Part shown: piece after piece, positions 1 through 64,000 of the stretch
Layout: the number at the start of each line of letters is the position of its first letter
Position numbering within the stretch: the first letter of the stretch is position 1
Source: Prevotella sp.
Lineage (GTDB): Bacteria > Bacteroidota > Bacteroidia > Bacteroidales > Bacteroidaceae
Direction: 5' to 3'
Assembly (NCBI GenBank): GCA_017548605.1
Contig: JAFYZT010000008.1
Coordinates: forward strand, 1-64,000
Length of the DNA stretch: 64,000 nucleotides
Made by a program: the position numbers and the translations under genes
The notes under the pieces: generated by a model
What the model was told of the DNA's origin: nothing
Databases searched by the model: none
Seen by the model: only the letters and a program-made list of their open reading frames with translations

Positions 1-51
1 AGACTGTAAAGATGAGTGACGGCACCACGATGATAGTCGTTGTAAAATAAC

Positions 52-300
52 ATGCGAAAACTGCTCATACTTCCACTGCTGTTCTTCCTGCTCATGGGTT
101 GCGGGGAGGGGCGCACTGATTATATGCGTGCCCTGCTCATACGGTTGGGTCTTTCCAACAAGGACATGGCCGTTTTGCTCAACTGCTCCTCACAGTCGCT
201 GTCGAACCTGAGAAGCTCCCTGGCTCAGAAATTGTTCGGCGGAAAGGTGCAGACGAGGTCTATTGACCAGAAAATCCGTGTTTTCAAATGTAACATGTAA
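52..300 (+). pseudogene. Remnant of a signal-peptide/HTH regulator joined by internal deletion
   Basis: The 82-residue frame begins with a lipoprotein-like leader (residues 1-17, ending LLMGC). It passes at about residue 21 straight into a helix-turn-helix segment (RLGLSNKDMAVLL, then CSSQSLSNLRSSLAQKLFG). In Bacteroidales this HTH normally closes a much larger TPR- or propeller-type membrane regulator, so the sensor body seems to be missing. The last 20 residues come from a repeat that recurs elsewhere in the window. It may be a deletion scar, or a tiny membrane-anchored DNA-binding protein that is still expressed. The HTH resemblance is from family memory; the deletion is inferred. Confidence 0.5.
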
Positions 301-331
301 AACATGTAAAAAACGTGCTACTTGTTGTAAT
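241..331 (+). repeat. Island repeat R1, copy A
   Basis: This block recurs on the minus strand at 28812-28874 and, more diverged, at 26604-26654. All copies share a core reading TTTTCAAATGTA preceded by a GGTCTAT or GGCTATAGA box. Copies A and C also share the following segment ending GTGCTACTTGTTGTAAT. Copies A and B share GGAAAGGT and ACGAGGTCTAT upstream of the core. The repeat links the two AT-rich islands in inverted orientation. Function unknown. Confidence 0.7.
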
Positions 332-377
332 ACAATGAGTTATGCTCATATTACACCGATAATTCATGAAAGAAGCC

Positions 378-409
378 CTTGCATTATTGAAAAACATATC
401 ATATATTTG
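378..409 (+). promoter_or_regulatory. Bacteroidota-type promoter for the 437 lipoprotein
   Basis: CTTG at 378-381, a 20-nt spacer, then TATATTTG at 402-409. This matches the phylum consensus TTTG-N19/21-TAnnTTTG with one mismatch in the upstream box. The sequence around it (GAAAA...TCATATATTTG) is a diverged relative of the promoter repeats at 1814, 28735 and 30020. It lies 27 bases before the ATG at 437. Confidence 0.7.
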
Positions 410-436
410 TGGCATGAAACATTAACTATCAACCTT

Positions 437-1120
437 ATGAAAAAGATTATTTCGCTATTAATTCCACTTATTTTTCATTCTTGTACATTCCTATATGATA
501 ATGCGGAAATGATAGATAATAGAAAAAAACATTCTATTATTAGATTTGATGGGCGTACAGACAAAGCCAAAGGTGAGATTCATACTAACGGCATCTATAT
601 TTATGAAAGTTTCATGAAAGACCCCCATGGTGGGCTTTCCTTTTTAGGTTTATTGAGTCCAAGAGAAGAACATGTATCCACATTAGGCGCTTTCAAATTC
701 TATGATGATGGTACATATATAAGGATAACACTATATGGGAATGAATATGATAGTATAAAACAACAACTGAAAGGCTTTACTATTAATGAGATTTATGTGC
801 AAACATTCGGGCTATATTCTGTTTTAAATAAAAAAAAGATTTATGTTGAGAAGTACACTCGGAATACTCTTATTGAACCATATGAACTAATCAAAGATTC
901 TTTCGAAATAATCAATGACACTACTCTTTCCATGTATTATAATCATAGACATCACAAACTAATATTTTTATCATGTTCCATTCCAATCACTTCCCATCAT
1001 CCTTTCAAATCCAAAAGGTTTTTATGGAGTGATAAAAAGGCCAGAAAACAGTATCTGAGGGAATGGAAAAAGATAAAGAAAGAACGGAAGAAATCGAAAA
1101 TAAAATACTCGTATGAATGA
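437..1120 (+). CDS. Putative lipoprotein, function unknown
   Basis: The frame is open from 263, but the ATG at 437 is chosen because it starts a lipoprotein signal peptide (MKKIISLLIPLIFHSC, lipobox IFHSC) just after a good promoter. The mature protein of about 212 residues has many beta-prone segments (YIRITLYGNEYDSIKQQL) and a very basic C-terminus (KKARKQYLREWKKIKKERKK). It should be anchored in the envelope. I recognise no family. It is AT-rich, like the rest of this island. Because its promoter belongs to the same family as those of other unrelated island genes, it may be one cassette of a set. Confidence 0.6.
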   Translation: MKKIISLLIPLIFHSCTFLYDNAEMIDNRKKHSIIRFDGRTDKAKGEIHTNGIYIYESFMKDPHGGLSFLGLLSPREEHVSTLGAFKFYDDGTYIRITLYGNEYDSIKQQLKGFTINEIYVQTFGLYSVLNKKKIYVEKYTRNTLIEPYELIKDSFEIINDTTLSMYYNHRHHKLIFLSCSIPITSHHPFKSKRFLWSDKKARKQYLREWKKIKKERKKSKIKYSYE

Positions 1121-1280
1121 ATATAAAAAACATGCAAATCAATAGTATTTACCTATGCCTCAGCAAATAAAGCACATGTTGATTCATTCCATACCATTCA
1201 TTAAAATAGTGGGGAGGAAGTAGATAAGATGTGGGATGATAGTCTATGAAGAAAAACTAATTTCAAAATAATATGGAATT

Positions 1281-1781
1281 ATGGAAATCTCCATTTACAA
1301 CGATGATTTATTAAAAAAGGTGTTTAATCGAAAGATTAAGCGTCCTGTAGCCTATTGTGTTGCTTCATTTATGGATCACCTATCCATGAAGAACAAAATT
1401 GATTATACAATAAGACGTTTAACTGAAATCCAGTTTCAACATGCACGGATTATAATTGAGTATTGGAATGATTTAGAGAAAATAATTGAGTTGTTGAAAA
1501 GATTTGAATTGTCTGATTACAAAATAATCCTTCCATATAAAAGAAATCGGATAAAACCAGGTGTATTAAGTGTAAATATCAACACAAAACATATTAACCA
1601 AGATTTTTTGAAGATATTACTAAAAAGACATTTTGGTTATGATTTTTCGTATTCTAATCGTTTGGAAATTACGCCTTATATGATATTTGACACTGGTATT
1701 AACGAAATAATTGCTTTTAAACTATATGATGATCGAGGTTATTATGAGTATCATATTCTAAAAAGGATATCAAAGTCATAG
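1281..1781 (+). CDS. Hypothetical protein with a DUF3885-like C-terminus
   Basis: 166 residues with no signal peptide, so probably cytoplasmic, unlike its neighbours. The C-terminal part ends in FKLYDDRGYYEYHIL. An aromatic-YDDRG motif in that position recalls DUF3885 proteins, some of which are candidate immunity proteins of polymorphic toxin systems. The resemblance rests on this short motif alone. The body (ARIIIEYWNDLEKIIELL) is helical. A purine-rich stretch (GGGGAGGAAG) lies about 60 bases before the ATG, but no ribosome site is obvious. The next gene follows after a promoter repeat, so the two are probably separate units. Confidence 0.5.
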   Translation: MEISIYNDDLLKKVFNRKIKRPVAYCVASFMDHLSMKNKIDYTIRRLTEIQFQHARIIIEYWNDLEKIIELLKRFELSDYKIILPYKRNRIKPGVLSVNINTKHINQDFLKILLKRHFGYDFSYSNRLEITPYMIFDTGINEIIAFKLYDDRGYYEYHILKRISKS

Positions 1782-1796
1782 GAGGAAGCCGATGGC

Positions 1797-1882
1797 AAAT
1801 CCCAGTATTCACATTTGGAACTTTGAAAACTATTTCATATATTTGCCACAGACAAGCAAAAACATATAATAATGAAGAGGGG
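1797..1882 (+). repeat. Promoter repeat P1, copy 1
   Basis: About 85 bp, near-identical to 28698-28783 on the minus strand and in its central 60 bp to 29994-30055 (minus). It contains a perfect Bacteroidota promoter: TTTG at 1814-1817, a 20-nt spacer, TATATTTG at 1838-1845. Conservation runs on both sides of the promoter boxes, from AAATCCCAGTATTC to AATGAAGAGGGG, while the genes downstream are unrelated. The repeat can be read as peptide (MKTISYICHRQ...), which creates a false upstream start. Confidence 0.85.
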
Positions 1883-1915
1883 GGTATTATTTATAAGCCA
1901 CAAATACATGTGCTT

Positions 1916-2986
1916 ATGATGATTGTGAGAAGATACATATTTCTGCTTTGTTGCATCTTTCTTTTATCATGTAATAATCAAGTAATATATGACAGGGATG
2001 CAACAAAAATATTCTATGTTGAAAATGATTCTTCCTTCGTAGATGAGATTCTCTTAGGATATGATGGAATATCAGACAGGATCCCACGAACAATAGCCAT
2101 TTCATACCTATATGTGAATAGGCACACAGACAAGAAATTTTGGTCTTCATCAATGCCTACCTATTACCGTGCTTATGTTTATGAAGGTAAGGTAGATTTG
2201 GACACTTATAAGTCAATGGTAAAATATATTCAATCATTGGAACTGAAAGAAGGTATGCCCCATAAAACATATGAGCAATGGGGCGCATCGTCGGTTGTCC
2301 TTAAACAAGGAAATAAGCGATATCACAAGTCCATGAGGCGGAGAGAATATGTTGCCTTTCTAAGGGGATTGTTGCCTTTACTAAAGAATGATTCCGGTCT
2401 TCAGGAAGCTGTCAGTAATAAAATCAATATTTACCAAGACGACAATCATCCTTATAAATACGAAGATATGATATACGGTGAACTTGACGAAGTGGAATTC
2501 AATGGGAACAACAAGTTCGCCTTACAATTAAAGTCTTCACTTAACATTGATTATGTCTTTACAGACATTGCGGAGAGGATATATAATAATAAGTTACATC
2601 CATACTCATCTCATGAAGGTGTTCCTCTATATTTAGATTTAAAGTTTAATAGAAATAACATCGATAGCATCGCTTTTGATAAATTCCGCCTTTCCTCTAC
2701 AAAAATACAATTATGCCAAGAAGGACTATCTATGATTCTTCCAACAGAAATAAATGGCGATGAGCAATTGCCTGTATGCTATCTTAGAAAATTGATAAAC
2801 AACAATAATGATATATACATACAGGTCGTCTATTGTATGCTTAATTCATGTGAAGAAGCGAAATCCAAATTAAAAGAAGGTATGCGTTCTGACTATCTTT
2901 CAGACGCATGGTTTGTTTATTACTATGACAAAAAAGCAAAACAATTTGTTTATAAAAAATATATCATCAACCCAAAAGAGATATAA
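1916..2986 (+). CDS. Putative lipoprotein, function unknown
   Basis: The frame is open from a TTG at 1823, but its first 30 codons translate promoter repeat P1. The ATG pair at 1916/1919 begins a clear lipoprotein signal (RRYIFLLCCIFLLSC, Cys about residue 19). The mature part of about 337 residues mixes beta-prone and charged segments and has no motif I recognise. It should be an envelope lipoprotein transcribed from the promoter at 1814-1845. The same promoter block drives the unrelated secreted protein at 27961-28674. Confidence 0.6.
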   Translation: MMIVRRYIFLLCCIFLLSCNNQVIYDRDATKIFYVENDSSFVDEILLGYDGISDRIPRTIAISYLYVNRHTDKKFWSSSMPTYYRAYVYEGKVDLDTYKSMVKYIQSLELKEGMPHKTYEQWGASSVVLKQGNKRYHKSMRRREYVAFLRGLLPLLKNDSGLQEAVSNKINIYQDDNHPYKYEDMIYGELDEVEFNGNNKFALQLKSSLNIDYVFTDIAERIYNNKLHPYSSHEGVPLYLDLKFNRNNIDSIAFDKFRLSSTKIQLCQEGLSMILPTEINGDEQLPVCYLRKLINNNNDIYIQVVYCMLNSCEEAKSKLKEGMRSDYLSDAWFVYYYDKKAKQFVYKKYIINPKEI

Positions 2987-3008
2987 ATTTGATAAAACCG
3001 TACAGTAT

Positions 3009-3107
3009 ATGGATAGATTTTTGAAACTTTTCTATATCTTGTGTTTAGGAATAACAATAGGGACAATTAGTCTTATCGTATATTATTGTTCTGGAAATAC
3101 AGAATAA
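3009..3107 (+). CDS. Possible 32-residue membrane peptide
   Basis: A short frame beginning MDRFLKLFYILCLGITIG and continuing as one hydrophobic helix that ends YYCSGNTE. It starts 22 bases after the preceding lipoprotein stop and is in the same direction, so it could be co-transcribed. The open frame extends upstream into the previous gene, where it is clearly not the coding frame. No Shine-Dalgarno-like site is clear. It may be spurious. Confidence 0.25.
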   Translation: MDRFLKLFYILCLGITIGTISLIVYYCSGNTE

Positions 3108-3116
3108 AGATTAAGG

Positions 3117-3342
3117 CTAACAATAAATATCTTCCATATAGAAGTGCTTCAGGCAGCGGTAGCCGGAGTCGTGGAATAGTATCAAGATGAGCATCACTTC
3201 CGACTTTGACATCGTCGAGTCACGGTGATAATTGCGTTTTCGGGATGTCTTGAGCGTATATTTTGACATCATGGCATCAAAAAAACTGGCAGAAATCATC
3301 TGCAATACAAAACAATTCCGTAACTTTGTTCTCGGTAATCAT
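3117..3342 (-). pseudogene. IS982-family transposase, N-terminal remnant with frameshift
   Basis: Reading down from the ATG at 3342 gives MITENKVTELFCIADDFCQF, the usual opening of IS982-type transposases. The frame breaks at a run of seven T (minus strand). It resumes in the next frame with FFDAMMSKYTLKTSRKRNYH, then STMSKSEVMLILILFH and GYRCLKHFY. That second part matches the conserved SD/KSEVM-ILxxFH-xxR-KHFY region of the family. After about 75 residues the gene ends, so the catalytic core is absent. No terminal inverted repeats were identified. Family assignment is from remembered motifs. Confidence 0.7.
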
Positions 3343-3454
3343 AGCGATTATTGTTTGTAAGCCTTTTTAGCACTATAAAGGTACAACAATTTTCGCTAAT
3401 CACCAAATTCTCAGACAGTTATATTTCGTCGAACTCACGTTAATATAAATAATT

Positions 3455-4129
3455 ATGAAAAAAGTATTTATATTTTTATTTTCCATCATTGCTATAGCAA
3501 GTTCTTGTTCCAAGACAAATGAGGAAAAGATTAAGGCAGCATTTACTCAATATGCAGAAAATCATTTAGACGATCCGTCAAGTTTAGAAATTGTATCTAT
3601 AGAGATTAAAGATACAATTGATATGGTTAAAATGCTTAGTGACGCATCTAATTGGCATGATTCTATAAGCAATGCTAAAGAAAAAGCATGTGATTCCCTT
3701 ATAAATTTAGTCAATAAATATGGTAGAGGTTTGAATAACTTACCGAATTTTAGTAATAAATGGGCTGAGTATATGAATTTATTGGAATCAGGCTTAGGTA
3801 GATCATTTGGAAACGCTATAAATATTCTCTCAGATCTTGATTCTTATACATCTCCAGATAGGATCAATGATGAAGAAGGTATGAAATTGATAACATCTAA
3901 AGTTAAATATAGGACTAAAGAGAATGGTTCCTTGAAATTAAAAGAATTAGATGTATATTCTAGTTTAGATTATGAGAAAATTGAATATACTGGACTTGAT
4001 GATGCACCTGAGAAATATAACAAAATATTGAAAACATTGGATTCATATAATGTTGATAATGAATATAACACTAAAGTGTTAGATTGCGCTCTTTCTATAA
4101 TTTTTCTTATAACTCATGACATTGACTGA
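3455..4129 (+). CDS. Putative lipoprotein, function unknown
   Basis: 224 residues with a lipoprotein signal (MKKVFIFLFSIIAIASSC, Cys 18) and then a charged, mostly helical body. The segment FTQYAENHLDDPSSLEIVSI resembles the start of a small class of Bacteroidales lipoproteins that share an F-x-x-YA-x-x-x-LDDPSS pattern; no function is known to me. A -7-like box (TATATTTC) lies near 3420 without a convincing upstream box. It is AT-rich and follows the decayed transposase. Confidence 0.6.
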   Translation: MKKVFIFLFSIIAIASSCSKTNEEKIKAAFTQYAENHLDDPSSLEIVSIEIKDTIDMVKMLSDASNWHDSISNAKEKACDSLINLVNKYGRGLNNLPNFSNKWAEYMNLLESGLGRSFGNAINILSDLDSYTSPDRINDEEGMKLITSKVKYRTKENGSLKLKELDVYSSLDYEKIEYTGLDDAPEKYNKILKTLDSYNVDNEYNTKVLDCALSIIFLITHDID

Positions 4130-4362
4130 AAAAGGTTGTCACTTTTTGGATAGTTAAACTTAAATGGTTATTACAATAATTACTATCTTACTAATAGTGT
4201 TTACACCTTTTGATCCTTATATCCGTATTGGTGGTTCGAATTCTATAGGTTTCCAAACCTTTTTAAATCACCGTCCCCTTCGGCACGGCCAGGGAGCTGG
4301 CACCTTCGGAGATACTGAGCGCAGACTCCATCTTAATAATCAAACTCATAAATCAAATAGTC

Positions 4363-4638
4363 ATGTTTATAAAAGATAGAACATTTAAAATAATGAATAT
4401 TTCATACATTATCCTTTCTTCATTATTAGGAATTGTATTGATTTATGGAATAATAAACACAAGAGTAAGCCTTAAGTATGAGACTGAAAAGGAAATCTTT
4501 GATTTACATACTAACTTGGCTTCGAATTATATAAAACAAACATTGGAGATTTCATATGAATTTCTAACATATATATTGTTTAACATTTTATATTTATTGC
4601 TGATGGGACATGTCAAATTAAAGAAAAAACAACACTAA
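4363..4638 (+). CDS. Small two-helix membrane protein, unknown
   Basis: 91 residues with two hydrophobic segments: residues 12-32 (NISYIILSSLLGIVLIYGII) and about 63-82 (EFLTYILFNILYLLLMG). A basic tail KLKKKQH follows. A second ATG at residue 12 could be the real start. No family is recognised. It follows a GC-rich patch at about 4263-4331 that is unlike its surroundings. It may be a real inner-membrane protein or a leftover of island decay. Confidence 0.35.
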   Translation: MFIKDRTFKIMNISYIILSSLLGIVLIYGIINTRVSLKYETEKEIFDLHTNLASNYIKQTLEISYEFLTYILFNILYLLLMGHVKLKKKQH

Positions 4639-4802
4639 ACATTGGGGACGAAATGACACGTTATTATCCCATAAACCAGAATGAGGAAAAAGAACTCAAA
4701 TCTATGAAAGGAATGCTTAACATTCCGATTATATCTCGCCTTGCGTATATATGCCAAAACGATTTTTTTAGCCACAAATGAGAGTAATTCGATAAAAAGT
4801 AG

Positions 4803-4810
4803 TATCTTTG
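4803..4810 (+). promoter_or_regulatory. Promoter -7 box (TATCTTTG)
   Basis: A perfect TAnnTTTG box with no good TTTG about 20 bases upstream. It lies about 48 bases before the ATG of the decayed regulator at 4859, and may now drive the rubredoxin gene further down. Confidence 0.4.
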
Positions 4811-4858
4811 TAAACCAGGAGACAAGAAATCTTATTTTCTTACTGTAAGTCATTATAT

Positions 4859-5010
4859 ATGAAATTAGAACCCCTGATAGCTGAATGTACAGCATACGAT
4901 TTAAAGGTGATGCTTGAAGACGAGGCAGTGGACTAACACGCATTTGCAATGAAACCAAAGCCTTGGATGGGTATAAGGAAGAACTGAACCCCCAAATAAT
5001 ACTCCTAATA
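4859..5010 (+). pseudogene. Deletion remnant of an AlbA_2-type ATP-binding regulator
   Basis: The ATG at 4859 opens MKLEPLIAECTAYDLKVMLE, the standard N-terminus of Bacteroidales AlbA_2/AAA_4-type putative transcriptional regulators. The frame stops at 4936. In the next frame, from about 4921, comes [20 protein letters not shown], which matches the C-terminal region of the same family (usually GTGLTRICxET). About 400 residues between them are missing, so an internal deletion fused the ends out of frame near 4918-4925. Both halves are recognised from memory. It decays directly upstream of the rubredoxin gene. Confidence 0.6.
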
Positions 5011-5030
5011 ATTGCCAAAAACCAAACATT

Positions 5031-5192
5031 ATGAAAAAATTCATTTGCGAAACATGCGGGTATGTTTATGACCCCGCAGTAGGCGATCCCGACAATGGGA
5101 TTGAGCCGGGCACAGCCTTTGAGGACATACCCGAAGACTGGGTATGCCCTATCTGTGGCGTGGGCAAGGATGATTTCTCGCCCGAGGACTAA
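5031..5192 (+). CDS. Rubredoxin
   Basis: A 53-residue protein with the full rubredoxin iron site: CxxCG at Cys6/Cys9 and CPxCG at Cys39/Cys42, with the conserved [13 protein letters not shown] ending. It is a one-electron carrier in the cytoplasm, often serving rubrerythrin, superoxide reductase or other oxygen-defence enzymes in anaerobes. Length is normal. The ATG follows an A-rich stretch without a strong Shine-Dalgarno site, which is usual in this phylum. Its stop overlaps the convergent aldo/keto reductase stop by four bases. No partner oxidoreductase lies nearby, apart from the aldo/keto reductase, which does not normally use it. Confidence 0.95.
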
Positions 5193-6175
5193 AGGATTTC
5201 GTTGAGGTTTGTTGCCAGTTGTTCCACACTGCTGGCACCTACCAATACTGACGTGACCCCTTTCTGAGACAGAATCCAGCGGAGGGCGTACCCAGCCAGG
5301 GTGCGCCCTTCTTGGTGCGCCTCCTCGTTCCATGTCTGCAACTGGCGCAACAGCTCGGGCGTAAGTGTCTGCTGTGAGAGTGACGTGTTACGGCTCATGC
5401 GCGACCCCTCGGGGATGCCGTTGAGGTAACGGTTGGTGAGCAGCCCCTGTGCCAAGGGCGAGAAGGAGATGAAGCCGATGCCCTCTTGTTCGCAGAAGGC
5501 GAGCTGTCCCTGCTCCATCGGTTCGCGGTTGAGCATATTGAGCTTGGCCTGATAGATGAGCAGCGGCACGTCACGTTCCTTCAGGTAGGCGTGGGCTTTC
5601 TTCAGCTCTTCCACCGGCCAGTTGGAGATGCCGATATAGAGTGCCTTGCCTTGTCGGACGATGTCGACGAGTGTCTGCAACGTCTCTTCGATGGGTGTGA
5701 GCGGGTCATAGCGATGGCTGTAGAACAGGTCGACATAGTCGAGATGCATACGCTTGAGGCTCTGATCCAGACTTGCCATGAGGTATTTCCGCGAACCCCA
5801 GTTGCCGTAGGGACCGGGCCACATGTCGTAACCGGCCTTGCTGCTGATGAACAGCTCGTCGCGGTAGGGTCGGAAATCATCGTCCATCAGTCGTCCCATG
5901 GTCTCCTCGGCACTGCCGTAGGGAGGACCGTAGTTATTGGCCAGGTCGAAATGAACGATGCCATGGTCGAAAGCATAATGGGTGATGGCACGGCTGCGTT
6001 CGTAGGGGTCCACGCCACCGAAGTTATGCCAGAAGCCCAATGATAGTTTGGGAAGGAGCACACCGCTCCGGCCGCAACGAACATATAGTTCTCCAGATTG
6101 TTCGTAACGATGGGGAGATGGAAAAGCCCCACCTCCATCCCCTCCCGAGGGAGGGGCGTAAATAGCTTTGCTCAT
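5189..6175 (-). CDS. Aldo/keto reductase, YghZ/GAPR-like
   Basis: 328 residues, a complete AKR barrel. Catalytic residues are visible: Asp/Tyr in [12 protein letters not shown], Lys in SSKAGY and His in YSHRYD. The opening [20 protein letters not shown] is typical of the YghZ (L-glyceraldehyde 3-phosphate reductase-like) group, which reduces small aldehydes with NADPH. The N-terminus is odd: [16 protein letters not shown], between MSKAIY and RYEQSGEL, translates the CCCTCCC/GGGAGGG repeat module. The repeat thus appears inserted in frame after codon 6. The substrate is unknown. Confidence 0.9.
6123..6158 (-). repeat. Hairpin-tail module inside the reductase start
   Basis: On the minus strand this reads CCCTCCC, a 3-nt loop, GGGAGGGG, then GGAGGTGGGG, resembling the module seen at many stop codons. 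Here it is at the 5' end of the gene, with the G-rich tail on the coding strand, the reverse of the usual orientation. It is translated in frame. Confidence 0.6.
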
Positions 6176-6182
6176 AGGGTGT

Positions 6183-6450
6183 AATATTTAAATGGATTTT
6201 TAATAGGGAGTTAAAATGGAAGATAATTCGCTTCGCTCATGGTTTTTTTAAGAGGGAGTTAAATTGGGAGTTAAAGTTGAAGTTAATTCGCTTCGCTCAA
6301 GGAAGTTAAAATGGACATTACTCCGCCTTTTACCTCTTTACTTTTTTGCTCTTTTACCCTTTCAGGCTATTGTCCTGCACGTAGTGCTTTACTTCCCCTT
6401 TTACTTCCTTCTATTACTTCCTTTTTTACTTCCCTTTTTACTCCCTTCTA
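6183..6450. repeat. Composite intergenic repeat, type B
   Basis: No gene fits here. The segment holds two copies of a GAAGTTAATTCGCTTCGCTC-like unit with a small hairpin, then CTCTTTAC and CTTTTACC tandem runs, the linker GGCTATTGTCCTGCAC, and finally ACTTCC/TTTTTACT tandem runs that reach the ispG stop codon. The reverse complement of 31758-31960 has the same modules in the same order with the same linker, so the two are inverted copies of one composite element of about 200-270 bp. Confidence 0.8.
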
Positions 6451-7827
6451 TTACTCCTTTTTACTTCTTTCAATAATCTCCAGCAGCCGTTCGACGGCTT
6501 CTTCTTCGGGGATATTTTTCAGAACACATTCCTTGCCTCGGTAGAGGGATATCTTACCCCTGCCGGCACCGACATAGCCGTAGTCGGCATCGGCCATCTC
6601 GCCCGGTCCGTTGACGATGCATCCCATGATACCGATTTTCAGTCCCACGAGATGTTGGGTGGCTTCCTTGATGCGTGCGATGGTGCGCGGCAGGTCGTAG
6701 AGCGTGCGCCCGCAGCCCGGACAGGAGATATATTCCGTCTTCGTGAATTTGATACGTGCGGCTTGTAGGATGGCGTCGGCCAGCGTTACCAGCTGCTCGC
6801 TGCTGAACGTTGGGCTGTGGAGTACCAGCTGGTGCGCCTTGCGGTCGATGAGCAGGGCACCGACGGCCATGGCAGCTTTCAGTTGCAGTGTCTCCCAGTC
6901 GGGAGCGTCCAGTTGGAGGGTGATGGTATCGTCGTGGATGGACTCCTCTGCCTTCTGTCGCAACAGCGTACATTCCGGGATGAGCTCCACCAGTTTTCTG
7001 GCCACGGGAATCTCACATTCCGGCTCCTCCGACAGACTGACGCGGATGGTGTCGCCGATGCCTTCGGTGAGCAGGGAACCGATGCCCACGGCACTCTTGA
7101 TACGTCCGTCCTCGCCCTCGCCCGCCTCGGTCACACCGAGGTGCAGTGGATAATGCATGTCCTCACCATCCATCGTCTTGACCAACAGTCGTACGGTCTG
7201 CACCATGACGACGGTGTTCGATGCCTTGATGCTGATGACCACATCGTTGAACTGCTCGCGTTGGAAGATGCGCAGAAACTCCATGCAGCTCTCCACGATA
7301 CCCTCGGGCGTGTCGCCGTAGCGAGACATGATACGGTCGGAGAGCGAGCCGTGGTTCACGCCGATGCGCACCGCCGTATGCTGTTCCTTGCAGATAGTGA
7401 TGAAGGGAAGGAGTCGGGCCTCAATCTTTTTCAGTTCCTCCTGGTATTCCTCATCGGAATATTCGAGGTGCTTGAATGTGCGGGCAGGGTCAACATAGTT
7501 TCCGGGGTTGATGCGAACCTTTTCACAGTACCGCGCCGCCACATCGGCCACGTTGGCATTGAAATGGACGTCGGCCACCAGCGGCTGCGGATAGCCGTCG
7601 GCCTTCAGTCGGGTGGAGATATTCTTCATGTTCTCAGCCTCGCGCGTGCCCTGTGTGGTGAAACGTACTAGTTCACCACCGGCATCGATGATACGCTTGG
7701 CCTGAGCCACACAGCCCTCGGTGTCGTTGGTATCGACGGTGGCCATCGACTGGATACGGATGGGGTTGTCGCCACCGATGGCGATATCCCCCACCTGGCA
7801 GACGCTGCTAATTCGTCTTGTACTCAT
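6451..7827 (-). CDS. ispG: 4-hydroxy-3-methylbut-2-en-1-yl diphosphate synthase (IspG)
   Basis: 458 residues. IspG reduces methylerythritol cyclodiphosphate to HMBPP in the MEP isoprenoid pathway, using a [4Fe-4S] cluster. The TIM barrel (about 1-285) holds conserved IQSMATVDTNDTEGCV and GVNHGSLSDR. The cluster domain has Cys369, Cys372 (SCPGCGRT) and Cys403 (GCIVNGPGE), with Glu410 as usual. Between them lies a segment (about 290-360) that seems a shortened form of the extra A* domain found in Bacteroidota and Chlamydia enzymes, which I recall as about 600 residues. The last codons (SKKE, stop) run into a tandem repeat. It overlaps purE by 20 bases and is probably co-transcribed with it. Confidence 0.97.
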   Translation of the reverse strand: MSTRRISSVCQVGDIAIGGDNPIRIQSMATVDTNDTEGCVAQAKRIIDAGGELVRFTTQGTREAENMKNISTRLKADGYPQPLVADVHFNANVADVAARYCEKVRINPGNYVDPARTFKHLEYSDEEYQEELKKIEARLLPFITICKEQHTAVRIGVNHGSLSDRIMSRYGDTPEGIVESCMEFLRIFQREQFNDVVISIKASNTVVMVQTVRLLVKTMDGEDMHYPLHLGVTEAGEGEDGRIKSAVGIGSLLTEGIGDTIRVSLSEEPECEIPVARKLVELIPECTLLRQKAEESIHDDTITLQLDAPDWETLQLKAAMAVGALLIDRKAHQLVLHSPTFSSEQLVTLADAILQAARIKFTKTEYISCPGCGRTLYDLPRTIARIKEATQHLVGLKIGIMGCIVNGPGEMADADYGYVGAGRGKISLYRGKECVLKNIPEEEAVERLLEIIERSKKE

Positions 7828-8308
7828 ATTTCACTTCCGCCAAGTCCATGTTCGCCTTCTCAATCTTCTGTTTCAGGCCCTCCTTGTAGGTGGCGAGGCG
7901 CTGAGCGATGTCATTGTCGGCCAGTGCCAGCATCTCCGTAGCCAGCACCGCCGCGTTCATAGCACCATTGACACTTACCGTGGCCACGGGGATGCCCGGA
8001 GGCATCTGCACGATGCTCAGCAGGGCATCGAGACCGTCGAGCATTCCCTTGATGGGCACACCGATGACGGGCAGGGTGGTCTGTGCGGCGATGACTCCCG
8101 GCAGGGCGGCCGCCATACCGGCGCCGGCGATGATGACTTTCACGCCACGGCCTGCCGCCTCCTTGGCGAAGCGTTCCACGGCCTCCGGCGTGCGATGTGC
8201 CGACAGGGCGTTCACCTCGAAGGGAATCTTCATGTCATTGAGAAATGTCATGGCTTTCTCCATGACGGGCAGGTCGGATGTGCTGCCCATGATAATGCTA
8301 ACTTTCAT
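7808..8308 (-). CDS. purE: 5-(carboxyamino)imidazole ribonucleotide mutase (PurE)
   Basis: 166 residues, class I PurE, which converts N5-CAIR to CAIR in purine synthesis. Visible family motifs are IIMGSTSDLPVM (phosphate loop), SAHRTPE, AGAGMAAALPGVIAA and PVIGVPIKG. Its C-terminus overlaps the start of ispG by 20 bases on the same strand, so translation of the two is probably coupled. No purK is adjacent. The ATG is followed on the upstream side directly by a composite repeat, with no clear promoter of the usual type. Confidence 0.97.
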   Translation of the reverse strand: MKVSIIMGSTSDLPVMEKAMTFLNDMKIPFEVNALSAHRTPEAVERFAKEAAGRGVKVIIAGAGMAAALPGVIAAQTTLPVIGVPIKGMLDGLDALLSIVQMPPGIPVATVSVNGAMNAAVLATEMLALADNDIAQRLATYKEGLKQKIEKANMDLAEVKYEYKTN

Positions 8309-8547
8309 TATGAATTTTGAATGTTGAATGTTGAGTTTTGAATTGTCGCTGACGCGATTTTTAGAATGTTGAATGAAGAATATAATTTTGGAGTTAAGGA
8401 GTTAAGAAGTTAAGGAGTTAAGCCATTACCCTGCAGGCATATCTCTTGCCCCTTGCTCCTTGTCCCTTTGGCATTTCTCTCACCCCTCACCTCTCACCCC
8501 TCACCTCTTTATCGCCCCCTCCCTTCGGGAGGGTCGGGGTGGGTATC
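8309..8547. repeat. Composite intergenic repeat, type A, copy 1
   Basis: About 240 bp between the purE start codon and the stop codon of the next gene, with no coding capacity of its own. Modules in order: GAATGTT/GAATTTT octamer-like repeats, TTGTCGC...GCGATTTTT, GGAGTTAA repeats, a linker (GCCATTACCCTG, GGCATATCTCTTGCC), CCTTGCTC and CACCCCTCACCTCT repeats, and a hairpin-tail module (CCCTCCC 8517-8523, GGGAGGG 8527-8533, tail to 8546). The same modules in the same order fill 43933-44159. Confidence 0.85.
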
Positions 8548-9165
8548 CTAATTCCATATCACTGCCCAGAAGGCGCAGACGATGCCGAGGAAGAATCCTG
8601 CCACCACCTGGGGGAGCGTATGTTGTCGGAGTATCATGCGGCAGGTGCCTATGAACCCGGCGAGCAGGATGACCAGACAGAGCCACCACACGGGGTTGAA
8701 GGAGAAAATCTGCGCGAAGGCTGCCAGTGCGCCGGCCAGACCGCCGATGGCCGCCATGTGTGTGGATATTTTCCATTTCATGTTGATGACCGTACAGAGC
8801 ACCTCGATGACCATGGCCGCCACCAGCACACTGCCCACGGAATGGGGGATATGAAACAGGTTGACGACATAGTAGCACACGAAGTAACACACGAAGCAGA
8901 TGAGGTAGGGCACCAGCCGTCGCTCCTTGGCACCCAGTTCGATGGGCGTCCATCCCTGGTAGTTGCGGTAGAAGCTGATGAGCAGCGTGGGTAGCAGGAT
9001 GGTGAGGAAATAGACGATGAGCAGTATCTTCAGCTTTGTCCAGAACGGCAGGAAGGACAGGTAGCTGAACACGAAGAGCAGTAATATGCCGATGAACGGC
9101 ATGTAGAACGGCCTGAACAGCGTGCTCAGTATCTTGGCGGCGGTTATGAGGCTTTTTTCGTTCAT
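8548..9165 (-). CDS. PAP2-superfamily-like membrane protein
   Basis: 205 residues with about six hydrophobic helices. Vestiges of the PAP2 phosphatase motifs can be seen: KERRLVPY (motif 1 region), STHMAAIGG (for PSGH) and CRMILRQHTLPQVVAG (for SRxxxxxHxxxD). The usual Asp after the His is Gln here and the motif 2 Pro-Ser-Gly is changed, so activity is uncertain. Such proteins act on lipid pyrophosphates at the inner membrane. It overlaps the rpoN stop by four bases and so belongs to that operon. A hairpin-tail repeat starts one base after its stop. Confidence 0.7.
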   Translation of the reverse strand: MNEKSLITAAKILSTLFRPFYMPFIGILLLFVFSYLSFLPFWTKLKILLIVYFLTILLPTLLISFYRNYQGWTPIELGAKERRLVPYLICFVCYFVCYYVVNLFHIPHSVGSVLVAAMVIEVLCTVINMKWKISTHMAAIGGLAGALAAFAQIFSFNPVWWLCLVILLAGFIGTCRMILRQHTLPQVVAGFFLGIVCAFWAVIWN

Positions 9166-10667
9166 CTTCTCAGGGTGGCTTTGGGTATGCCTAATTGTTC
9201 GCGGTATTTGGTCACGGTGCGCCGGGCGATGGGGAATCCCGCCTTGGCCAGCTCGTTTTTCAGTGCCTCGTCGTTGAGTGGGTGGTTCTTGTCTTCCTTG
9301 TTGACAATATCCTGCAGGGCCAGCTTGATTTGCCGTGTCGACAGTTCCTTGCCGTCGTCGGTGGTGTAGCTGTCGGTGAAGAAATGGCGCAGGGGGAAGG
9401 TGCCCCAGCGTGTCTGCGCATATTTCTGGTTGCTCACGCGTGAGATGGTCGAGATATCCAGTCCCGTCTTCTCAGCAATGTCCTTGAGAATCATCGGTCG
9501 CAACTGGCTCTCGTCGCCCTCACGGAAATAGTCGAGTTGCCACTTGATGATGGCAGTCATCGTGGCGCGCATCGTCCGTTGCCGTTGCTGCATGGCCGTG
9601 ATGAACCCGTTGGCTTTCTCCACCTTCTCCTTGGTATAGGCGAGTGCTTCTTTCTCACTCCGCGACAGAGGGTTCTTGGTGTCTTTGAGCGACTGCGTCA
9701 GTTCGGTAAACGACTCCGAGATGCGCAGCTCGGGCAGCTGTCCCCGGTTGATGGAGAAGGTCACGCTGCCGTCGTCGTGCGTGTCCACGATGAAGTCGGG
9801 TGTTATCTGTTGCGTGCTCCGTCCCACCGTTTCGCCGAGGGGTGCTCCCGGCTTGGGGTTCAGCCGTTGCGCCGCATTTTGCAGTTGGCTGCATCCCTCG
9901 TCATCGAGTTTCAAGGCTGTGGCGATGCGCCGCCACCGTTTGTTCATAAAGTCGTCGAAATGACGGGTGAGCAGTGTGGTGAGCCGTTGTTTCTCCTCTC
10001 CCTCGTCATGCCGGGCCACCTGAAGGAGCAGACACTCCTGCAACGTGTGGGCACCGATGCCTGGCGGGTCGAAACGTTGCAGGATCTTCACCACTTCGTC
10101 AATCTCTTCCACGGTGGTGAAGATGTTCTGGTGTATGGCCAGCTCATCGCAGAGCGTGTCGTTGTCTTTCCTGAGCAGACCGTCCTCATCGAGCGACCCG
10201 ATGAGGTATTCCATGATGTCGCGCTGTTGTTCGGTGAGGTCATATTCGCCCGCCTGTTCGCGCAATGTGTCGTAGAACGATGTCTCCTCGCGCCACAGCG
10301 GTTCATCGATGGCCTCGCCACTGCCGCCGTAGAATGGCTCATCGCCCTCCATGCGGTCGTCGCTGCCCATGATGGAGAGGGCACGCTCCAGCTCATCCGC
10401 CCGTTGCTCGCGTTCGTCGCGCTGCTCCTCCGACTCGTTGAAGCCCATGTCCATGTTCGACGGCTCGTCGAGAGTATGGTCGTGGTGTTCCTCGAAGGAT
10501 GTCGGTTCGAGGGCAGGATTATCGGCCAGCTCCGACTCCACCCGTTGCTCCAGCTGTGTGATGGGCATCTCCAACAGTTTCACCTGCAACATCTGTTGTT
10601 GTGACAGGCGTTGCACGGTCTGCTGGGTCTGTGTCTGGACTTGTGTCTGGGTGAGTTTCTGTGCCAT
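9162..10667 (-). CDS. rpoN: RNA polymerase sigma-54 factor (RpoN)
   Basis: 501 residues. Region I (QQTVQRLSQQQMLQVKLLEM, then Q-rich LEQRVESELADNPALE) contacts enhancer-binding activators. An acidic region II follows (about 45-120), then the core-binding part. The C-terminal RpoN box reads ARRTVTKYREQLGIP, which binds the -24 element. Length is usual for the phylum. It lies in a minus-strand operon with the gene at 10690 upstream and the PAP2-like gene downstream (4-base overlap). No sigma-54 activator is in the window. Confidence 0.97.
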   Translation of the reverse strand: MAQKLTQTQVQTQTQQTVQRLSQQQMLQVKLLEMPITQLEQRVESELADNPALEPTSFEEHHDHTLDEPSNMDMGFNESEEQRDEREQRADELERALSIMGSDDRMEGDEPFYGGSGEAIDEPLWREETSFYDTLREQAGEYDLTEQQRDIMEYLIGSLDEDGLLRKDNDTLCDELAIHQNIFTTVEEIDEVVKILQRFDPPGIGAHTLQECLLLQVARHDEGEEKQRLTTLLTRHFDDFMNKRWRRIATALKLDDEGCSQLQNAAQRLNPKPGAPLGETVGRSTQQITPDFIVDTHDDGSVTFSINRGQLPELRISESFTELTQSLKDTKNPLSRSEKEALAYTKEKVEKANGFITAMQQRQRTMRATMTAIIKWQLDYFREGDESQLRPMILKDIAEKTGLDISTISRVSNQKYAQTRWGTFPLRHFFTDSYTTDDGKELSTRQIKLALQDIVNKEDKNHPLNDEALKNELAKAGFPIARRTVTKYREQLGIPKATLRR

Positions 10668-10689
10668 GTGTCGGAATGTGTCGGGAGTG

Positions 10690-11340
10690 TTATTTCTTGA
10701 AATAGTCCATCATCATCGAGGCGGTGGCCACGAGACGGTCGGGGTTGTCGTTGCCATAACGCTGCCAGATGGCGGTGCATGCCGCCAACAGTTTCTCATC
10801 GGCTTGGAAGCGTGGGCGCAGGTAGGGGTCGCACACCTGATAGGTGAGCAGCACGTTGACCACCGTTTCGGGCGTCACCTTCATCTTTCTGGCGAGTTGC
10901 GCCACCTCGGGTGTCTCCTTCACCATCGTGTTGGGCGTGAGACGGAAATACAGGTCGAGGATGATGGTGAGTATGATGGGTGTGAGTGTGGGATGACCTT
11001 CGACAGGCATGAAGTCTTTCTCAAACGAGGCCTGCACGTCAACGCCCTCATAGAAAAGGTCGGCATTGTTGAACCCTTGCATCTTACGCAGCAGCTGCAC
11101 CCCCTTGCGCAGTTTCTGCGGACTCTTGGCGTAGGTGTTCCACAGTCGTTCGATGCGTGGTGTCTCGAGTTGGCGCATGCGTATCATCTGTGAATAGAGC
11201 ACTTTCGGCTCGATGTGCAGCTCCAGGGCCAGGTTGACCATACCGCGTGAATAGAGCGGTTTTACGCCTACAGGTTTCTTCAGATACAGCTGCATGAGCA
11301 AGAGCCAGTAGCTGTCGTCCCATCCTTTTTTCTTTGTCAT
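10690..11340 (-). CDS. Conserved hypothetical protein
   Basis: 216 residues, soluble and helical, without signal peptide. I recognise no domain. It contains patterns typical of a helical DNA- or protein-binding scaffold (MVNLALELHIEPKVLYSQMI and VAQLARKMKVTPETVVNVLL, the latter HTH-like). It lies 22 bases before rpoN and 12 bases after the papain-like gene on the same strand, so it is likely in their operon. Its neighbours suggest no clear role. Confidence 0.7.
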   Translation of the reverse strand: MTKKKGWDDSYWLLLMQLYLKKPVGVKPLYSRGMVNLALELHIEPKVLYSQMIRMRQLETPRIERLWNTYAKSPQKLRKGVQLLRKMQGFNNADLFYEGVDVQASFEKDFMPVEGHPTLTPIILTIILDLYFRLTPNTMVKETPEVAQLARKMKVTPETVVNVLLTYQVCDPYLRPRFQADEKLLAACTAIWQRYGNDNPDRLVATASMMMDYFKK

Positions 11341-11352
11341 GATGAAAGGGTT

Positions 11353-12417
11353 TTATGGTTTGTCCTGATGATTGTCCAGCACTTGTCGCGACATCACGAT
11401 GGCGATGGTTTTCATGCGCAGGTACGCCTCGCTGATGAACATCATTCCACCGAAGGGGTTCTCCTTGCCCCATGAGTTCTTGGCGATGTAATACCGTTGT
11501 CCTTCGTCGTCGTGTGCCTTGCCCACGATGGCCATGCAATGGTCGTCGGTGGTGGCGTGGCGGTCGAACTCTATCTGTCGCCGTCCCTGTGTGGCGCCCT
11601 TGGCGTCTATATCCATCACGGCCACCCCTTCCTCGAACGAGAAGCCCGGCTCGCTGATGTCACCCTCCCAGCATACGGCATGACCTGTGACCAGGGCGTG
11701 GTCGATGAGGTGTTGCAGACTGTCGAGGGGTACGTTCACGGCACATTCCGCATAGAAGTTGTCGGGCGACTCGATGACATATTCACTGCCGAAGGGATGG
11801 TGTGTCCACGACCCCAGGGTGACATATTCCTGTTCGCGTAGCACGCTGTGTGCAAATTCAAGCGGCGTATATTCGCATGAATACATGAACACGAAGCGGG
11901 GCATGGGACCCATCGTCTCCTGCAATTGCTCCTCCACCTCATGTCGCACCTGTTCGGCACCCCGTGACTGATGTGTCATGCCGTCGGTCATGACCTCTAA
12001 CTTACGGCACAGGGCGGGGTAGTCGATGCTGTCGTAGGCGCGGAAGGTGCTCAACGGCTCGCAGCCGTAGCGACGCATGAGGCGCAGCGTCATCGGTGCC
12101 AAGCCACGGGTGGTCAGGGAGCGTTTCTCATTCTCGGAATAATTGCGCAGGCACTGCTCGCGCAGATACATAAACGCCAGGTGGTCGGCACTCAGTTCGA
12201 TGCTGTCGCCCTGCATCATGTGCTCGCTCTCGATAGTAGCCAGCATGGCATATACCCAGCACAGCTCGCCATCGCCCTGGTTCTTCACGGGCATGTGTTT
12301 CAACAGCACATCGGTATGGAAGGTGCGCCTGGTCTGTGTTGACGCGCCGCGCTCCTTACCTTGTCCACATGCCATCATGAGGACAGCGGCTGTTATGATG
12401 GCGAGAACCCCTCTCAT
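11353..12417 (-). CDS. Papain-like (C1 family) cysteine peptidase lipoprotein
   Basis: 354 residues from the ATG at 12417, which starts a lipoprotein signal (VLMMAC, Cys17); the frame is open upstream, but without a signal. Catalytic features of the C1/bleomycin-hydrolase type are present: oxyanion Gln and nucleophile in KNQGDGELCWVYAM (Cys53), His in TDDHCMAIVG and Asn in YYIAKNSWG. It should be an envelope-anchored peptidase, perhaps processing peptides in the periplasm. A short gap of 12 bases to the next gene suggests one transcript with 10690 and rpoN. Confidence 0.85.
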   Translation of the reverse strand: MRGVLAIITAAVLMMACGQGKERGASTQTRRTFHTDVLLKHMPVKNQGDGELCWVYAMLATIESEHMMQGDSIELSADHLAFMYLREQCLRNYSENEKRSLTTRGLAPMTLRLMRRYGCEPLSTFRAYDSIDYPALCRKLEVMTDGMTHQSRGAEQVRHEVEEQLQETMGPMPRFVFMYSCEYTPLEFAHSVLREQEYVTLGSWTHHPFGSEYVIESPDNFYAECAVNVPLDSLQHLIDHALVTGHAVCWEGDISEPGFSFEEGVAVMDIDAKGATQGRRQIEFDRHATTDDHCMAIVGKAHDDEGQRYYIAKNSWGKENPFGGMMFISEAYLRMKTIAIVMSRQVLDNHQDKP

Positions 12418-12434
12418 TGGCTGTTGTCGTGTTT

Positions 12435-12992
12435 TTATTTCATGTTGCCGTAAACGACACCTTCCGGCCACGGCTGATAGTCGGGATATGTTGCAACGAT
12501 TCGGGCAAAGGGCTGCCAGTCTATATCCTTATCTTGTATTGTCTCGTTTTCGGCCAGTCCGAACTCTACAGTGCCCGTTTTCATGTTCCTGAATTTCCAC
12601 AACACTTTGTGTTCATCCAGTGGTTTTATCCAGCCGCTGTTAACGGTGTTGTAGATGACTTTGGAGAATTTGATGGTTTCCGAGGTCTTGTAATAGACAC
12701 CTTTCTGGAGGCGTGGCTTGCCGGCATTTACGGGGTCGTTGGCTATATCATTGATTCCTTTTTCCGAGAACTTTGTCAGTGTGAACAGGTCATATTGGTT
12801 GACCACCACAATGAACCCGTCATATTGCTCGGGAAGGCTTTTCAGTGTCCACCATCCTTGGATATAGTCGTTCCTCGGGTCAACCTCTTCTTCCTCGTCG
12901 TCATCCTTGTTGCATGAGTTGGAACAGAGCGTCAATGAGACCACCATCAACGACAGTAGGGTAAAGAGAAAATGCTTCGTTTTTTTGTTCAT
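12435..12992 (-). CDS. Putative lipoprotein, unknown
   Basis: 185 residues with a signal (KHFLFTLLSLMVVSLTLC) and a lipobox-like Cys (SNSC), then an acidic linker NKDDDEEEEVDP, which is common after the lipid anchor of surface-exposed Bacteroidota lipoproteins. The body resembles the small lipocalin-like proteins of the phylum (GWWTLKSLPEQYDGFIVV). The family is not certain. It has its own promoter at 13016-13047 and may lead the transcript that runs on to rpoN. Confidence 0.65.
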   Translation of the reverse strand: MNKKTKHFLFTLLSLMVVSLTLCSNSCNKDDDEEEEVDPRNDYIQGWWTLKSLPEQYDGFIVVVNQYDLFTLTKFSEKGINDIANDPVNAGKPRLQKGVYYKTSETIKFSKVIYNTVNSGWIKPLDEHKVLWKFRNMKTGTVEFGLAENETIQDKDIDWQPFARIVATYPDYQPWPEGVVYGNMK

Positions 12993-13015
12993 TGCCGAAA
13001 TTGCTGTTTGCTATG

Positions 13016-13047
13016 CAAAGGTAGTGTAAACCGAGCGAAAAACCAAA
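13016..13047 (-). promoter_or_regulatory. Promoter within a recurrent repeat (TTTG-N20-TACCTTTG)
   Basis: On the minus strand TTTG (13047-13044), a 20-nt spacer and TACCTTTG (13023-13016), a full match to the phylum consensus, 24 bases before the lipoprotein ATG. The spacer holds the GCTCGGTTTACAC motif that recurs at 24110-24128. Confidence 0.8.
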
Positions 13048-13150
13048 TTTATTTGAGTTTTTACTTTCCCTCGCTATGCGAACAGTGACCTTCGGTTCCG
13101 AAATGCCGCCTATCTTATTGAAAGGTAGTGCAAGTTGAGCGAAACGTCGC
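13016..13150. repeat. GGTAGTGCAA...GAGCG promoter-type repeat array
   Basis: Two units of a CAAAGGTAGTGYAA-(7-9 nt)-GCGAAA type lie at 13016-13041 and 13120-13145. Between them is a CGGTTCCG palindrome, and a small stem (CTATCTT, then AAAGGTAG) marks the second unit. A related array is at 24102-24285. The first unit carries a promoter; the second lacks the upstream TTTG at the right distance. The rest of the gap to 13315 holds nothing else that I can identify. Confidence 0.7.
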
Positions 13151-13315
13151 CAAACACTTGTTATTTTAGATTGCGAAATCTGCGAAGAAACGAAAAATAC
13201 GAAAATTGCTCTCCCGGGGGAGAGCATAGGTCTGAAACTGAAGACAATACAAAAAAAGCGCTAACTCCTTATATTGTATTTATTTCAAAAGTATAATCCT
13301 CCTGTTTTATCACGG

Positions 13316-14749
13316 TTACTCTGCTATAGCAAACAGGTCATCCATCCGCACTTGAGATTGAATGATGCCGCTATGGGCATTCTGTCTGACGCCGTAAGTT
13401 GTAATCATAACTAATTGCAATGCTTTTTTCGATTTGGTAGCCTCACGGAATACTTCCATTTTCTTTCTCAGTCTTGTCTCATAATCATGGTCGATAACAA
13501 ACTCACCAACAGAGAATTTGATTTCGCAGATGTTGGTTGTCCTGTCTCGGCGGTCTATGATTAGGTCAATCTGTGCTTTGCCGCTTTCAGATGCCCCATG
13601 CCAAGAGGAAATATCAGTCAAAAGGGCACTGATGCCGATGGCCTTCTTTATTTGAGCAATATGGTCCTTGCATACCTGCTCGAAAGTCAGACCTGCCCAA
13701 CTACTCTTGGCAGGATTATCCAAAAAGTGAGTCCAGAAATGCTCATCAGGGTTCTGTCGGCCTTTCATGAATCGCAGATAGAACAAAGTAAAGTAGTCGG
13801 AGAGTTGATACACCACGTTTTTCTCATTGTAGCCAAAAGTATTGTACGCTCTCACAAACATGCTGTCTTTCAAATTCTTGAGCATTTCCGTAAGCAATCC
13901 GTTGTCTTCCAGTTTCGTCTCTTTGATAATTTCGTTCCTGGTGAGTCCAGATTTCTTTGTGGACAACGCTTCGATAATCTTCAGATACCCTTTAGATGTG
14001 CCAAAAAGAGTCTCATAGAGGTGGTCAAACTCATCCCATAGCGAGCCGTTTCGTTTAAAGAATATGGTGTCGATATTGGCAAGATATGACAATTCGTTAT
14101 CCAAGAGCTTCAAGTAATAAGGAATACCCCCCATCGTCATGTAGCATTCCACGATGTCATAACGATTCCAATGGATACCTCTTGACTGGAGATAACGTTC
14201 TGTCTCCTGCAGCGTGAAAGGCATCAGGTACAAACGCCTGGCCGCACGATTAAACAAACCACCTTTGTCAGAGAGAATCTTGTTGGTAATCCATGTCGTG
14301 GCCGAGCCACAGACAACCAGCATGATGTCGTCCTGTTGTGCTCCCCAGTCATTCCAAAACCCCTCAAAAGCAGCCAGGAAATCGCTCTGACGAGTATCAA
14401 GCCATGGGAGTTCATCGATAAAAATGATTTTCTTGCGATCCTTCTTGATACCCTTTATCAATTTCTTCAATTCCGCAAAGGCCTCCAACCAATCGCTCGG
14501 TATTTTCTTGACGGAAGAACCATATTCCTGCAGAGCAATATAGAAGTTCTTTAGTTGAGTCTTCTTGGGCTTTTTATAGAGTCCTGTAACCTTAAAATCG
14601 TAAGTGTCATCAAAGAATTCTTTGACGAGAAATGTCTTTCCTACACGACGGCGACCATACACGATAACAAATTCCGACTCCTTGGAGTTGCGGTACTTCT
14701 CCAGTTGTCGAATCTCGTATTCACGACCGATAAACAGATTTTTATCCAT
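13316..14749 (-). CDS. AAA ATPase with C-terminal DUF234/PD-(D/E)XK-like domain
   Basis: 477 residues. Walker A is YGRRRVGKTFL (about 31-41), Walker B is KIIFIDELPW, and the sensor-like segment is MLVVCGSATTW. A winged-helix part follows (LTRNEIIKETKLEDNGLLTE). The C-terminal DUF234 region has IDLIIDRRD...ICEIKF (Cys408-Phe412), the spacing of a PD-(D/E)XK nuclease fold. This archaeal-type ATPase family is widespread in Bacteroidales and often sits alone; its function is unsettled, with defence, mobile-element or toxin-like roles proposed. It is flanked by intergenic repeats and has its own promoter and a notable inverted repeat upstream. Confidence 0.9.
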   Translation of the reverse strand: MDKNLFIGREYEIRQLEKYRNSKESEFVIVYGRRRVGKTFLVKEFFDDTYDFKVTGLYKKPKKTQLKNFYIALQEYGSSVKKIPSDWLEAFAELKKLIKGIKKDRKKIIFIDELPWLDTRQSDFLAAFEGFWNDWGAQQDDIMLVVCGSATTWITNKILSDKGGLFNRAARRLYLMPFTLQETERYLQSRGIHWNRYDIVECYMTMGGIPYYLKLLDNELSYLANIDTIFFKRNGSLWDEFDHLYETLFGTSKGYLKIIEALSTKKSGLTRNEIIKETKLEDNGLLTEMLKNLKDSMFVRAYNTFGYNEKNVVYQLSDYFTLFYLRFMKGRQNPDEHFWTHFLDNPAKSSWAGLTFEQVCKDHIAQIKKAIGISALLTDISSWHGASESGKAQIDLIIDRRDRTTNICEIKFSVGEFVIDHDYETRLRKKMEVFREATKSKKALQLVMITTYGVRQNAHSGIIQSQVRMDDLFAIAE

Positions 14750-14768
14750 ATTGACTTGATTTTGTTTG

Positions 14769-14800
14769 CGAAGATAGCACTTTTTTCTTAATCATGCAAA
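14769..14800 (-). promoter_or_regulatory. Promoter for the AAA ATPase (TTTG-N20-TATCTTCG)
   Basis: Minus strand: TTTG (14800-14797), a 20-nt spacer, TATCTTCG (14776-14769), one mismatch to consensus, 20 bases before the ATG. Directly upstream is the first TTAGGTGCGGAAAATGTA unit of the candidate operator set. Confidence 0.75.
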
Positions 14801-14801
14801 C

Positions 14802-14916
14802 TTAGGTGCGGAAAATGTATCAAAAAAGGCTGTTTTAGCACCTGACTTTAGCAAAAATGCCCAAAATGTAATAAACTTAAGTGCGGAAACAGTACAAAAT
14901 GTAGCAGTTTCCGCAC
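14802..14916. promoter_or_regulatory. GTGCGGAAA operator-like repeats
   Basis: Direct repeats TTAGGTGCGGAAAATGTA (14802-14819) and TTAAGTGCGGAAACAGTA (14877-14894). A perfect 10-bp inverted repeat, GTGCGGAAAC (14881-14890) and GTTTCCGCAC (14907-14916), spans a 16-bp spacer. They lie just upstream of the ATPase promoter, as expected for binding sites of a dimeric regulator, which might be the ATPase itself. Confidence 0.55.
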
Positions 14917-15046
14917 AGAAATAGAGAAAGTGATTCATGCAATACACCATGCCTGAGAAGTATTATGGGTTGATCCGATACATTGCCCCCCACAATGGAC
15001 AATTGAAAAATAGCATGGAAACAACTGTTGGTAATGGATTTTTTTG

Positions 15047-15054
15047 TACATTTG
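15047..15054 (+). promoter_or_regulatory. Promoter -7 box (TACATTTG)
   Basis: A perfect TAnnTTTG box 32 bases before the ATG at 15087. The upstream box at the right distance is weak. Confidence 0.5.
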
Positions 15055-15086
15055 CAGCGGAATTGTTCAATCTAAAACCTAACAAG

Positions 15087-15701
15087 ATGAGAAGAATATT
15101 ATTGTCGATGATCTTTGTCTGCTGCACGATGGCACTGACGGCACAGAATAGTATACAAGTGAACTACCAAGGTTCAAAACCGACCATCAGCGACTTTGTG
15201 TCAGCCTACCTTCTCTCTTACGTCTGGGACGAGGATGAGGATGTACTTGACGAAGCGAGAAATGCCGCTAAACAGGTTTGGATTCAGCACCGTCAGGGCA
15301 AACCGCTGGACGAGGGCGAGACGCTCACCATCGACGAGAAAAACGGCTATGTGGTCTATGAGTTCAGAGATGGTGATTCTATGGTGAGGACAGAGATGTG
15401 CTACTGGAACGAGTCGGACCAGAAACATAAACTCTTTGCTTACAACGTGTCATGTTTCGATAAAGGGAAGTACTCTCCCGGGCAGTTCGACGGCCTTACG
15501 TTCTACCGCTACAACAATGCCACGAAGAAGATGACCATGTGTGAGGACGTGGGCTTCGACGTGAGATTCATGACAGATGATGGTGCCTATGTCTCCTATG
15601 CCCTGCCACGTACCGGCAAGGACATCGTTGTCACGTCGTGGTATGACACGGGAAAGAGGGAGAAGACGCTGAAGTGGAATGGGCGTCGGTTCAGATTCTG
15701 A
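15087..15701 (+). CDS. Secreted protein, unknown
   Basis: 204 residues from the ATG at 15087. This start gives a clean signal peptide (MRRILLSMIFVCCTMALTAQ) and follows a promoter -7 box; the frame is open back to 14937 without a signal. The mature part is beta-rich, with Tyr/Trp-rich strands (TLTIDEKNGYVVYEFRDGDS). No domain is recognised. It ends six bases before the U32-family start, so the two are likely one operon. Confidence 0.65.
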   Translation: MRRILLSMIFVCCTMALTAQNSIQVNYQGSKPTISDFVSAYLLSYVWDEDEDVLDEARNAAKQVWIQHRQGKPLDEGETLTIDEKNGYVVYEFRDGDSMVRTEMCYWNESDQKHKLFAYNVSCFDKGKYSPGQFDGLTFYRYNNATKKMTMCEDVGFDVRFMTDDGAYVSYALPRTGKDIVVTSWYDTGKREKTLKWNGRRFRF

Positions 15702-15707
15702 TATGTG

Positions 15708-16946
15708 ATGAAGATCAGTGATTTCGAGGTGATGGCACCTGTAGGGTCGCGCGACTCGTTGGTGGCAGCCATACAGGCCGGTGCCGATGCCGTGTATTTT
15801 GGTATCGGAAAACTGAACATGCGCTCCCATTCGGCCAACCCGTTTACCATTGACGACCTGCGCGAGATAGCTGCCACGTGCAACGAGCACGGCATCAAGT
15901 CGTACCTCACCTTGAACACCATCATCTACGATGGTGACATGGCCGTGATGCGCCAGATGGTAGATGCCGCCCATGAGGCGGGCATCAGTGCCATCATCGC
16001 CTCCGATGTGGCGGTGATGACCTATTGCCGTCAGGTGGGTCAGGAGGTACACCTCTCCACACAGCTCAACATCTCCAACATCGAAGCTCTGCGTTTCTAC
16101 GCCCAGTTTGCCGATGTGGTGGTGCTTGCCCGTGAGCTGAACCTCGACCAGGTGGCGGAGATACACCGGCAGATAGAGGAACAGGATATACGCGGTCCGC
16201 AGGGCGAGCGTGTGCGCATAGAGATGTTCTGCCACGGGGCACTGTGCATGGCTGTCAGTGGCAAGTGTTACCTCAGCCTCGACAATGCAGCCCGCTCGGC
16301 CAACCGTGGCGAGTGCATGCAACTGTGCCGCCGCAACTATATCGTGACCGATGCCGAGACGGGCACCCAGCTGAATATCGACAACAAATATATCATGAGT
16401 CCCAAGGATCTGAAGACCATCCGTTTCATCGACCGCATGATGACGGCGGGTGTGCGGGTGTTCAAGATTGAGGGACGTGCCCGGGGTCCCGAATATGTCT
16501 ATCAGGTGGTGCGCTGCTACAAGGAGGCTATCCAGAGTGTGCTCGACGGCTCGTTCAACGAGGCGAAGAAAGACGAGTGGGATGCCCGTCTGTCCGCTGT
16601 TTTCAACCGTGGCTTCTGGGATGGCTATTACCTGGGCCAGACCCTGGGTGAGTGGAACAAGAACTACGGCTCCAACGCCACCGAGCGCAAGGTATATATC
16701 GGCAAGGGCGTGAAATACTATTCGCGTCTGGGCGTGGCGGAGTTCACGTGCGAGGCCGCCGAGTTCAGCGTGGGTGATAAACTGCTCATCACGGGACCCA
16801 CCACGGGCGTGATGTATGTGGATGCCACGGAGATACGTTATGAGCTGCAACCCGTGACGACGGCACGGAAAGGGACGCATATCTCCATCCCCGTGCCGGG
16901 GAAGATACGACCGTCGGATAAGTTGTTTAAACTAATCAAGGGGTAA
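15708..16946 (+). CDS. Peptidase U32 family protein (RNA hydroxylation type)
   Basis: 412 residues. The ATG at 15708 is preferred over an adjacent GTG at 15705. The U32 core opens APVGSRDSLVAAIQAGADAV, and the iron-sulfur cysteines are in CHGALCMAVSGKCYLS and NRGECMQLCR. Members of this form (TrhP/YegQ, RlhA/YdcP) hydroxylate tRNA or 23S rRNA with prephenate rather than acting as proteases. Which of the two this is cannot be told from the sequence alone. Downstream are sufE and a SpoU-type methyltransferase, an RNA-modification and Fe-S neighbourhood consistent with that role. Confidence 0.88.
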   Translation: MKISDFEVMAPVGSRDSLVAAIQAGADAVYFGIGKLNMRSHSANPFTIDDLREIAATCNEHGIKSYLTLNTIIYDGDMAVMRQMVDAAHEAGISAIIASDVAVMTYCRQVGQEVHLSTQLNISNIEALRFYAQFADVVVLARELNLDQVAEIHRQIEEQDIRGPQGERVRIEMFCHGALCMAVSGKCYLSLDNAARSANRGECMQLCRRNYIVTDAETGTQLNIDNKYIMSPKDLKTIRFIDRMMTAGVRVFKIEGRARGPEYVYQVVRCYKEAIQSVLDGSFNEAKKDEWDARLSAVFNRGFWDGYYLGQTLGEWNKNYGSNATERKVYIGKGVKYYSRLGVAEFTCEAAEFSVGDKLLITGPTTGVMYVDATEIRYELQPVTTARKGTHISIPVPGKIRPSDKLFKLIKG

Positions 16947-17031
16947 GTGGTGAGAGGTGAGTGGTGAGAGATTACCCAGACAGGCATATCTCTTACCCCT
17001 TACCCCTCACTTCTCACCTCCTCCCAAGACT
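16947..17031. repeat. Intergenic tandem-unit repeat
   Basis: GGTGAGAG/AGTGGTGAG units, the linker ATTACCCAGACAGGCATATC, and TTACCCCT/CACTTCTCACCTC units. This is a shortened version of modules found at 8430-8510 and 44040-44120. It directly precedes the sufE start. Confidence 0.7.
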
Positions 17032-17490
17032 ATGACAATTAACGAGATACAAGACGAGGTGATAGAGGAGTTTTCCGACTTCACCGATTGGATGGACAAA
17101 TACCAGTTGCTCATCGACTTGGGTAATGACCAAGAGCCGCTCGACGAGCGTTACAAGACCGAGCAGAACCTCATCGACGGATGCCAGAGCCGTGTGTGGC
17201 TGGTGGCCGACTACCGTGACGGTCAGCTGTCGTTCACCGCTGAGAGCGACGCCTTGATAGTGAAGGGCATCGTCGCCCTGCTCATCCGCGTGCTCAGTGG
17301 TCACACGCCGCAGGAGATACTCGATGCCGACCTGTATTTCATCGACCGCATCGGACTGCGCGAGCACCTCTCGCCCACGCGCAGCAACGGCCTGCTGGCC
17401 ATGGTGAAACAGATCAAGGCGTATGCCTTGGCGTATGGAAACCTCCCCCTTGCCCCCTCCCAAGGAAGGGGCACCGTAGATGCTAATTAG
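17032..17490 (+). CDS. sufE: SufE-type cysteine desulfuration protein
   Basis: 152 residues from the ATG at 17032; longer readings would translate repeat DNA. SufE accepts persulfide sulfur from the SufS cysteine desulfurase and passes it to the SufBCD scaffold. The acceptor Cys51 lies in NLIDGCQSRVW, at the same position number as in E. coli. The final residues (LPLAPSQGRGTVDAN) translate a CCCTCCC-type repeat and are not expected in the family. No other suf gene is in the window. The SpoU-type gene follows 32 bases later. Confidence 0.93.
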   Translation: MTINEIQDEVIEEFSDFTDWMDKYQLLIDLGNDQEPLDERYKTEQNLIDGCQSRVWLVADYRDGQLSFTAESDALIVKGIVALLIRVLSGHTPQEILDADLYFIDRIGLREHLSPTRSNGLLAMVKQIKAYALAYGNLPLAPSQGRGTVDAN

Positions 17491-17522
17491 CATATCATTC
17501 ATCTTAGACATCAAAACATCTC

Positions 17523-18053
17523 ATGCGTAAACTGAGGACCATAGAGATGAACCGCCTCACGGTGGAGGAGTTCAAGGCTTCGGAGAAACTGCCGCTCACG
17601 GTGGTGCTCGACGATGTGCGCTCGCTCTATAACGTAGGGTCGGTGTTCCGCACCTGTGATGCTTTCCGTGTGGAGCGCGTCTGTCTGTGCGGCATCACCG
17701 CCTGTCCGCCGAATGCGGAGATTCATAAGACGGCCTTAGGTGGCGAGGATGCCGTAGATTGGCAATATTATGCCACTGCCGAGGAGGCTGTGCAGGCATT
17801 GCAGGCTGAGGGTGTGTTCGTCTATAGCATCGAGCAGGTGGATGGTTCAACGAAGTTGCAGGAGTTACAAACAGACCCTTCACGCCGTTACGCCGTGGTT
17901 TTCGGTAACGAGGTGAAGGGTGTGCATCAGCATGTGGTGGATATGTCTGACGGTTGCTTGGAGATTCCCCAGTTCGGCACCAAGCACTCGCTCAATGTGG
18001 CCAACACCGCCAGCATCGTGATTTGGGAGTTTGCGAGAAGAAAATGGTGTTAG
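17523..18053 (+). CDS. SpoU/TrmH-family RNA methyltransferase
   Basis: 176 residues, a compact SPOUT enzyme without an N-terminal RNA-binding domain. The three family motifs are present: VRSLYNVGSVFRTCDAF, AVVFGNEVKGV and LEIPQFGTKHSLNVANTASI, which form the trefoil knot that binds S-adenosylmethionine. It is expected to 2'-O-methylate tRNA or rRNA; the target is not predictable. It is convergent with the patatin gene, overlapping it by four bases at the stop codons. Confidence 0.92.
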   Translation: MRKLRTIEMNRLTVEEFKASEKLPLTVVLDDVRSLYNVGSVFRTCDAFRVERVCLCGITACPPNAEIHKTALGGEDAVDWQYYATAEEAVQALQAEGVFVYSIEQVDGSTKLQELQTDPSRRYAVVFGNEVKGVHQHVVDMSDGCLEIPQFGTKHSLNVANTASIVIWEFARRKWC

Positions 18054-20287
18054 AACACGAATCCCGCGTTGACGAAGAAATACACTTTCTTGGTATAGTT
18101 GGAATAGCCCAACGAGGCACCCACGGGTCCGAACAACGTGTTATAGTTGTAGGATATCGTGCCGCCAAGCATGGTACGGTGCTTGAGTATGTCGCTCAGG
18201 TGCGGTGCATGTTGTGCTGCTGCGAAACGTAACTGCACATAGTTGTTGGTGGTGAGTCGTGCCTGAGCCTGTAGCTGCATGGCAATGAAGTGGGCATCGG
18301 TATGTTCGATATGTCCAATACCGGCAAAGGGCATCTGTTGCTCGATATAATGTCCGAACCACTCGCCGCCGATGGTGTTGCTCCAGATGGAGGGTTGCAC
18401 CTTGCCGAAAAGCAGTCGTCCGTAGGCCATGGGTTGGATGGACAGTATCGGCGACAGGGGGAATGACATGCGCCATGAGGCACTCACATCGCTCAGTCCT
18501 GCCGATCCGTCCAACTTGGCAAAGTTGTCGGTGATGTAAGTGTATTGAGCCTGGAACCGTGCTCCACGTGTTGGGAAATACCAGTTGTCCTCAGAGTTGT
18601 AGTTCAAACGTGCCAGGTAACTAAAGAAATGTTCATTGTCGGGTACTCCTTCATCTATCTCCACGTCAGTGCCTATCAGCACATCGTCGTAATCGAGATA
18701 GTCCCAGCGTGCTCCGGCACTGAAGCTGATATTTCGGAAATTATAGTTGAACAGCAACAGTTCAGCAGTATGTTGGTTGTAGGTGAAATCATAGTCTTTC
18801 TTGCCTTTGGTGTACACGTTGAAATTATTGTGACGGAAGGTATAGGAAATCGTTTTTTTCGAATAGGTTCGTGGCGTGAAGGAAAATTCCGCCCGTGCCA
18901 TGATGCGTTTTCCAAGACGGACGGTGACATCGAGGTCTGTGGGAAACGACGTGCGCAGGGGGATGTCGCCGTTGAGTTGGAGTGCCACCAGTTCTTCGGA
19001 ATCGACGCGTATGCCGGCACTTAGTTGCACACTCTTTTTCGGTCCTGCGATGAATACCACCTTCGACCCGCCGTCTTGTTGGTAGAACCGGCTGACAGCA
19101 TCTTTATAGAACAGGTCAACGCGCATGGAGGTGGTCACCTGTTCTGCACGGTGCCGGTCGATGCTGTCGCCCTCGTTGAGATGGAATTTCTGTCGGATGA
19201 AAGCGATATCATTGGGTGTCATGTCCACAAACTCCAGGGATGCTATCTTCACGCGGTCGGTCATCACCGTAGGCTGCACGGGAGTGAGTCGTCGCGGCTG
19301 GAAGGTGTCGTCGATGCCTATGCGCTGTTTCAGTGCCATCAGCTCGTCCCAGTGGCGCATCGCCTCCTCCTCGCCCCGTCGGATGAGCGTATCGATGGCA
19401 GCCAGTGTGAAGCTGGCAGGACCATAGCCCGTGGTGTTTACCCGTATGGGCAGGTCGGTGATGGCCAGGTTGTCGTCGTATTTGTTCTTACAGTTCACAT
19501 CAACGATCTGTCCGATGACACTCATCGTCGATCCGAGGTCTTCGGCGGTGCGCGGTGCTCCCTGCACGGTTATGCCGATGATAATGTCGGCTCCCATCTC
19601 CCGTGCCAGGTCGGCCGGGTAGTTGTTGCGCAGTCCGCCATCGACAAGCACTTTATTACCTATCCTGACGGGCGAGAAAGCACCGGGGATGGCCATGGAG
19701 GCTCGCATGGCCTGCGACAGAATGCCGCTGTGGAAATCGTATTCGGTATTGTCGAGAATATCCGTGGCTACGCAAGCGAAGGGAATGGGCAGGCTGTTGA
19801 AGTCGATGGAATCGTTATATCCCGTGGTGAGGTTGAGGAACAGGTCGGCCAGGTTCTTACCCTTGATGAATCCACCGTCGGCCACATCCTTCTTGCCTTT
19901 CAGGAATGCCCTGGTCAGCAGATAGGTGTTCTGTTTCTCCCGTTCCTTGAGATTCTGCATGCTCAGGTCTTCCCTGTCGGAAAGGATGAATGCCCAATTC
20001 TGTTTTCTCACCAGCGAGTCGAGCAGGTCGGCATTATAACCTATGGCATACAGTCCGCCGACGATACTGCCCATGGATGTTCCCGTGACGATATCGACGG
20101 GTATGCCTGCCCGCTCAATCACTTTCAGTGCACCGATATGGGCCATACCCTTGGCACCGCCGCCGCTCATCACCACCGCCACTTTCTTGCGGGCGATGGT
20201 ATCGGTGGGATTTTCCTGCAGTATCTGACTAAATGTGCCTGTGGCCGTTATCCAAGCCAGGAGCACAACACCTATTATCCTTCTCAT
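18050..20287 (-). CDS. Patatin-like phospholipase with C-terminal outer-membrane barrel
   Basis: 745 residues with a signal peptide (about 1-20). The patatin domain (about 35-330) shows the oxyanion loop SGGGAKGMAHIGAL, nucleophile Ser71 in GTSMG, and the catalytic Asp216 in VDGGLRNNYP. A POTRA-like segment follows, then a 16-strand-type Omp85/BamA-like barrel (about 480-745) ending in FVNAGFVF with a C-terminal Phe. The architecture matches PlpD-type type Vd autotransporters or surface phospholipases. It should lie in the outer membrane and hydrolyse phospholipid. Confidence 0.93.
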   Translation of the reverse strand: MRRIIGVVLLAWITATGTFSQILQENPTDTIARKKVAVVMSGGGAKGMAHIGALKVIERAGIPVDIVTGTSMGSIVGGLYAIGYNADLLDSLVRKQNWAFILSDREDLSMQNLKEREKQNTYLLTRAFLKGKKDVADGGFIKGKNLADLFLNLTTGYNDSIDFNSLPIPFACVATDILDNTEYDFHSGILSQAMRASMAIPGAFSPVRIGNKVLVDGGLRNNYPADLAREMGADIIIGITVQGAPRTAEDLGSTMSVIGQIVDVNCKNKYDDNLAITDLPIRVNTTGYGPASFTLAAIDTLIRRGEEEAMRHWDELMALKQRIGIDDTFQPRRLTPVQPTVMTDRVKIASLEFVDMTPNDIAFIRQKFHLNEGDSIDRHRAEQVTTSMRVDLFYKDAVSRFYQQDGGSKVVFIAGPKKSVQLSAGIRVDSEELVALQLNGDIPLRTSFPTDLDVTVRLGKRIMARAEFSFTPRTYSKKTISYTFRHNNFNVYTKGKKDYDFTYNQHTAELLLFNYNFRNISFSAGARWDYLDYDDVLIGTDVEIDEGVPDNEHFFSYLARLNYNSEDNWYFPTRGARFQAQYTYITDNFAKLDGSAGLSDVSASWRMSFPLSPILSIQPMAYGRLLFGKVQPSIWSNTIGGEWFGHYIEQQMPFAGIGHIEHTDAHFIAMQLQAQARLTTNNYVQLRFAAAQHAPHLSDILKHRTMLGGTISYNYNTLFGPVGASLGYSNYTKKVYFFVNAGFVF

Positions 20288-20303
20288 ATTATCTTTCCCG
20301 TGC

Positions 20304-22388
20304 TTATTTGATTACAAGTTTGCGTGCGATGTGGCTCTTCGCCGTGTTGATGCTGACGGTATAGATGCCTTTGGGCAACTGTTGCATATTAATCAACACT
20401 TCCTGACCGCGCATCAGGTTGTTGAGGAATTGCGACTGGCAGACGCGCCCCTGTTGGTCATAGACCATCACGGTGGCCTGTGCTTCGGCATTGTTGAAGA
20501 GCACGCGCCACAGTCCTCCCTCTTTCTTCATGCTTATCGGCTGCTCGCTGCCATAGACCGACGGTATGCCCGTAGCATCGGCCAGTTGGAGCGCCATCTT
20601 CAGACCCTCGTAGGCATCTATCTTGCCATAGCCCCAGCGACTGTTCCACTCGTCGCTGCCCGTGAATTCATCCTTACGCGATGTGGTGGCAACGATGTCA
20701 TGCAGTTGTTCGCAACTCAGGTTCGGGTTGGCCTGGAGCCAGAGAGCCATGGTGCCGCTCACCACGGGAGCCGCCATCGACGTGCCAGCGCATGCCATGT
20801 AGTATTGGTCTTCACCATTGACATTGATTTTATCGACGAGCAACGGACCGTCATCGCTGCTTTCCGTCACATAGTCGATGGCCGAGGCAATCATGCCTCC
20901 GGGAGCCGCCACATCGGGTTTGCGCAGTTCCGGTCTGATGGTGGGGCCGATAGATGAGGTATAGTCAAGCTCATTGATGCCATTGACCACTCCTCGCGCT
21001 TGTAAGTCCAATGTACCCATTGTCAGGCTGTTGATGACGGTCTTGGTCACGTAGTTCCCCACGCAGAACCCTTTCTCGGCACATTGGCCTATGCCGCCGA
21101 TACTCATCACGTTGTCGCCTTCGAGAGAGGTAAGGCCCAGTTTGGTGAAGTTGACCTTTTCAAACGCATTGTCTTCTTCCGTCCAGGCATCGAAGCCGTC
21201 GCCCGCATGACCGCTGACCACGAACACGGTGTAGTAGATGGGCGAGGGGTTGGTTGGATAATACATGCAGTGTTCTTTTCCGTTGTACGGACTTATCTCA
21301 CTTATTGACATGTCGGTGCCGTCGAACGTCAATTCCTTGGGGTTGCCTTTCGGTGTGGTTGCATAAGCTTTTACCGTGAGGTGCTGTTCACCGTCGGTGG
21401 CCTTTCCCCACAGGTCGATGACAGGGTCGATGCCACCTTGCTTGATGGCGATGGCCACCTGCTCGTCGTCTTCGCTGAAGGTGTGGCTGACGTGTACTTT
21501 TTGATTACCTGAGTTGCCTGCGGCGAGAACGAGAGCCCTGCCTGTGCCTGCTGTGGCAATATTGTCGACAAACTGGTCGTAGGGTGTCAGTCCGTCGTGT
21601 GGTCCGTGGATGCCCCCGAAGCTCATGTTCACCACGAAAGGTTGTCCTTTCTCCTGAGCATATTGTTCGATGTAAGAAAGGTCTTCCATGATCTCTGCTT
21701 CCTCCATCGACGAGGAAATCATCATGATGTCGGCCTCTGGAGCCACGCCGCTGTAGTCGTTCTGGCTGATGACCGACCCTGTGGCGATGCCAGCCGTGTG
21801 TGTGCCGTGCCCGCCAGGTTCTACGTACCCGTCGTTGCCCGCCGGTATGTCAGTGGTGGGTTCCGTCACCACGCCATTTGCATAGTCCTTGCGGTTCCAC
21901 ACCACCTTCACACGCTTGTTGCCCTCGCTGTCGAGGAAGGCGATATGGTCGTATTTGAAACCACCGTCGATCATCGCCACCAGCACGCCTTTTCCCGTGA
22001 AAGGTGTCTCAAACTCACTGCTTTCACGTATGGTCTGTACGCCGATGTTTTCACGTGCCTTGTCCATGAAGAAATGGAAGCGGTGTGAGCCATGGATGCG
22101 GCTGATTCGGTTGTCGGCACTAAGTGTTTCGCGCAGGAAATGTGCTGGAACGACGGCTGTTGCCATCCCTTTTCCCACCACTGCGGCGTGGTAGCCTGCC
22201 TCTCGGATGCTGGCTACCAGGGCATCGGCATTGTCAGTGGTGATGCTCACGGATTGTAGTTTGCTATCCTCGGCTAACGCCTGATATTGTGCTGTTGCAT
22301 CTAATCTTTGCAGTTTGGGTGTAATTTCTTGGGCTTGTATGGTCATCAATGTCCCGACAAGCATTAGTAAAGTAAAAAATTTTCGCAT
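20304..22388 (-). CDS. S8 subtilisin-like serine protease with T9SS sorting domain
   Basis: 694 residues from the ATG at 22388 (signal MRKFFTLLMLVGTLMTIQAQ). The S8 triad is Asp141 (VAMIDGGFKYDH), His194 (GGHGTHTAG) and Ser of GTSMAAP (about 537), with a PA-like insert between. The last 75 residues form a type A T9SS sorting domain (LPKGIYTVSINT, then ARKLVIK at the end), so it should be exported by the type IX system and attached to or released from the cell surface. It has its own promoter and is insulated by a strong terminator upstream. No T9SS machinery gene is in the window. Confidence 0.95.
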   Translation of the reverse strand: MRKFFTLLMLVGTLMTIQAQEITPKLQRLDATAQYQALAEDSKLQSVSITTDNADALVASIREAGYHAAVVGKGMATAVVPAHFLRETLSADNRISRIHGSHRFHFFMDKARENIGVQTIRESSEFETPFTGKGVLVAMIDGGFKYDHIAFLDSEGNKRVKVVWNRKDYANGVVTEPTTDIPAGNDGYVEPGGHGTHTAGIATGSVISQNDYSGVAPEADIMMISSSMEEAEIMEDLSYIEQYAQEKGQPFVVNMSFGGIHGPHDGLTPYDQFVDNIATAGTGRALVLAAGNSGNQKVHVSHTFSEDDEQVAIAIKQGGIDPVIDLWGKATDGEQHLTVKAYATTPKGNPKELTFDGTDMSISEISPYNGKEHCMYYPTNPSPIYYTVFVVSGHAGDGFDAWTEEDNAFEKVNFTKLGLTSLEGDNVMSIGGIGQCAEKGFCVGNYVTKTVINSLTMGTLDLQARGVVNGINELDYTSSIGPTIRPELRKPDVAAPGGMIASAIDYVTESSDDGPLLVDKINVNGEDQYYMACAGTSMAAPVVSGTMALWLQANPNLSCEQLHDIVATTSRKDEFTGSDEWNSRWGYGKIDAYEGLKMALQLADATGIPSVYGSEQPISMKKEGGLWRVLFNNAEAQATVMVYDQQGRVCQSQFLNNLMRGQEVLINMQQLPKGIYTVSINTAKSHIARKLVIK

Positions 22389-22413
22389 GCACTTAGTTTT
22401 TTGCTGTTCGGTG

Positions 22414-22445
22414 CAAATATACAGATAAACATTGTAATATCCAAG
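22414..22445 (-). promoter_or_regulatory. Promoter for the T9SS protease (CTTG-N20-TATATTTG)
   Basis: Minus strand: CTTG (22445-22442), 20-nt spacer, TATATTTG (22421-22414), one mismatch to consensus, 25 bases before the ATG. Confidence 0.8.
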
Positions 22446-22454
22446 CAATAACAA

Positions 22455-22493
22455 AAAAAGTGACAAACAGTAATGAACCGTTTGTCACTTTTT
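22455..22493 (-). terminator. Rho-independent terminator
   Basis: A perfect 14-bp stem (AAAAAGTGACAAAC 22455-22468, pairing with GTTTGTCACTTTTT 22480-22493) with an 11-nt loop and T runs on both strands, so it could act in either direction. It ends transcripts of the CoA-transferase gene read on the minus strand, just before the protease promoter. Confidence 0.9.
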
Positions 22494-22519
22494 AAGGATT
22501 CTTGCTCCTGCTCCCTTCT

Positions 22520-22549
22520 CCCTCCCTTCGGGAGGGCTGGGGTGGGTAT
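22520..22549 (-). repeat. Hairpin-tail module at the CoA-transferase stop
   Basis: CCCTCCC, TTC, GGGAGGG, then CTGGGGTGGGTAT, six bases past the stop codon of the minus-strand gene. Same orientation relative to the gene as at 8517, 36866, 37674, 44130 and 46284. Confidence 0.85.
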
Positions 22550-22555
22550 TGGTTA

Positions 22556-24061
22556 TTATTTCACATATTCTGCGAAGTCGGTCAGGTGCATGTCGCCCTT
22601 GCGTGCCAGGGTGTCGTGCATGGCGAAGGCGGCGGGCAGGTAATGCTTGGTATGTCCGCCCTTGGCCATCTTCAGGTAGTCCCAAAGCAGCTGCTTGTAG
22701 TCGGGGTGAGCACAGTTCTCGATGATGGTTTCCGCACGTTGTGCCGGACTCTTTCCGCGCAGGTCGGCCACGCCCTGTTCGGTCACGATGATGTTCACGT
22801 CGTGCTCCGAGCTGTCCTGGTGGCTCACGAAGGGCACGATGGAGCTGATGAGACCGCCCTTGGCTGTGGACGGGCAGGTGAAGATGCTCAGGTAGGCGTT
22901 GCGGATGAAGTCGCCGCTGCCGCCGATGCCGTTCATCATCTTCGTGCCGCTGATATGTGTTGAGTTGGCATTGCCGTAGATGTCACATTCGATGGCTGTG
23001 TTGATGGCGATGACACCCAGTCGGCGAATCAGTTCGGGACTGTTGGAAATCTCGCTCTGGCGCAATGTCAGGTGGTTACGGAAATGATCCATGTTGTCAT
23101 ACACCTGCATCAGGCATTCGTTGCTCACGGTGAGCGAGCAGGCCGAAGCGTCTTTCACGCGTCCTTCGAGCATCATGCCGATGACCGAGTTCTGAATCAC
23201 CTCGGTGTAGATGTTGAAGTCGGGCACGTGCTTGTCCTGTCCCAGTGCGCCGAGGATGGCGTTGGCTGTCGAGCCCACGCCGCTCTGCAGGGGAAGGAAC
23301 TCCTTGGGGATACGTCCCTTGTGCATCTCATCGACGAGGAACTCGGCGGTGAGGTAACCGATGCGGTCGGTCACGGGGTTGCTGTCGGTGAAGGCACGTG
23401 CCTCGTCGGGGATGTTACACTCCACCACGCCCACGATTTTTTTCGGGTCGATTTCCACGTAGGGCTTGCCGATGCGGTCGCTCACGTGCTCGATGGGTAT
23501 AGCCTTGCGGTAAGGCGGGTCGAGCGGCTCGTACACGTCGTGAATGAATTTGGCGTTGGGGTTATGGAACGAGTTCAGCTCGAGGATGACATGCTTTGCC
23601 AGACGTGCTGCCGTGGGACTGATGCCACCGGCTGCGGTGAGGTATGCCTTGCACACGTCGTCGCCCTCTTCGATGTCGCACACCTCGAGGATGGCCCAGT
23701 TCACATCGCCATAGAAGCCGTAGCGCAGTTCCTGTGCCATGTGGCTAAGGTGCAGGTCATTATAGGGAATCTCTCCCATGTTCACATGTTTGCGGAAGTC
23801 GGGGTTGGTGGTGTAGGGGGCGCGGTATTTGATGGCCTGGGCAACTGCCAGGTCGCCGTCCGTGCTCTGTCCTGTGGAAGCACCGGTGAAGATACCCACT
23901 TTGAACTCTCGTCCGGCCTCATGCTCGGCCGTGGCGATTTTCGCCAACTCCTTGGTAACGGCCTTAGCTACACCAGCGGGTGTGAATCCGCTCAATGCCA
24001 GGTTGTCGCCGTTTTTAATCAATGCCGCCGCTTCGGCAGCAGTAAGACGTGTATAAGCCAT
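22556..24061 (-). CDS. Acetyl-CoA hydrolase/succinyl-CoA:acetate CoA-transferase family protein
   Basis: 501 residues, a class I CoA-transferase of the AarC/Cat1/Ach1 group. The catalytic Glu is at 287 in FNIYTEVIQNSVI, and the CoA-binding glycines are in NGIGGSGDFIRNAYLS and LPLQSGVGSTANAILGALG. It moves CoA between succinyl-CoA (or propionyl-CoA) and acetate, a step suited to the succinate/propionate fermentation of Prevotella-like anaerobes. Acetyl-CoA hydrolase activity cannot be ruled out. It is a single-gene unit with a repeat-borne promoter and the strong terminator at 22455-22493. Confidence 0.93.
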   Translation of the reverse strand: MAYTRLTAAEAAALIKNGDNLALSGFTPAGVAKAVTKELAKIATAEHEAGREFKVGIFTGASTGQSTDGDLAVAQAIKYRAPYTTNPDFRKHVNMGEIPYNDLHLSHMAQELRYGFYGDVNWAILEVCDIEEGDDVCKAYLTAAGGISPTAARLAKHVILELNSFHNPNAKFIHDVYEPLDPPYRKAIPIEHVSDRIGKPYVEIDPKKIVGVVECNIPDEARAFTDSNPVTDRIGYLTAEFLVDEMHKGRIPKEFLPLQSGVGSTANAILGALGQDKHVPDFNIYTEVIQNSVIGMMLEGRVKDASACSLTVSNECLMQVYDNMDHFRNHLTLRQSEISNSPELIRRLGVIAINTAIECDIYGNANSTHISGTKMMNGIGGSGDFIRNAYLSIFTCPSTAKGGLISSIVPFVSHQDSSEHDVNIIVTEQGVADLRGKSPAQRAETIIENCAHPDYKQLLWDYLKMAKGGHTKHYLPAAFAMHDTLARKGDMHLTDFAEYVK

Positions 24062-24101
24062 TGAATAATAAAAGATTTTATGGGTTTTTCAATATTTGGT
24101 G

Positions 24102-24132
24102 CAAAGGTAGTGCAAACCGAAGACAATACAAA
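24102..24132 (-). promoter_or_regulatory. Promoter for the CoA-transferase (TTTG-N19-TACCTTTG)
   Basis: Minus strand: TTTG (24132-24129), 19-nt spacer ending CGGTTTGCAC, TACCTTTG (24109-24102), 41 bases before the ATG. Same repeat type as the promoter at 13016-13047. Confidence 0.8.
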
Positions 24133-24285
24133 ATAAAATGATTTTTATTTTTATTGTTGAGGTGCCGCCTACTTTATCTAAAGTAGTTTAAGTTGAGCGA
24201 AAAGCAAAGAAAAAAATACTTTTTCTTTCTTTTCCGAGGTGCAGCCTACCTTATAGAAAGGTAGTGCAAGTTGAGTGAAAAACCC
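24102..24285. repeat. GGTAGTGCAA...GAGCG promoter-type repeat array
   Basis: Three units of the element seen at 13016-13150: around 24102-24120, 24168-24202 and 24238-24280. The last two are preceded by small stems (CTACTTT/AAAGTAG and CTACCTT/AAGGTAG) and followed by GTTGAGYGAAAA. Only the first unit has a full promoter. The space between the CoA-transferase and the TonB-like gene holds nothing else. Confidence 0.75.
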
Positions 24286-24312
24286 ACAAAACCATTAAGG
24301 GAGAGCACTCAT

Positions 24313-24723
24313 TTATTCGAGTTTGAAGGTGACAGGGACGCTATATCTTACGCGTATGGGCTGTCCATTTTGTGTTCCAGGAATCCATTTTGGCATGGAC
24401 TTAACGATGCGGAGGGCTTCCTTGTCGAAGGCAGGATCCAGGCCCCTCACAACTTTTAAATCGGTGAGGCTGCCGTCTGTCTCCACTACAAAGGTAACGA
24501 TAACCCGACCCTGGACATCCGCCTCAACGTCGGGCCACAGCAAATTTTCTTTCAGAAATTGGAGCATAGCCTCTTGTCCGCCGGGAAAGGACGGATAGGT
24601 ATAGGGGATACCACAATAAATACTGTCCTGTTTCACGCTGTCTTTTCGTTCACCAGTCTCTTGTGCCAATACCGGCAACATAGCCCATGCAGCCATCAAG
24701 GCCATCATCGTTATTCTTTTCAT
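24313..24723 (-). CDS. Secreted TonB C-terminal domain protein
   Basis: 136 residues from the second ATG (MKRITMMALMAAWAMLPVLA signal peptide). The rest is a TonB C-terminal domain: FPGGQEAMLQFLKENLLWP, then VQGRVIVTFVVETDGSLTDL, and ending KWIPGTQNGQPIRVRYSVPV. The domain normally touches the TonB box of outer-membrane receptors. Here it has no membrane anchor and no Pro-rich periplasmic arm, so it is a free periplasmic form, common in Bacteroidales. A near-exact copy of its promoter region precedes the unrelated lipoprotein at 25002. Confidence 0.85.
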   Translation of the reverse strand: MKRITMMALMAAWAMLPVLAQETGERKDSVKQDSIYCGIPYTYPSFPGGQEAMLQFLKENLLWPDVEADVQGRVIVTFVVETDGSLTDLKVVRGLDPAFDKEALRIVKSMPKWIPGTQNGQPIRVRYSVPVTFKLE

Positions 24724-24736
24724 CATTATTTGTTAT

Positions 24737-24858
24737 TTGCAAAGATAATCAATTAATCATCCTTTTGCAATACCCTATCGCTTATTGACACAATTAAAAA
24801 TAGCAACAAACTGAAAAACAACATGTTGCAGATATTGCCACATTCTTTTTGACACAAC
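24737..24858 (-). repeat. Promoter repeat P2, copy 1
   Basis: 122 bp, differing at about eight positions from 25668-25789 in direct orientation. The end next to the gene holds a promoter: ATTG (24771-24768), 20-nt spacer, TATCTTTG (24747-24740). The rest (GCTTATTGACACAA, GCAACAAACTGAAAA, TTGCAGATATTGCC, TTTTTGACACAAC) has no known role. The stretch from there to 25001 holds no gene I can see. Confidence 0.85.
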
Positions 24859-25001
24859 AGTTTTAAAGAGAAGTTTAGGAGAGAGCAATGGATTGACGGT
24901 CTCATTATATCAATTTCCTCGTCCCATCGATATTAAGACCTTTCTCTTCATCATACTATCAAATGTGATAATCCCTGTTCCCTTGATTCATTGATGACAC
25001 A

Positions 25002-25598
25002 TCAATAAGGCCCGTGTATATATAAGGATTTAACTTCTTTCTTTTCAATATCCACTATCATATGCCCGAACCACTTTCCTCCGTCATATACCATTAACCA
25101 CTCATCTTTTAATTCTCTTGCCCATCCGTTTGGAGTTTGTTCTGATGTGAACATATTCACATATACTAGTCTCTTCCCATCGTTCTCTTTATATCCTATA
25201 TATTGTTTGAAATAGTAATTATAGGGGAATGGTTTTTTACTATCATCAATACTATCAGTACCAACACTAGTATCAATACTGGCGAAATGCTTTTTTACAA
25301 GATTTCGTGCAATATTGAATTCATCTTCCGAAAGGATGAATACAGAATCTTTGACAACATCAAATTCCAAATCTAGCACAGGAATTGACAAATCCTCAAT
25401 CCTGATGTCCAATGAGTCAATAGGCTTATCTTTTGCTTTGACGACAGGCCATTTCATTCTTGCATCCATCTCAGCCAGATGCTTTCTTAATTCTTCTTTC
25501 GAATCCTGAACGGTTTCTTTTCTCCCGGAATTTGAGCAGTTAATGAATAAAACAGCAGCAATTATTGCTAGAAAAATCAGATAACTATTTGATTTCAT
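25002..25598 (-). CDS. Putative lipoprotein, unknown
   Basis: 198 residues with a lipoprotein signal (YLIFLAIIAAVLFINC, Cys 21). The body is acidic, with DARMKWPVVKAKDKPIDSLD and a later KDEWLMVYDGGKWFGHMIVD segment that is beta-like. No family is recognised. First gene, in map order, of the AT-rich minus-strand island. Its promoter is P2 copy 2, nearly the same as that of the TonB-like gene, although the proteins are unrelated. Confidence 0.6.
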   Translation of the reverse strand: MKSNSYLIFLAIIAAVLFINCSNSGRKETVQDSKEELRKHLAEMDARMKWPVVKAKDKPIDSLDIRIEDLSIPVLDLEFDVVKDSVFILSEDEFNIARNLVKKHFASIDTSVGTDSIDDSKKPFPYNYYFKQYIGYKENDGKRLVYVNMFTSEQTPNGWARELKDEWLMVYDGGKWFGHMIVDIEKKEVKSLYIHGPY

Positions 25599-25667
25599 AT
25601 TTTTTATTTTTTCTGTTAAACATAAAAGACTTCTTGTATATCGTTAGTATTAATACTACATAAGTTT

Positions 25668-25789
25668 TTGCAAAGATAATCAAAAAATCATCTTTTTGCA
25701 ATACCCAATCGCTTATTGACACAATCAAAAATAGCAACAAACTGAAAATCAACGCGTTGCAGATATTGCCACATTCTTTTTGACACAAC
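25668..25789 (-). repeat. Promoter repeat P2, copy 2
   Basis: Second copy of the 122-bp block at 24737-24858. Promoter ATTG (25702-25699), 20-nt spacer, TATCTTTG (25678-25671). A 67-codon frame can be read through it, but the copy at 24737 does not keep that frame, so I treat it as non-coding. Confidence 0.85.
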
Positions 25790-25813
25790 CGTTATTTCAC
25801 AGTTTGTCAAATC

Positions 25814-26545
25814 TTATTCCTTCTTATCATAGATATCACCTCTCCAGTAAATCTTTTTGTTTTCCACTTTAAAATATTCTCCTCTAATATAATTTCTTGC
25901 AAATGAATCTTCGCTAATATCACTAAATGTTATCATTAATTCTTTAGTATTTTTCTCTATAGGAATCTCGTTCGTTATATAGTATGGAATGGTCCCCACA
26001 AAATCAGCATCATATAAATCTAAATCATAAATATTGAAATCATAAGGGTTGTATATTCTTATCGAAATGTTTGATATATCTTCTTTCGAAATTTTGATTA
26101 TTTCATTAGAATAATAATCATTAATAAAGTAATGGCGAAAAGCAGTTATCACCTCCAAATTAAATCTATTGTGATATGAAGGTACACGAACTCGAATTAT
26201 CATCAAGGAATTATCATTTAAACTGTCAAGTTCCGCAGATACATTCATATTATCTATAAAAATAGACATAGGATTATCAACGGAATTAATGGAAAAGAAG
26301 CCCCCCTTCTCCTTTTTGAGACTACATGTAGCACAGGGAATAGCACTAACATTATGAAGAGGTCTGAAATCTAATAATTCATAATAGAATGTACCATCTT
26401 TTATTATTATTCTTTTATCGCCCTCCTTGTTTATATAAACTCCATCAATGTTTTGAGAGTAAGTTTCGGTATGAACAATAAAAGAAAGAATAGCACAAAA
26501 GGTAATTTTGGCTATCATCACAAAATGAGTTTTAAATCTTTCCAT
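25814..26545 (-). CDS. Secreted protein, unknown
   Basis: 243 residues. A signal peptide (FVMIAKITFCAILSFIVHTE, cleavage near TYSQ) is followed by INKEGDKRIIIKDGTFYYEL, a pattern of small beta-barrel lipocalin-like secreted proteins in this phylum. A CATC motif near residue 71 might bind metal or form a disulfide. Function unknown. An AATATTTG box at 26564-26571 (minus strand) could be its promoter. Confidence 0.55.
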   Translation of the reverse strand: MERFKTHFVMIAKITFCAILSFIVHTETYSQNIDGVYINKEGDKRIIIKDGTFYYELLDFRPLHNVSAIPCATCSLKKEKGGFFSINSVDNPMSIFIDNMNVSAELDSLNDNSLMIIRVRVPSYHNRFNLEVITAFRHYFINDYYSNEIIKISKEDISNISIRIYNPYDFNIYDLDLYDADFVGTIPYYITNEIPIEKNTKELMITFSDISEDSFARNYIRGEYFKVENKKIYWRGDIYDKKE

Positions 26546-26603
26546 TTGTATCCTCTTTTCTATTCAAATATTGTTTTTTTGTTGTCTGGCACCTGCATCC
26601 CAT

Positions 26604-26654
26604 ACATTTGAAAACGAGTTTTTTGGGGTTTATAGACCTCGTTTGTACCTTTCC
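26604..26654 (-). repeat. Island repeat R1, copy B (diverged)
   Basis: Shares with copy A the GGAAAGGT, ACGAGGTCTAT and GTTTTCAAATGTA segments. When read as protein, A and B even give the same GKVQTRSI stretch in their frames. It lies between two unrelated island genes, just downstream of the gene at 26760. Confidence 0.6.
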
Positions 26655-26759
26655 GCTTTCACTTTCAAGACCCCTTGTGGCTGAAAACCACGTTACTGTC
26701 ATGGTCAGTATTTCAATTTCTCCATTTTGGTGATACTTGTCCCATAGATTCACAGGATT

Positions 26760-27335
26760 TTATGGAGTCGGATACTTTTGAAGGGGTTCTAGATATCCAT
26801 AGTACTCATGATACTTGAGGGTCATTCTTTTCCTTGTAATAACATCTCTTAAGAGTCCATAGCTGATGGTATCTTCTTTCCATGCAGAAGTATTTATTAT
26901 TAAGTTTTTGTAACCATCATTGTATACTATTTGATTGTCTTTATTCGTGATAAGATGGTAACTTTTTAAATCTGATAAATCACTTAGGACTATTCTGTCG
27001 TCATCATGAAACCAGACATTTGTCTTACCTAAATAGACAGAATCTCCAGAAACGAAACACATATCTACATCTTCAAGAAATTCAATATTATCATAACGGT
27101 TATCTTCCGTTTTCTTAAAATAACAGACATACAATTTTGCATTTGAATAGATAGGCTCTTCACACGATTTATACCTTTCTTCTGCTTCTTTTATTTCTAA
27201 CGAATGATATGAATCGATAAAAGCTGTTTCCAGGATCTTAATTTCAAATATAGATATTTTTTGTTTGCATGAAATGTTGCATGCCATGAAAAATAGCATG
27301 ATGCAAAGAATCAGTAATTTATTAAGATAAAACAT
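26760..27335 (-). CDS. Putative lipoprotein, unknown
   Basis: 191 residues from the ATG at 27335; an ATG 33 bases upstream is possible. A lipoprotein signal ends FFMAC. The body contains KRYDNIEFLEDVDMCF-like acidic and aromatic stretches and ends in a Tyr-rich EYYGYLEPLQKYPTP. No domain is recognised. It is AT-rich and shares direction with the neighbouring island genes, but the 130-base gap upstream argues against tight coupling. Confidence 0.55.
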   Translation of the reverse strand: MFYLNKLLILCIMLFFMACNISCKQKISIFEIKILETAFIDSYHSLEIKEAEERYKSCEEPIYSNAKLYVCYFKKTEDNRYDNIEFLEDVDMCFVSGDSVYLGKTNVWFHDDDRIVLSDLSDLKSYHLITNKDNQIVYNDGYKNLIINTSAWKEDTISYGLLRDVITRKRMTLKYHEYYGYLEPLQKYPTP

Positions 27336-27465
27336 TCTGGAATGCTTCAAACCTGCGATTGATTTCATGATCTTTTCAATTTCCTTGTTCCCTACGTTTT
27401 TATCACATATAAGACTAAACTATCATTATCAAAACATATTATCGAATTCTCTTTATTCCTCGTGA

Positions 27466-27918
27466 TTAAGACCTTTTCTTTTTTGCCAAATATTTTCTTA
27501 TTCTTTTCAATGCGTATTTCTTTGAAATAATGCGTTTGCTCCAAATAACTATTACAGCATCATATCCATTATCTAAAGATTCTTCCTCATTGAGTATAAT
27601 AAGTTGACAGCATTTGGCCCAACTACTATTATCGAGATTAGCAATTCTGAAAATGTAATTCTTTTCTTCAATCAAACCTCCTCCGGAACCTCCAAGAAAA
27701 AAGCATTTTTTCCCTGTGAAATCAAAAGAATCCCTTTTTTGGCTGAATAGAATATTCAAAAACTTGCTCTCATCTTCGTTGAGAAGGCAACTATTGTCCT
27801 TACCCAAGTTTTCTGGATTTATTCCATTCTCATGCGTCTTTACCCCACCATTTATTTGAGAACTTACGAACGTCGGAAAGACCAATAATAAAAGCGGAAT
27901 TATTTTCTTTATTTTCAT
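27466..27918 (-). CDS. Secreted protein, unknown
   Basis: 150 residues from the ATG at 27918 (signal MKIKKIIPLLLLVFPTFVSS). The mature part has a Gly-rich patch (KKCFFLGGSGGGLIEE), paired Cys (WAKCCQLIIL) and a very basic C-terminus (SKKYALKRIRKYLAKKKRS). It lies 42 bases after the stop of the 27961 gene and may be translated from the same transcript. No family is recognised. Confidence 0.5.
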   Translation of the reverse strand: MKIKKIIPLLLLVFPTFVSSQINGGVKTHENGINPENLGKDNSCLLNEDESKFLNILFSQKRDSFDFTGKKCFFLGGSGGGLIEEKNYIFRIANLDNSSWAKCCQLIILNEEESLDNGYDAVIVIWSKRIISKKYALKRIRKYLAKKKRS

Positions 27919-27960
27919 ATTATTTCTTGTTTTATGGTTATTCATTTATCTTAATGGCTC

Positions 27961-28674
27961 CTATTTCGTTTTTTTCCTCCAATCCCTTTCTTCGATATTT
28001 GGTAAGACATCATCTATTAGACCTTGTGTATCAAAGTCTGCCTTACTCTCCGTATAATTGAATTTGGAATAATCCATATAGAAGAAAAAATGAAGACACG
28101 CCACCCACCATTTAGAATCTCTTTCTATGGCAGAAAAATCAGAATAAGGAATATAATATGTTCTATAGTATGGTCGTTTTTCAGTATTCATAAAATCCTC
28201 CACGCCTATAACCCCTCGAAGAAACACGCCTCTTATAAACGATACATATACTTTAACTGTAGATTTCCCTCTAAAAGGCCTATCTAATCCATAATAGACG
28301 TCTTCCTTTTTTACCCAATTCTTCGTTATCTTTTGAACGAAGTGTCTGTTTTTTGAAATAATGTCGTAAAACTCATGTGGATACTTCATATATGTGTCAC
28401 TTCCATAGCGGCTATTGGCATACCAAATGGTGTCACCTTTAGAAATTTGCTCAACATTATATATGCTAATAGGCGAGTCGGGTTTATAGATGGGGTACAC
28501 CTTTAATTTGCCGTTTTCGACAAGAGAATCTATTTCGGCTATCCAATATAACGTGTCACGACCATTGATGTCTTTTTGTTCAAATGACATCACCACATAA
28601 TCTTTTATGTCCAATTTCTGTGAAAGAGTAATTAGAGGACAACAAAATAAAATGAATAATACAAACTGTTTCAT
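27961..28674 (-). CDS. Secreted protein, unknown
   Basis: 237 residues from the ATG at 28674 (signal MKQFVLFILFCCPLITLSQ). The mature part has DTLYWIAEIDSLVENGKLKV, a pattern of secreted beta-proteins, and several Trp and Tyr residues, including WWVACLHFFFYMDYSKF. No domain is recognised. It is driven by the P1 promoter at 28735-28766, nearly the same block as that of the unrelated lipoprotein at 1916. Confidence 0.55.
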   Translation of the reverse strand: MKQFVLFILFCCPLITLSQKLDIKDYVVMSFEQKDINGRDTLYWIAEIDSLVENGKLKVYPIYKPDSPISIYNVEQISKGDTIWYANSRYGSDTYMKYPHEFYDIISKNRHFVQKITKNWVKKEDVYYGLDRPFRGKSTVKVYVSFIRGVFLRGVIGVEDFMNTEKRPYYRTYYIPYSDFSAIERDSKWWVACLHFFFYMDYSKFNYTESKADFDTQGLIDDVLPNIEERDWRKKTK

Positions 28675-28697
28675 AATATTATCTTTCAAATGCATTA

Positions 28698-28783
28698 CCC
28701 CTCTTCATTATTATATGTTTTTGTTTGTCTGTGGCAAATATATGAAATAGTTTTTAAAGTTCCAAATTTGAATACTGGGATTT
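28698..28783 (-). repeat. Promoter repeat P1, copy 2
   Basis: The minus-strand counterpart of 1797-1882. Promoter: TTTG (28766-28763), 20-nt spacer, TATATTTG (28742-28735). Differences from copy 1 are few single bases. Outside the block the two loci are unrelated, apart from R1 nearby. Confidence 0.85.
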
Positions 28784-28811
28784 AACGTTGTTACATGCAA
28801 ATAACCGTCTG

Positions 28812-28874
28812 AATTACAACAAGTAGCACGTTTTTTACATGTTACATTTGAAAATGCGTATTTTCTGGTCTATA
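28812..28874 (-). repeat. Island repeat R1, copy C
   Basis: Inverted relative to copy A at 241-331, and shares its core and the GTGCTACTTGTTGTAAT end. It is only about 30 bases upstream of P1 copy 2. In the left island about 1.5 kb containing two genes separates R1 and P1, which suggests insertion or deletion of gene cassettes between fixed repeats. Confidence 0.75.
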
Positions 28875-28929
28875 GCCCAGTCCCTGTATGCTCGCACTAT
28901 TATAAATACAAACCAATAAAAGAATCACA

Positions 28930-29400
28930 TTATTCGCTTTGCATATTAGTAGAGAAAACATTGTTAATTCTCATTTTGTCATCAAATATAAATAGATATA
29001 GCCTGACCATGGTAAACAAATCTGTTTTATAATGTTTAAAATAGTGATAATCAACGATTTCCGCCATTATCATTTTGTTCTCCATTTTAGAAAACCTCAA
29101 CAGATGTTCTGGATTACTCACTTTCTTTGATAAACGATGGATTAATATTTCTGTCGTTTGACTCTTATCGGCATCTAATTCCAAAAACGAAGATTCTGCA
29201 CTTCCCTTTAATAGTATTTTTGCAAAATTTCTATCAAAATCAAATAAGCTATCACTAACAATTATATGTTTCCTTTTTGTCATCAAATCTTTCGCAATGA
29301 ACGTATAAGCATTTCTGTAGGGATTACAGGTACTTTTGTTCATCGTACTACAAGAAATGACACAAAACAATGCAAATAAAAATATCGCCGTTTTCTTCAT
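28930..29400 (-). CDS. Putative lipoprotein, unknown
   Basis: 156 residues from the ATG at 29400 (signal MKKTAIFLFALFCVISC, Cys 17). The body has SSFLELDADKSQTTEILIHR and a C-terminal YHYFKHYKTDLFTMVRLYLF segment, beta-like. No family is recognised. Upstream ATGs (29460, 29418) do not improve the signal. There is no P1-type promoter; the 29401-29529 gap shows no clear consensus. Confidence 0.5.
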   Translation of the reverse strand: MKKTAIFLFALFCVISCSTMNKSTCNPYRNAYTFIAKDLMTKRKHIIVSDSLFDFDRNFAKILLKGSAESSFLELDADKSQTTEILIHRLSKKVSNPEHLLRFSKMENKMIMAEIVDYHYFKHYKTDLFTMVRLYLFIFDDKMRINNVFSTNMQSE

Positions 29401-29529
29401 AGGTATCTTCTGTTTCATAAGTTTTCCCTTTATGATCAATCTTTGACCTGAACTAAACAACTTTTGGTTAGTCGAATTACCTGTATTTTCCTTTTGCTGC
29501 TTTTATCCACCGCCCCCCGATACTTGATT

Positions 29530-29964
29530 TCAACCTTTTTTTACACGGAAAACATTTGAATATTCCGTGCTTATCAATTCCAAATTTGTTTTTCTTATAT
29601 TGAACCTAAATCTATATAAATTATCACAGCCTTTCCTATACATTGTTCTTTTTATCTTCCATTTTTCTTTTCTATTGTTTTCATTCTCCTTTAAAAATAT
29701 ATTATTCTCAACCTTACGAATATGGGGTATTTGGAAAATGTCTTCTGCAAATAATGTCCATCTATCATTTTCCTTTTTTTCTAAAGAAATAGATATAAGA
29801 ACCTTTTCCTCGCAATTTTTTTTGAAATTAAAAGTAATATCATCGTAGATGGTATACTCAGTCTGAATAGAATCAATTTCTAAACAAGGTGCTGTTGACT
29901 GTGCGTTTGAATAGTATGCAAAGTCAAGTAATACAAATAACATCAAGTATTTTATTGTTGTCAT
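29530..29964 (-). CDS. Secreted protein, unknown
   Basis: 144 residues from the ATG at 29964, chosen because GAGGAACTAAAAAAG sits before it and a signal peptide follows (MTTIKYLMLFVLLDFAYYSN). The frame reads upstream into promoter repeat P1, giving a false MKTISYICHRQ start like that at 1823. The mature part (IDSIQTEYTIYDDITFNFKK, then KVLISISLEKK) resembles a small immunoglobulin-like or fibronectin-like beta domain, as often seen in Bacteroidota secreted proteins. No exact family is recognised. Confidence 0.55.
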   Translation of the reverse strand: MTTIKYLMLFVLLDFAYYSNAQSTAPCLEIDSIQTEYTIYDDITFNFKKNCEEKVLISISLEKKENDRWTLFAEDIFQIPHIRKVENNIFLKENENNRKEKWKIKRTMYRKGCDNLYRFRFNIRKTNLELISTEYSNVFRVKKG

Positions 29965-29993
29965 CTTTTTTAGTTCCTCCATCTGTCGAATGA

Positions 29994-30055
29994 TTATATT
30001 TGTTTTTGTTTGTCTGTGGCAAATATATGAAATAGTTTTCAAAGTTCCAAATCTG
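29994..30055 (-). repeat. Promoter repeat P1, copy 3
   Basis: Shorter copy of P1 with promoter TTTG (30051-30048), 20-nt spacer, TATATTTG (30027-30020). It precedes the gene at 29530 and marks the right edge of the AT-rich island. Confidence 0.85.
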
Positions 30056-30124
30056 TGCTTAGAAAGTGTATTGTTTTTAAAAGACTGTCTTTTTCCTTCA
30101 AAAACATCAAAAAACGGTTGATAT

Positions 30125-30156
30125 TTTGTGTATTAGCCGAAATTGCCGTATCTTTG
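30125..30156 (+). promoter_or_regulatory. Promoter for cysS (TTTG-N20-TATCTTTG)
   Basis: A perfect consensus promoter: TTTG 30125-30128, 20-nt spacer, TATCTTTG 30149-30156. The leader of about 100 bases to the cysS ATG includes a CCCCTTCCAGAGGGGG hairpin of the repeat type at 30224-30239. Confidence 0.85.
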
Positions 30157-30263
30157 CAAATTGATTCATAAATACTCGCAAGCTCATCAGCTTCGCAGCC
30201 ATCATTCACTCCCAGCGAGTGTCCCCTTCCAGAGGGGGTGCGGGGGAGACTCTAATTTTAGCA

Positions 30264-31757
30264 ATGACGAAACAACGACTGATTATTTACAATACCCTCA
30301 AGAGAACTAAAGAGCCTTTTGAGCCACTGAACGCCCCCAACGTGGGCATGTATGTGTGCGGCCCCACGGTTTATGGCGACCCCCATCTGGGACATGCCCG
30401 TCCCGCCATCACCTTCGACCTGCTGTTCCGTTACCTGAAGCACCTGGGCTATAAGGTGCGCTACGTGCGTAACATCACCGACGTGGGCCATCTGGAGCAT
30501 GATGCCGACGAGGGCGACGACAAGATAGAGAAGAAAGCTCGACTGGAGCAGTTGGAGCCGATGGAGATAGCACAATACTACACCAACCGCTACCATGCAG
30601 CGATGGAAGCCCTTAACGTGCTGCCGCCAAGCATCGAGCCCCACGCCACGGGACACATCATCGAGCAGCAGCAACTGGTGCAACAGATTCTTGATCACGG
30701 CTATGCCTACGAGAGCAACGGCAGCGTGTATTTCGACATCGAGAAATACAACAAAGACCATCGCTACGGCATCCTCTCCGGACGGAACCTCGATGACGTG
30801 ATCAACGCCTCGCGCGAACTTGACGGGGTGGGGGAGAAACGTAACCAAGTGGACTTCGCCCTGTGGAAGAAGGCACAGCCCGAGCATATCATGCGGTGGC
30901 CCTCGCCTTGGAGCGACGGCTTCCCCGGATGGCACTGCGAATGTACGGCCATGGGAAGGAAATACCTCGGTCAGGAGTTTGATATCCACGGCGGCGGCAT
31001 GGACCTCGTGTTCCCGCACCATGAGTGTGAGATAGCACAGGCCGTAGCCTCGCAGGGCAAGCCGATGGTGCGCTACTGGATGCACAACAACATGATAACC
31101 ATCAACGGACAGAAGATGGGTAAGTCGCTGGGTAACTTCATCACCCTGGAGCAGTTCTTCACAGGTAACCATCCCAGTCTGACGAAGGCCTACTCACCCA
31201 TGACCATCCGTTTCTTCATCCTCTCCGCACACTACCGTGGCACCGTAGATTTCGCCGATGACACGCTGCAGGCCAGTGAGAAGGGACTGGAGCGACTGCT
31301 CAACGGCATAGCCGATGCTGAACGCATCGTGGTGAGCAAGGAGTCGGATGCTGCCACACATGAGACGGTGGCTACCCTGCGCCAGAAATGCTACGACGCC
31401 ATGAACGACGACCTGCAGACACCTATCGTGATCAGCCATCTGTTCGAGGCCTGCCGGTTGGTGAACACCATCAATGCCCATCAGGCGAAAATCAGTGCCG
31501 ACGACCAGAAGGAACTGCTCGACACGATGCGCCTGTTTGCCTTCGACCTGCTCGGCCTGCGCCCGGAGAAGGGCAACTCCAACGAGGCTCGCGAAGAGGC
31601 TTTCGGCAAGGTGGTCGATATGGTGCTGGAGTTGCGTGCCAAGGCCAAGGCTGCCAAAGACTGGGCCACGAGCGACCAGATACGCGATGCCCTGAGTGCC
31701 GCCGGCTTTGAGGTGAAAGACACCAAGGATGGTGTGACGTGGAAATTGCAGAGATAA
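30264..31757 (+). CDS. cysS: Cysteinyl-tRNA synthetase
   Basis: 497 residues from the ATG at 30264; the open frame begins at 30219, but that part is repeat hairpin. Charges tRNA-Cys. The class I signatures are HLGH (41-44, in [11 protein letters not shown]) and KMGKS (in [13 protein letters not shown]). Zinc ligands are Cys32 (YVCGPTVY), Cys in [11 protein letters not shown] and His in [10 protein letters not shown]. Length is usual. It is transcribed alone from the promoter at 30125 and followed by a composite repeat. Confidence 0.97.
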
Positions 31758-31984
31758 AAAGGAAGTAAAAGGAAGTTAGGAGAAGTAAAAGGGGAAGTTA
31801 TAAAAGGAAGTAAAAAGGGAAGTTAAGCACTTTGTGCAGGACAATAGCCTTGAAGGGTAAAAAAGTAAAAGAGTAAAAAGGTAAAAGGCAGAGTATTGTC
31901 CATTTTAACTTCCGTGAGCGAAGCGAATTAACTTCCATTTTAACTCCCTATTAAACAAAAAACTTCTATTTAAAAAATAGATAT
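31758..31984. repeat. Composite intergenic repeat, type B, copy 2
   Basis: Begins at the cysS stop. GGAAGTAAAA-type tandem units, then the linker GTGCAGGACAATAGCC, GTAAAAAG units, then TGAGCGAAGCGAATTAACTT and a TTTTAACTCCCTATTAA end. It is the inverted counterpart of 6198-6476, with all modules in matching order. No gene is present. Confidence 0.85.
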
Positions 31985-33028
31985 ATGACGCGGAAAATCA
32001 GTGAATGTCCACGGTGCGGCAAGATGATTTATTCACATGCCGCGATGTGTCCGTACTGTAAGAAAAAGACGGGCTTCCCACCTGCTGAGAGCGTGGTGGA
32101 ACAGTCACGGGAGACACTGCAACAGCCGGTACGGCAACAGGAAGACCAGGCTGCCGCTTCTCAGCAACAGGCGGTGCCGAGCCAGACCGCCGCTCAACAA
32201 GAGCGACGACAGATAAAGGTGCCCTTCGAGGTGTCACGCAAATATTCGGAGGTGACCAGTAAATACTCGAAGGCCAATATAGCCAAAGGTGTGGTGATTG
32301 CCCTGTTGGCTCTCGCCGTGCTCGGACTGTTCATCGCCGTTCAGATGCAGAACCGTAAGCCGTTGCGGTTGGCCTCGATGGTTGACCACGGCACGAAGGA
32401 TATCATTGACAGCATGGCCAACGAGGTGTCGCTCAGCGGCTATGTCATCGCCAAGTTCCCCGAGCGGTCGCGCCACTGTATGTATTACCTGCAGGACGGT
32501 CGTATGTATGAGTTCGATGCACTAACCCGCGACTCCAAAGAGTTGGACCTTACCGCTATGAACAGTCAGGCTCTCGTGAACTATGAGGGAAGCGGTATCT
32601 TGCAGGCTAATATCAGTCCCGATGAGTCGTATATCATGATAGTGGCATCGCGCAACTCCAGCAATACGGAGTGCGGCCTGTACCAGATGGATACGAAGAC
32701 GAAGGCCATTGCCGTGCTCGACCGTGGTAAGGTGACCTTCGACAACGGTGAATATACCGTGGAGTCAGGCGGACGTATGGCCCGTTATGACCAGGAGGGC
32801 ACGAAACTCGCCGGTCTGACCATCGAGGAGGCGGAGGCACTGCCCAAGCCACAGCCCAAGACAGAGAAGAAAGAAAACACGGAGGAATCGACACAGCGTG
32901 AGGAGCCTCGCGTGAGGGTGACCGAGCAGATACAGCCGAAGGTGGATGTGGTGAAACAGCCCACGGTGCCCACTGAAATCAAGATATCGCCGAAGATAGC
33001 ACCTGTCACCCCGAAAAAAGAAGACTGA
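31985..33028 (+). CDS. Zinc-ribbon membrane protein, unknown
   Basis: 347 residues. An N-terminal zinc ribbon (CPRCGKMIYSHAAMCPYC, Cys 8, 11, 22, 25) is followed by a Gln-rich linker and a single transmembrane helix (about 100-121, GVVIALLALAVLGLFIAVQM). A WD- or propeller-like outer domain (about 130-280) comes next, then a low-complexity Pro/Lys/Glu tail. The ribbon would be cytoplasmic and the rest periplasmic. It overlaps the next gene by one base (TGATG). Its position ahead of an SGNH and an MBOAT gene suggests it helps a polysaccharide-acetylation machine, an inference from context only. Confidence 0.75.
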   Translation: MTRKISECPRCGKMIYSHAAMCPYCKKKTGFPPAESVVEQSRETLQQPVRQQEDQAAASQQQAVPSQTAAQQERRQIKVPFEVSRKYSEVTSKYSKANIAKGVVIALLALAVLGLFIAVQMQNRKPLRLASMVDHGTKDIIDSMANEVSLSGYVIAKFPERSRHCMYYLQDGRMYEFDALTRDSKELDLTAMNSQALVNYEGSGILQANISPDESYIMIVASRNSSNTECGLYQMDTKTKAIAVLDRGKVTFDNGEYTVESGGRMARYDQEGTKLAGLTIEEAEALPKPQPKTEKKENTEESTQREEPRVRVTEQIQPKVDVVKQPTVPTEIKISPKIAPVTPKKED

Positions 33029-33843
33029 TGCGTACCCAACTGAAGATTCTGCTCCTCTTGATTGATGTGTTGGTGGTGCTGGCCATCTATGCCATGAGTC
33101 CCGTGGAATGGGCTATCGCCAACAACGAGTTACGCAAGGTGAAATTCCTGCCCGCCGCTGACAGCACCGCCGTGGCGGCACAGACAGAAACTGACGGCGA
33201 GGCGCAAGGTGATGATGCCGAACAGGCGACTGTTGCCGCTTTGGCAACAACCCCGCAGCCCAAGGTCAAAGATACCAACCCGCAGCGTTTCCTTTTCTTC
33301 GGCGACAGTATGTTGGAAGGACTGTCGCGCCGTCTGTGCGACTATGCTGCACAGAACGGTCATGAGCAGCGTACCGTGTTGTGGTACAGCTCGACATCGG
33401 AGAAATGGGCCACTACCAATACCCTCGACTATTATATCCGCGAGGTGCAACCAACCTTCATTCTCTGCTGCCTGTGCAGCAATGAACTCTTCGTTCGTGA
33501 CCTGGACCGTCGCGACAAGTTCATCGCCACCATCGTCAAGAAGATGGGTGACATACCCTTTGTGTGGATCAGTCCGCCCAACTGGAAGGAAGATACGGGC
33601 ATCAACGCGCTCATCGTCAAACATGTGGGTAAGGAACGCTATTTCGACAGCACACACCTGACACTGGCAAGGGGTAAAGACAAGGCACACCCCACCTTTG
33701 ATGCTGCCGCCCATTGGTTCGACCTCGTGGCTGAATGGCTGGAGAGCGACCAGACCGCCCATCCCATCGTCATGCAGAAGCCCACGCAGAAAGTGAAATG
33801 GAGCCACGTGACCATGCTCCAGCCCAATGACCCGGGGAAATAA
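33028..33843 (+). CDS. SGNH/GDSL-like protein
   Basis: 271 residues. A signal anchor (about 6-25) keeps it at the membrane. The SGNH block I is FFGDSMLEGLSRRL (Ser94), the block III Asn may be in CSNELFVRD, and the Asp/His pair is in DKAHPTFDAAAHW. The pattern resembles DUF459/AlgJ-type proteins that take an acetyl group from an MBOAT partner and place it on a polymer. It lies between the zinc-ribbon gene and the MBOAT gene, 21 bases before the latter, so they are likely one operon and one system. Confidence 0.75.
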   Translation: MRTQLKILLLLIDVLVVLAIYAMSPVEWAIANNELRKVKFLPAADSTAVAAQTETDGEAQGDDAEQATVAALATTPQPKVKDTNPQRFLFFGDSMLEGLSRRLCDYAAQNGHEQRTVLWYSSTSEKWATTNTLDYYIREVQPTFILCCLCSNELFVRDLDRRDKFIATIVKKMGDIPFVWISPPNWKEDTGINALIVKHVGKERYFDSTHLTLARGKDKAHPTFDAAAHWFDLVAEWLESDQTAHPIVMQKPTQKVKWSHVTMLQPNDPGK

Positions 33844-33864
33844 ACACAAGCACATCCAAACATC

Positions 33865-35331
33865 ATGATACAACAGCTTTTCCAATCGCTATTGCAGTTT
33901 TTCACCACGCCCGACAAGGACTGGTCCATCGTGACCATGCCTTTCATGGTGCTCTTCGTCATCTTTTTCGCCATCTTCATCTTCATCAACCGTCGCCGTC
34001 ATACGGCCATGCTGGCCTACGTGGTGGTGTTCAGCCTCTTCTTCGCCTATAAGTCGAATGGCTGGCTGATGTTGCTGTTGCCCACGACGACATTCCTGTC
34101 GTGGTGGCTCACCGACCGTATGCGACGGAAAGAGGGTGGGGGGCGCAAGGCCCTCATGTGGCTCACCGTGGTCGTGGAGCTGCTGCCGCTGCTTTATTTC
34201 AAATACACCAATTTCCTCATCGAGATATTCAATGAGATGACGGCCTCGAACTTCTCGCCGTTGTCTATCCTCCTGCCCGTGGGTATATCGTTCTACAGCC
34301 TGCAGGCGGTGAGTTACACCGTAGATGTGTACAAGGGTAAGTTCACCCTCGATGTGAACCTGCTTGAATATGCTTTCTACCTCACCTTCTTCCCCCTGCT
34401 CATGGCGGGTCCTATCACCCGTGCCGAGGTGTTGCTGCCGCAGGTGAAGGAGCGCAAACCGCTGGATGAGAAACTGATTTATGCGGGCCTTTGGCTCATC
34501 ATCGTGGGTCTGGTGAAGAAAGCCCTGGTGGCCGACTACATCGCCCAGTACAACAACTGGATTTTCGAAGACCCCACGGGATTCTCGGGCTTTGAGGGTG
34601 CCATGGGCGTGTTAGGCTATACCCTGCAGATTTATCTTGATTTCTCGGGCTACAGTGACATGAGTATCGGTATCGCCGCCATCATGGGCTTCCAGCTGCG
34701 CGAGAACTTTAACTTCCCCTACCAGTCGCTGAACCTCACCGAGTTTTGGCGGCGTTGGCACATCGCCCTGTCCACTTGGTTCCGCGACTATGTGTATATC
34801 CCCTTGGGCGGCAACCGCAAGGGTAAGTTCCGTATGTACCTCAACTGTTTCATCAGCATGCTGCTGTCGGGTCTGTGGCACGGCGCATCGTGGATGTTTG
34901 TCATCTGGGGTGCCATGCACGGCGTGGGACTGGTTGTTCACAAGGCATGTAAGAGCTGGCTCGACAAGATACCCAATACTTGGTATGTGAAGATTGTGGC
35001 TTGGTTTATCACGTTTGTGTTTGTGGCCGTGGCATGGGTGTTCTTCCGCTCGTCGAGTGTCGATACGGCGGTCACCCTGCTCAACCATATCGCCGTGGAC
35101 TTCAGCTGGGACTACCTGCCGCCATTCGTCAGCACCCGGTTGATGTGGACGCTCTTCCTTGTGCTGGGCTTCGCCCTGCATGGGTTGCGCAAGAGTCATT
35201 CGGAAAAATTGAAGGACTGGTTCGTGCGTTCGCCGTGGCTGGTGAAGCTGGTCATCTTCATCCTCGTGATGCAGCTGGTCATCAACTTCCGCCAGGACAA
35301 CGTGCAGCCGTTTATCTATGCGCAATTCTGA
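33865..35331 (+). CDS. MBOAT-family O-acyltransferase
   Basis: 488 residues with about ten membrane helices. The catalytic His339 is in LLSGLWHGASW, and the conserved FWRRWHIALSTWFRDY (His299) and VYIPLGGNRKG motifs mark the DltB/AlgI/PatA group. These move an acyl group, usually acetyl, from a cytoplasmic donor across the inner membrane to a periplasmic acceptor such as alginate, cellulose or peptidoglycan. Partner SGNH proteins often do the final transfer, and one lies directly upstream. The stop codon touches the first copy of a repeated hairpin-tail module. Confidence 0.93.
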   Translation: MIQQLFQSLLQFFTTPDKDWSIVTMPFMVLFVIFFAIFIFINRRRHTAMLAYVVVFSLFFAYKSNGWLMLLLPTTTFLSWWLTDRMRRKEGGGRKALMWLTVVVELLPLLYFKYTNFLIEIFNEMTASNFSPLSILLPVGISFYSLQAVSYTVDVYKGKFTLDVNLLEYAFYLTFFPLLMAGPITRAEVLLPQVKERKPLDEKLIYAGLWLIIVGLVKKALVADYIAQYNNWIFEDPTGFSGFEGAMGVLGYTLQIYLDFSGYSDMSIGIAAIMGFQLRENFNFPYQSLNLTEFWRRWHIALSTWFRDYVYIPLGGNRKGKFRMYLNCFISMLLSGLWHGASWMFVIWGAMHGVGLVVHKACKSWLDKIPNTWYVKIVAWFITFVFVAVAWVFFRSSSVDTAVTLLNHIAVDFSWDYLPPFVSTRLMWTLFLVLGFALHGLRKSHSEKLKDWFVRSPWLVKLVIFILVMQLVINFRQDNVQPFIYAQF

Positions 35332-35657
35332 TACCCACCCCCGACCCTCCCCAAAATACCTACCCCCGACCCCTCCCCAAGGGAGGGGGGAAAGAAGGGG
35401 TAAGAGGTAAGCACCCACCCCGGCCCTCCCAAGGGAGGGAGAATGAAGGAGCAGGGGGCAAGGAGCAAGAGATGTGCCAGTAGCCTGGAAAGGTAAAAAA
35501 GTAAAAGAGTAAAAAGGTAAAAGTCGGATGTGGTAATGTCCATTTTAACTTCCATGAGCGAAGCGAATTAACTACAATTTTAACTTCCAATTTAACTCCC
35601 TATTAAGCAAAACTCCTTATTAATCAAAAACTCCCAATTTAGAAGTAAAAGGAAGTA
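35332..35657. repeat. Composite intergenic repeat with tandem hairpin-tail modules
   Basis: Right after the MBOAT stop come three hairpin-tail copies in the same orientation relative to the gene as elsewhere: 35332-35353 (tail only), 35356-35390 and 35411-35440 (each tail then CTCCC...GGGAGG). Then AGGAGCARGG units, the GCAAGAGATGTGCCAG linker, GGTAAAAAAGTAAAAG units and a TGAGCGAAGCGAATTAACT module. No gene is present. The next ATG follows a GGAAGTAATG end. Confidence 0.85.
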
Positions 35658-36755
35658 ATGAAAAAGATATTTCTCTGTTTTGTGTTCTTGCTGGCCTTGC
35701 TGACGGTGGAGGCCCGCGATTATAACTATGTGCGTGCTCACGATAACCGTTTTGCCTATGTGGGAAGGGTGAGCGTGTCGGCTGCGGAGGGCGGTACCGC
35801 CAAATGGACCTATCCTGGCGTGCAGATACATTGTGTGTTCGAGGGTACCAGCGTGCGCATGAAGACCAACCCGGGCAGTGGGTTCTATGTCATCAACCTC
35901 GACGATGAGGAGCCGTTCAAGGTGGAGTCGCAGCAGGACGGCGACTCACTGGTGTTCATCGCCGATGGACTGGACGACACGTCGCACCGACTGACCATCA
36001 CCTATTGTCAGGAGGGACTGTTGCGCAAGCCTGTGTTCTATGGCCTGTACCTCGACCCTGACCGTACGTTGGGACGGAGACCGAAGCTCCCCTCACGGAA
36101 GATGGAGTTCATCGGTAACTCCATCACCTGCGGCTATGGCATCGAGGGCGACGGTAGCGAGAAGAAATTCTCCTATAGCCAGCAGAACATCACGCTTACC
36201 TACGGGGCACTCACCGCTCAGGCTTTCGGTGCACAGTATATGGTGGTGGCCCGCTCGGGTATCGGCATATACCGTAACAATAACGGTAATGTGAACGGCG
36301 ACCGCATGGTGATGCCCGCCCTCTATCCCTATACGCAGTTCGGCACCACGGGCGAGCGGTGGGACTTCAGCCGTTACCAGCCCGATGTGGTGTGTGTGAA
36401 TCTCGGCACGAACGACACGACGAACCCACGGTATATCAATTCGAAGCTTGCCGATGCCTTCAAACGCTTTGTGCGTACCCTGCGACAGCATTACCCCCAT
36501 GCCAAGATAGTGCTGCTCACTGGCACGATGATTAGCGGACAGCGGTTGGCCGACGTGAAAGCCGCCCAGCAGGCTGCCATCGACGATGCCCGCAGCCGTG
36601 GCGACCGCGAGGTGTACCGCTTCGATTTCGACCCTGCCGACGGCACCTACGGATATGGCACGCACCGCCACCCCTCAGCACGGCAACATGCCCACATGGC
36701 GGAACAGCTGATACCGTTCATCCAACGTATCACGGGATGGGAGGGGGAAAGGTAA
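35658..36755 (+). CDS. Carbohydrate esterase family 2-like SGNH hydrolase
   Basis: 365 residues with a signal peptide (MKKIFLCFVFLLALLTVEA). An N-terminal jelly-roll domain (about 30-135) precedes an SGNH hydrolase (about 145-355): Ser155 in FIGNSITCGYG, Asn in VNLGTNDTT and Asp/His near GYGTHRHPSARQH. The two-domain layout is that of CE2 acetylxylan or glucomannan esterases, which remove O-acetyl groups from hemicellulose. It may either digest dietary glycans or trim the cell's own acetylated polymer made by the upstream genes. Its C-terminus (GWEGER) ends at a GGAAAGGTAAAAAAG repeat. Confidence 0.87.
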   Translation: MKKIFLCFVFLLALLTVEARDYNYVRAHDNRFAYVGRVSVSAAEGGTAKWTYPGVQIHCVFEGTSVRMKTNPGSGFYVINLDDEEPFKVESQQDGDSLVFIADGLDDTSHRLTITYCQEGLLRKPVFYGLYLDPDRTLGRRPKLPSRKMEFIGNSITCGYGIEGDGSEKKFSYSQQNITLTYGALTAQAFGAQYMVVARSGIGIYRNNNGNVNGDRMVMPALYPYTQFGTTGERWDFSRYQPDVVCVNLGTNDTTNPRYINSKLADAFKRFVRTLRQHYPHAKIVLLTGTMISGQRLADVKAAQQAAIDDARSRGDREVYRFDFDPADGTYGYGTHRHPSARQHAHMAEQLIPFIQRITGWEGER

Positions 36756-36897
36756 AAAAGTAAAAGGGTAAAAGAAAATGGTAAAAAGGTAAAAGGGTAA
36801 AAAAGCAAGGGGCAGGAGAATTCCACTTTGGGTATTCTCATGCCCCTTGCTCCTTGCTCCCTGCCCCCTCCCTTTGGGAGGGTCAGGGGTGGGTATC
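36756..36897. repeat. Intergenic composite repeat with hairpin-tail module
   Basis: Convergent gap. GGTAAAAGGGTAAAA units follow the CE2 gene, then CCTTGCTCCTTGCTCC units, and the hairpin-tail module CCCTCCC 36866-36872, GGGAGGG 36876-36882, tail to 36896. That is one base from the stop of the minus-strand gene. Confidence 0.85.
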
Positions 36898-37626
36898 CTA
36901 ATACAGCTCTTCAGGAATCAATTCCTTTGCCCGTTCAAAATCCTCTACCGTGTCAAGTTCCATGGAGAACACGTCGGTGGTGTCCACCACACGGAAGGTG
37001 TGTCCTTGTGGGATAAGACGCTCAAAGGCCCGTTCATAGAAGATATCAACCAGTCCCTCTTTTTCTATCATCTGGTCAAGTTCAGCATAAAGGGCGGCGG
37101 TGTATTCCGCCGACATTTTTTCTATGCCCACCGACTCACCCATGGCATCTTCAGGACGACAGGTCTTGCTAATCTCCGTGATGCGTCTTTCGCTGTCCAC
37201 TACCACTTTCATCTCCTCATCACCCAGCTCATGGCGGTTGACGGAGAGGGCAGAACCGGGAATCTCCAACACACGGGTAATCATCTGCGGGTCGAAGAGG
37301 ATATCACTGTCGAGCAACACAACATCTTGGCCACGGGCATGGTCGCGTGCCAGCCACAGCGAATAGATATTATTGGTCGTCTCGTACAGAGCATTGTCAA
37401 TATAATGGATAGTACACTGGGGATAATGTTTGTCGAGGAACGACCGTATCATCTCACCGCGATAGCCCGTCACGACTACCCATTCGGTGATGTCGTGGGC
37501 AACAAGCGCATCCATCGTACGCTCCAATAGACAACGTTCGCCAACCATCAACAGACATTTCGGACGATCGTTCGTCAGGGGTCTCAGTCGTTTGGCCATA
37601 CCGGCCGCTAATATCACTGCTTTCAT
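36898..37626 (-). CDS. LicC-like nucleotidyltransferase (phosphocholine/phosphonate type)
   Basis: 242 residues, NTP_transferase fold: AVILAAGMAKRLRPLTNDRPKCLL for the nucleotide loop and LLDSDILFDP for the metal-binding Asp. The stretch YETTNNIYSLWLA matches LicC/PntC cytidylyltransferases, which make CDP-choline or a CDP-phosphonate for decoration of surface glycans. A LicD-like protein is in the same operon (40332), which supports that role. It is last in the minus-strand series. Confidence 0.85.
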   Translation of the reverse strand: MKAVILAAGMAKRLRPLTNDRPKCLLMVGERCLLERTMDALVAHDITEWVVVTGYRGEMIRSFLDKHYPQCTIHYIDNALYETTNNIYSLWLARDHARGQDVVLLDSDILFDPQMITRVLEIPGSALSVNRHELGDEEMKVVVDSERRITEISKTCRPEDAMGESVGIEKMSAEYTAALYAELDQMIEKEGLVDIFYERAFERLIPQGHTFRVVDTTDVFSMELDTVEDFERAKELIPEELY

Positions 37627-37736
37627 TATTTGAAGGTTTAGTGTTTAGTGTTCATCCTGCCTCCTCTTATGCCCCCTCCCTTTGGGAGAGTCGGGGTGGG
37701 TATTTTTTACTTTTTTACCCTTTTACTTTTTTACCT
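37627..37736. repeat. Intergenic repeat with hairpin-tail module
   Basis: GTTTAGTGTT units, then the hairpin CCCTCCC (37674-37680) with GGGAGAG (37684-37690) and tail TCGGGGTGGGTAT, then TTTTTTACCCTTTTACTTT units up to the UDP-glucose dehydrogenase stop. Here 33 bases of tandem DNA separate the tail from the stop codon. Confidence 0.8.
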
Positions 37737-38993
37737 TTACAACATGTACCTGCAATCAACGACGGGTTTAGCGGTACGTTCACGCACATCGCGGAATTCC
37801 GGCCATGCCGTGGTGATGACCAATGACTGTGCCTGATGAAGGATATCATCGTAACTCGCCACATAGTCGATGGGCAGGGAATAGTACTTCTTGAACTCGT
37901 CGATGGCTACGGGGTCGTAGCCACAGATGTTTTTATAACCAGCATCCATCAGTGCCTTGATAATCTTGGCACTGGGTGTGTCGCGCACATCATCGCTGCC
38001 CGGTTTGAACGACAGGCCGAGAATGCCGATGCGCTGCTCTTTGTCGTCGCCTATGGCACGGATGATTTTCCGGGCGATGAACGAAGGCATCTGGTCGTTG
38101 GTGTCGATGACATGGTGCAGTATTTGTGCGTCGAAGCCTGCTGTGCGTGCCACGGCATATAAGGCATTCGTGTCCTTGGGCAGGCAGTAGCCGCCGTAGC
38201 CACATCCGGGATAGACATACGACGCCATGGTGGCACCGCCCCACCGCTTGTCCATGTGGAGGATGCGGAAGGCCTCGGCGGTGTCGATGCCGCCGATGGT
38301 GTCGGCCACGACACTCATCTCGTTGCTATAGCTGATGAGTGTGGCCAGCAAGGTGTTGGAGAGGTATTTGATGAACTCGCCGGTATTGAGTGACACGCAG
38401 AACACGGGTTCCTTGACTGTGGCATATACCTGACGGAGCACACTGGCCGAGCGGTCGTCGCTCACGCCCAGCACGATGCGGTCGGCATTCATGAAATCGT
38501 CCCAGCAATGCCCCTCGCGCAGGAATTCGGGGTTATTGGCCACACCGATGTCGGTGCCAACCTTCAGCCCTTTCTCCTCAATGAAGGGGATGATTTTCTG
38601 TGAGGTGGTTGACGGCGGGATGGTCGATTTCACCACCAGCACCTGATAGCGGTCTTGTGGCCGTGCTGCCAAGGTCTGTTCGATGGCGGCAAAGAGATAG
38701 GTGAGGTCAGCCTGTCCGTCCTTGCCATAGGGTGTTCCCACGCAGTAATAGACGCAGTCGCTCTGTTGCACCGCCTCTTTCAAGCCATCAATACTGATGG
38801 GGAAGAAGTTCTTGTTCAGGTGGCGGGTGAGAGCCTCGTCAAGTCCCGGCTCCAGGAAAGGCAGTTTGCCTTGGCGGATGGTGGCCAGCCGACCCTCGCT
38901 GATTTCCACGCCATAGACGGTATGGCCATATTCGGCGAAGCCCAACGAGGTGGTGAGCCCCACGAACCCCAGTCCGAAAACAGTGATTACCAT
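37737..38993 (-). CDS. ugd: UDP-glucose 6-dehydrogenase family protein
   Basis: 418 residues. It oxidises a UDP-hexose to the uronic acid with two NAD+. The Rossmann loop is VFGLGFVGLTTSLG, the hinge motif is NTGEFIKYLSNTLLA, and the catalytic Cys lies in YPGCGYGGYCLPKDTNAL. The neighbouring decarboxylase-like gene (overlap of 7 bases) suggests UDP-glucose is taken to UDP-glucuronate and on to UDP-xylose. Another UDP-sugar substrate is possible, because the family is broad. Confidence 0.92.
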   Translation of the reverse strand: MVITVFGLGFVGLTTSLGFAEYGHTVYGVEISEGRLATIRQGKLPFLEPGLDEALTRHLNKNFFPISIDGLKEAVQQSDCVYYCVGTPYGKDGQADLTYLFAAIEQTLAARPQDRYQVLVVKSTIPPSTTSQKIIPFIEEKGLKVGTDIGVANNPEFLREGHCWDDFMNADRIVLGVSDDRSASVLRQVYATVKEPVFCVSLNTGEFIKYLSNTLLATLISYSNEMSVVADTIGGIDTAEAFRILHMDKRWGGATMASYVYPGCGYGGYCLPKDTNALYAVARTAGFDAQILHHVIDTNDQMPSFIARKIIRAIGDDKEQRIGILGLSFKPGSDDVRDTPSAKIIKALMDAGYKNICGYDPVAIDEFKKYYSLPIDYVASYDDILHQAQSLVITTAWPEFRDVRERTAKPVVDCRYML

Positions 38994-40078
38994 TTGTATT
39001 CGCCCTCCTCGCTCTCTTTCAGGAACTGCAGGAATCGTGCCACACCTTCTTCCACGAAGATGGTGGGGTTGTAGTTCAACTCACGGCGTGCCTTGTCGAT
39101 ATTCGGACAGCGGCGCTGCGGGTTGTTCGTCAGGTATTCCTTGTCTTCGGAGCGTGCATAACGCACCTGTCCCGTATAGCCGAAGATTTCACGACCTGCC
39201 TCGGCATAGATTTCCGCCAACTGTGCGATGGTTATTTCGGGCTTCTCGATACCGATATTGTAATAGCCATAGGTGCCGTGGAGCAATATCTTCAAGTAGC
39301 CACAGATGGAGTCGGCGATGTAGCAGAAGGTACGTGTGGGTGTGCCGTCGGAAAGAATCTCGATGTCTTTGTTCTGCATGATGGCCAGTGCGAAGTCAGC
39401 AGGTACGCGCTTGTCGCCGATACGCATGCCCGGTCCGTAGTTATTGAACGGACGGGCGACACCGATGGGCATGTTGAATTTCTGTGCGAAGAGCATGCAC
39501 ATTGTCTCGCCGAAACGCTTCGACTCGTCGTAGCAGGCGCGCGGTCCCGTGGGACAGACATTACCGTTATAGTCCTCGGATGTGGGCACATGGGCAGGGT
39601 CGGGGTCGCCATACAGTTCGCTGGAGGAATAGAAAAGGAATCCGCGGATAGCTTTCTGGCTGTAGAAATCTAAGAGTGAGCGCAGTCCCCAGATATTCGC
39701 ATCGAGTGTCTCGATGGGGTATTGGCGGTAGAACATTGGTGAGGCGATGGAAGCCATGTGGATGATATAGTCGGCCTCGTCGGCACCCTCTACGTCGGCG
39801 ATGTTGTCACGTATGATATCGAACTTCTGGATGTTGAAACGCGGGTCTTTCTCCAGTTTCACAATCCATTCGGGATGACCGAGCATGAAATTGTCGAGAC
39901 CGATAATCTTTTTGATACCCAGTTCCTCGGCACTCTGGCTGAAGAATTTCATGAAGTAATAACCGAGGAATCCTGCGCAGCCGGTGATGAGCACGGTGGA
40001 GTTTTTGAAACGCAACTGCTCGTCAGCGGACAGGCCGTTGAGCGTGTGCTTGATGTCGTTTGTCAGTATGTTCTGCAT
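38987..40078 (-). CDS. Extended SDR, UDP-glucuronate decarboxylase-like
   Basis: 363 residues. NAD-binding motif TVLITGCAGFLGYYFMKFF, catalytic Tyr-Lys in CYDESKRFGETM and Ser in SSSELYGDP. ASPMFYRQYPIETLDANIWG and RPFNNYGPGMRIGDKRVP are close to UDP-xylose synthases, and the overlap with the dehydrogenase gene supports a UDP-GlcA to UDP-xylose step. A 4,6-dehydratase or epimerase cannot be fully excluded. Its stop overlaps the ugd start codon region, so translation is coupled. Confidence 0.82.
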   Translation of the reverse strand: MQNILTNDIKHTLNGLSADEQLRFKNSTVLITGCAGFLGYYFMKFFSQSAEELGIKKIIGLDNFMLGHPEWIVKLEKDPRFNIQKFDIIRDNIADVEGADEADYIIHMASIASPMFYRQYPIETLDANIWGLRSLLDFYSQKAIRGFLFYSSSELYGDPDPAHVPTSEDYNGNVCPTGPRACYDESKRFGETMCMLFAQKFNMPIGVARPFNNYGPGMRIGDKRVPADFALAIMQNKDIEILSDGTPTRTFCYIADSICGYLKILLHGTYGYYNIGIEKPEITIAQLAEIYAEAGREIFGYTGQVRYARSEDKEYLTNNPQRRCPNIDKARRELNYNPTIFVEEGVARFLQFLKESEEGEYKW

Positions 40079-40331
40079 TGTTGATATGGTGTTTTATTGT
40101 TTTATCGGAAGTTAAAGTGGGAGCTAAAATGGAAGTTAATTCGCTTCGCGATTTTTTGAATGTTGATTGTTGAATTTTGATTGTTGACGAGTTGTTGAGA
40201 CATATGTCGAAAAATTGTCGCTTCGCGAATCTGATTTATCAATGAAGAATTTATAGGGTATTCTCTTGCTCCTTGCCCCCTGCTCCTTCATTCCCCCTCC
40301 CTTTGGGAGGGTCGGGGTGGGTTCTCACCCC
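40079..40331. repeat. Composite intergenic repeat, type A, variant
   Basis: GGAAGTTAA modules with AATTCGCTTCGCGATTTTTT, then GAATGTTGATTGTTG units, AATTGTCGCTTCGCGAATC, the linker GGGTATTCTCTTGCTCC, and a hairpin-tail module at 40295-40323. A second hairpin-tail copy (40363-40392) lies inside the end of the LicD frame, with CACCTCTTACC units between. No gene fits here. Confidence 0.8.
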
Positions 40332-41210
40332 TTACCTCTCACCTCTTACCCCTTCTTTGCTCCCCTCCCTTTGGGAGGGTCGGGGTGGGTATTTTTCCTT
40401 TTCTTCGTATTGTGTATACGGATGTTCCAAGTCGAGGATGTGGAAGTTATGCTGTTTCTGGTGCTCACCGTCGGGTATCTTCATGTAGTCACCGTAGATC
40501 TGTGTGAGATAACGGTCGTAGTCTTTGATGCCCATGAAGGTCTTCCCCTCGAACGTGTAGGGTGCAAACACAGCGTGAATGGACTTGGGCATCACTCCGT
40601 GGGGACCCTCTGTGTAGTCGTTCACCAGTTCCGCTTTGTCGTAGTCATATTTGGTGAGCACCTTACGTATCTTCTTCTGAAGCGACTCCATGGTGGTGAG
40701 TTTGCGGGTGAGCAGGGGCACCCATGAGCTGGGGCCGTGACCATGGCGGTAGGGGTCGCGGTGAATCCAGTAAAGTGCCTGTCGGAGCAGTGCGTAGCGT
40801 GACTGGTGCCATTTCCTTGTGATGATATTGGAGGGCACGGCATCCAGTGGGAAGACATCTACATAGATTCCTCCGAGGTAACTGAGATGGAGCCGCTCGA
40901 TGAGGGTGGTGGAAGCATCCTGCACCTTGCCGAAGGGCAGGGGATAGTTCTTGTCGTTCTCCGGACATACGAACTCGTAAGGTGCGGGCAGCCATTCCTT
41001 GCTGTGCTCGATGAACCGTTCGTAGTCGGGTCGGGGCAGCACGATGTCCATATCATCATCCCAGGGGATGAATCCCTTGTGGCGTACCGCACCGAGCAGA
41101 CTGCCGTTGAACATGCCATAGGCAATGTCGTGCTCATGGAAGGTCTTATCCATCACTTCCATGATTTTCAGCATGCGTAGCTGTAGTGGACGAATATCGT
41201 ATGTTGCCAT
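40332..41210 (-). CDS. LicD-family phosphotransferase
   Basis: 292 residues from the ATG at 41210; an upstream frame extension to 41270 overlaps rfbF and lacks support. LicD proteins move phosphocholine or similar groups onto surface sugars. Family motifs: YGMFNGSLLGAVRHKGFIPWDDDMDI with catalytic Asp residues, and GGIYVDVFPLDAVP. The end of the protein (YPPRPSQREGSKEGVRGER) translates a hairpin-tail repeat, so the original stop was probably near YTQYEEKEK. It lies 40 bases after rfbF and is likely in the DegT-rfbF transcript. Confidence 0.9.
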   Translation of the reverse strand: MATYDIRPLQLRMLKIMEVMDKTFHEHDIAYGMFNGSLLGAVRHKGFIPWDDDMDIVLPRPDYERFIEHSKEWLPAPYEFVCPENDKNYPLPFGKVQDASTTLIERLHLSYLGGIYVDVFPLDAVPSNIITRKWHQSRYALLRQALYWIHRDPYRHGHGPSSWVPLLTRKLTTMESLQKKIRKVLTKYDYDKAELVNDYTEGPHGVMPKSIHAVFAPYTFEGKTFMGIKDYDRYLTQIYGDYMKIPDGEHQKQHNFHILDLEHPYTQYEEKEKYPPRPSQREGSKEGVRGER

Positions 41211-41250
41211 TGACTTTTTGGGGTTTATGAGTTTGTAATCTCTCTCCTCT

Positions 41251-42018
41251 TTACAATTTCCACGGAGCATTTCCTGTCTGCCACAACTCGTTGAGATTGT
41301 CGCGGTCGCGCACGGTGTCCATGCACTGCCAGAAGCCCTCGTGGCGGTAGGTCTTCAACTGTCCTTCGGCGGCGAGACGTTCCAACGGCTCACGCTCGAA
41401 GGTGGTCAGGTCATTGTCGATGTAGTCGAACACCTTTGGACTGAGCACGAAGAAACCGCCGTTGATCCATCCCTGGTTCACCTGGGGCTTCTCCTTGAAT
41501 GACCGTACGAAGTCATCGTTGTCAATCTGTATCTCACCGAAACGAGCCGTGGGGTGAACGGCGGTCACCATGGCCAGTTTCCCCGCCTGACGGTACTGTT
41601 TTACCAATTCGCCGATGTTGACATCGGAGACGGCATCGCCATAGGTCACCATGAAGTCTTCGTTGCCGATGACGTTTTTCAGGCGCAGGATGCGACCGCC
41701 TGTCAAAGAGGCACCGCCGGTATCGACGAGTGTCACGCGCCAGTCGGTGGTGTGCTCTTGGATATATTTCACCTTGCCGGTGCTCAAGTCGATGGTGAAG
41801 TCATTGTTCTGTGCGTAGTATTGCAGGAAATAGTCCTTGATGACTTCGCCTTTATATCCCAGGGCGATGACAAAGTCCTTGTAGCCATAGTGGGCATAAT
41901 GGTTCATGATATGCCATAGGATGGGCTTTCCACCAATCTCCACCATGGGCTTGGGTATCAGTTTGGTGTACTCTGACAGCCGGGTGCCGAAACCGCCGGC
42001 CAGGATGATTGTTTTCAT
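41251..42018 (-). CDS. rfbF: Glucose-1-phosphate cytidylyltransferase (RfbF)
   Basis: 255 residues. It makes CDP-glucose from CTP and glucose 1-phosphate. The nucleotide loop is ILAGGFGTRLSEYTKLIPKP, substrate-binding parts are GGKPILWHIMNHYAHYG and TGGRILRLKNVIG, and the C-terminal GFWQCMDTVRDRDNLNELW is the RfbF type. CDP-glucose normally goes on to a CDP-glucose 4,6-dehydratase (RfbG), which is not seen in the window. The downstream DegT enzyme overlaps it by four bases, so the two probably work on the same nucleotide sugar. Confidence 0.93.
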   Translation of the reverse strand: MKTIILAGGFGTRLSEYTKLIPKPMVEIGGKPILWHIMNHYAHYGYKDFVIALGYKGEVIKDYFLQYYAQNNDFTIDLSTGKVKYIQEHTTDWRVTLVDTGGASLTGGRILRLKNVIGNEDFMVTYGDAVSDVNIGELVKQYRQAGKLAMVTAVHPTARFGEIQIDNDDFVRSFKEKPQVNQGWINGGFFVLSPKVFDYIDNDLTTFEREPLERLAAEGQLKTYRHEGFWQCMDTVRDRDNLNELWQTGNAPWKL

Positions 42019-43124
42019 AAGCTATGGATGATTTGGCAGATTTGTTGTATCTGCTCGTCTGTTAATTCCGGGTGCATGGGCAGTGAGATGATACGACTAT
42101 ACACCTCGTCGGTGACGGGCAGGTCGTAGTCGGCCTTGAAGAACGACAGTTTGTGGTTGGGCGCATACTGGATGCCGTATTGAATATCGGCCTCTTTCAA
42201 CTGCTGTTCGAGCAATGGCCGTTTGCCGTCGAGAATCTGCAAGGCGAAGATATGGGGCACGATGTCATGGCTGTAGTCCATGGGCGTGAGGCGCACGTGT
42301 GGCACATCTTTCAACAGCTCGGTATAGCGTTGTGCGATGGCACGGCGACGCGGAGCGAATTCGCTTTCAAAACGTGACAGTTGCACCAGACCGATGGCAG
42401 CGAAGATATTACTCATGTGAAAGCGGTATCCCTGGTCCACCACGTCGAAGGTCCAGCTGCGCTTGCCGGCATAACGTTTCTCCGAGTCTTTCTGCACTCC
42501 CAGCAGACGGGCATCACTCGCCTGTTGTATCACATCGGGGTCGGCGGTGAAGAGGGCACCGCCCTCACCAGTCGTGATATTCTTGATACCGTCGAAGCTG
42601 AAGCATACCACGTCGCCGAACGAGCCTATCTTCTCGCCGTCGAGAGAACAGCCGAAGGCATGGGCGGCATCTTCCACCAGACGGAGACCATGTTCACGGG
42701 CAAACGCCTGATATTGGCGTGCCATCTGGCAGTTGCTCGCGTAATAAACGGGCATCATGGCTTTGGTGCGCGGGGTGATACGCCGCTCGGCATCGTTGAG
42801 GTCGAGTGTCAAAGTGATAGGGTCGATGTCGCAGCTCACAGGGACGCAGCCGGCACCGGTGATGGCCTGATAGGAAGCCACGAAGGTGAAAGAGGGCACC
42901 AGCACCTCGTCGCCGGGACGTGTCACGGCCTGAATGGCCAGATGCAGGGCTGCCGTGCCGCTGTTGACACAGATGCATCGCCGTCCGCCGCCAATATAAT
43001 TCTCCAGTGCATGCTCCAGTTCTCCTACGGTCTCTCCCATGCCCAGATAGCCAATGTCTTCGATGATGTGCGCCACAGCATCTGCTTCGGCCTTGCCGAC
43101 GACGGATTTAGATAATCGTATCAT
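42015..43124 (-). CDS. DegT/DnrJ/EryC1-type aminotransferase
   Basis: 369 residues, a PLP-dependent sugar aminotransferase. PLP-contact motifs: NSGTAALHLAIQA, EDAAHAFGCS and the lysine loop SFDGIKNITTGEGG. It transfers amino groups to keto-sugars linked to nucleotides for surface glycans. It is the first gene of its operon, with a promoter at 43150-43180, and its start codon region precedes rfbF by a 4-base overlap. Substrate unknown. The keto-sugar would have to come from a dehydratase elsewhere. Confidence 0.9.
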   Translation of the reverse strand: MIRLSKSVVGKAEADAVAHIIEDIGYLGMGETVGELEHALENYIGGGRRCICVNSGTAALHLAIQAVTRPGDEVLVPSFTFVASYQAITGAGCVPVSCDIDPITLTLDLNDAERRITPRTKAMMPVYYASNCQMARQYQAFAREHGLRLVEDAAHAFGCSLDGEKIGSFGDVVCFSFDGIKNITTGEGGALFTADPDVIQQASDARLLGVQKDSEKRYAGKRSWTFDVVDQGYRFHMSNIFAAIGLVQLSRFESEFAPRRRAIAQRYTELLKDVPHVRLTPMDYSHDIVPHIFALQILDGKRPLLEQQLKEADIQYGIQYAPNHKLSFFKADYDLPVTDEVYSRIISLPMHPELTDEQIQQICQIIHSL

Positions 43125-43149
43125 AAGAGCATTGTTATGTTTTGGGGTG

Positions 43150-43180
43150 TAAAGTTACGCATTTTATTTCGTTTCGCAAC
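43150..43180 (-). promoter_or_regulatory. Promoter for the DegT-rfbF-licD operon
   Basis: Minus strand: GTTG (43180-43177), 19-nt spacer, TAACTTTA (43157-43150), one mismatch in each box. It partly overlaps the stop of the upstream kinase gene and lies 26 bases before the DegT ATG. Confidence 0.6.
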
Positions 43181-43932
43181 TATAATTCCAACACAAATTC
43201 CATTTCCCGTTTCTTCTGGTAGTGTTTCCAAAAACGTTTTCTTTCCTCCATCAGGATATCCTCTGCCTTCTGTACATCAAACGACCTGAGACGGGCGTAT
43301 TCGCGTACGAGCAGTTGGAGGAAGTGTTTAGGTCCCCATAGTCGTGCAAAACTGCGACATCCTTGTTCCATCGACACATTGCCGAAACGCATCCGGTTGA
43401 TGTCGACGATGGAGAAATGGTAACCCTCTTCATCTTTCTCCCACAATACGTTGCCTGGTGAGAAATCAAGATGCAGCACCCCTTTGCCGTGCATGTCGGC
43501 ACAGTAGGATGCCAGAGCCTTGGCCAAAGGCGCGTAGGTCTCTTCGGTGGCATTGCCCATCTCATAAAGCAGATGAGCGTATGGGCATTGCAGACTGATG
43601 AACCACGAATAACGTAAGATGCCCGTTGAGCGGTCTTCGATATAGGCGACGGCCTCAGGGGTCTCAATGCCTTTTTCCCGTAATATGGCGGCATAACGGA
43701 ACGCCCGTTCGCCTTTAGGCTTGCGCAAGCCCGTGGAGTAGATGATATTGTTGGGAAAAGATGGTTTTTTATACCGTTTAACATTGAGTATTGTGCCGTC
43801 GGGGGCTGTAAATGTCTTGATGAGGTTCCGTCTGCCGCCATAGACATAGGTACCCTCGGTATCCATCTTGTCAGGCAGTTGACAGATGAACGACCGCAGG
43901 TGCTCGTAGGATGGATTCAGACGGAGTGACAT
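43180..43932 (-). CDS. WaaP/Kdo kinase-like lipopolysaccharide kinase
   Basis: 250 residues, protein-kinase fold. The catalytic loop is HLDFSPGNVLW (HxDxxxxN), the metal-binding Asp is in VDINRMRFG, and the Lys in ILNVKRYKKP contacts ATP. These features fit the LPS kinase family (WaaP, KdkA), which phosphorylates heptose or Kdo of the core. In Bacteroidota with Kdo-based cores, a Kdo kinase is the more likely role. Upstream (44115 onwards) lie a glycosyltransferase and an LpxL-like acyltransferase, an LPS-assembly setting. Confidence 0.82.
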   Translation of the reverse strand: MSLRLNPSYEHLRSFICQLPDKMDTEGTYVYGGRRNLIKTFTAPDGTILNVKRYKKPSFPNNIIYSTGLRKPKGERAFRYAAILREKGIETPEAVAYIEDRSTGILRYSWFISLQCPYAHLLYEMGNATEETYAPLAKALASYCADMHGKGVLHLDFSPGNVLWEKDEEGYHFSIVDINRMRFGNVSMEQGCRSFARLWGPKHFLQLLVREYARLRSFDVQKAEDILMEERKRFWKHYQKKREMEFVLEL

Positions 43933-44159
43933 GGAATGTTGAATTTTGAATGTTGAGTTTTGAATTGTCGCTTCGCGCTTTTTTGAATGTTGAATGTTAT
44001 TAAGGAGTTAAGAAGTTAATAAGAAGTTAAGTAGTTAAGCCATTACCCTGCTGGCATATCTCTTGCCCCTTGCTCCTTGCTCCTGCTCCTTGCATATCTC
44101 TCACCCCTCACCTCTCACCCCTTAACGCTCCCTCCCTTTGGGAGGGCTGGGGTGGGTAT
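43933..44159. repeat. Composite intergenic repeat, type A, copy 2
   Basis: Matches 8309-8547 module for module: GAATGTT/GAATTTT units, TTGTCGCTTCGCGCTTTTTT, GTTAAG units, the linker GCCATTACCCTGC, GGCATATCTCTTGCC, CCTTGCTC and CACCCCTCACCTCTC units, then the hairpin-tail (CCCTCCC 44130-44136, GGGAGGG 44140-44146, tail to 44159). It runs from a start codon to inside the C-terminal codons of the next gene. The two loci hold unrelated genes. Confidence 0.85.
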
Positions 44160-45272
44160 TTCTTTATAAACTTGCAGCACTTGGCTGGCTACGTCGGTGC
44201 CCTCAAAGCGGCGGATGTATGCTTGGGAGCGGCTGATGCGTTCTTCGCGTCCTTCGGCTCCTTTCAACACTTGGAGGATGGCATTTGCCATGCCTTCCTC
44301 GTCATCAGGCTGCACATACAGGCTGTCAGGGCCGCCGGCCTCTTCCAGACAACTGCCCGAACAGGCAACGACGGGCAGTCCGCTCTGTATGGCTTCTATG
44401 ACAGGGATGCCGAAACCTTCATAGCGCGAGGGATAGACACATGCCTCGGCCATCTGGTAGATGGCGGGCAGGTCGGCATTGGGCACACGGTGCAGGAACA
44501 GCACCCGCCCTTTCAGACCGTTGCTTTCTGCATAACGCTTCACCTGTTCCGCATAAGGCGTATTACGCCCCACGATGACCAAGGAGAGATCTTCGGGCAG
44601 ACGGTGCAATGCCTTCACGGCCAGGAGGATGTTTTTCCGCTCCTCGATGGTGCCCACATTGATGATGTATCGGGCAGGCAGCAGGTAACGGGCGTTGACC
44701 TCTTGTTTCTTGTCTTCGTTGGCGGGATGGTGGAAATGCGTGTCGCAACTTTGGTATATCACCTCTATCTTGTCGGGGTTGACACCGCCCAGTTCCACGA
44801 TGTCTCGCTTGGTGCATTCACTGATGGCGATGATACGGTCAGCCTCCTTCACGCTCTTATGGAACTTGGCGGTATAGATTTTCACATCCCACCAATGGTA
44901 ATATTCAGGATGGCGCATGAAGATGAGGTCGTGGATGGTCACCACGCTCTTGATGCCGGCAGCATGGATGCCTATCGGCAGTTCACCCGACAGACCGTGG
45001 AAGATGTCGATATGGTCGCGCTGCAAGTCTTTTATGATGCCCCGGCTGCGCCAGAGAGACTTCACCAACACTTTTTGGGGATAGACAAAACGTAGGTTGT
45101 CGGAGGGATGCACCTGACTGCGCAGTTCCTCACGTCCCTCGTCAGGGGCGTATAAGAGCAATCTTGTATCGTCGTCGACAATCTCAGCAAGATCGTTGAC
45201 GAGAGTCCGTCCGTAGTTGCCCAGTCCGGAACCGTTGCGGACGATACGTTTGGCGTCGAACCCGATGTTCAT
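44115..45272 (-). CDS. GT4-family glycosyltransferase
   Basis: 385 residues, GT-B fold. The N-terminal opening MNIGFDAKRIVRNGSGLGNY is the acceptor loop. The donor site is INVGTIEERKNILLAV, then YPSRYEGFGIPVIEAIQSGL with the E-x7-E motif. It adds a sugar to a core or O-antigen-like glycan in the cytoplasm. The last residues (IPTPALPKGGSVKG) translate a hairpin-tail repeat and are unlikely to be part of the original protein. It overlaps the acyltransferase gene by four bases. Confidence 0.92.
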   Translation of the reverse strand: MNIGFDAKRIVRNGSGLGNYGRTLVNDLAEIVDDDTRLLLYAPDEGREELRSQVHPSDNLRFVYPQKVLVKSLWRSRGIIKDLQRDHIDIFHGLSGELPIGIHAAGIKSVVTIHDLIFMRHPEYYHWWDVKIYTAKFHKSVKEADRIIAISECTKRDIVELGGVNPDKIEVIYQSCDTHFHHPANEDKKQEVNARYLLPARYIINVGTIEERKNILLAVKALHRLPEDLSLVIVGRNTPYAEQVKRYAESNGLKGRVLFLHRVPNADLPAIYQMAEACVYPSRYEGFGIPVIEAIQSGLPVVACSGSCLEEAGGPDSLYVQPDDEEGMANAILQVLKGAEGREERISRSQAYIRRFEGTDVASQVLQVYKEIPTPALPKGGSVKG

Positions 45273-46204
45273 GTGTCGCCCTCCTCTCTTTTTAAGACTT
45301 TTCCATTGACCACCTTGAAGCGGCGGTCGAATTCCTCATGCGTGCGCTTCCAACGGTTATGGCTCCATAGGTAGAACTCGGGATGCTGCCGGATAGTCTG
45401 TTCAAGCATCACAATGAAACGGCGTGTTATCTCATGCTCCTCCATCTTCTGCGGTTCTTTGGTGATGAGGTGGTAGGTACAAGTGTAGTAGCCCCGTCGG
45501 GGACGACTCATCTCCACATAGACCACGGCATTGTTCATCTTTTTCATGATACGCTCGGCACCTGTGAACACCGGTGTATCCTGGTTGAGGAAAGGCAGCC
45601 ACAGATGGATGTTTTCCCATTTAGGTGTCTGGTCGGAAACATAACCGAAGATGGACATGATGCCTTCGCGCTTGAAATCAATGAGATAACGTAGGATGTC
45701 TTGTTTGGGAACAGGCACGCCGTTGTGGATGCACGACCTTATTTTATGCCACAGCCGGTCGGCGGCTTTGTTGTAGAGAGGGTGGTACACCAGTCCCACT
45801 TTCCATTTCTCATTATCGTAATCCTTGCCCACGCACGACAGCCATTCCCAGTTGCAGTAGTGGCCAAGGATGGCGGCTACGCTTTGTCCTTCTTTGAAAC
45901 AGTCGGTGACCACTTCCGGATTCGTCATGATGAACCGTTTGTCAAGGTTCTTTTTGCTGATGCTGAGCAGTTTGATGGCCTCAAGAAAAAAGTCGCACAG
46001 CCAATGGTAGAATTTCTTTTCTATATCGCGGCGTTCCTCGTCGCTCTTCTCGGGGAATGACGCCGACAAGTTTTTGCGCACCACTCTCTTCCTGTACCCC
46101 ACCAGTCGGTAGAGTACGAGGTAGATGCCGTCGGAGAGCACATAGAGTGCCCTGAAAGGCAGCAATGACAGCAGATAGCAAAAACCGTATAAGATATAGT
46201 ACAT
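45269..46204 (-). CDS. Lysophospholipid/lipid A acyltransferase, LpxL-like
   Basis: 311 residues. An N-terminal membrane helix is followed by the Hx4E catalytic motif in GHYCNWEW and the binding motif SDQTPKWENIHLWLPFLNQD. YLWSHNRWKR near the end is typical of the LpxL/HtrB/WaaM family, which adds acyl chains to lipid A using acyl-ACP. It lies with the MsbA-like exporter, WaaP-like kinase and glycosyltransferase, so lipid A/LPS late acylation is the natural role. Confidence 0.9.
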   Translation of the reverse strand: MYYILYGFCYLLSLLPFRALYVLSDGIYLVLYRLVGYRKRVVRKNLSASFPEKSDEERRDIEKKFYHWLCDFFLEAIKLLSISKKNLDKRFIMTNPEVVTDCFKEGQSVAAILGHYCNWEWLSCVGKDYDNEKWKVGLVYHPLYNKAADRLWHKIRSCIHNGVPVPKQDILRYLIDFKREGIMSIFGYVSDQTPKWENIHLWLPFLNQDTPVFTGAERIMKKMNNAVVYVEMSRPRRGYYTCTYHLITKEPQKMEEHEITRRFIVMLEQTIRQHPEFYLWSHNRWKRTHEEFDRRFKVVNGKVLKREEGDT

Positions 46205-46316
46205 TTATTGACGAGTTACGAGTTATGAGTGACGAGTTACGAATTTCAGGAGTCTGAAGGGTAATCTCTCATCCCTTAACGCTCCCTCCCTCAGGGAGGG
46301 CCGGGGTGGGTATCCC
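46205..46316. repeat. Intergenic repeat with hairpin-tail module
   Basis: GACGAGTTAC/GAGTTATGAGT tandem units, then AATCTCTCATCCCTTAACG, and CCCTCCC (46284-46290), TCA, GGGAGGG (46294-46300), CCGGGGTGGGTAT, three bases from the ABC exporter stop. No gene. Confidence 0.8.
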
Positions 46317-48143
46317 TTATGCCTGCATGTCGTGCAGTTTCTTGTAGTAGCCGTCGGCGGCGAGCAGCTCTTCGTGGGTGCCACGTTCCACTATCTGTCC
46401 TTCGTGCAGCACGCATATCTCGTCGGCGCTGCGGATGGTGGACAGACGGTGGGCTATGGCCACGGTGGTGCGAGTCTTCATCAACCGCTCCAGGGCATCC
46501 TGCACCAGCCGCTCGCTCTCCGTGTCGAGGGCAGATGTGGCCTCGTCGAGGATGAGGATGGGCGGGTTTTTCAATATGGCTCGTGCGATGCTCACCCGTT
46601 GGCGCTGACCGCCAGAGAGACGGCCGCCACGGTCGCCCACACGTGTCTGATATCCTTCTTCCGAAGCCATGATGAACTCATGGGCATTGGCGATGTGTGC
46701 CGCCTCCTCCACCTGTTGCTGGGTGGCGTTATCGACACCAAAGGAGATATTGTTGAAGAACGTGTCGTTGAAGAGTATCGACTCCTGGTTCACGTTGCCG
46801 ATGAGCGAGCGCAGGTCGTGGATGCGCAGGTCTTTCACGTTGATGCCGTCGATGAGAATCTCACCCTCCACCGTGTCGTAATAGCGGGGGATGAGGTCGA
46901 CGAGTGTCGATTTGCCGCTGCCGCTCTGACCGACGAGGGCCACGGTCTTTCCTTTCTCTATCACGAGGTTGATGTCGCGCAACACCCACTGTTCGCCATA
47001 GCGGAACGACACATGACGGAACTCTATCTGGTGGTTGAAACCGTTGAGTTCTTTCGGGTGCTCGGGATCCTTGATAGCTACTTCGGCATTCAAGATTTTA
47101 TCCACGCGCTCCATCGAGGCCAGTCCCTTGGGGATGTTGTAGCCAGCCTTGGAAAATTCCTTCAATGGGTTGATGATGCTGTAGAGAATGACAAGGTAGT
47201 AGATGAACGTGGGACCGCTGAGGCTGGAGTTGTTGAGCACCAGCACACCGCCGAACCACAGCACGATGACAATGAGTACAGTACCCAGGAACTCGCTCAT
47301 GGGATGAGCCATCTGTTGACGGATATTCACACGCATGATATGTTGGCGGTAGCCGCTGTTCACCTCATCAAAACGTTTGTTCATCTTATCTTCGGCGCAG
47401 AACGCCTTAATGATGCGCAGGCCGCCAAGGGTTTCCTCCACCTGACTCATTGTGTCGCTCCATAAGCCTTGCGCCACGATGGATTTCTGTTTCAGCTTAC
47501 GTCCCACAAAACCCATGAACCATCCCATGACGGGCACCACGGCCAGGGTGAAGAGGGTCAGTTGCCAGCTGATGAGCAGCAAGGTGGCGAAATAGGCGAT
47601 GATCAGTATGGGGTTCTTGAACAGCATGTCGAGTGACGACATGATGGACGTTTCTATCTCCTGTACGTCGCCGCTCATACGGGCAATGATGTCGCCCTTG
47701 CGTTCTTCAGAGAAGAATCCCATGTGCAGCGATGTAATCTTCTGATAGAGTTGGTTGCGTATGTCGCGAACGACACCTGTACGTATGGGTATGATGGTGG
47801 CTGAGGAGAGGAAATAGGCTCCTGTCTTGAGAAAGGTCATGAAGGCGAGGACCAGTCCGATGATGAGCAGGGTAGTGGTGGCTCCTACGCTTCCGATAAG
47901 TTGGTTGACATAATAGTCGGCGTTGTTGCTGAGTACATCCTTCAGCGAGCCGTCGCCCCATGCCATCAGGTGCGTGGCCGTGGTAGCCTTCTCCGTCTGG
48001 AAGAGTATCTGGAGGATGGGGATGAGTGTGGCGAAGGAAAAAATGTTCAGCACTGCCGAGAGGATGTTGAACAGCACCGACAGCGTGAGGTATTTCTTGT
48101 AGGGCGGAAGGAACCGCCTGAGTACTTGCATAAACTCTTTCAT
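46317..48143 (-). CDS. ABC transporter, MsbA-like lipid exporter
   Basis: 608 residues from the ATG at 48143, which overlaps the miaB stop (ATGA). A six-helix membrane domain (about 15-330) is fused to an ATPase with Walker A VALVGQSGSGKSTLVDL, the signature LSGGQRQRVSIARA and Walker B PILILDEATSALDTES. This half-transporter form matches MsbA, which flips lipid A-core across the inner membrane. With LpxL-like and WaaP-like genes downstream, that is the likely substrate. Confidence 0.92.
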   Translation of the reverse strand: MKEFMQVLRRFLPPYKKYLTLSVLFNILSAVLNIFSFATLIPILQILFQTEKATTATHLMAWGDGSLKDVLSNNADYYVNQLIGSVGATTTLLIIGLVLAFMTFLKTGAYFLSSATIIPIRTGVVRDIRNQLYQKITSLHMGFFSEERKGDIIARMSGDVQEIETSIMSSLDMLFKNPILIIAYFATLLLISWQLTLFTLAVVPVMGWFMGFVGRKLKQKSIVAQGLWSDTMSQVEETLGGLRIIKAFCAEDKMNKRFDEVNSGYRQHIMRVNIRQQMAHPMSEFLGTVLIVIVLWFGGVLVLNNSSLSGPTFIYYLVILYSIINPLKEFSKAGYNIPKGLASMERVDKILNAEVAIKDPEHPKELNGFNHQIEFRHVSFRYGEQWVLRDINLVIEKGKTVALVGQSGSGKSTLVDLIPRYYDTVEGEILIDGINVKDLRIHDLRSLIGNVNQESILFNDTFFNNISFGVDNATQQQVEEAAHIANAHEFIMASEEGYQTRVGDRGGRLSGGQRQRVSIARAILKNPPILILDEATSALDTESERLVQDALERLMKTRTTVAIAHRLSTIRSADEICVLHEGQIVERGTHEELLAADGYYKKLHDMQA

Positions 48144-49480
48144 ATTACCTCCTCTCCGAATAAAGTGGCACTGGTACTGCCAGTGATACGTACCATGACA
48201 TGTTCGCCGGCATGATGGCTTCCCTTGTCGAACACCACCATTTTGTTCTGTTCGGTGCGTCCGCACAATTGTTGGCGCGAGCGTTTGCTGAATCCCTCCA
48301 CGAGCACGTCGAACACCTTGCCCTCGTCGCGGCGGTTGGCGACGGCCGACAGCTCCGTCTGCAGGGCTATCAGCTCGTTGAGCCGACGTATCTTTTCCTC
48401 TTCAGGCACGTCGTCGGGCAGGTGACGCGAGGCATAGGTTCCCGGCCGTTCACTGTATTTGAACATGAAGGCGGAGTCGTAGCCCACTTCGCGCATGAGT
48501 GAGAGCGAGAGCTGGTGGTCTTCTTCCGTCTCGGAATGGTAGCCCACGAAGATATCGGTTGACAGACCGCAGTCGGGTATGATGCGCCGTATGGCCGCCA
48601 CGCGGTCGAGGTACCACTCCCGGGTGTATTTGCGGTTCATCAGGTGCAGGATGCGGTTGCTGCCGCTCTGCACGGGCAGGTGGATATGCCGGCAAACGTT
48701 AGGCATCTCGGCGATGACGTGCAGTGTCTCGTCGCTCATATCCTTGGGGTGTGAAGTGGTGAAACGTATGCGCATCTCAGGAGCCTCTTCAGCCACACGT
48801 CTGAGCAGCACAGGGAATGTAATGTCGTTACTCTTGTAAGAATTCACGTTCTGTCCGAGCAGTGTCACCTCCTTGAATCCCCGGTCGCGCAGGTCGCGTA
48901 CCTCGTTGAGGATACTTTCAATGTCACGCGACCGTTCCCTTCCACGGGTGTAGGGCACGATACAGTAGTGGCAGAAATTGTTGCAACCGCGCATGATGCT
49001 CACATAGCCGCCGATGTGGTTGGCACCGAGGCGTTGAGGTACCACGTCGCGGTAGGTCTCTGTAGTTGACAGTTCGATATTGATGGCTTTCTGTCCCAGT
49101 TCACACTGCGCGATGAGGTCGGGCAGTGACAGGTAGGCATCAGGACCGGCCACGAGGTCGGCATGATGATTTTCGAGCAGGTCGTCTTTCACCCTTTCGG
49201 CCATGCAGCCCAATACGCCGATAATCAGACCGGGTGCATGTGCATTTTTAATCTTATCCTTTTTTAATTTTTTAATTTTTAAATATTTCAACTCCTCCAG
49301 CCGGTGCAGTATCTTGTTTTCCGCGTTCTCACGCACCGAACAGGTGTTCAGGAACACTGCATCGGCCTCCTCGGCACTGGCGCAAGGCTCATAACCCGCC
49401 ATGCGCATGACCGAGGCAACCACCTCGCTGTCGGCTACGTTCATCTGGCAACCGTAGGTCTCGATATATAGTTTTTTCAT
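48140..49480 (-). CDS. miaB: tRNA-2-methylthio-N6-dimethylallyladenosine synthase (MiaB)
   Basis: 446 residues. A radical SAM methylthiotransferase that acts on i6A37 of tRNA. The UPF0004 part holds Cys11, Cys47 and Cys92 for one [4Fe-4S] cluster. The radical SAM cluster is in RGCNNFCHYCIVPYTRGRE, and a TRAM domain closes the protein. Residues 65-83 (KYLKIKKLKKDKIKNAHAP) are an unusual Lys-rich insert encoded by an AT-rich tandem stretch at about 49230-49292, between Cys47 and Cys92. It overlaps neighbours on both sides by four bases, so it is in an operon. Confidence 0.97.
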   Translation of the reverse strand: MKKLYIETYGCQMNVADSEVVASVMRMAGYEPCASAEEADAVFLNTCSVRENAENKILHRLEELKYLKIKKLKKDKIKNAHAPGLIIGVLGCMAERVKDDLLENHHADLVAGPDAYLSLPDLIAQCELGQKAINIELSTTETYRDVVPQRLGANHIGGYVSIMRGCNNFCHYCIVPYTRGRERSRDIESILNEVRDLRDRGFKEVTLLGQNVNSYKSNDITFPVLLRRVAEEAPEMRIRFTTSHPKDMSDETLHVIAEMPNVCRHIHLPVQSGSNRILHLMNRKYTREWYLDRVAAIRRIIPDCGLSTDIFVGYHSETEEDHQLSLSLMREVGYDSAFMFKYSERPGTYASRHLPDDVPEEEKIRRLNELIALQTELSAVANRRDEGKVFDVLVEGFSKRSRQQLCGRTEQNKMVVFDKGSHHAGEHVMVRITGSTSATLFGEEVI

Positions 49481-50490
49481 CTTTTCTTACTCTTCTTTCG
49501 TTTCCTGAAACTGTTGGCGTATGTTACGGCCCATCGTCCTCCCTTGTAGCGCATAAATACCCAGTAGCAGAGGGTGCCGCTCACCAATCCGGCCAAGGCA
49601 TCGATGGCATAATGTGCCTTGATGTAGAACGTGGCAAAGAACATGAGCAGACCCAGAGGCAGCAGCCAGAAGAAAAGGCTGCGGCTCTTGCTATGCCACG
49701 CTAAGAACAGGAGAGCAATCGTCACACTCATATGACTGCTTGGAAAGGCTGCCGTGGGACGCTCGCCGGCATTATGGGCATGTACTACCAGATGGTGGAA
49801 CGGGCCTCCCTCCCATCCTGGTATCGGCAGGCACTCCTGGTTGTTGAAGAAATAGCCGTGCAAGTTGGGAAAAACTCCTTGTGCTATCATGTCCTCACCC
49901 ACGGCTTTATAGTAATATTGTGGACCTGCCACAGGTAGCAGGTCGAATATGGCGTAATGTACGAAGAAAACACCCACGATGACGAAGATGACCCGTTCGA
50001 ACTCCTGGGGACGTCGCAACAGGTAATAGAAGCATACTGCGGCAATGATGGGGTAGTAGGAGCTGTAGCCCAGGCACATCAGTTCACTGAACAACTTATT
50101 GTCGAAAATTTGCGAGAAGAGGAGTGCCGGCTGGCAACCAAACAGCCATTGCTCGGCATCGGCGAAGAGATGGTCGAGGTTGGGCAACATGCGATTGAAC
50201 TCATACGTGTCGGGGTACCATCGGCTAAGCAGCGCCATGTGAGCCAACACCCTCACCACCTTCATGGCCTTACAGGGTACCATACGGTAGATTCCCCACA
50301 GGACAGCTGTCATGGCCGCCACGGCTATCCTTCTCCAAATCATGATGGAAGGATTGGCCGCCTGGTCGTAGAAAGCCAATGTCACGACCAGCGTCACCAC
50401 TAGATAGGTCATGATGACCCACTCAAAGGCCATCAGTCCCCGTGTGGGATGCTTCTCTATCGCGAACAGTTCCTTGAAAAATCTCTTCAT
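49477..50490 (-). CDS. PAP2/Aur1-like membrane phosphatase
   Basis: 337 residues with about eight membrane segments. PAP2 motifs are present: AAFPSSHMSVTIALL and FYIKAHYAIDALAGLVSG (the last with the His and Asp). The layout, with a large N-terminal membrane part and AFPSSH, is like inositolphosphotransferase Aur1/Ipt1-type proteins and other PF14378 members, which act on phospholipid or sphingolipid head groups. Bacteroidota make sphingolipids, so a role there is possible, but a simple lipid pyrophosphatase is equally likely. It starts the operon leading to miaB and the MsbA-like gene. Confidence 0.8.
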   Translation of the reverse strand: MKRFFKELFAIEKHPTRGLMAFEWVIMTYLVVTLVVTLAFYDQAANPSIMIWRRIAVAAMTAVLWGIYRMVPCKAMKVVRVLAHMALLSRWYPDTYEFNRMLPNLDHLFADAEQWLFGCQPALLFSQIFDNKLFSELMCLGYSSYYPIIAAVCFYYLLRRPQEFERVIFVIVGVFFVHYAIFDLLPVAGPQYYYKAVGEDMIAQGVFPNLHGYFFNNQECLPIPGWEGGPFHHLVVHAHNAGERPTAAFPSSHMSVTIALLFLAWHSKSRSLFFWLLPLGLLMFFATFYIKAHYAIDALAGLVSGTLCYWVFMRYKGGRWAVTYANSFRKRKKSKKR

Positions 50491-50542
50491 TTTACTAATC
50501 TCCTAACCCTTGCATCCTCCTTAGGAGGGTTGGGGAGGGTTA

Positions 50543-51538
50543 TTACAGCCATCCGTTTTCCTTGTACCATTTCACGGCCAGGGGAACGCCTCGTTCGAGG
50601 TCGTATTCGGGGTGGAAGCCTAACTCATCGATGGCTGGCTGTATGTCGCACTGCCAGTTACGTTGTTTGAGGATATGGTATTTGTCGTTGTTCAGTGCTG
50701 TCACCTTCTTGCGCCACCGTCCCACATATTCGCCGCAGAACGTGATGACGCGGAGCACCCATACGGGAGCCTTGATACGAAGGAGCCATTTGTCACCCAG
50801 CTCATGATGGAGCAGGTCGCTGAACGTGCGCGACTGGTACACCTTGCCGTCGCTGAGGAAATACTTGCGGCCGTTCTTCCCTTTCTCGATGGCGAGGAAC
50901 ACGGCCTGCACCACGTCCAGCACATAGACGAACGTGATGTCCTGAGGCTTATAGCCCACGCTGAAGTCGGTATGTTTCTTGATGCTGTCGGCCATGAGGA
51001 AATAGTCGCGTTCGCGCGGTCCATAGACCCCTGTGGGGCGCAGCACCACAAGTGGAAAACCGTCGAGGGTGTCAAGATAACGCTCTGCCTCCAGTTTACT
51101 CTCGCCGTAGGCCGTGTTGGGCTTCGGCGTGTCGTCTTCGCGGATAGGCTGGTAGGGCTGTTCCTCGTGTATTGGACCGTAGATGCTCAGCGAACTGAGA
51201 TAAACGAAACGCTTGAGTGGCATATCGAGTGCTCGCAGTGCGTCGGCCAGGTTCTTCGTACCTTCGGTGTTGATGCGGAAGAAGTCGCGTTTGTCCAGAC
51301 ATTTGGTGACACCCGCCGCATGTACTACCACATCAAAGCGCACCTCCTTGAGTTGTTCGCGCAACTGTTCGGGGTCGTTGAGGTTGAGCGTGATGAAATT
51401 GATGCGGGGGTCGGTGAGATATTCCTTCGAACTGCTCTTGCGCATACCCGCCCATACCTCGTAGCCTTGCCGCAGGGCCTCTTCCACGATGAAACTGCCG
51501 ATGAAACCGCTGGCGCCGGTGATGAGAATCTTGTCCAT
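50543..51538 (-). CDS. NAD(P)-dependent epimerase/dehydratase family protein
   Basis: 331 residues from the ATG at 51538 (MDKILITGASGFIGSF). Rossmann motif GASGFIGSFIV, catalytic Ser in LSSLSIYGP and Tyr-Lys in AYGESKLEAERY. The sequence is of the extended-SDR type near the 3-beta-hydroxysteroid dehydrogenase/dihydroflavonol reductase group, so the substrate may be a lipid ketone rather than a sugar. A hairpin-like GC-rich repeat (50513-50543) follows its stop. Confidence 0.82.
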   Translation of the reverse strand: MDKILITGASGFIGSFIVEEALRQGYEVWAGMRKSSSKEYLTDPRINFITLNLNDPEQLREQLKEVRFDVVVHAAGVTKCLDKRDFFRINTEGTKNLADALRALDMPLKRFVYLSSLSIYGPIHEEQPYQPIREDDTPKPNTAYGESKLEAERYLDTLDGFPLVVLRPTGVYGPRERDYFLMADSIKKHTDFSVGYKPQDITFVYVLDVVQAVFLAIEKGKNGRKYFLSDGKVYQSRTFSDLLHHELGDKWLLRIKAPVWVLRVITFCGEYVGRWRKKVTALNNDKYHILKQRNWQCDIQPAIDELGFHPEYDLERGVPLAVKWYKENGWL

Positions 51539-51586
51539 AAAAGCGTTAGTTACAGCCAAATTGGCATTTTCTGTCGAAATTTTTTG

Positions 51587-51594
51587 CAAAGTTA
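51587..51594 (-). promoter_or_regulatory. Promoter -7 box (TAACTTTG) for the epimerase gene
   Basis: A perfect TAnnTTTG on the minus strand 48 bases before the ATG at 51538, in the divergent region shared with rnr. The upstream box is not clear. Confidence 0.55.
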
Positions 51595-51636
51595 CGAATT
51601 ATTTTGTTATTTTGCGGAAAACAAAATCGAATAACT

Positions 51637-53832
51637 ATGGGAAAAGGCAAAAAAGGCGGTCGTCGCCTGAACAAGAAGCAGATAACTGAGTTGATCTATA
51701 ACCTTTTTGAAGAACAACCCAACGAAACTTTTTCTTACAAACAAGTGTTCCGCGCACTCCATCTCGATACCCATCCGCAACGTATGCTGGCGATTAACCT
51801 GATGGAAGAGATGGCTTGGGACGATTACCTTAGCAAGGTGTCGGACCAGAGCTACCGGTTGAATACCAAGGGACAGGTGCAGGAGGGCGTGTTCCGTCGT
51901 AAGGCCAACGGTAAGAACAGCTTTTTGCCTGATGACGGTGGTAAGCCGGTGTTCGTGGCTGAGCGCAACTCGATGTTCGCCCTTGACGGCGACCGTGTGC
52001 GTGTGTCGTTCATGGCGCGTCGGCAGAAACACATCAAGGAGGCCATGGTCACCGAAATCCTTTCCCATGCCCGCGACACCTTCGTCGGCCAGCTGAAGGT
52101 GGAGCGCGACTATGCCTTCCTCATCACCGAGAGCAATTATTTCGTGCATGATATCATGGTGCCGAAGAAAAAACTCAAAGGTGGCAAGACAGGCGACAAG
52201 GCCGTGGTGCGCATCACACAGTGGCCGTCGAAAGAATCGAAGAACATCGTTGGCGAGGTGGTGGATGTGTTAGGTAAGACGGGCGACAATACCGTAGAGA
52301 TGCATGCCATCCTGGCAAAATATGGTCTGCCTTACCGCTATCCGAAGGTGGTGGAGGAGGCCGCTGAGAAAATTTCTGCCGAGATTACGGCAGCCGACTA
52401 TGCCGAGCGTGAGGACTTCCGCGACGTATGTACCTTTACCATCGACCCCAAAGATGCCAAGGACTTTGATGATGCCCTTTCCATTCGTCAGGTGAGCAAA
52501 GGCCTGTGGGAAGTGGGCGTGCATATCGCCGACGTGTCGCACTATGTGAAGGAGGGGTCTATCATCGACCGTGAGGCGGAGAAACGGGCCACCAGTGTCT
52601 ATCTGGTTGACCGCACCATACCGATGTTGCCGGAACGGCTGTGCAACTATATCTGCTCCCTGCGCCCCGACGAAGAGAAACTATGCTACAGCACCATCTT
52701 TGTGATGGATGACAAGGCCGAGGTAAAGAGTTGGCGACTGGTACATACCGTCATTCGCAGTAACCGTCGCTTTGCCTATGAGGAGGTGCAGGCCATTCTC
52801 GAACAGAACGGCGTGAAGGAAGGCACGGGCGAGCCGGCACCGCCTGCCCCGAAGGGAGGCTACAAAGGTGAGCTGGCCGATGAGCTGATAACCCTCGACC
52901 GTCTGGCCAAACAGTTGAGAGCCGCCCGTTTCGCCAACGGAGCGGTGAAGTTCGACAGCGAGGAACTGCATTTCGATATCGATGCCGAGGGTAAGCCCAC
53001 AAGCTGCTACTTCAAGTTGTCGAAAGATGCCAACAAACTCATCGAGGAGTTCATGCTTTTAGCCAACCGTACCGTGGCGGAGAGCATCGGAAAGGTGAAG
53101 AAGGGACAGAAAGCAAAGACGCTGCCTTATCGTATCCATGATGCACCCGACCCCACGAAGTTGGAGAACCTGCGTGAGTTTATCGTGAAGTTCGGCTATA
53201 AGCTGAAGACCACGGGTACCAAGGGAGCCATCTCGCGCAGCCTGAATGCACTGATGGATCAGAGTCAGGGTCGTCGTGAGCAAAAACTTATTGAGACGGT
53301 GGCTCTGCGTGCGATGATGAAGGCGAAATACAGCGTGCATAACATTGGTCACTACGGACTGGCCTTCGATTATTACACCCATTTCACCAGTCCCATTCGC
53401 CGCTATCCCGACACTATGGTCCATCGTCTGCTCACCCGTTATCAGGCTGGCGGACGCAGTGCCAACAAGGACCATTACGAGGAGCTGTGCCAACACTCGT
53501 CGGATATGGAGCAACTGGCACAGAACGCTGAGCGTGACTCCATCAAGTACAAGATGGTGGAATTCATGGGCGACAAGATTGGCGAGGAATTCGATGCGCA
53601 CATCAGCGGCATACAGTCGTATGGTATCTATTGCGAGATTGATGAGAACCACTGCGAGGGTATGGTGCCCATGCATGACCTTGATGATGACTATTATGAG
53701 TTCGACGAGCGCAACTATTGCCTGGTGGGTCGCCGTCATCACCATAAGTACCAGTTGGGCGATGCCGTCCGCATCAAGGTGGCACGTGCCAACATCGAAA
53801 AACGCCAACTCGACTTCGAATTGGCGGATTGA
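51637..53832 (+). CDS. rnr: Ribonuclease R
   Basis: 731 residues from the ATG at 51637 (MGKGKKGGRRLNKKQ). An N-terminal basic/helix-turn-helix region, two cold-shock-like domains, the RNB catalytic domain (DPKDAKDFDDALS at about 271-283 with catalytic Asp residues) and a C-terminal S1 domain are all present. It degrades structured RNA 3' to 5'. Residues about 400-410 (PAPPAPKGGYKGE) are an insert that looks like a translated hairpin repeat. The gene is convergent with the HhH barrel gene, stop to stop with no gap. Confidence 0.96.
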   Translation: MGKGKKGGRRLNKKQITELIYNLFEEQPNETFSYKQVFRALHLDTHPQRMLAINLMEEMAWDDYLSKVSDQSYRLNTKGQVQEGVFRRKANGKNSFLPDDGGKPVFVAERNSMFALDGDRVRVSFMARRQKHIKEAMVTEILSHARDTFVGQLKVERDYAFLITESNYFVHDIMVPKKKLKGGKTGDKAVVRITQWPSKESKNIVGEVVDVLGKTGDNTVEMHAILAKYGLPYRYPKVVEEAAEKISAEITAADYAEREDFRDVCTFTIDPKDAKDFDDALSIRQVSKGLWEVGVHIADVSHYVKEGSIIDREAEKRATSVYLVDRTIPMLPERLCNYICSLRPDEEKLCYSTIFVMDDKAEVKSWRLVHTVIRSNRRFAYEEVQAILEQNGVKEGTGEPAPPAPKGGYKGELADELITLDRLAKQLRAARFANGAVKFDSEELHFDIDAEGKPTSCYFKLSKDANKLIEEFMLLANRTVAESIGKVKKGQKAKTLPYRIHDAPDPTKLENLREFIVKFGYKLKTTGTKGAISRSLNALMDQSQGRREQKLIETVALRAMMKAKYSVHNIGHYGLAFDYYTHFTSPIRRYPDTMVHRLLTRYQAGGRSANKDHYEELCQHSSDMEQLAQNAERDSIKYKMVEFMGDKIGEEFDAHISGIQSYGIYCEIDENHCEGMVPMHDLDDDYYEFDERNYCLVGRRHHHKYQLGDAVRIKVARANIEKRQLDFELAD

Positions 53833-55827
53833 TTAAAACTTCCATCGCATTTGCAGTTGCAGGTCGGTCATCGAGGAATGGTCAATCTGCTGCAAACCGC
53901 TGGAGATATGATCGCGGTCGAAATAGTTGGTCGACTGCACGCGGGCGATGAAGGTGAGCCGTGGGGTGGGGTCGATGCGAGCCACGAAGGTCATGCGCAA
54001 CCCCTCTCCTTCGAATGAGGGGAAGGAATAGCGGTAGAGCAAACCCGGCTCCATGGTGTAGATGCGGCTGTCGTTGTCGTCGGTATGGAAATACCCTGCC
54101 GAGGCGGCCAGTTGCACCATTCTGCCCACCTGTGCGGACAAGCGTTCGCTGACCATCCATCCGAAACTGTTTTTCTCGAACTGCGAATGGGCGATGTCGC
54201 CCTGCGTAGTGCTCTTCAGCCATCCCCCGTCAATGGTGAAGGCCAGGCGGCCGCGTTGTTCCCATTGCCCTATCAGGGCAGTCTTTTCCGTGTTGTCGCG
54301 CTGGCGGTAACGCAGCCGATAACGGGCTGTCCATGAGCATACGCCATGACTGACGGTAGCCTGTACCATGTTATCCCATGTGTTCGAGAAATGCAGGGCG
54401 ATGAACCGCGGCTCGGCGAAATGCGCATAGTCGGTGTAGGCCTGCATCAACAAGTGGTCTGACGGATTCCAGCGTACACCGAGATACAGTCCGTGTTCGT
54501 TCTGTGTCCGTCCTCCCTCGCTGAATGCCTTGGCATGGAGAGCCTGGTAATCAGCAGCATAGTAACGGTGGAGCAGGGTGAGTGTGAGGCGTTCGGCTGC
54601 CTGCACGTTCACGCTGTTGACGGTGGCTATGCCGCCATCTTTACTCATGGCTGTCTCGCCTGTGATGCTGATGTGGTGAGCCATGTAGCCGTAGTCGGCA
54701 CTGACGTTCCAGAAGTTATCGCCCGAGGGGTAATGACGGCGGTAGGGCTGGCTGATGTCGGGCTGTAGCGTACGGTCGAGGTGCGAATAGGCGAAGGTGG
54801 CTCCGAAACGCCAACCGCCAGTCCTGATGCCGAGGTGGGTGCCTACGAGCGTCTCGTGTGTATTGTTCTTCTTATCCATCTCGGTCTGGGTACGGTGGTA
54901 GCCTGTGGTGACTATAGTGGTGATGGTGTCTTCATGGGCGGCCAGTGTGGCATCGATACCGCGATAGGAGGCAAAGGCGGTGAGTTCCACCCTTTGCGCC
55001 AGCCGCAAGGTGGTCGCCGCCCCTTGCATGTAGTCGCCGTCGTAGTTCGAGGCATGTGGACGAAGGATATTACCCATGGTGCCCGCCGTGTTGGTTGACA
55101 TCAGTTTGCCCACGCCGAACTGGTTGTTAAGCACCAGACCCATGCCAGTTGTTACGCGGTAGCGTCCCACGGTGAGTTGTTCAAGTATCCCGAGGTGCCG
55201 CACATCGACATAGAACGAGTAGAAGTCGTAGCCCCACGGGTTGTGTTTACCGAAGAACGGTTCGCCGGCATCTTGCGCTCCTGTAATGCCTATTCTGAGG
55301 TTGTCGGCGTGGCTGAAGGAGTAGCGGAAGCGGTGGGCGACGGGTCCGCCGAGGTAGCCGTTGTCATCGCCACGTCGTTTGTAGAACGGTATGCGTGTGT
55401 CGAGAAACAGTTCATGCTTTCCCTGTTTCATGATATTGTTGAAGGAAGGCCATCCCTGTTCCGGCAGAGGGCCGATGGTGATGAAATGGGTGAGCAGCCG
55501 GCGCGTGGCGAAGTCGATGGACGGTATCATGGCGAGTTCGCCCAACGACTGCATCTGGCGGTATCGGTAGAGATATTCGCAGATATCCTCAACCTGTCGT
55601 TCGCTGAGGAAACCGAGCTGTTCGAGTTGTTCGCGGGTGGCGGTGTTGATATTAATGGGTTGCTGCTCCAGTTCGCAAAGCGTCTCATATAGTTCCTCCC
55701 ACGTGCCGCTCTCGCTGTCGTCAAGGGTGGTCCATTGGTTGAAGTCTTCTTCCCACGGATGTATGTCTTGGGCATGAAGTGGCAGTGACAGGGTGATGAG
55801 CAATATGAACAGGAGGAAGCTTTTCAT
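53833..55827 (-). CDS. Helix-hairpin-helix protein with outer-membrane barrel
   Basis: 664 residues. A signal peptide (MKSFLLFILLITLSLPLHAQ) is followed by two ComEA-type helix-hairpin-helix units (PININTATREQLEQLGFLSE, about 56-76, and SLGELAMIPSIDFATRRLL). The rest is beta-strand rich and ends in LQLQMRWKF, with a terminal Phe typical of outer-membrane barrels. HhH units bind DNA without sequence preference. A surface DNA-binding role, for example in uptake, is an inference. The exact family is not known to me. Confidence 0.75.
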   Translation of the reverse strand: MKSFLLFILLITLSLPLHAQDIHPWEEDFNQWTTLDDSESGTWEELYETLCELEQQPININTATREQLEQLGFLSERQVEDICEYLYRYRQMQSLGELAMIPSIDFATRRLLTHFITIGPLPEQGWPSFNNIMKQGKHELFLDTRIPFYKRRGDDNGYLGGPVAHRFRYSFSHADNLRIGITGAQDAGEPFFGKHNPWGYDFYSFYVDVRHLGILEQLTVGRYRVTTGMGLVLNNQFGVGKLMSTNTAGTMGNILRPHASNYDGDYMQGAATTLRLAQRVELTAFASYRGIDATLAAHEDTITTIVTTGYHRTQTEMDKKNNTHETLVGTHLGIRTGGWRFGATFAYSHLDRTLQPDISQPYRRHYPSGDNFWNVSADYGYMAHHISITGETAMSKDGGIATVNSVNVQAAERLTLTLLHRYYAADYQALHAKAFSEGGRTQNEHGLYLGVRWNPSDHLLMQAYTDYAHFAEPRFIALHFSNTWDNMVQATVSHGVCSWTARYRLRYRQRDNTEKTALIGQWEQRGRLAFTIDGGWLKSTTQGDIAHSQFEKNSFGWMVSERLSAQVGRMVQLAASAGYFHTDDNDSRIYTMEPGLLYRYSFPSFEGEGLRMTFVARIDPTPRLTFIARVQSTNYFDRDHISSGLQQIDHSSMTDLQLQMRWKF

Positions 55828-55833
55828 GGAAAT

Positions 55834-55895
55834 TAAAAGATTAGAAGATTAAAAGATTAAAAAATTGAAGGATTAAAAGATTATAAGATTGTCGG
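55834..55895. repeat. GATTAAAA tandem units
   Basis: About six octamer-like units (GATTAAAA, GATTAGAA, GATTATAA) between the barrel gene start and the DUF4294 promoter. A similar AT-rich unit interrupts miaB at about 49230-49292. Confidence 0.7.
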
Positions 55896-55965
55896 ATTTT
55901 CCTGCAAATATACTAAAAAGAATCAATTTTTAGGGTTATGGTGGTAGAAAACAGCCAATAATCAT

Positions 55966-55973
55966 TATTTTTG
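55966..55973 (+). promoter_or_regulatory. Promoter -7 box (TATTTTTG)
   Basis: A TAnnTTTG box 23 bases before the ATG of the DUF4294 gene. No good upstream box. Confidence 0.45.
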
Positions 55974-55996
55974 CACACACATAGCTTGTTGTCGAG

Positions 55997-56647
55997 ATGA
56001 AAAAGACATTGATGTTGCTGGTGGTGCTCTGTCTGTTGACAGGGGTGCGGGCCCAGACGGGTTCGCCTGAGCAACCTGTGCGCGTCAATCCTGAAGACCG
56101 CGAGGTGGACATGAACAATCCCACCTTCGTGCCGACGATGAAGGTGGGTAAGACCCTCTTGGACGGAGACAGTGCCCTCTTTATGGACTTGAGCAATGTA
56201 TATGTCTATCCCCCCGTGGAGTTGAAGACAAGTAAGCAGCAGAAAGCGTACAGTCGGTTGGTGAGGAACGTGAAGAAGGTGTTGCCCATTGCCAAGGAGT
56301 GCAATGCCATCATCATCGAGACGTATGAGTACCTGCAGACGTTGCCCGACAAACGAGCCAAAGATGAGCACATGAAAAAGGTGGAAAAGGATATCTACCA
56401 AAGCTACAAGCCGCGCATGAAGAAACTTACCTATTCACAAGGCAAGCTGCTCATCAAACTCATCAATCGTGAGTGTAACTCATCGGCCTACGACATCATG
56501 AAGGCTTTCCTCGGGCCTATTCGTTCGGGTTTCTGGCAGGCTTTTGCCTGGACTTTCGGGGCTTCGCTCAAAAAAGAGTATGATGCCGAAGGTACCGACC
56601 GCCTCACCGAACGTGTGGTGTTGCTCGTTGAGGCGGGACAGTTGTGA
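55997..56647 (+). CDS. DUF4294 secreted protein
   Basis: 216 residues with a signal peptide (MKKTLMLLVVLCLLTGVRAQ). The body MKVGKTLLDGDSALFMDLSN, then VYVYPPVELKTSKQQKAYSR and YSQGKLLIKLINRECNSSAY, is characteristic of DUF4294, a Bacteroidota-only family of unknown role, probably periplasmic. It has its own -7 box and is followed by a short CCCTCTCAAGGAGGG hairpin. Confidence 0.85.
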   Translation: MKKTLMLLVVLCLLTGVRAQTGSPEQPVRVNPEDREVDMNNPTFVPTMKVGKTLLDGDSALFMDLSNVYVYPPVELKTSKQQKAYSRLVRNVKKVLPIAKECNAIIIETYEYLQTLPDKRAKDEHMKKVEKDIYQSYKPRMKKLTYSQGKLLIKLINRECNSSAYDIMKAFLGPIRSGFWQAFAWTFGASLKKEYDAEGTDRLTERVVLLVEAGQL

Positions 56648-56771
56648 GCCTCCCCCCTGCCCCCTCTCAAGGAGGGGGAAAGAGGATGAAATGATGAAGA
56701 ACAGAATGAAAAACTATTCCTAATTCCTTTTTTTTTCGTACTTTTGCACGCAAAAGAGAACATTACTGAAG
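56648..56771 (+). promoter_or_regulatory. Gap with hairpin repeat and promoter box
   Basis: CCCCCTCTCAAGGAGGGGG (a hairpin of the window-wide type, at 56661-56679) and the -7 box TACTTTTG at 56739-56746, 25 bases before the ArnT-like ATG. No gene. Confidence 0.55.
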
Positions 56772-58496
56772 ATGACATTGAAACAAACCTCCAATACCCG
56801 TGTCTTCTGGCTCTTGCTGCTGCTCTGTTTACTTACCCTGCTACCGTTCATCGGACTGTCGGAGTATCATACCAAGGGTGAGCCGCGTGAAGCCATCGTA
56901 TCCTACTCCATGCTGGCCACCGACAACTGGACGCTGCCGCGTAACAACGGTGGTGAGATTGCGTACAAACCGCCATTTTTCCACTGGTGTGTGGCTGCCG
57001 TATCTGCGGTTTGGGGTGAGGTGACTGAGGCTACGTCGCGTGTGCCGTCAGCCGTTGCACTGATTGTGATGACAATCAGCGGCTTCTGTTTCTTCAGCCG
57101 TCGTCGTACCACCGCCATCGGTCTGTTGGCTGCCTTAGTGGCCTTTACTAGTTTCGAACTCCACCGTGCAGGTGCCAACTGCCGAGTAGATATGGTGCTG
57201 ACGGCACTGACCGTCTGCTCACTCTACCTGTTGTTTGCGTGGTATGAAAAGGGTATGCACCGTGTGCCGCTGTTAGCTATCCTGCTCATGGGACTTGGCA
57301 CGCTGACGAAGGGACCCGTGGGGTCGCTTATCCCCTGTCTGGTTATCGGCTGTTTCATGCTGTTGCGCGGTGTCAATTTCTTCAAGACATTCTTCCTGCT
57401 GCTGGCCTGGGGACTGCTGTCGCTTATTCCCTATGCCATTTGGTTCTATTTTGCCTGGCGGCAGGGTGGTCAGGAGTTCCTCGACTTGATGTACGAGGAG
57501 AATATCGGGCGCATGACAAGCACCATGGGTTATGAGTCGTGTGTGGAGCCGTGGTATTATAACTTCATCACCGTCATTGCCGGCTATGTGCCGTGGATGT
57601 TGATGCTCGCCCTCTCACTGTTTTTCCTGCGCTATCGCCGTCCGGCCACAGCAGGCTGGTGGCAGCGGCTCACGGCATGGGTGCGTGGTCTGCGTGATGT
57701 TGACCTTTTCTCTCTGACGGCTGTCGTGGTAATCTTCGTGTTCTACTGCATCCCTCAGAGCAAACGCTCTGTCTATCTCATGCCCATCTATCCCTTCCTG
57801 GCCTACTTCATCACGTTGTATATCTTATGGCTTGAGAAGTGCAAGAAACCTGTAGTCAAGGTGTATGGCAGCGTCTTGGCCGTCTTGGTCATCCTGCTCT
57901 TTGTGTGTTTCTTAGTGGTGAAGGGTGGTTTTGTGCCAGACAGCATCTTCGGCACAGGTCGTCATGCGGAAAAGAACGTGGCGATGCTTCATGCCTTGGA
58001 GTCTGTCGGCAGCCTTTGGCAGTGGCTCATCATCATGGTGCCCCCGCTGTTGGGCGTGCTATGGTTTGTCTGGCGACGCCACGATATCTGGGCCGTATTG
58101 TTGCTTACCTTTGGCCTTTACCTAGCCTTAGACGGCGTTTACACGCCGACGATACTGAATACCAAGTCGGTGAAGGCTGCCACGATGGCCTTAGACCGTC
58201 AGGTTCCTGCCACTGCCGGTACGTTGTATGAGTATATCGAAGAGGGTGTGAAAGCGAAAGGCGACCCCGTGCATTTCTTTGAGGTCAATTTCTATCTGGG
58301 CAATCGGGTAGGAAGCTTCCATCTTCAAAAACCCAAGGAAGGCTTCCTGCTCATCAGTCAGGAAGATGCCGAACGTAACTTCCCGACTTTCCGTAAAGAA
58401 GGCTACCAGTTAGAACTATTCTACGACGTTGGAAAACGAGGGATGCAGGTATATAAATTCTGCCGTTTGAATCATGGCGAACACGTACTGCCGTAG
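56772..58496 (+). CDS. ArnT-like GT-C glycosyltransferase
   Basis: 574 residues with about twelve membrane helices. N-terminal GEPREAIVSYSML holds the acidic residue of the first periplasmic loop of the GT39/ArnT fold (dolichol- or undecaprenyl-phosphate sugar transferases). ArnT adds 4-amino-arabinose to lipid A. Here it may add a sugar to lipid A or another envelope glycan. The facing operon encodes a GtrB-type glycosyltransferase that makes lipid-phosphate sugars. The last 81 bases overlap the convergent LtaS-like gene, an unusually long overlap. Confidence 0.87.
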   Translation: MTLKQTSNTRVFWLLLLLCLLTLLPFIGLSEYHTKGEPREAIVSYSMLATDNWTLPRNNGGEIAYKPPFFHWCVAAVSAVWGEVTEATSRVPSAVALIVMTISGFCFFSRRRTTAIGLLAALVAFTSFELHRAGANCRVDMVLTALTVCSLYLLFAWYEKGMHRVPLLAILLMGLGTLTKGPVGSLIPCLVIGCFMLLRGVNFFKTFFLLLAWGLLSLIPYAIWFYFAWRQGGQEFLDLMYEENIGRMTSTMGYESCVEPWYYNFITVIAGYVPWMLMLALSLFFLRYRRPATAGWWQRLTAWVRGLRDVDLFSLTAVVVIFVFYCIPQSKRSVYLMPIYPFLAYFITLYILWLEKCKKPVVKVYGSVLAVLVILLFVCFLVVKGGFVPDSIFGTGRHAEKNVAMLHALESVGSLWQWLIIMVPPLLGVLWFVWRRHDIWAVLLLTFGLYLALDGVYTPTILNTKSVKAATMALDRQVPATAGTLYEYIEEGVKAKGDPVHFFEVNFYLGNRVGSFHLQKPKEGFLLISQEDAERNFPTFRKEGYQLELFYDVGKRGMQVYKFCRLNHGEHVLP

Positions 58497-60758
58497 GTCG
58501 TCAAATGTATTTTTCTCCCCGCCCTCGCAGAAGGTCTGGTCAGTGGCTGGCATATAGATAAAGCGTCGTTCGCGGTCACGGGCCACCACTTGGTCATCGG
58601 CTGTGTAGAACACCTTGTCGCGGCTGTTCTTAGTGAGGTCGATACCAAAACCGTCATAGTCATAGTCAGCACCTAACATGCCGAGCACGGTCGGCATCAC
58701 GTCCACTTGTGTGGCCAGGTCATCGGTGATGTGGGGTGTCACACCGGGTCCGAAGATGATGAGTGGAATGTGGTTATACGACTCTGGCAGTTCCGAATCC
58801 ACATTGCCAACGATCTTGCCATGGTCGGCCATGATGACAAACAGCGTGTTTGCGTACCATGGCTGCTGCTGGGACTGACGCAGGAAGTTACCGATACACC
58901 AGTCGGCATACTCCACAATCTTCATTTCGTCGTCCTTCGAGTGGGCTTTGAACCAGTCGGGAACGATGTAAGGCGGATGGTTGCTGATGGTAAGTAACGT
59001 GGCCATCCATGGTTCCTTCGTCTTGTCATAATCGTTCAGTTTTTTCAGCCCATAGTCAAACAGGAAGTGGTCGCTTACACCAAAGGCGTTCACCTTTTCA
59101 CTGCTGGGATAGTCTTCCTGCGCAAACACCTCGTCGAAACCGTTAGTGCGCAGGAAAGCGTTCATATTGTCGTATTGCGACTCATGGGTCATAAAGAACA
59201 TGTTGTGATAACCCATGGATTTCAGCACTGTCGGCAGTCCCTGACGGTGCGGTGTCACCGTCCCCTTCATCAGGTTCCGCTTCATCAGTGCGGGGAAGGA
59301 GTAGAGTGCCGCTGTGATGCCGTGATTGGTGTGTATGCCGGCCGAATAGCAGTTGGTGAACGCCCAGGAACACTGATAGAGGCTGTCGAGAGTGGGGGTG
59401 ACACGCTCCTGTTGCCCGAAGGTTTGCATCAGACTGGCCGACATCGATTCCATCAGGATGATGACAATGTTTGGCTTCGTTGCTGTGGTGTCGGCTGCGA
59501 TGTGTCGGCGTAGCACGTTGAGAGAGTCAACGGTTCCTGTGATGCCATAGTGCTGACGGGTGTAGGTGATGGCATCGTCATAGGCCATCAGGTGCAACTC
59601 CTTATTCTCCGGCCGCATGTCGTCGAGCCAGCTGGTCAGCAGGTTGAAGGAGGGCGCAATGCCCAACTGGTTCAGAAAGGGGTCGTTGCAGTAGTATGCC
59701 TGACTCACCTTGATGGGGTTGTAGCCTATCCGTCCGCGTATGCCGAAGATACACAGTCCGCTCAGCAGCAGGGTCATGGAGAGCCGACAAATAGTCCTCT
59801 TAATGTTTCTCCGTGAGTGGGTGCTTGAAGTCTCCTCTGTTCCCGTCTGGACGGCTTGGATGGTGAGTTTTGTCAGCCTGTGCATGAGCCATAGGTAGAT
59901 GGCGGTGACAACCAGGAACAGGGCGATATAGAGCCAATAGGAACGCTCGCCGACAATCATGCCCGTCGTAGTGCCGGCATAGCCGAACCAGTTAAAGATG
60001 GACGAGTTAATGTTCTTGGCGAAGTAGGCATAATACGGTATATTCGCAGCAGTGATGGCAAAGACAATGACATAGAACGTGGCAACATACACCATCACGC
60101 CCTTAATTATCCGTCGTGGTATCCAGCCGAAGGACGCAGCCAACAGGCTGACGATGAGAGGAACTACCAGGATGTAACAGCCTACCACATTGTCGAACCA
60201 CAGACCACGGAGGAAGGCTCCCACAGGGTTGGCATCGGTGACGGACATCTTCGCGTAGAGAGCGACAAACGTGACCAGACGGAACAGTGAGAGTATGGCC
60301 AAGCCTAAGAGGTGGATGGTTATCAGGTAAACAACCAGACGTGCATAGGGCGATGATAACACGGCACGCACCCCTCTGCCTTTGAAGACGAAGCGCAGGA
60401 TGGTGAACTGCACAAGCATGGCCACGAGCATCACCAATGGCGGAGCCACCAGTCGGTGGATGCCCATCTTCAGGAAGATATTGAACAGCACGATGTGAAG
60501 CAAATAGTTCACGATATGGCTGGTGGCAAAGCCCATGAAATTCTTCCAAGTAGGCTTGGTATGGAAGGTGAAGTAGTTGGTGGCAAAGAAGTTGATGACA
60601 AAGCTCACCAGGTAGCCTGTCGTATAAGCAATGTTCACGTCCGTCCACAGTTGGAGTAGGTAATACACGCCGTAATGAATGGCAGCAGCTACCACACCAT
60701 TGATGCAGAACCGCATGAACTGACCTCGTGAGTTATCCTTCTTAATATCCACAGACAA
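58416..60758 (-). CDS. GtrA-like domain fused to an LtaS-type sulfatase-fold transferase
   Basis: 780 residues. Residues about 12-130 are a GtrA-like four-helix domain (INGVVAAAIHYGVYYLLQLW, YTTGYLVSFVINFFATNYF). Five further helices (about 140-315) lead to an extracytoplasmic sulfatase-fold domain: metal ligand in VIILMESMSASLM, nucleophile Thr in YSAGIHTNHGITAA, SNHPPY, and VIMADHGK. This is the fold of phosphoglycerol and phosphoethanolamine transferases (LtaS, OpgB). GtrA-like proteins are thought to flip lipid-linked sugars. The fusion pairs a flippase with a periplasmic transferase. Confidence 0.9.
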   Translation of the reverse strand: MSVDIKKDNSRGQFMRFCINGVVAAAIHYGVYYLLQLWTDVNIAYTTGYLVSFVINFFATNYFTFHTKPTWKNFMGFATSHIVNYLLHIVLFNIFLKMGIHRLVAPPLVMLVAMLVQFTILRFVFKGRGVRAVLSSPYARLVVYLITIHLLGLAILSLFRLVTFVALYAKMSVTDANPVGAFLRGLWFDNVVGCYILVVPLIVSLLAASFGWIPRRIIKGVMVYVATFYVIVFAITAANIPYYAYFAKNINSSIFNWFGYAGTTTGMIVGERSYWLYIALFLVVTAIYLWLMHRLTKLTIQAVQTGTEETSSTHSRRNIKRTICRLSMTLLLSGLCIFGIRGRIGYNPIKVSQAYYCNDPFLNQLGIAPSFNLLTSWLDDMRPENKELHLMAYDDAITYTRQHYGITGTVDSLNVLRRHIAADTTATKPNIVIILMESMSASLMQTFGQQERVTPTLDSLYQCSWAFTNCYSAGIHTNHGITAALYSFPALMKRNLMKGTVTPHRQGLPTVLKSMGYHNMFFMTHESQYDNMNAFLRTNGFDEVFAQEDYPSSEKVNAFGVSDHFLFDYGLKKLNDYDKTKEPWMATLLTISNHPPYIVPDWFKAHSKDDEMKIVEYADWCIGNFLRQSQQQPWYANTLFVIMADHGKIVGNVDSELPESYNHIPLIIFGPGVTPHITDDLATQVDVMPTVLGMLGADYDYDGFGIDLTKNSRDKVFYTADDQVVARDRERRFIYMPATDQTFCEGGEKNTFDDLRQYVFAMIQTAEFIYLHPSFSNVVE

Positions 60759-60761
60759 ATG

Positions 60762-61727
60762 TTATTTATCTCCTTTATCTTTATTACTCCCCAGAATCTC
60801 CTGGATGTGATATAGTGGCCGATGCTTCACCTCCTTGTAAATCTTGCCGATATATGTGCCGGTAATGCCAAGAGAAACCAGGATGAAACCACCTACCAAC
60901 CACATCGACAGGATAAGTGATGCCCAGCCTGGCACGGCAGTACCAACAATGAGGGAATAGGTCACATAGACGGCAATGCCGCAAGCTATCAACAGGAATA
61001 TGATGCCGATGTAGTAGATGACCTGCATGGGTCGGGTGCTGAATGATGTGATGCCGTCTAAGGCAAGGCCCATCATCTTATTCAGTGTGTATTTCGATTT
61101 CCCAGCTTGACGCTCGCTGATGACATCATCAACTGTGGTCGAGGGCAGTCCGATCATTGGAATCATCCCCCGCAGGTAGAGGTTCCGCTCATCAAAGTCA
61201 GCGAGCATGTCGAGGGCACGCCGGCTCATCAACCGGAAGTCAGCATGATTGTAGATACTTTCCACACCCATCGAATGTTGCAACTTGTAGAACGCCATCG
61301 CCGACATGCGCTTGACGAAGGGGTCGGCCTTCCTCGATACCTTCACTCCATAGACAATATCGTTGCCCTCAGTGAAGTGGCTCACCATCTGGGGGATGCA
61401 CTCCAGGTCATCCTGCAGGTCGGCATCGATGGTGATGATGGCATCGGCCCACTCCTTCGCAGTCATCATCCCCGCCATGAGGGCATTCTGGTGGCCGACG
61501 TTACGTGTGAGGTTGATGCCGCGAACATACGGGTTCTCACTGTTCAGTTCCTTAATGATGTCCCATGTGCGGTCACGGCTGCCGTCGTTGACAAACACAA
61601 TCATACTGTCGGCCGAGATCAGTCCCTCGGCCACCATCCGATCAAACAAGGTCGTCAGTCTTTCCGTCGAGTGGCGTAGCACATCCTCCTCATTATAGCA
61701 GGGTGACACCGTCGCTAATCGTATCAT
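60762..61727 (-). CDS. GtrB-like glycosyltransferase family 2
   Basis: 321 residues. GT2 donor motifs: PCYNEEDVL, VNDGSRDRTWDII, TIDADLQDDLE (DxD region) and a QXXRW-like loop (ERQAGKSKYTLNKM). Two C-terminal membrane helices (about 235-300) complete the GtrB/DPM1 form, which makes undecaprenyl-phosphate sugar in the inner leaflet. It ends three bases before the GtrA-containing gene, its normal partner. Confidence 0.92.
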   Translation of the reverse strand: MIRLATVSPCYNEEDVLRHSTERLTTLFDRMVAEGLISADSMIVFVNDGSRDRTWDIIKELNSENPYVRGINLTRNVGHQNALMAGMMTAKEWADAIITIDADLQDDLECIPQMVSHFTEGNDIVYGVKVSRKADPFVKRMSAMAFYKLQHSMGVESIYNHADFRLMSRRALDMLADFDERNLYLRGMIPMIGLPSTTVDDVISERQAGKSKYTLNKMMGLALDGITSFSTRPMQVIYYIGIIFLLIACGIAVYVTYSLIVGTAVPGWASLILSMWLVGGFILVSLGITGTYIGKIYKEVKHRPLYHIQEILGSNKDKGDK

Positions 61728-61740
61728 CTTCTTACCGTAT

Positions 61741-62535
61741 TTACTCGTTTTCCTTTTTTACTTTTTCCACGAATTCCGTGAATGTCACAAAGTTGTAGCC
61801 CTTGTCCTTGAGCATGGTAATCAGACGGCTCAACCGCTGCACCATCTCATGACCGCTGTGGTTGCGGATGATGTACGGCATCTTGAACTCCGGGTGCTCC
61901 TTCAGGTCGTAAAACTCCCACGGGTGGAAGTACGTGACGAAATAACCGTCGTGACGCAGCGTGCGACGTACCAGCCGGTGGTACAGGCCTTCTGGCAGGT
62001 TGTGCAGCGACAGCCAGAATAGTGGAAAGCGCAGCCACGGAGTCACCGAGGCGGGTATCTGCATGACATCATCCTTCATAAACCACTTCCTTGGTGATGT
62101 CAGATGCATGTAACGGCCGGGGATGAATGCCGGATTGAGCGACGAGTTATACCGGTAGCCCACATGTGCTATCTCCTCATCATTGACAGGAAACATACGC
62201 GGCTGGCGGTAGCCATACACCGTACGCCCCGTCACGCGCTCCACAATCTCTTTCGAGCGAGCGAAGTCCGTAGCCTGTGGCTGCCAGTGGTCAACTCCAT
62301 GGCATGCCACCTCATGTCCTTCGTCCATAATGCGACGCATCACCTCCGGGGCTTTCTCGGCAAAATTGCCCGTACAGAAGAAGGTGGCTTTCGCCCCCTG
62401 TTCCCTCAGCACATCTAAGATGCGGTGGGTGCCCACTGTCGATACGGCCATGCCCTCTTCCAACGAGAAGTCGACACCATGCTCACGTGGCACGTCAAAC
62501 TCTTCTGTATCAAAGCTCAATAGGATCATACGCAT
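61741..62535 (-). CDS. Polysaccharide deacetylase (NodB/ArnD-like)
   Basis: 264 residues. The NodB fold shows LLSFDTEEFDVP (catalytic Asp), the metal His pair in HEVACHGVDHW, and RQPRMFP and TYFHPWEFYDL. No signal peptide. The short cytoplasmic form resembles ArnD/PuuE-like deacetylases that act on lipid-linked sugars, which fits the GtrB gene 13 bases downstream and the ArnT-like gene beyond. The deacetylated product could be a lipid-linked amino sugar. Confidence 0.87.
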   Translation of the reverse strand: MRMILLSFDTEEFDVPREHGVDFSLEEGMAVSTVGTHRILDVLREQGAKATFFCTGNFAEKAPEVMRRIMDEGHEVACHGVDHWQPQATDFARSKEIVERVTGRTVYGYRQPRMFPVNDEEIAHVGYRYNSSLNPAFIPGRYMHLTSPRKWFMKDDVMQIPASVTPWLRFPLFWLSLHNLPEGLYHRLVRRTLRHDGYFVTYFHPWEFYDLKEHPEFKMPYIIRNHSGHEMVQRLSRLITMLKDKGYNFVTFTEFVEKVKKENE

Positions 62536-62547
62536 CGCATGAAGACC

Positions 62548-63561
62548 TTACTCTTCCGTGAACAGCACCTGGATGAGGGTCTGTCCCACGGCCTTGAGGG
62601 TGTTTTTGTCAAGGTGGGCCATATCATCGACCACGGTGTGCCAAGTGGGTCCGAAGGTGCTTTCCAGACAGTTGGGGTAATAGGGTATGATGTCGATGGT
62701 GGGGATGCCCGCTTTCTGGTTTACAGGCACATGGTCGTCGGTGATTTGCCCGCCCAATTTGAAGGGGAAGTAGTCGCTGTATCCCGCATCACGGGCCGCC
62801 TTCCATACTTTGTCAACCACTGATGGGGCGAAGTCCATCGACATGCGCTCCTGATAGAACTGGGCTTGTTGGCCGCCCACCATGTCGAGGAGGATACCAT
62901 AAAGCGTGGTGTAGGTAGACGGTTTCTGGTAGTTGTTCGCCCAGTATTGCGCTCCCAAGGCCCAGGAATCTTCTGACGAGATGCGCATCCACTGCGGTAC
63001 GCCCCAGTCCTCGGCATCGAAACACACGAAGTCGACACCTACTTTGAGTGTCGTGTCGTTCTGTAGCAGACGGGCTATTTCAAGCATCACTGCCACACCC
63101 GATGCGCCGTCGTTGGCTGCCATCACCGGCTTGCGCCAGTTGGTGCTGTCGGGGTCGTTGTCAGCCCACGGACGACTATCCCAATGGGCGCAGAGCATCA
63201 CGTGGTAAGGCCGTTCACTATGTATTGAAGCGATGATGTTTGTGCTCTGCAACGGCGTGGCGTCGAACCCGCGCAAGGTGGCTTTCTGGAGGTCCACCGT
63301 GCAACCATATTGGCGGAACGCGTTGGCAATCCACGCGGCGCACTTTTCATGGGCATCACTGTTCATGGTGCGCGGTCCGAAATCGCACTGAGCCTGACAG
63401 AAGGCAAAGGCAGAGTCGGCATTGAAGTCGGGACCCACAGGTTGGGCCTTTGTCGTAGATACCTCGCCCGTACTTGGTTTATTCTTGTTGCACGAGGCGC
63501 TTGTACAGGCCATAACGGCTATCAGTGCCATACTGGCATAAAAGATTTTTTTTGTGTTCAT
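62548..63561 (-). CDS. M28-family glutaminyl-peptide cyclotransferase-like protein
   Basis: 337 residues from the ATG at 63561 (signal with CTSASC near residue 20, possibly a lipoprotein). M28 zinc residues: His in CAHWDSRPWAD, Asp in AANDGASGVAVM, Glu in CFDAEDWG and His in PTWHTVVDD. The WGVPQW and FPFKLGG stretches recall the animal-like glutaminyl cyclases of Prevotella and Porphyromonas, which form pyroglutamate at the N-termini of exported proteins. It overlaps the dipeptidase gene by four bases. Confidence 0.88.
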   Translation of the reverse strand: MNTKKIFYASMALIAVMACTSASCNKNKPSTGEVSTTKAQPVGPDFNADSAFAFCQAQCDFGPRTMNSDAHEKCAAWIANAFRQYGCTVDLQKATLRGFDATPLQSTNIIASIHSERPYHVMLCAHWDSRPWADNDPDSTNWRKPVMAANDGASGVAVMLEIARLLQNDTTLKVGVDFVCFDAEDWGVPQWMRISSEDSWALGAQYWANNYQKPSTYTTLYGILLDMVGGQQAQFYQERMSMDFAPSVVDKVWKAARDAGYSDYFPFKLGGQITDDHVPVNQKAGIPTIDIIPYYPNCLESTFGPTWHTVVDDMAHLDKNTLKAVGQTLIQVLFTEE

Positions 63562-64000
63562 TTTCTCATGTTTTGCACTTGTGCCATCACACGGAGCCAG
63601 TTGCCGCCCCATATTTTCTGGATGTCGCGTTCATTGAATTTCCTCCTGAGCAGGTGAAGCGTGAAATTGATTACCTCCGAGGCATCGGCCATGCCACGCA
63701 CGCCACCGTCGCCGTCGAAGTCGGTGCCCAGTCCCACATGCTCGATGCCCATGATACTGATGGCATGTTCGAGGTGGGCGATGGCATCGAGAATGGATGC
63801 TTCGCCTTCTTTGCGTAAGAATCCTCCATAGAGGGTGATATGTGCCACGCCTCCTTTCTTCGCCAACCGGCGCAGCTGGTCGTCGCTGAGGTTGCGGGGC
63901 ACGTCACACAACGCCTTGCAGTTGCTGTGGCTGCACACGATGGGCGTGGCGCTGATGTCGAGGGCGTCATAGAAACTGCTCTCTGCGGCATGGCTCAGAT
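63558..64000 (-). CDS. Membrane dipeptidase (M19), C-terminal part
   Basis: Runs off the window end; about 147 C-terminal residues are seen. LSHAAESSFYDALDIS, IVCSHSNCKALCDVPRNLSD and HVGLGTDFDGDGG are M19 (renal dipeptidase) signatures with the second-half metal ligands. It hydrolyses dipeptides; periplasmic or lipoprotein forms are common. First gene seen of the operon that includes the glutaminyl cyclase, deacetylase and lipid-sugar genes. The N-terminal half lies beyond 64000. Confidence 0.92.
   Translation of the reverse strand, partial: LSHAAESSFYDALDISATPIVCSHSNCKALCDVPRNLSDDQLRRLAKKGGVAHITLYGGFLRKEGEASILDAIAHLEHAISIMGIEHVGLGTDFDGDGGVRGMADASEVINFTLHLLRRKFNERDIQKIWGGNWLRVMAQVQNMRK

Follow-up and report, generated by a model that had tools for sequence, protein, structure and literature searches.

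Dispersed islands of putative Rhs orphan-immunity genes behind a duplicated promoter block in Prevotella

The first 64,000 nucleotides of contig JAFYZT010000008.1 of a Prevotella sp. genome (GCA_017548605.1), here called the window, contain two groups of small genes in which near-identical promoter blocks stand in front of apparently unrelated coding sequences. What are these genes, and why should the same promoter precede such different ones? We propose, with a probability of about 0.7, that these islands are dispersed Rhs orphan-immunity cassettes, which stand behind copies of one promoter and are exchanged through homologous recombination.

The principal block, P1, occurs three times in the window, together with a diverged relative that was placed in the family by a 15-block alignment:

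226..456, forward strand: diverged P1-family block, a regulator tail plus promoter with TATATTTG, preceding the gene at 431-1120
1797..1882, forward strand: P1 copy 1, with TTTG-N20-TATATTTG, preceding the lipoprotein gene at 1823-2986
28698..28783, reverse strand: P1 copy 2, preceding the gene at 27961-28695
29994..30055, reverse strand: P1 copy 3, core only, preceding the gene at 29530-30042

Copies 1 and 2 are 97% identical over 86 nt, copy 3 is about 94% identical across 63-64 nt, and TTTG-N20-TATATTTG is present in all three, in agreement with the first-pass annotation. Three further copies elsewhere (C1:134571, 93%; C25:86374, 94%; C32:138129, 82%) bring the genome total to six. This similarity is not due to chance, since the five non-query copies have E-values between 5e-35 and 1e-15. 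In a scan of 200 genomes of the genus, scoring at most four candidates per genome, strong P1 matches were confined to two close genomes; the remaining matches were short. The metagenome-assembled Prevotella sp. RGIG7148, a close relative, serves as the reference throughout. Copies of a regulator tail plus promoter lie at several loci in two related genomes. P1 is thus not confined to one genome with a fixed set of genes behind it, as it is also found in RGIG7148 and the genes behind it vary.

The genes of the two islands are as follows:

431..1120, forward strand: immunity-like lipoprotein gene, 47% identical at the amino-acid level to the gene standing second after an Rhs tip on C11 of the same genome
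1281..1781, forward strand: small gene, no family assigned
1823..2986, forward strand: orphan immunity-like lipoprotein, protein start at about 1919; its RGIG7148 orthologue follows an Rhs-core ORF
3455..4129, forward strand: lipoprotein gene, missing at the corresponding RGIG7148 locus
4363..4638, forward strand: small membrane protein gene, missing at the corresponding RGIG7148 locus
25002..25598, reverse strand: immunity-like lipoprotein with paralogues on C32 and C18
25814..26545, reverse strand: exported protein, not found at the corresponding RGIG7148 locus
26760..27368, reverse strand: lipoprotein gene within a 99.2%-identical segment
27466..27945, reverse strand: exported protein gene within a 1,696-bp identical run
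27961..28695, reverse strand: exported protein behind P1, 67% identical at the amino-acid level to a gene of the regulator-linked C25 island
28930..29460, reverse strand: lipoprotein gene whose orthologue directly follows P1 in RGIG7148
29530..30042, reverse strand: exported protein behind P1, missing at the corresponding RGIG7148 locus

Genes behind the tail-plus-promoter blocks are small, AT-rich, mostly exported and mutually unrelated. Between 25002 and 30042 seven island genes, of 159-244 codons, share one orientation, and GC content is 0.30-0.36 in the island kilobases and 0.41 in the edge kilobase at 24-25 kb. That unrelated genes follow P1 is borne out: when the first genes behind the six copies were compared among themselves by BLASTP, none matched at E<=10 with the database size fixed at 100,000. 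The further claim that all first genes encode lipoproteins fails: the gene at 24313-24726, behind a second type of block, encodes a TonB_C protein, 29530-30042 has no lipobox under the pattern used, and that of 27961-28695 is doubtful. Pfam and NCBIfam scans of island genes gave nothing above cut-off apart from this TonB_C domain, and searches of solved structures gave no credible match. Matches below threshold included Imm-NTF2-2, Imm42 (E=0.008) and DUF4943 (E=1.5e-5), that to Imm-NTF2-2 coming from a C32 island gene (E=4.7e-4; 20.7 bits against a cut-off of 26). Carriage by viruses was considered and set aside, the P1 core having no exact match in viral_contigs and neither the 25002 nor the 27961 family having a confirmed relative in that collection.

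P1 is the stretch 3' of a TPR/HTH-type regulator gene, whose product has a lipoprotein signal and an HTH C-terminus, with TPRs in its relatives. The annotated repeat R1, with copies at about 239-307, 26603-26656 and 28828-28878, is real as a set of copies, which represent the 3' end of this regulator gene rather than a free repeat:

52..300, forward strand: regulator remnant in which the lipoprotein signal is fused to the C-terminal HTH; its 3' end is R1
26603..26656, reverse strand: R1 remnant, representing the 3' end of the regulator; the 99.2%-identical segment has its left edge about 17 nt away
28779..28878, reverse strand: R1 plus the upstream part of the P1 copy 2 block

Judged from its sequence, the ORF at 52-300 is apparently an internally deleted regulator. 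An intact Rhs gene of 2,073 aa on C55 has a TPR regulator of this broad family upstream of it. The neighbour of a further regulator, on C12, was also considered as an Rhs/YD-repeat gene and not confirmed as one: 769 residues of it match neither Rhs nor YD. The P1 blocks carry a ACATGTAAA repeat, and this pair was not found in the sequence around either the C55 or the C12 regulator.

Such remnants raise the possibility that the islands are simply debris of Rhs loci, in which segments of regulator tail, promoter and immunity gene were duplicated and then decayed, so that the likeness of the P1 copies would reflect recent ancestry without selection as a system. The identity of R1 as a regulator tail, the deleted form of ORF 52-300, the presence of strong P1 in only two related genomes, and the gene fusions and truncated tails that we observed all fit this account. 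Against it, the island genes retain open frames and signal sequences, the 32-nt promoter core is unchanged in five of six copies while the upstream portions vary, and orthologous loci differ by whole genes immediately after P1 with frames intact. We consider debris unlikely, and prefer to read the islands as orphan-immunity cassettes.

The immunity role, which the first-pass annotation offered as speculation, receives direct support from orthologues and paralogues linked to Rhs genes. The RGIG7148 orthologue of 1823-2986 (96.6% amino-acid identity across 355 aa) shares 4 nt with the end of an ORF carrying an Rhs core (Rhs_assc_core, 63.6 bits against a cut-off of 32.5), whereas the window locus has P1 in front and no Rhs gene. 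The tip of this RGIG7148 ORF has no counterpart among the five Rhs tips found in our own genome, three sharing only a linker of 9-13 residues and two nothing. Within our own genome, the gene directly after an Rhs tip on C3 shows 72.7% identity with the one that comes first behind P1 on C32, and the gene following the C36 tip shows 34-35% identity with a C25 gene behind a diverged P1-family block. A single comparison gave a weaker resemblance (30%, E=1e-5) between the gene behind P1 at C1:134571 and the one following the C16 tip. An Rhs core, variable tip and adjoining small gene occur together on RGIG7148 C89 and on our C3, C36 and, weakly, C16, an arrangement that holds for the relatives and not for the window loci themselves. 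On C11, the relative of an island gene is the second gene after the tip. The C25 island may continue into the Rhs locus on C3. In other genomes, distant relatives of gene 25002 were flanked by an Rhs core, within the sequence fetched, at 3 of 24 loci, with the Rhs ORF immediately preceding the gene in two of the three; for the 27961 family the count was 0 of 3 loci outside our genome. Seven Rhs tips were scanned without a match to a known toxin domain, and none of the genome's five Rhs cores lies on C1. Of the nine Rhs places, seven are no more than 1.7 kb from the end of a contig, so that 'orphan' status here rests on fragmented genomes, our own being 92% complete. On this comparative evidence, the immunity role of island genes toward Rhs tips is putative.

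A quite different account would have the genes encode surface or stress proteins that share a regulator, with the promoter blocks as marks of the regulon and the proximity of some relatives to Rhs genes a coincidence. As this account would expect, no Rhs link is seen for 27961, 29530 and C25:86.5k, three of the genes directly behind the six P1 copies. Against it, island genes were matched by 4 of 13 Rhs-linked genes and 0 of 98 flanking controls (p=1.2e-4), or 1 of 99 if a TonB-TonB match is counted (p=5e-4), a comparison made after the Rhs-island pairs had been spotted by eye. The 4-nt overlap with an Rhs ORF and the turnover of cargo between two close genomes also speak against it. In favour of this account is the second block type, P2, which looks like a true regulon:

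24313..24726, reverse strand: gene for a TonB C-terminal domain protein, not immunity
24737..24858, reverse strand: P2 copy b, preceding the TonB_C gene at 24313-24726
25668..25789, reverse strand: P2 copy a, preceding the lipoprotein gene at 25002-25598

These are the only full-length P2 copies in the genome; they are 93% identical over 122-127 nt, as near-identical as had been claimed, and carry ATTG-N20-TATCTTTG. Three weaker relatives elsewhere span 57-72 nt at 79-81% identity. P2-type promoters contain two copies of TGTGTCAA and stand before two TonB_C genes, one DUF4919 gene and gene 25002; no gene was found behind a fifth. By its sequence and neighbours, then, P2 is a TonB_C-associated promoter type that an immunity-like gene has joined; this gene may have been inserted beside such a promoter, with tandem duplication following. 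The grouping of P1 and P2 in a single system is rejected. As an explanation of the islands as a whole, a surface or stress regulon seems to us improbable.

The comparison with RGIG7148 lends support to the cassette idea of the first-pass annotation. Cargo differs in all six shared loci compared between these two related genomes; the P1 copy at 29994-30055, for example, precedes in RGIG7148 the orthologue of 28930-29460, not that of 29530-30042. One stretch, by contrast, is the same in both:

27336..29031, no strand assigned: 1,696-bp run identical to RGIG7148, holding one P1 cassette

Between 13 and 36 kb of the window, the longest exact run outside this segment is 237. To the right of the island, at 30.2-31.6 kb, local identity is 95-99.5%, so that the identical stretch stands out less there than a 5-kb average would imply. 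Some breakpoints adjoin P1 or R1 and at least two lie inside genes. The islands had also been described as inverted relative to each other. They do face opposite ways, and no inversion separates our genome from RGIG7148: the aligned parts of window positions 1919-13139 and about 13659-35332 have the same orientation on a single RGIG7148 contig, and a site-specific inversion between the islands was rejected on this collinearity.

We are now able to outline how such a system might work. Island genes would act as antidotes against Rhs toxins from neighbouring cells, and the shared P1 would supply each captured antidote with a working promoter. Homology for recombination could be offered by the regulator tail and P1, by P2 with its leader and by shared gene ends, allowing cassettes to be added, removed and exchanged with no need for a dedicated recombinase. 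P1 promoters may be controlled in trans by the locus regulator, and P1 itself may be a recombination site. More tentatively, and in our estimate doubtful, P1 and the regulator tail could form a portable capture site, promoter and homology arm in one, at which immunity genes, free or from nearby, would recombine into a position where they are expressed; antidotes to the Rhs toxins of neighbours would in this way be collected under one regulator without a site-specific recombinase. The same gene is found once after an Rhs ORF and once alone behind the shared promoter in two related genomes, and such paired snapshots make the origin of an orphan immunity gene directly testable. P1 could also be used as a promoter tag for finding further orphan immunity genes in Prevotella. 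We found no description of this arrangement in the open-access texts consulted on orphan immunity, Rhs, polyimmunity, Prevotella or the rumen.

Three known systems invite comparison. The rAID arrays of Bacteroidales, in the text available from PMC12247911, consist of short, AT-rich genes in one orientation that are orphans related to immunity genes of toxin loci, and they have conserved sequences between the genes. The islands resemble them in orientation, in GC content below the 41% used for rAID arrays, in kinship to toxin-linked immunity genes and, through the P1/R1 blocks, in having a conserved intergenic motif, counted here for its presence and not for likeness to the published one. They could for these reasons be taken for a rAID-type array, an identification we think has little chance of being right. 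Unlike such an array they occupy several dispersed loci, their conserved block consists of a regulator tail plus promoter, and the links found are to Rhs genes. A Pfam scan of ten genes close to the islands and regulators detected no recombinase, and a simple pattern, run without a positive control, found no tyrosine-recombinase motif across 333 kb. An association with type VI secretion found no support: the marker PF05943 (TssC) was detected in an E. coli control and in neither of the two genomes, and PF17541, which matched nowhere, says nothing on the matter. Dispersed Rhs immunity cassettes would extend orphan immunity to a setting outside the type VI secretion context in which the available rAID text places it.

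The heterogeneous polyimmunity loci of Zhang et al. (2012, PMC3482391), as their accessible text describes them, are tandem sets of unrelated immunity genes in one orientation with strain-variable content. The islands are alike in their tandem, co-oriented genes and in content that differs between related genomes, and the genes directly behind P1 are unrelated by sequence; the islands also run without interrupting toxin genes, there being no Rhs core on C1. As that text presents them, polyimmunity loci usually number one per organism, whereas several such loci occur in this genome, with a repeated shared promoter block and mostly undescribed families. Finally, the Rhs loci of Salmonella and Serratia, in the parts of PMC10539506 and PMC3967940 available to us, combine a core, a variable tip and an immunity gene, and include orphan tips or immunity genes. 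The loci described here have the same core, tip and putative immunity gene and likewise putative orphan immunity genes, and differ from those accounts in that, in a Prevotella relative, the presumed immunity gene also stands away from the toxin, behind a duplicated promoter.

The blocks P1 and P2 lie where the first-pass annotation had placed them in the window:

P1, 1797-1882 (+), one block
P1, 28698-28783 (-), copy 2
P1, 29994-30055 (-), one block
P2, 24737-24858 (-), one block
P2, 25668-25789 (-), one block

P1 is present in six copies in the 3.25-Mb genome. All six carry TTTG-N20-TATATTTG, and the 32-nt core is identical in five, with one base different in the sixth. Bacteroidota promoters have a consensus of the -33/-7 type, and P1 may well be an active promoter. 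The promoter skeleton is itself common in this genome, since it has 34 exact sites versus two for the reversed pattern; P1 is distinguished from the other skeleton sites by long flanking identity. When 15 P1-family blocks of the two related genomes were aligned, all shared ATATATTTG without change, and seven had an exact ACATGTAAA pair upstream. The genes that follow P1 had been described as unrelated, and the six downstream genes indeed show no mutual similarity. The islands of small exported-protein genes have a GC content of 0.30-0.36 per kilobase, versus 0.50-0.58 in most kilobases around them; intermediate values (0.41-0.42) occur at 13-15 kb and 24-25 kb.

Other repeats are also present in the window. 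Intergenic repeats of the TGCAAAGGTAGTGCAAACCGAGCG type (~35-54 nt, 63-85% alike) lie at 13014-13152 and 24100-24288, 11 kb apart. Between two housekeeping genes, 6187-6461 contains short tandem repeats, in the form of TTTACTTCC units and of a 56-nt pair, with related stretches near 31.8 and 35.5 kb.

The repeat near P1, R1, is a regulator gene's 3' end, and P1 is the intergenic stretch downstream of this tail. The longest regulator copy joined to R1 is a 352-aa frame at the start of contig C25, truncated by the contig end. It matches a LuxR-type HTH weakly (GerE, E=0.0013, below cut-off) and on visual inspection has a single membrane segment. The start of C31 holds a regulator N-terminal part with a lipoprotein signal, and window ORF 52-300, in which such a first part is joined to the last part, looks like an internal deletion of the regulator. 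Matches to the NCBIfam BT3442 family, all well below cut-off, were found for the complete regulators on C55 (E=2e-16) and C12 (4e-17) and for the partial C25 frame (8e-12). The C55 regulator has TPRs above cut-off, and an intact 2,073-aa Rhs ORF lies downstream of it after two small intervening genes. Behind the C12 regulator lies a large ORF that looks Rhs-like by eye; because 769 of its residues gave no Rhs or YD match, it was left out of the Rhs count. The regulator may control the genes behind P1.

An exact scan for the P1 core in one genome per species (84,980 species, possibly omitting the window's own genome) found one other genome, the water-buffalo abomasum MAG Prevotella sp. RGIG7148 (G200), with three records; the assignment of the window's genome to Prevotella is based on this close relative. 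Among 200 genomes of the genus, with at most four candidates scored per genome (so that the listing shows only four of the six copies in the window's genome), 22 others had P1 matches, all short and weaker. Between the window's genome (G000) and G200, cargo differs at six of six comparable loci.

Cargo at comparable loci in G000 and G200.
Locus a, window 1-5000: Rhs ORF in G200; P1 and two additional genes in G000
Locus b, window 24.3-30 kb: 25814-26545 and 29530-30042 in G000 only; second 25002-type gene and DUF4943-like gene (match that of an 86%-identical C49 paralogue, below cut-off) in G200 only
Locus c, C32 (L022:6179-7603) vs G200 C3 (L081:8245-8922): gene 6974-7603 of L022 in G000 only; ~800-nt difference
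Locus d, C25 right end vs G200 C49: first three genes common; then DUF4943-like gene in G200, contig end in G000
Locus e, C1 right end vs G200 C60: same regulator tail, then different cargo
Locus f, C18 vs G200 C41, left flank only: shared gene (94.9%); then Rhs-core ORF to contig end in G200, 25002-type gene in G000

Gene 29530-30042 lies directly behind P1, and the two genomes agree upstream and across the P1 core before diverging. At the G200 C3 junction, one immunity-like gene contributes its signal peptide and lipobox, fused in frame to the mature portion of the following gene. On C18, the 136 nt after the 25002-type gene match the terminal part of window gene 1823-2986 at 96% identity. 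In G000, the right end of C25 (L021) and the left end of C3 (L100) hold overlapping parts of one gene, and an Rhs ORF lies further along C3; the unjoined contig overlap suggests that the C25 P1 island continues into the C3 Rhs locus.

The P1 copy 2 cassette lies within a segment (26673-29430) that differs from G200 at 22 of 2,758 nt (99.2% identity), with an exact 1,696-nt run (27336-29031) spanning P1 copy 2 and its gene. Average identity in the flanks (4.3 and 5.2 kb) is 92.3% and 93.0%. Identity in the right flank rises locally to 95-99.5% (30.2-31.6 kb), which counts against a simple reading of the segment, but no other exact run above 237 nt was found at 13-36 kb outside it. An R1 remnant lies ~17 nt from the left edge of the segment. 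The simplest explanation is that this cassette was recently transferred or converted. More generally, the repeated blocks may serve as sites of recombination.

Five P2-type promoters were found in G000 (the two in the window, L017, L018 and L019), and all carry TGTGTCAA twice. Downstream of four of them lie two TonB_C genes (24313 and another on C25), a DUF4919 gene and 25002; for one, no downstream gene was found. These promoters probably represent a separate regulon. In the window, P2 and an immunity-like gene are followed by a second P2 and the TonB_C gene. The G200 locus starts with an immunity-like gene and continues with P2, another immunity-like gene and the TonB_C gene, with no P2 separating the last two. 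Leader and trailer segments match between the genomes in permuted order, a pattern that unequal crossing-over within a tandem promoter-gene unit would be expected to produce.

The key Rhs link concerns window lipoprotein 1823-2986. G200 contig C89 starts within an Rhs ORF. This ORF, whose core domain scores 63.6 bits against a cut-off of 32.5 and is followed by ~186 variable residues, ends at 931, and the next gene, starting at 928, is 96.6% identical to this lipoprotein over 355 aa; homology with the window starts ~37 nt downstream of P1. As C1 has no Rhs core, and the five G000 Rhs tips share with the C89 tip only a 9-13-residue linker (three) or nothing (two), 1823-2986 is an orphan in G000, as far as the fragmented assembly can tell. 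Its family gave one weak match elsewhere (E=7e-4), at a locus with an Rhs core.

Other island genes resemble genes beside Rhs tips. On C32, the gene that comes first behind P1 shares 72.7% identity with the immediate downstream neighbour of the C3 tip. Two genes behind diverged P1-family blocks also have such relatives: 431-1120 is 47% identical to the gene in second position behind the C11 tip, and one C25 gene is 34-35% identical to the gene that follows the C36 tip. The P1 gene at C1:134571 has 30% identity with the gene following the C16 tip (E=1e-5, single comparison). Island proteins matched 4 of 13 Rhs-linked genes versus 1 of 99 control ORFs (around ten G000 loci, the longest frames of 100 aa or more that do not overlap; p=5e-4, in a test made after the pairs had been noticed by eye). 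The sole control match was TonB to TonB, and p=1.2e-4 with it removed. Of 24 loci of the 25002 family in other genomes of the genus, three show an Rhs core within the flanking sequence retrieved, two of them with the Rhs ORF directly before the gene; a fourth, with Rhs-like repeats by eye only, was not counted. The 27961 family had an Rhs core at none of three loci, and no Rhs link was found for half of the P1 first genes; contig ends come within 1.7 kb of seven of the nine Rhs places in the two genomes. We infer an immunity function for the island genes. A further genome of the genus, G054, has on contig C8 (L129, L135) several consecutive small lipoprotein genes that belong to the 25002 and related families. 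The flanking sequence retrieved shows no Rhs core, and this is possibly another orphan array.

The island cassettes, with the position, sequence, cargo turnover and Rhs links observed here, have parallels in rAID arrays (PMC12247911) and polyimmunity loci (PMC3482391). The G000 cassettes come without a detected recombinase, are dispersed over several loci and share a repeated regulator-tail promoter.
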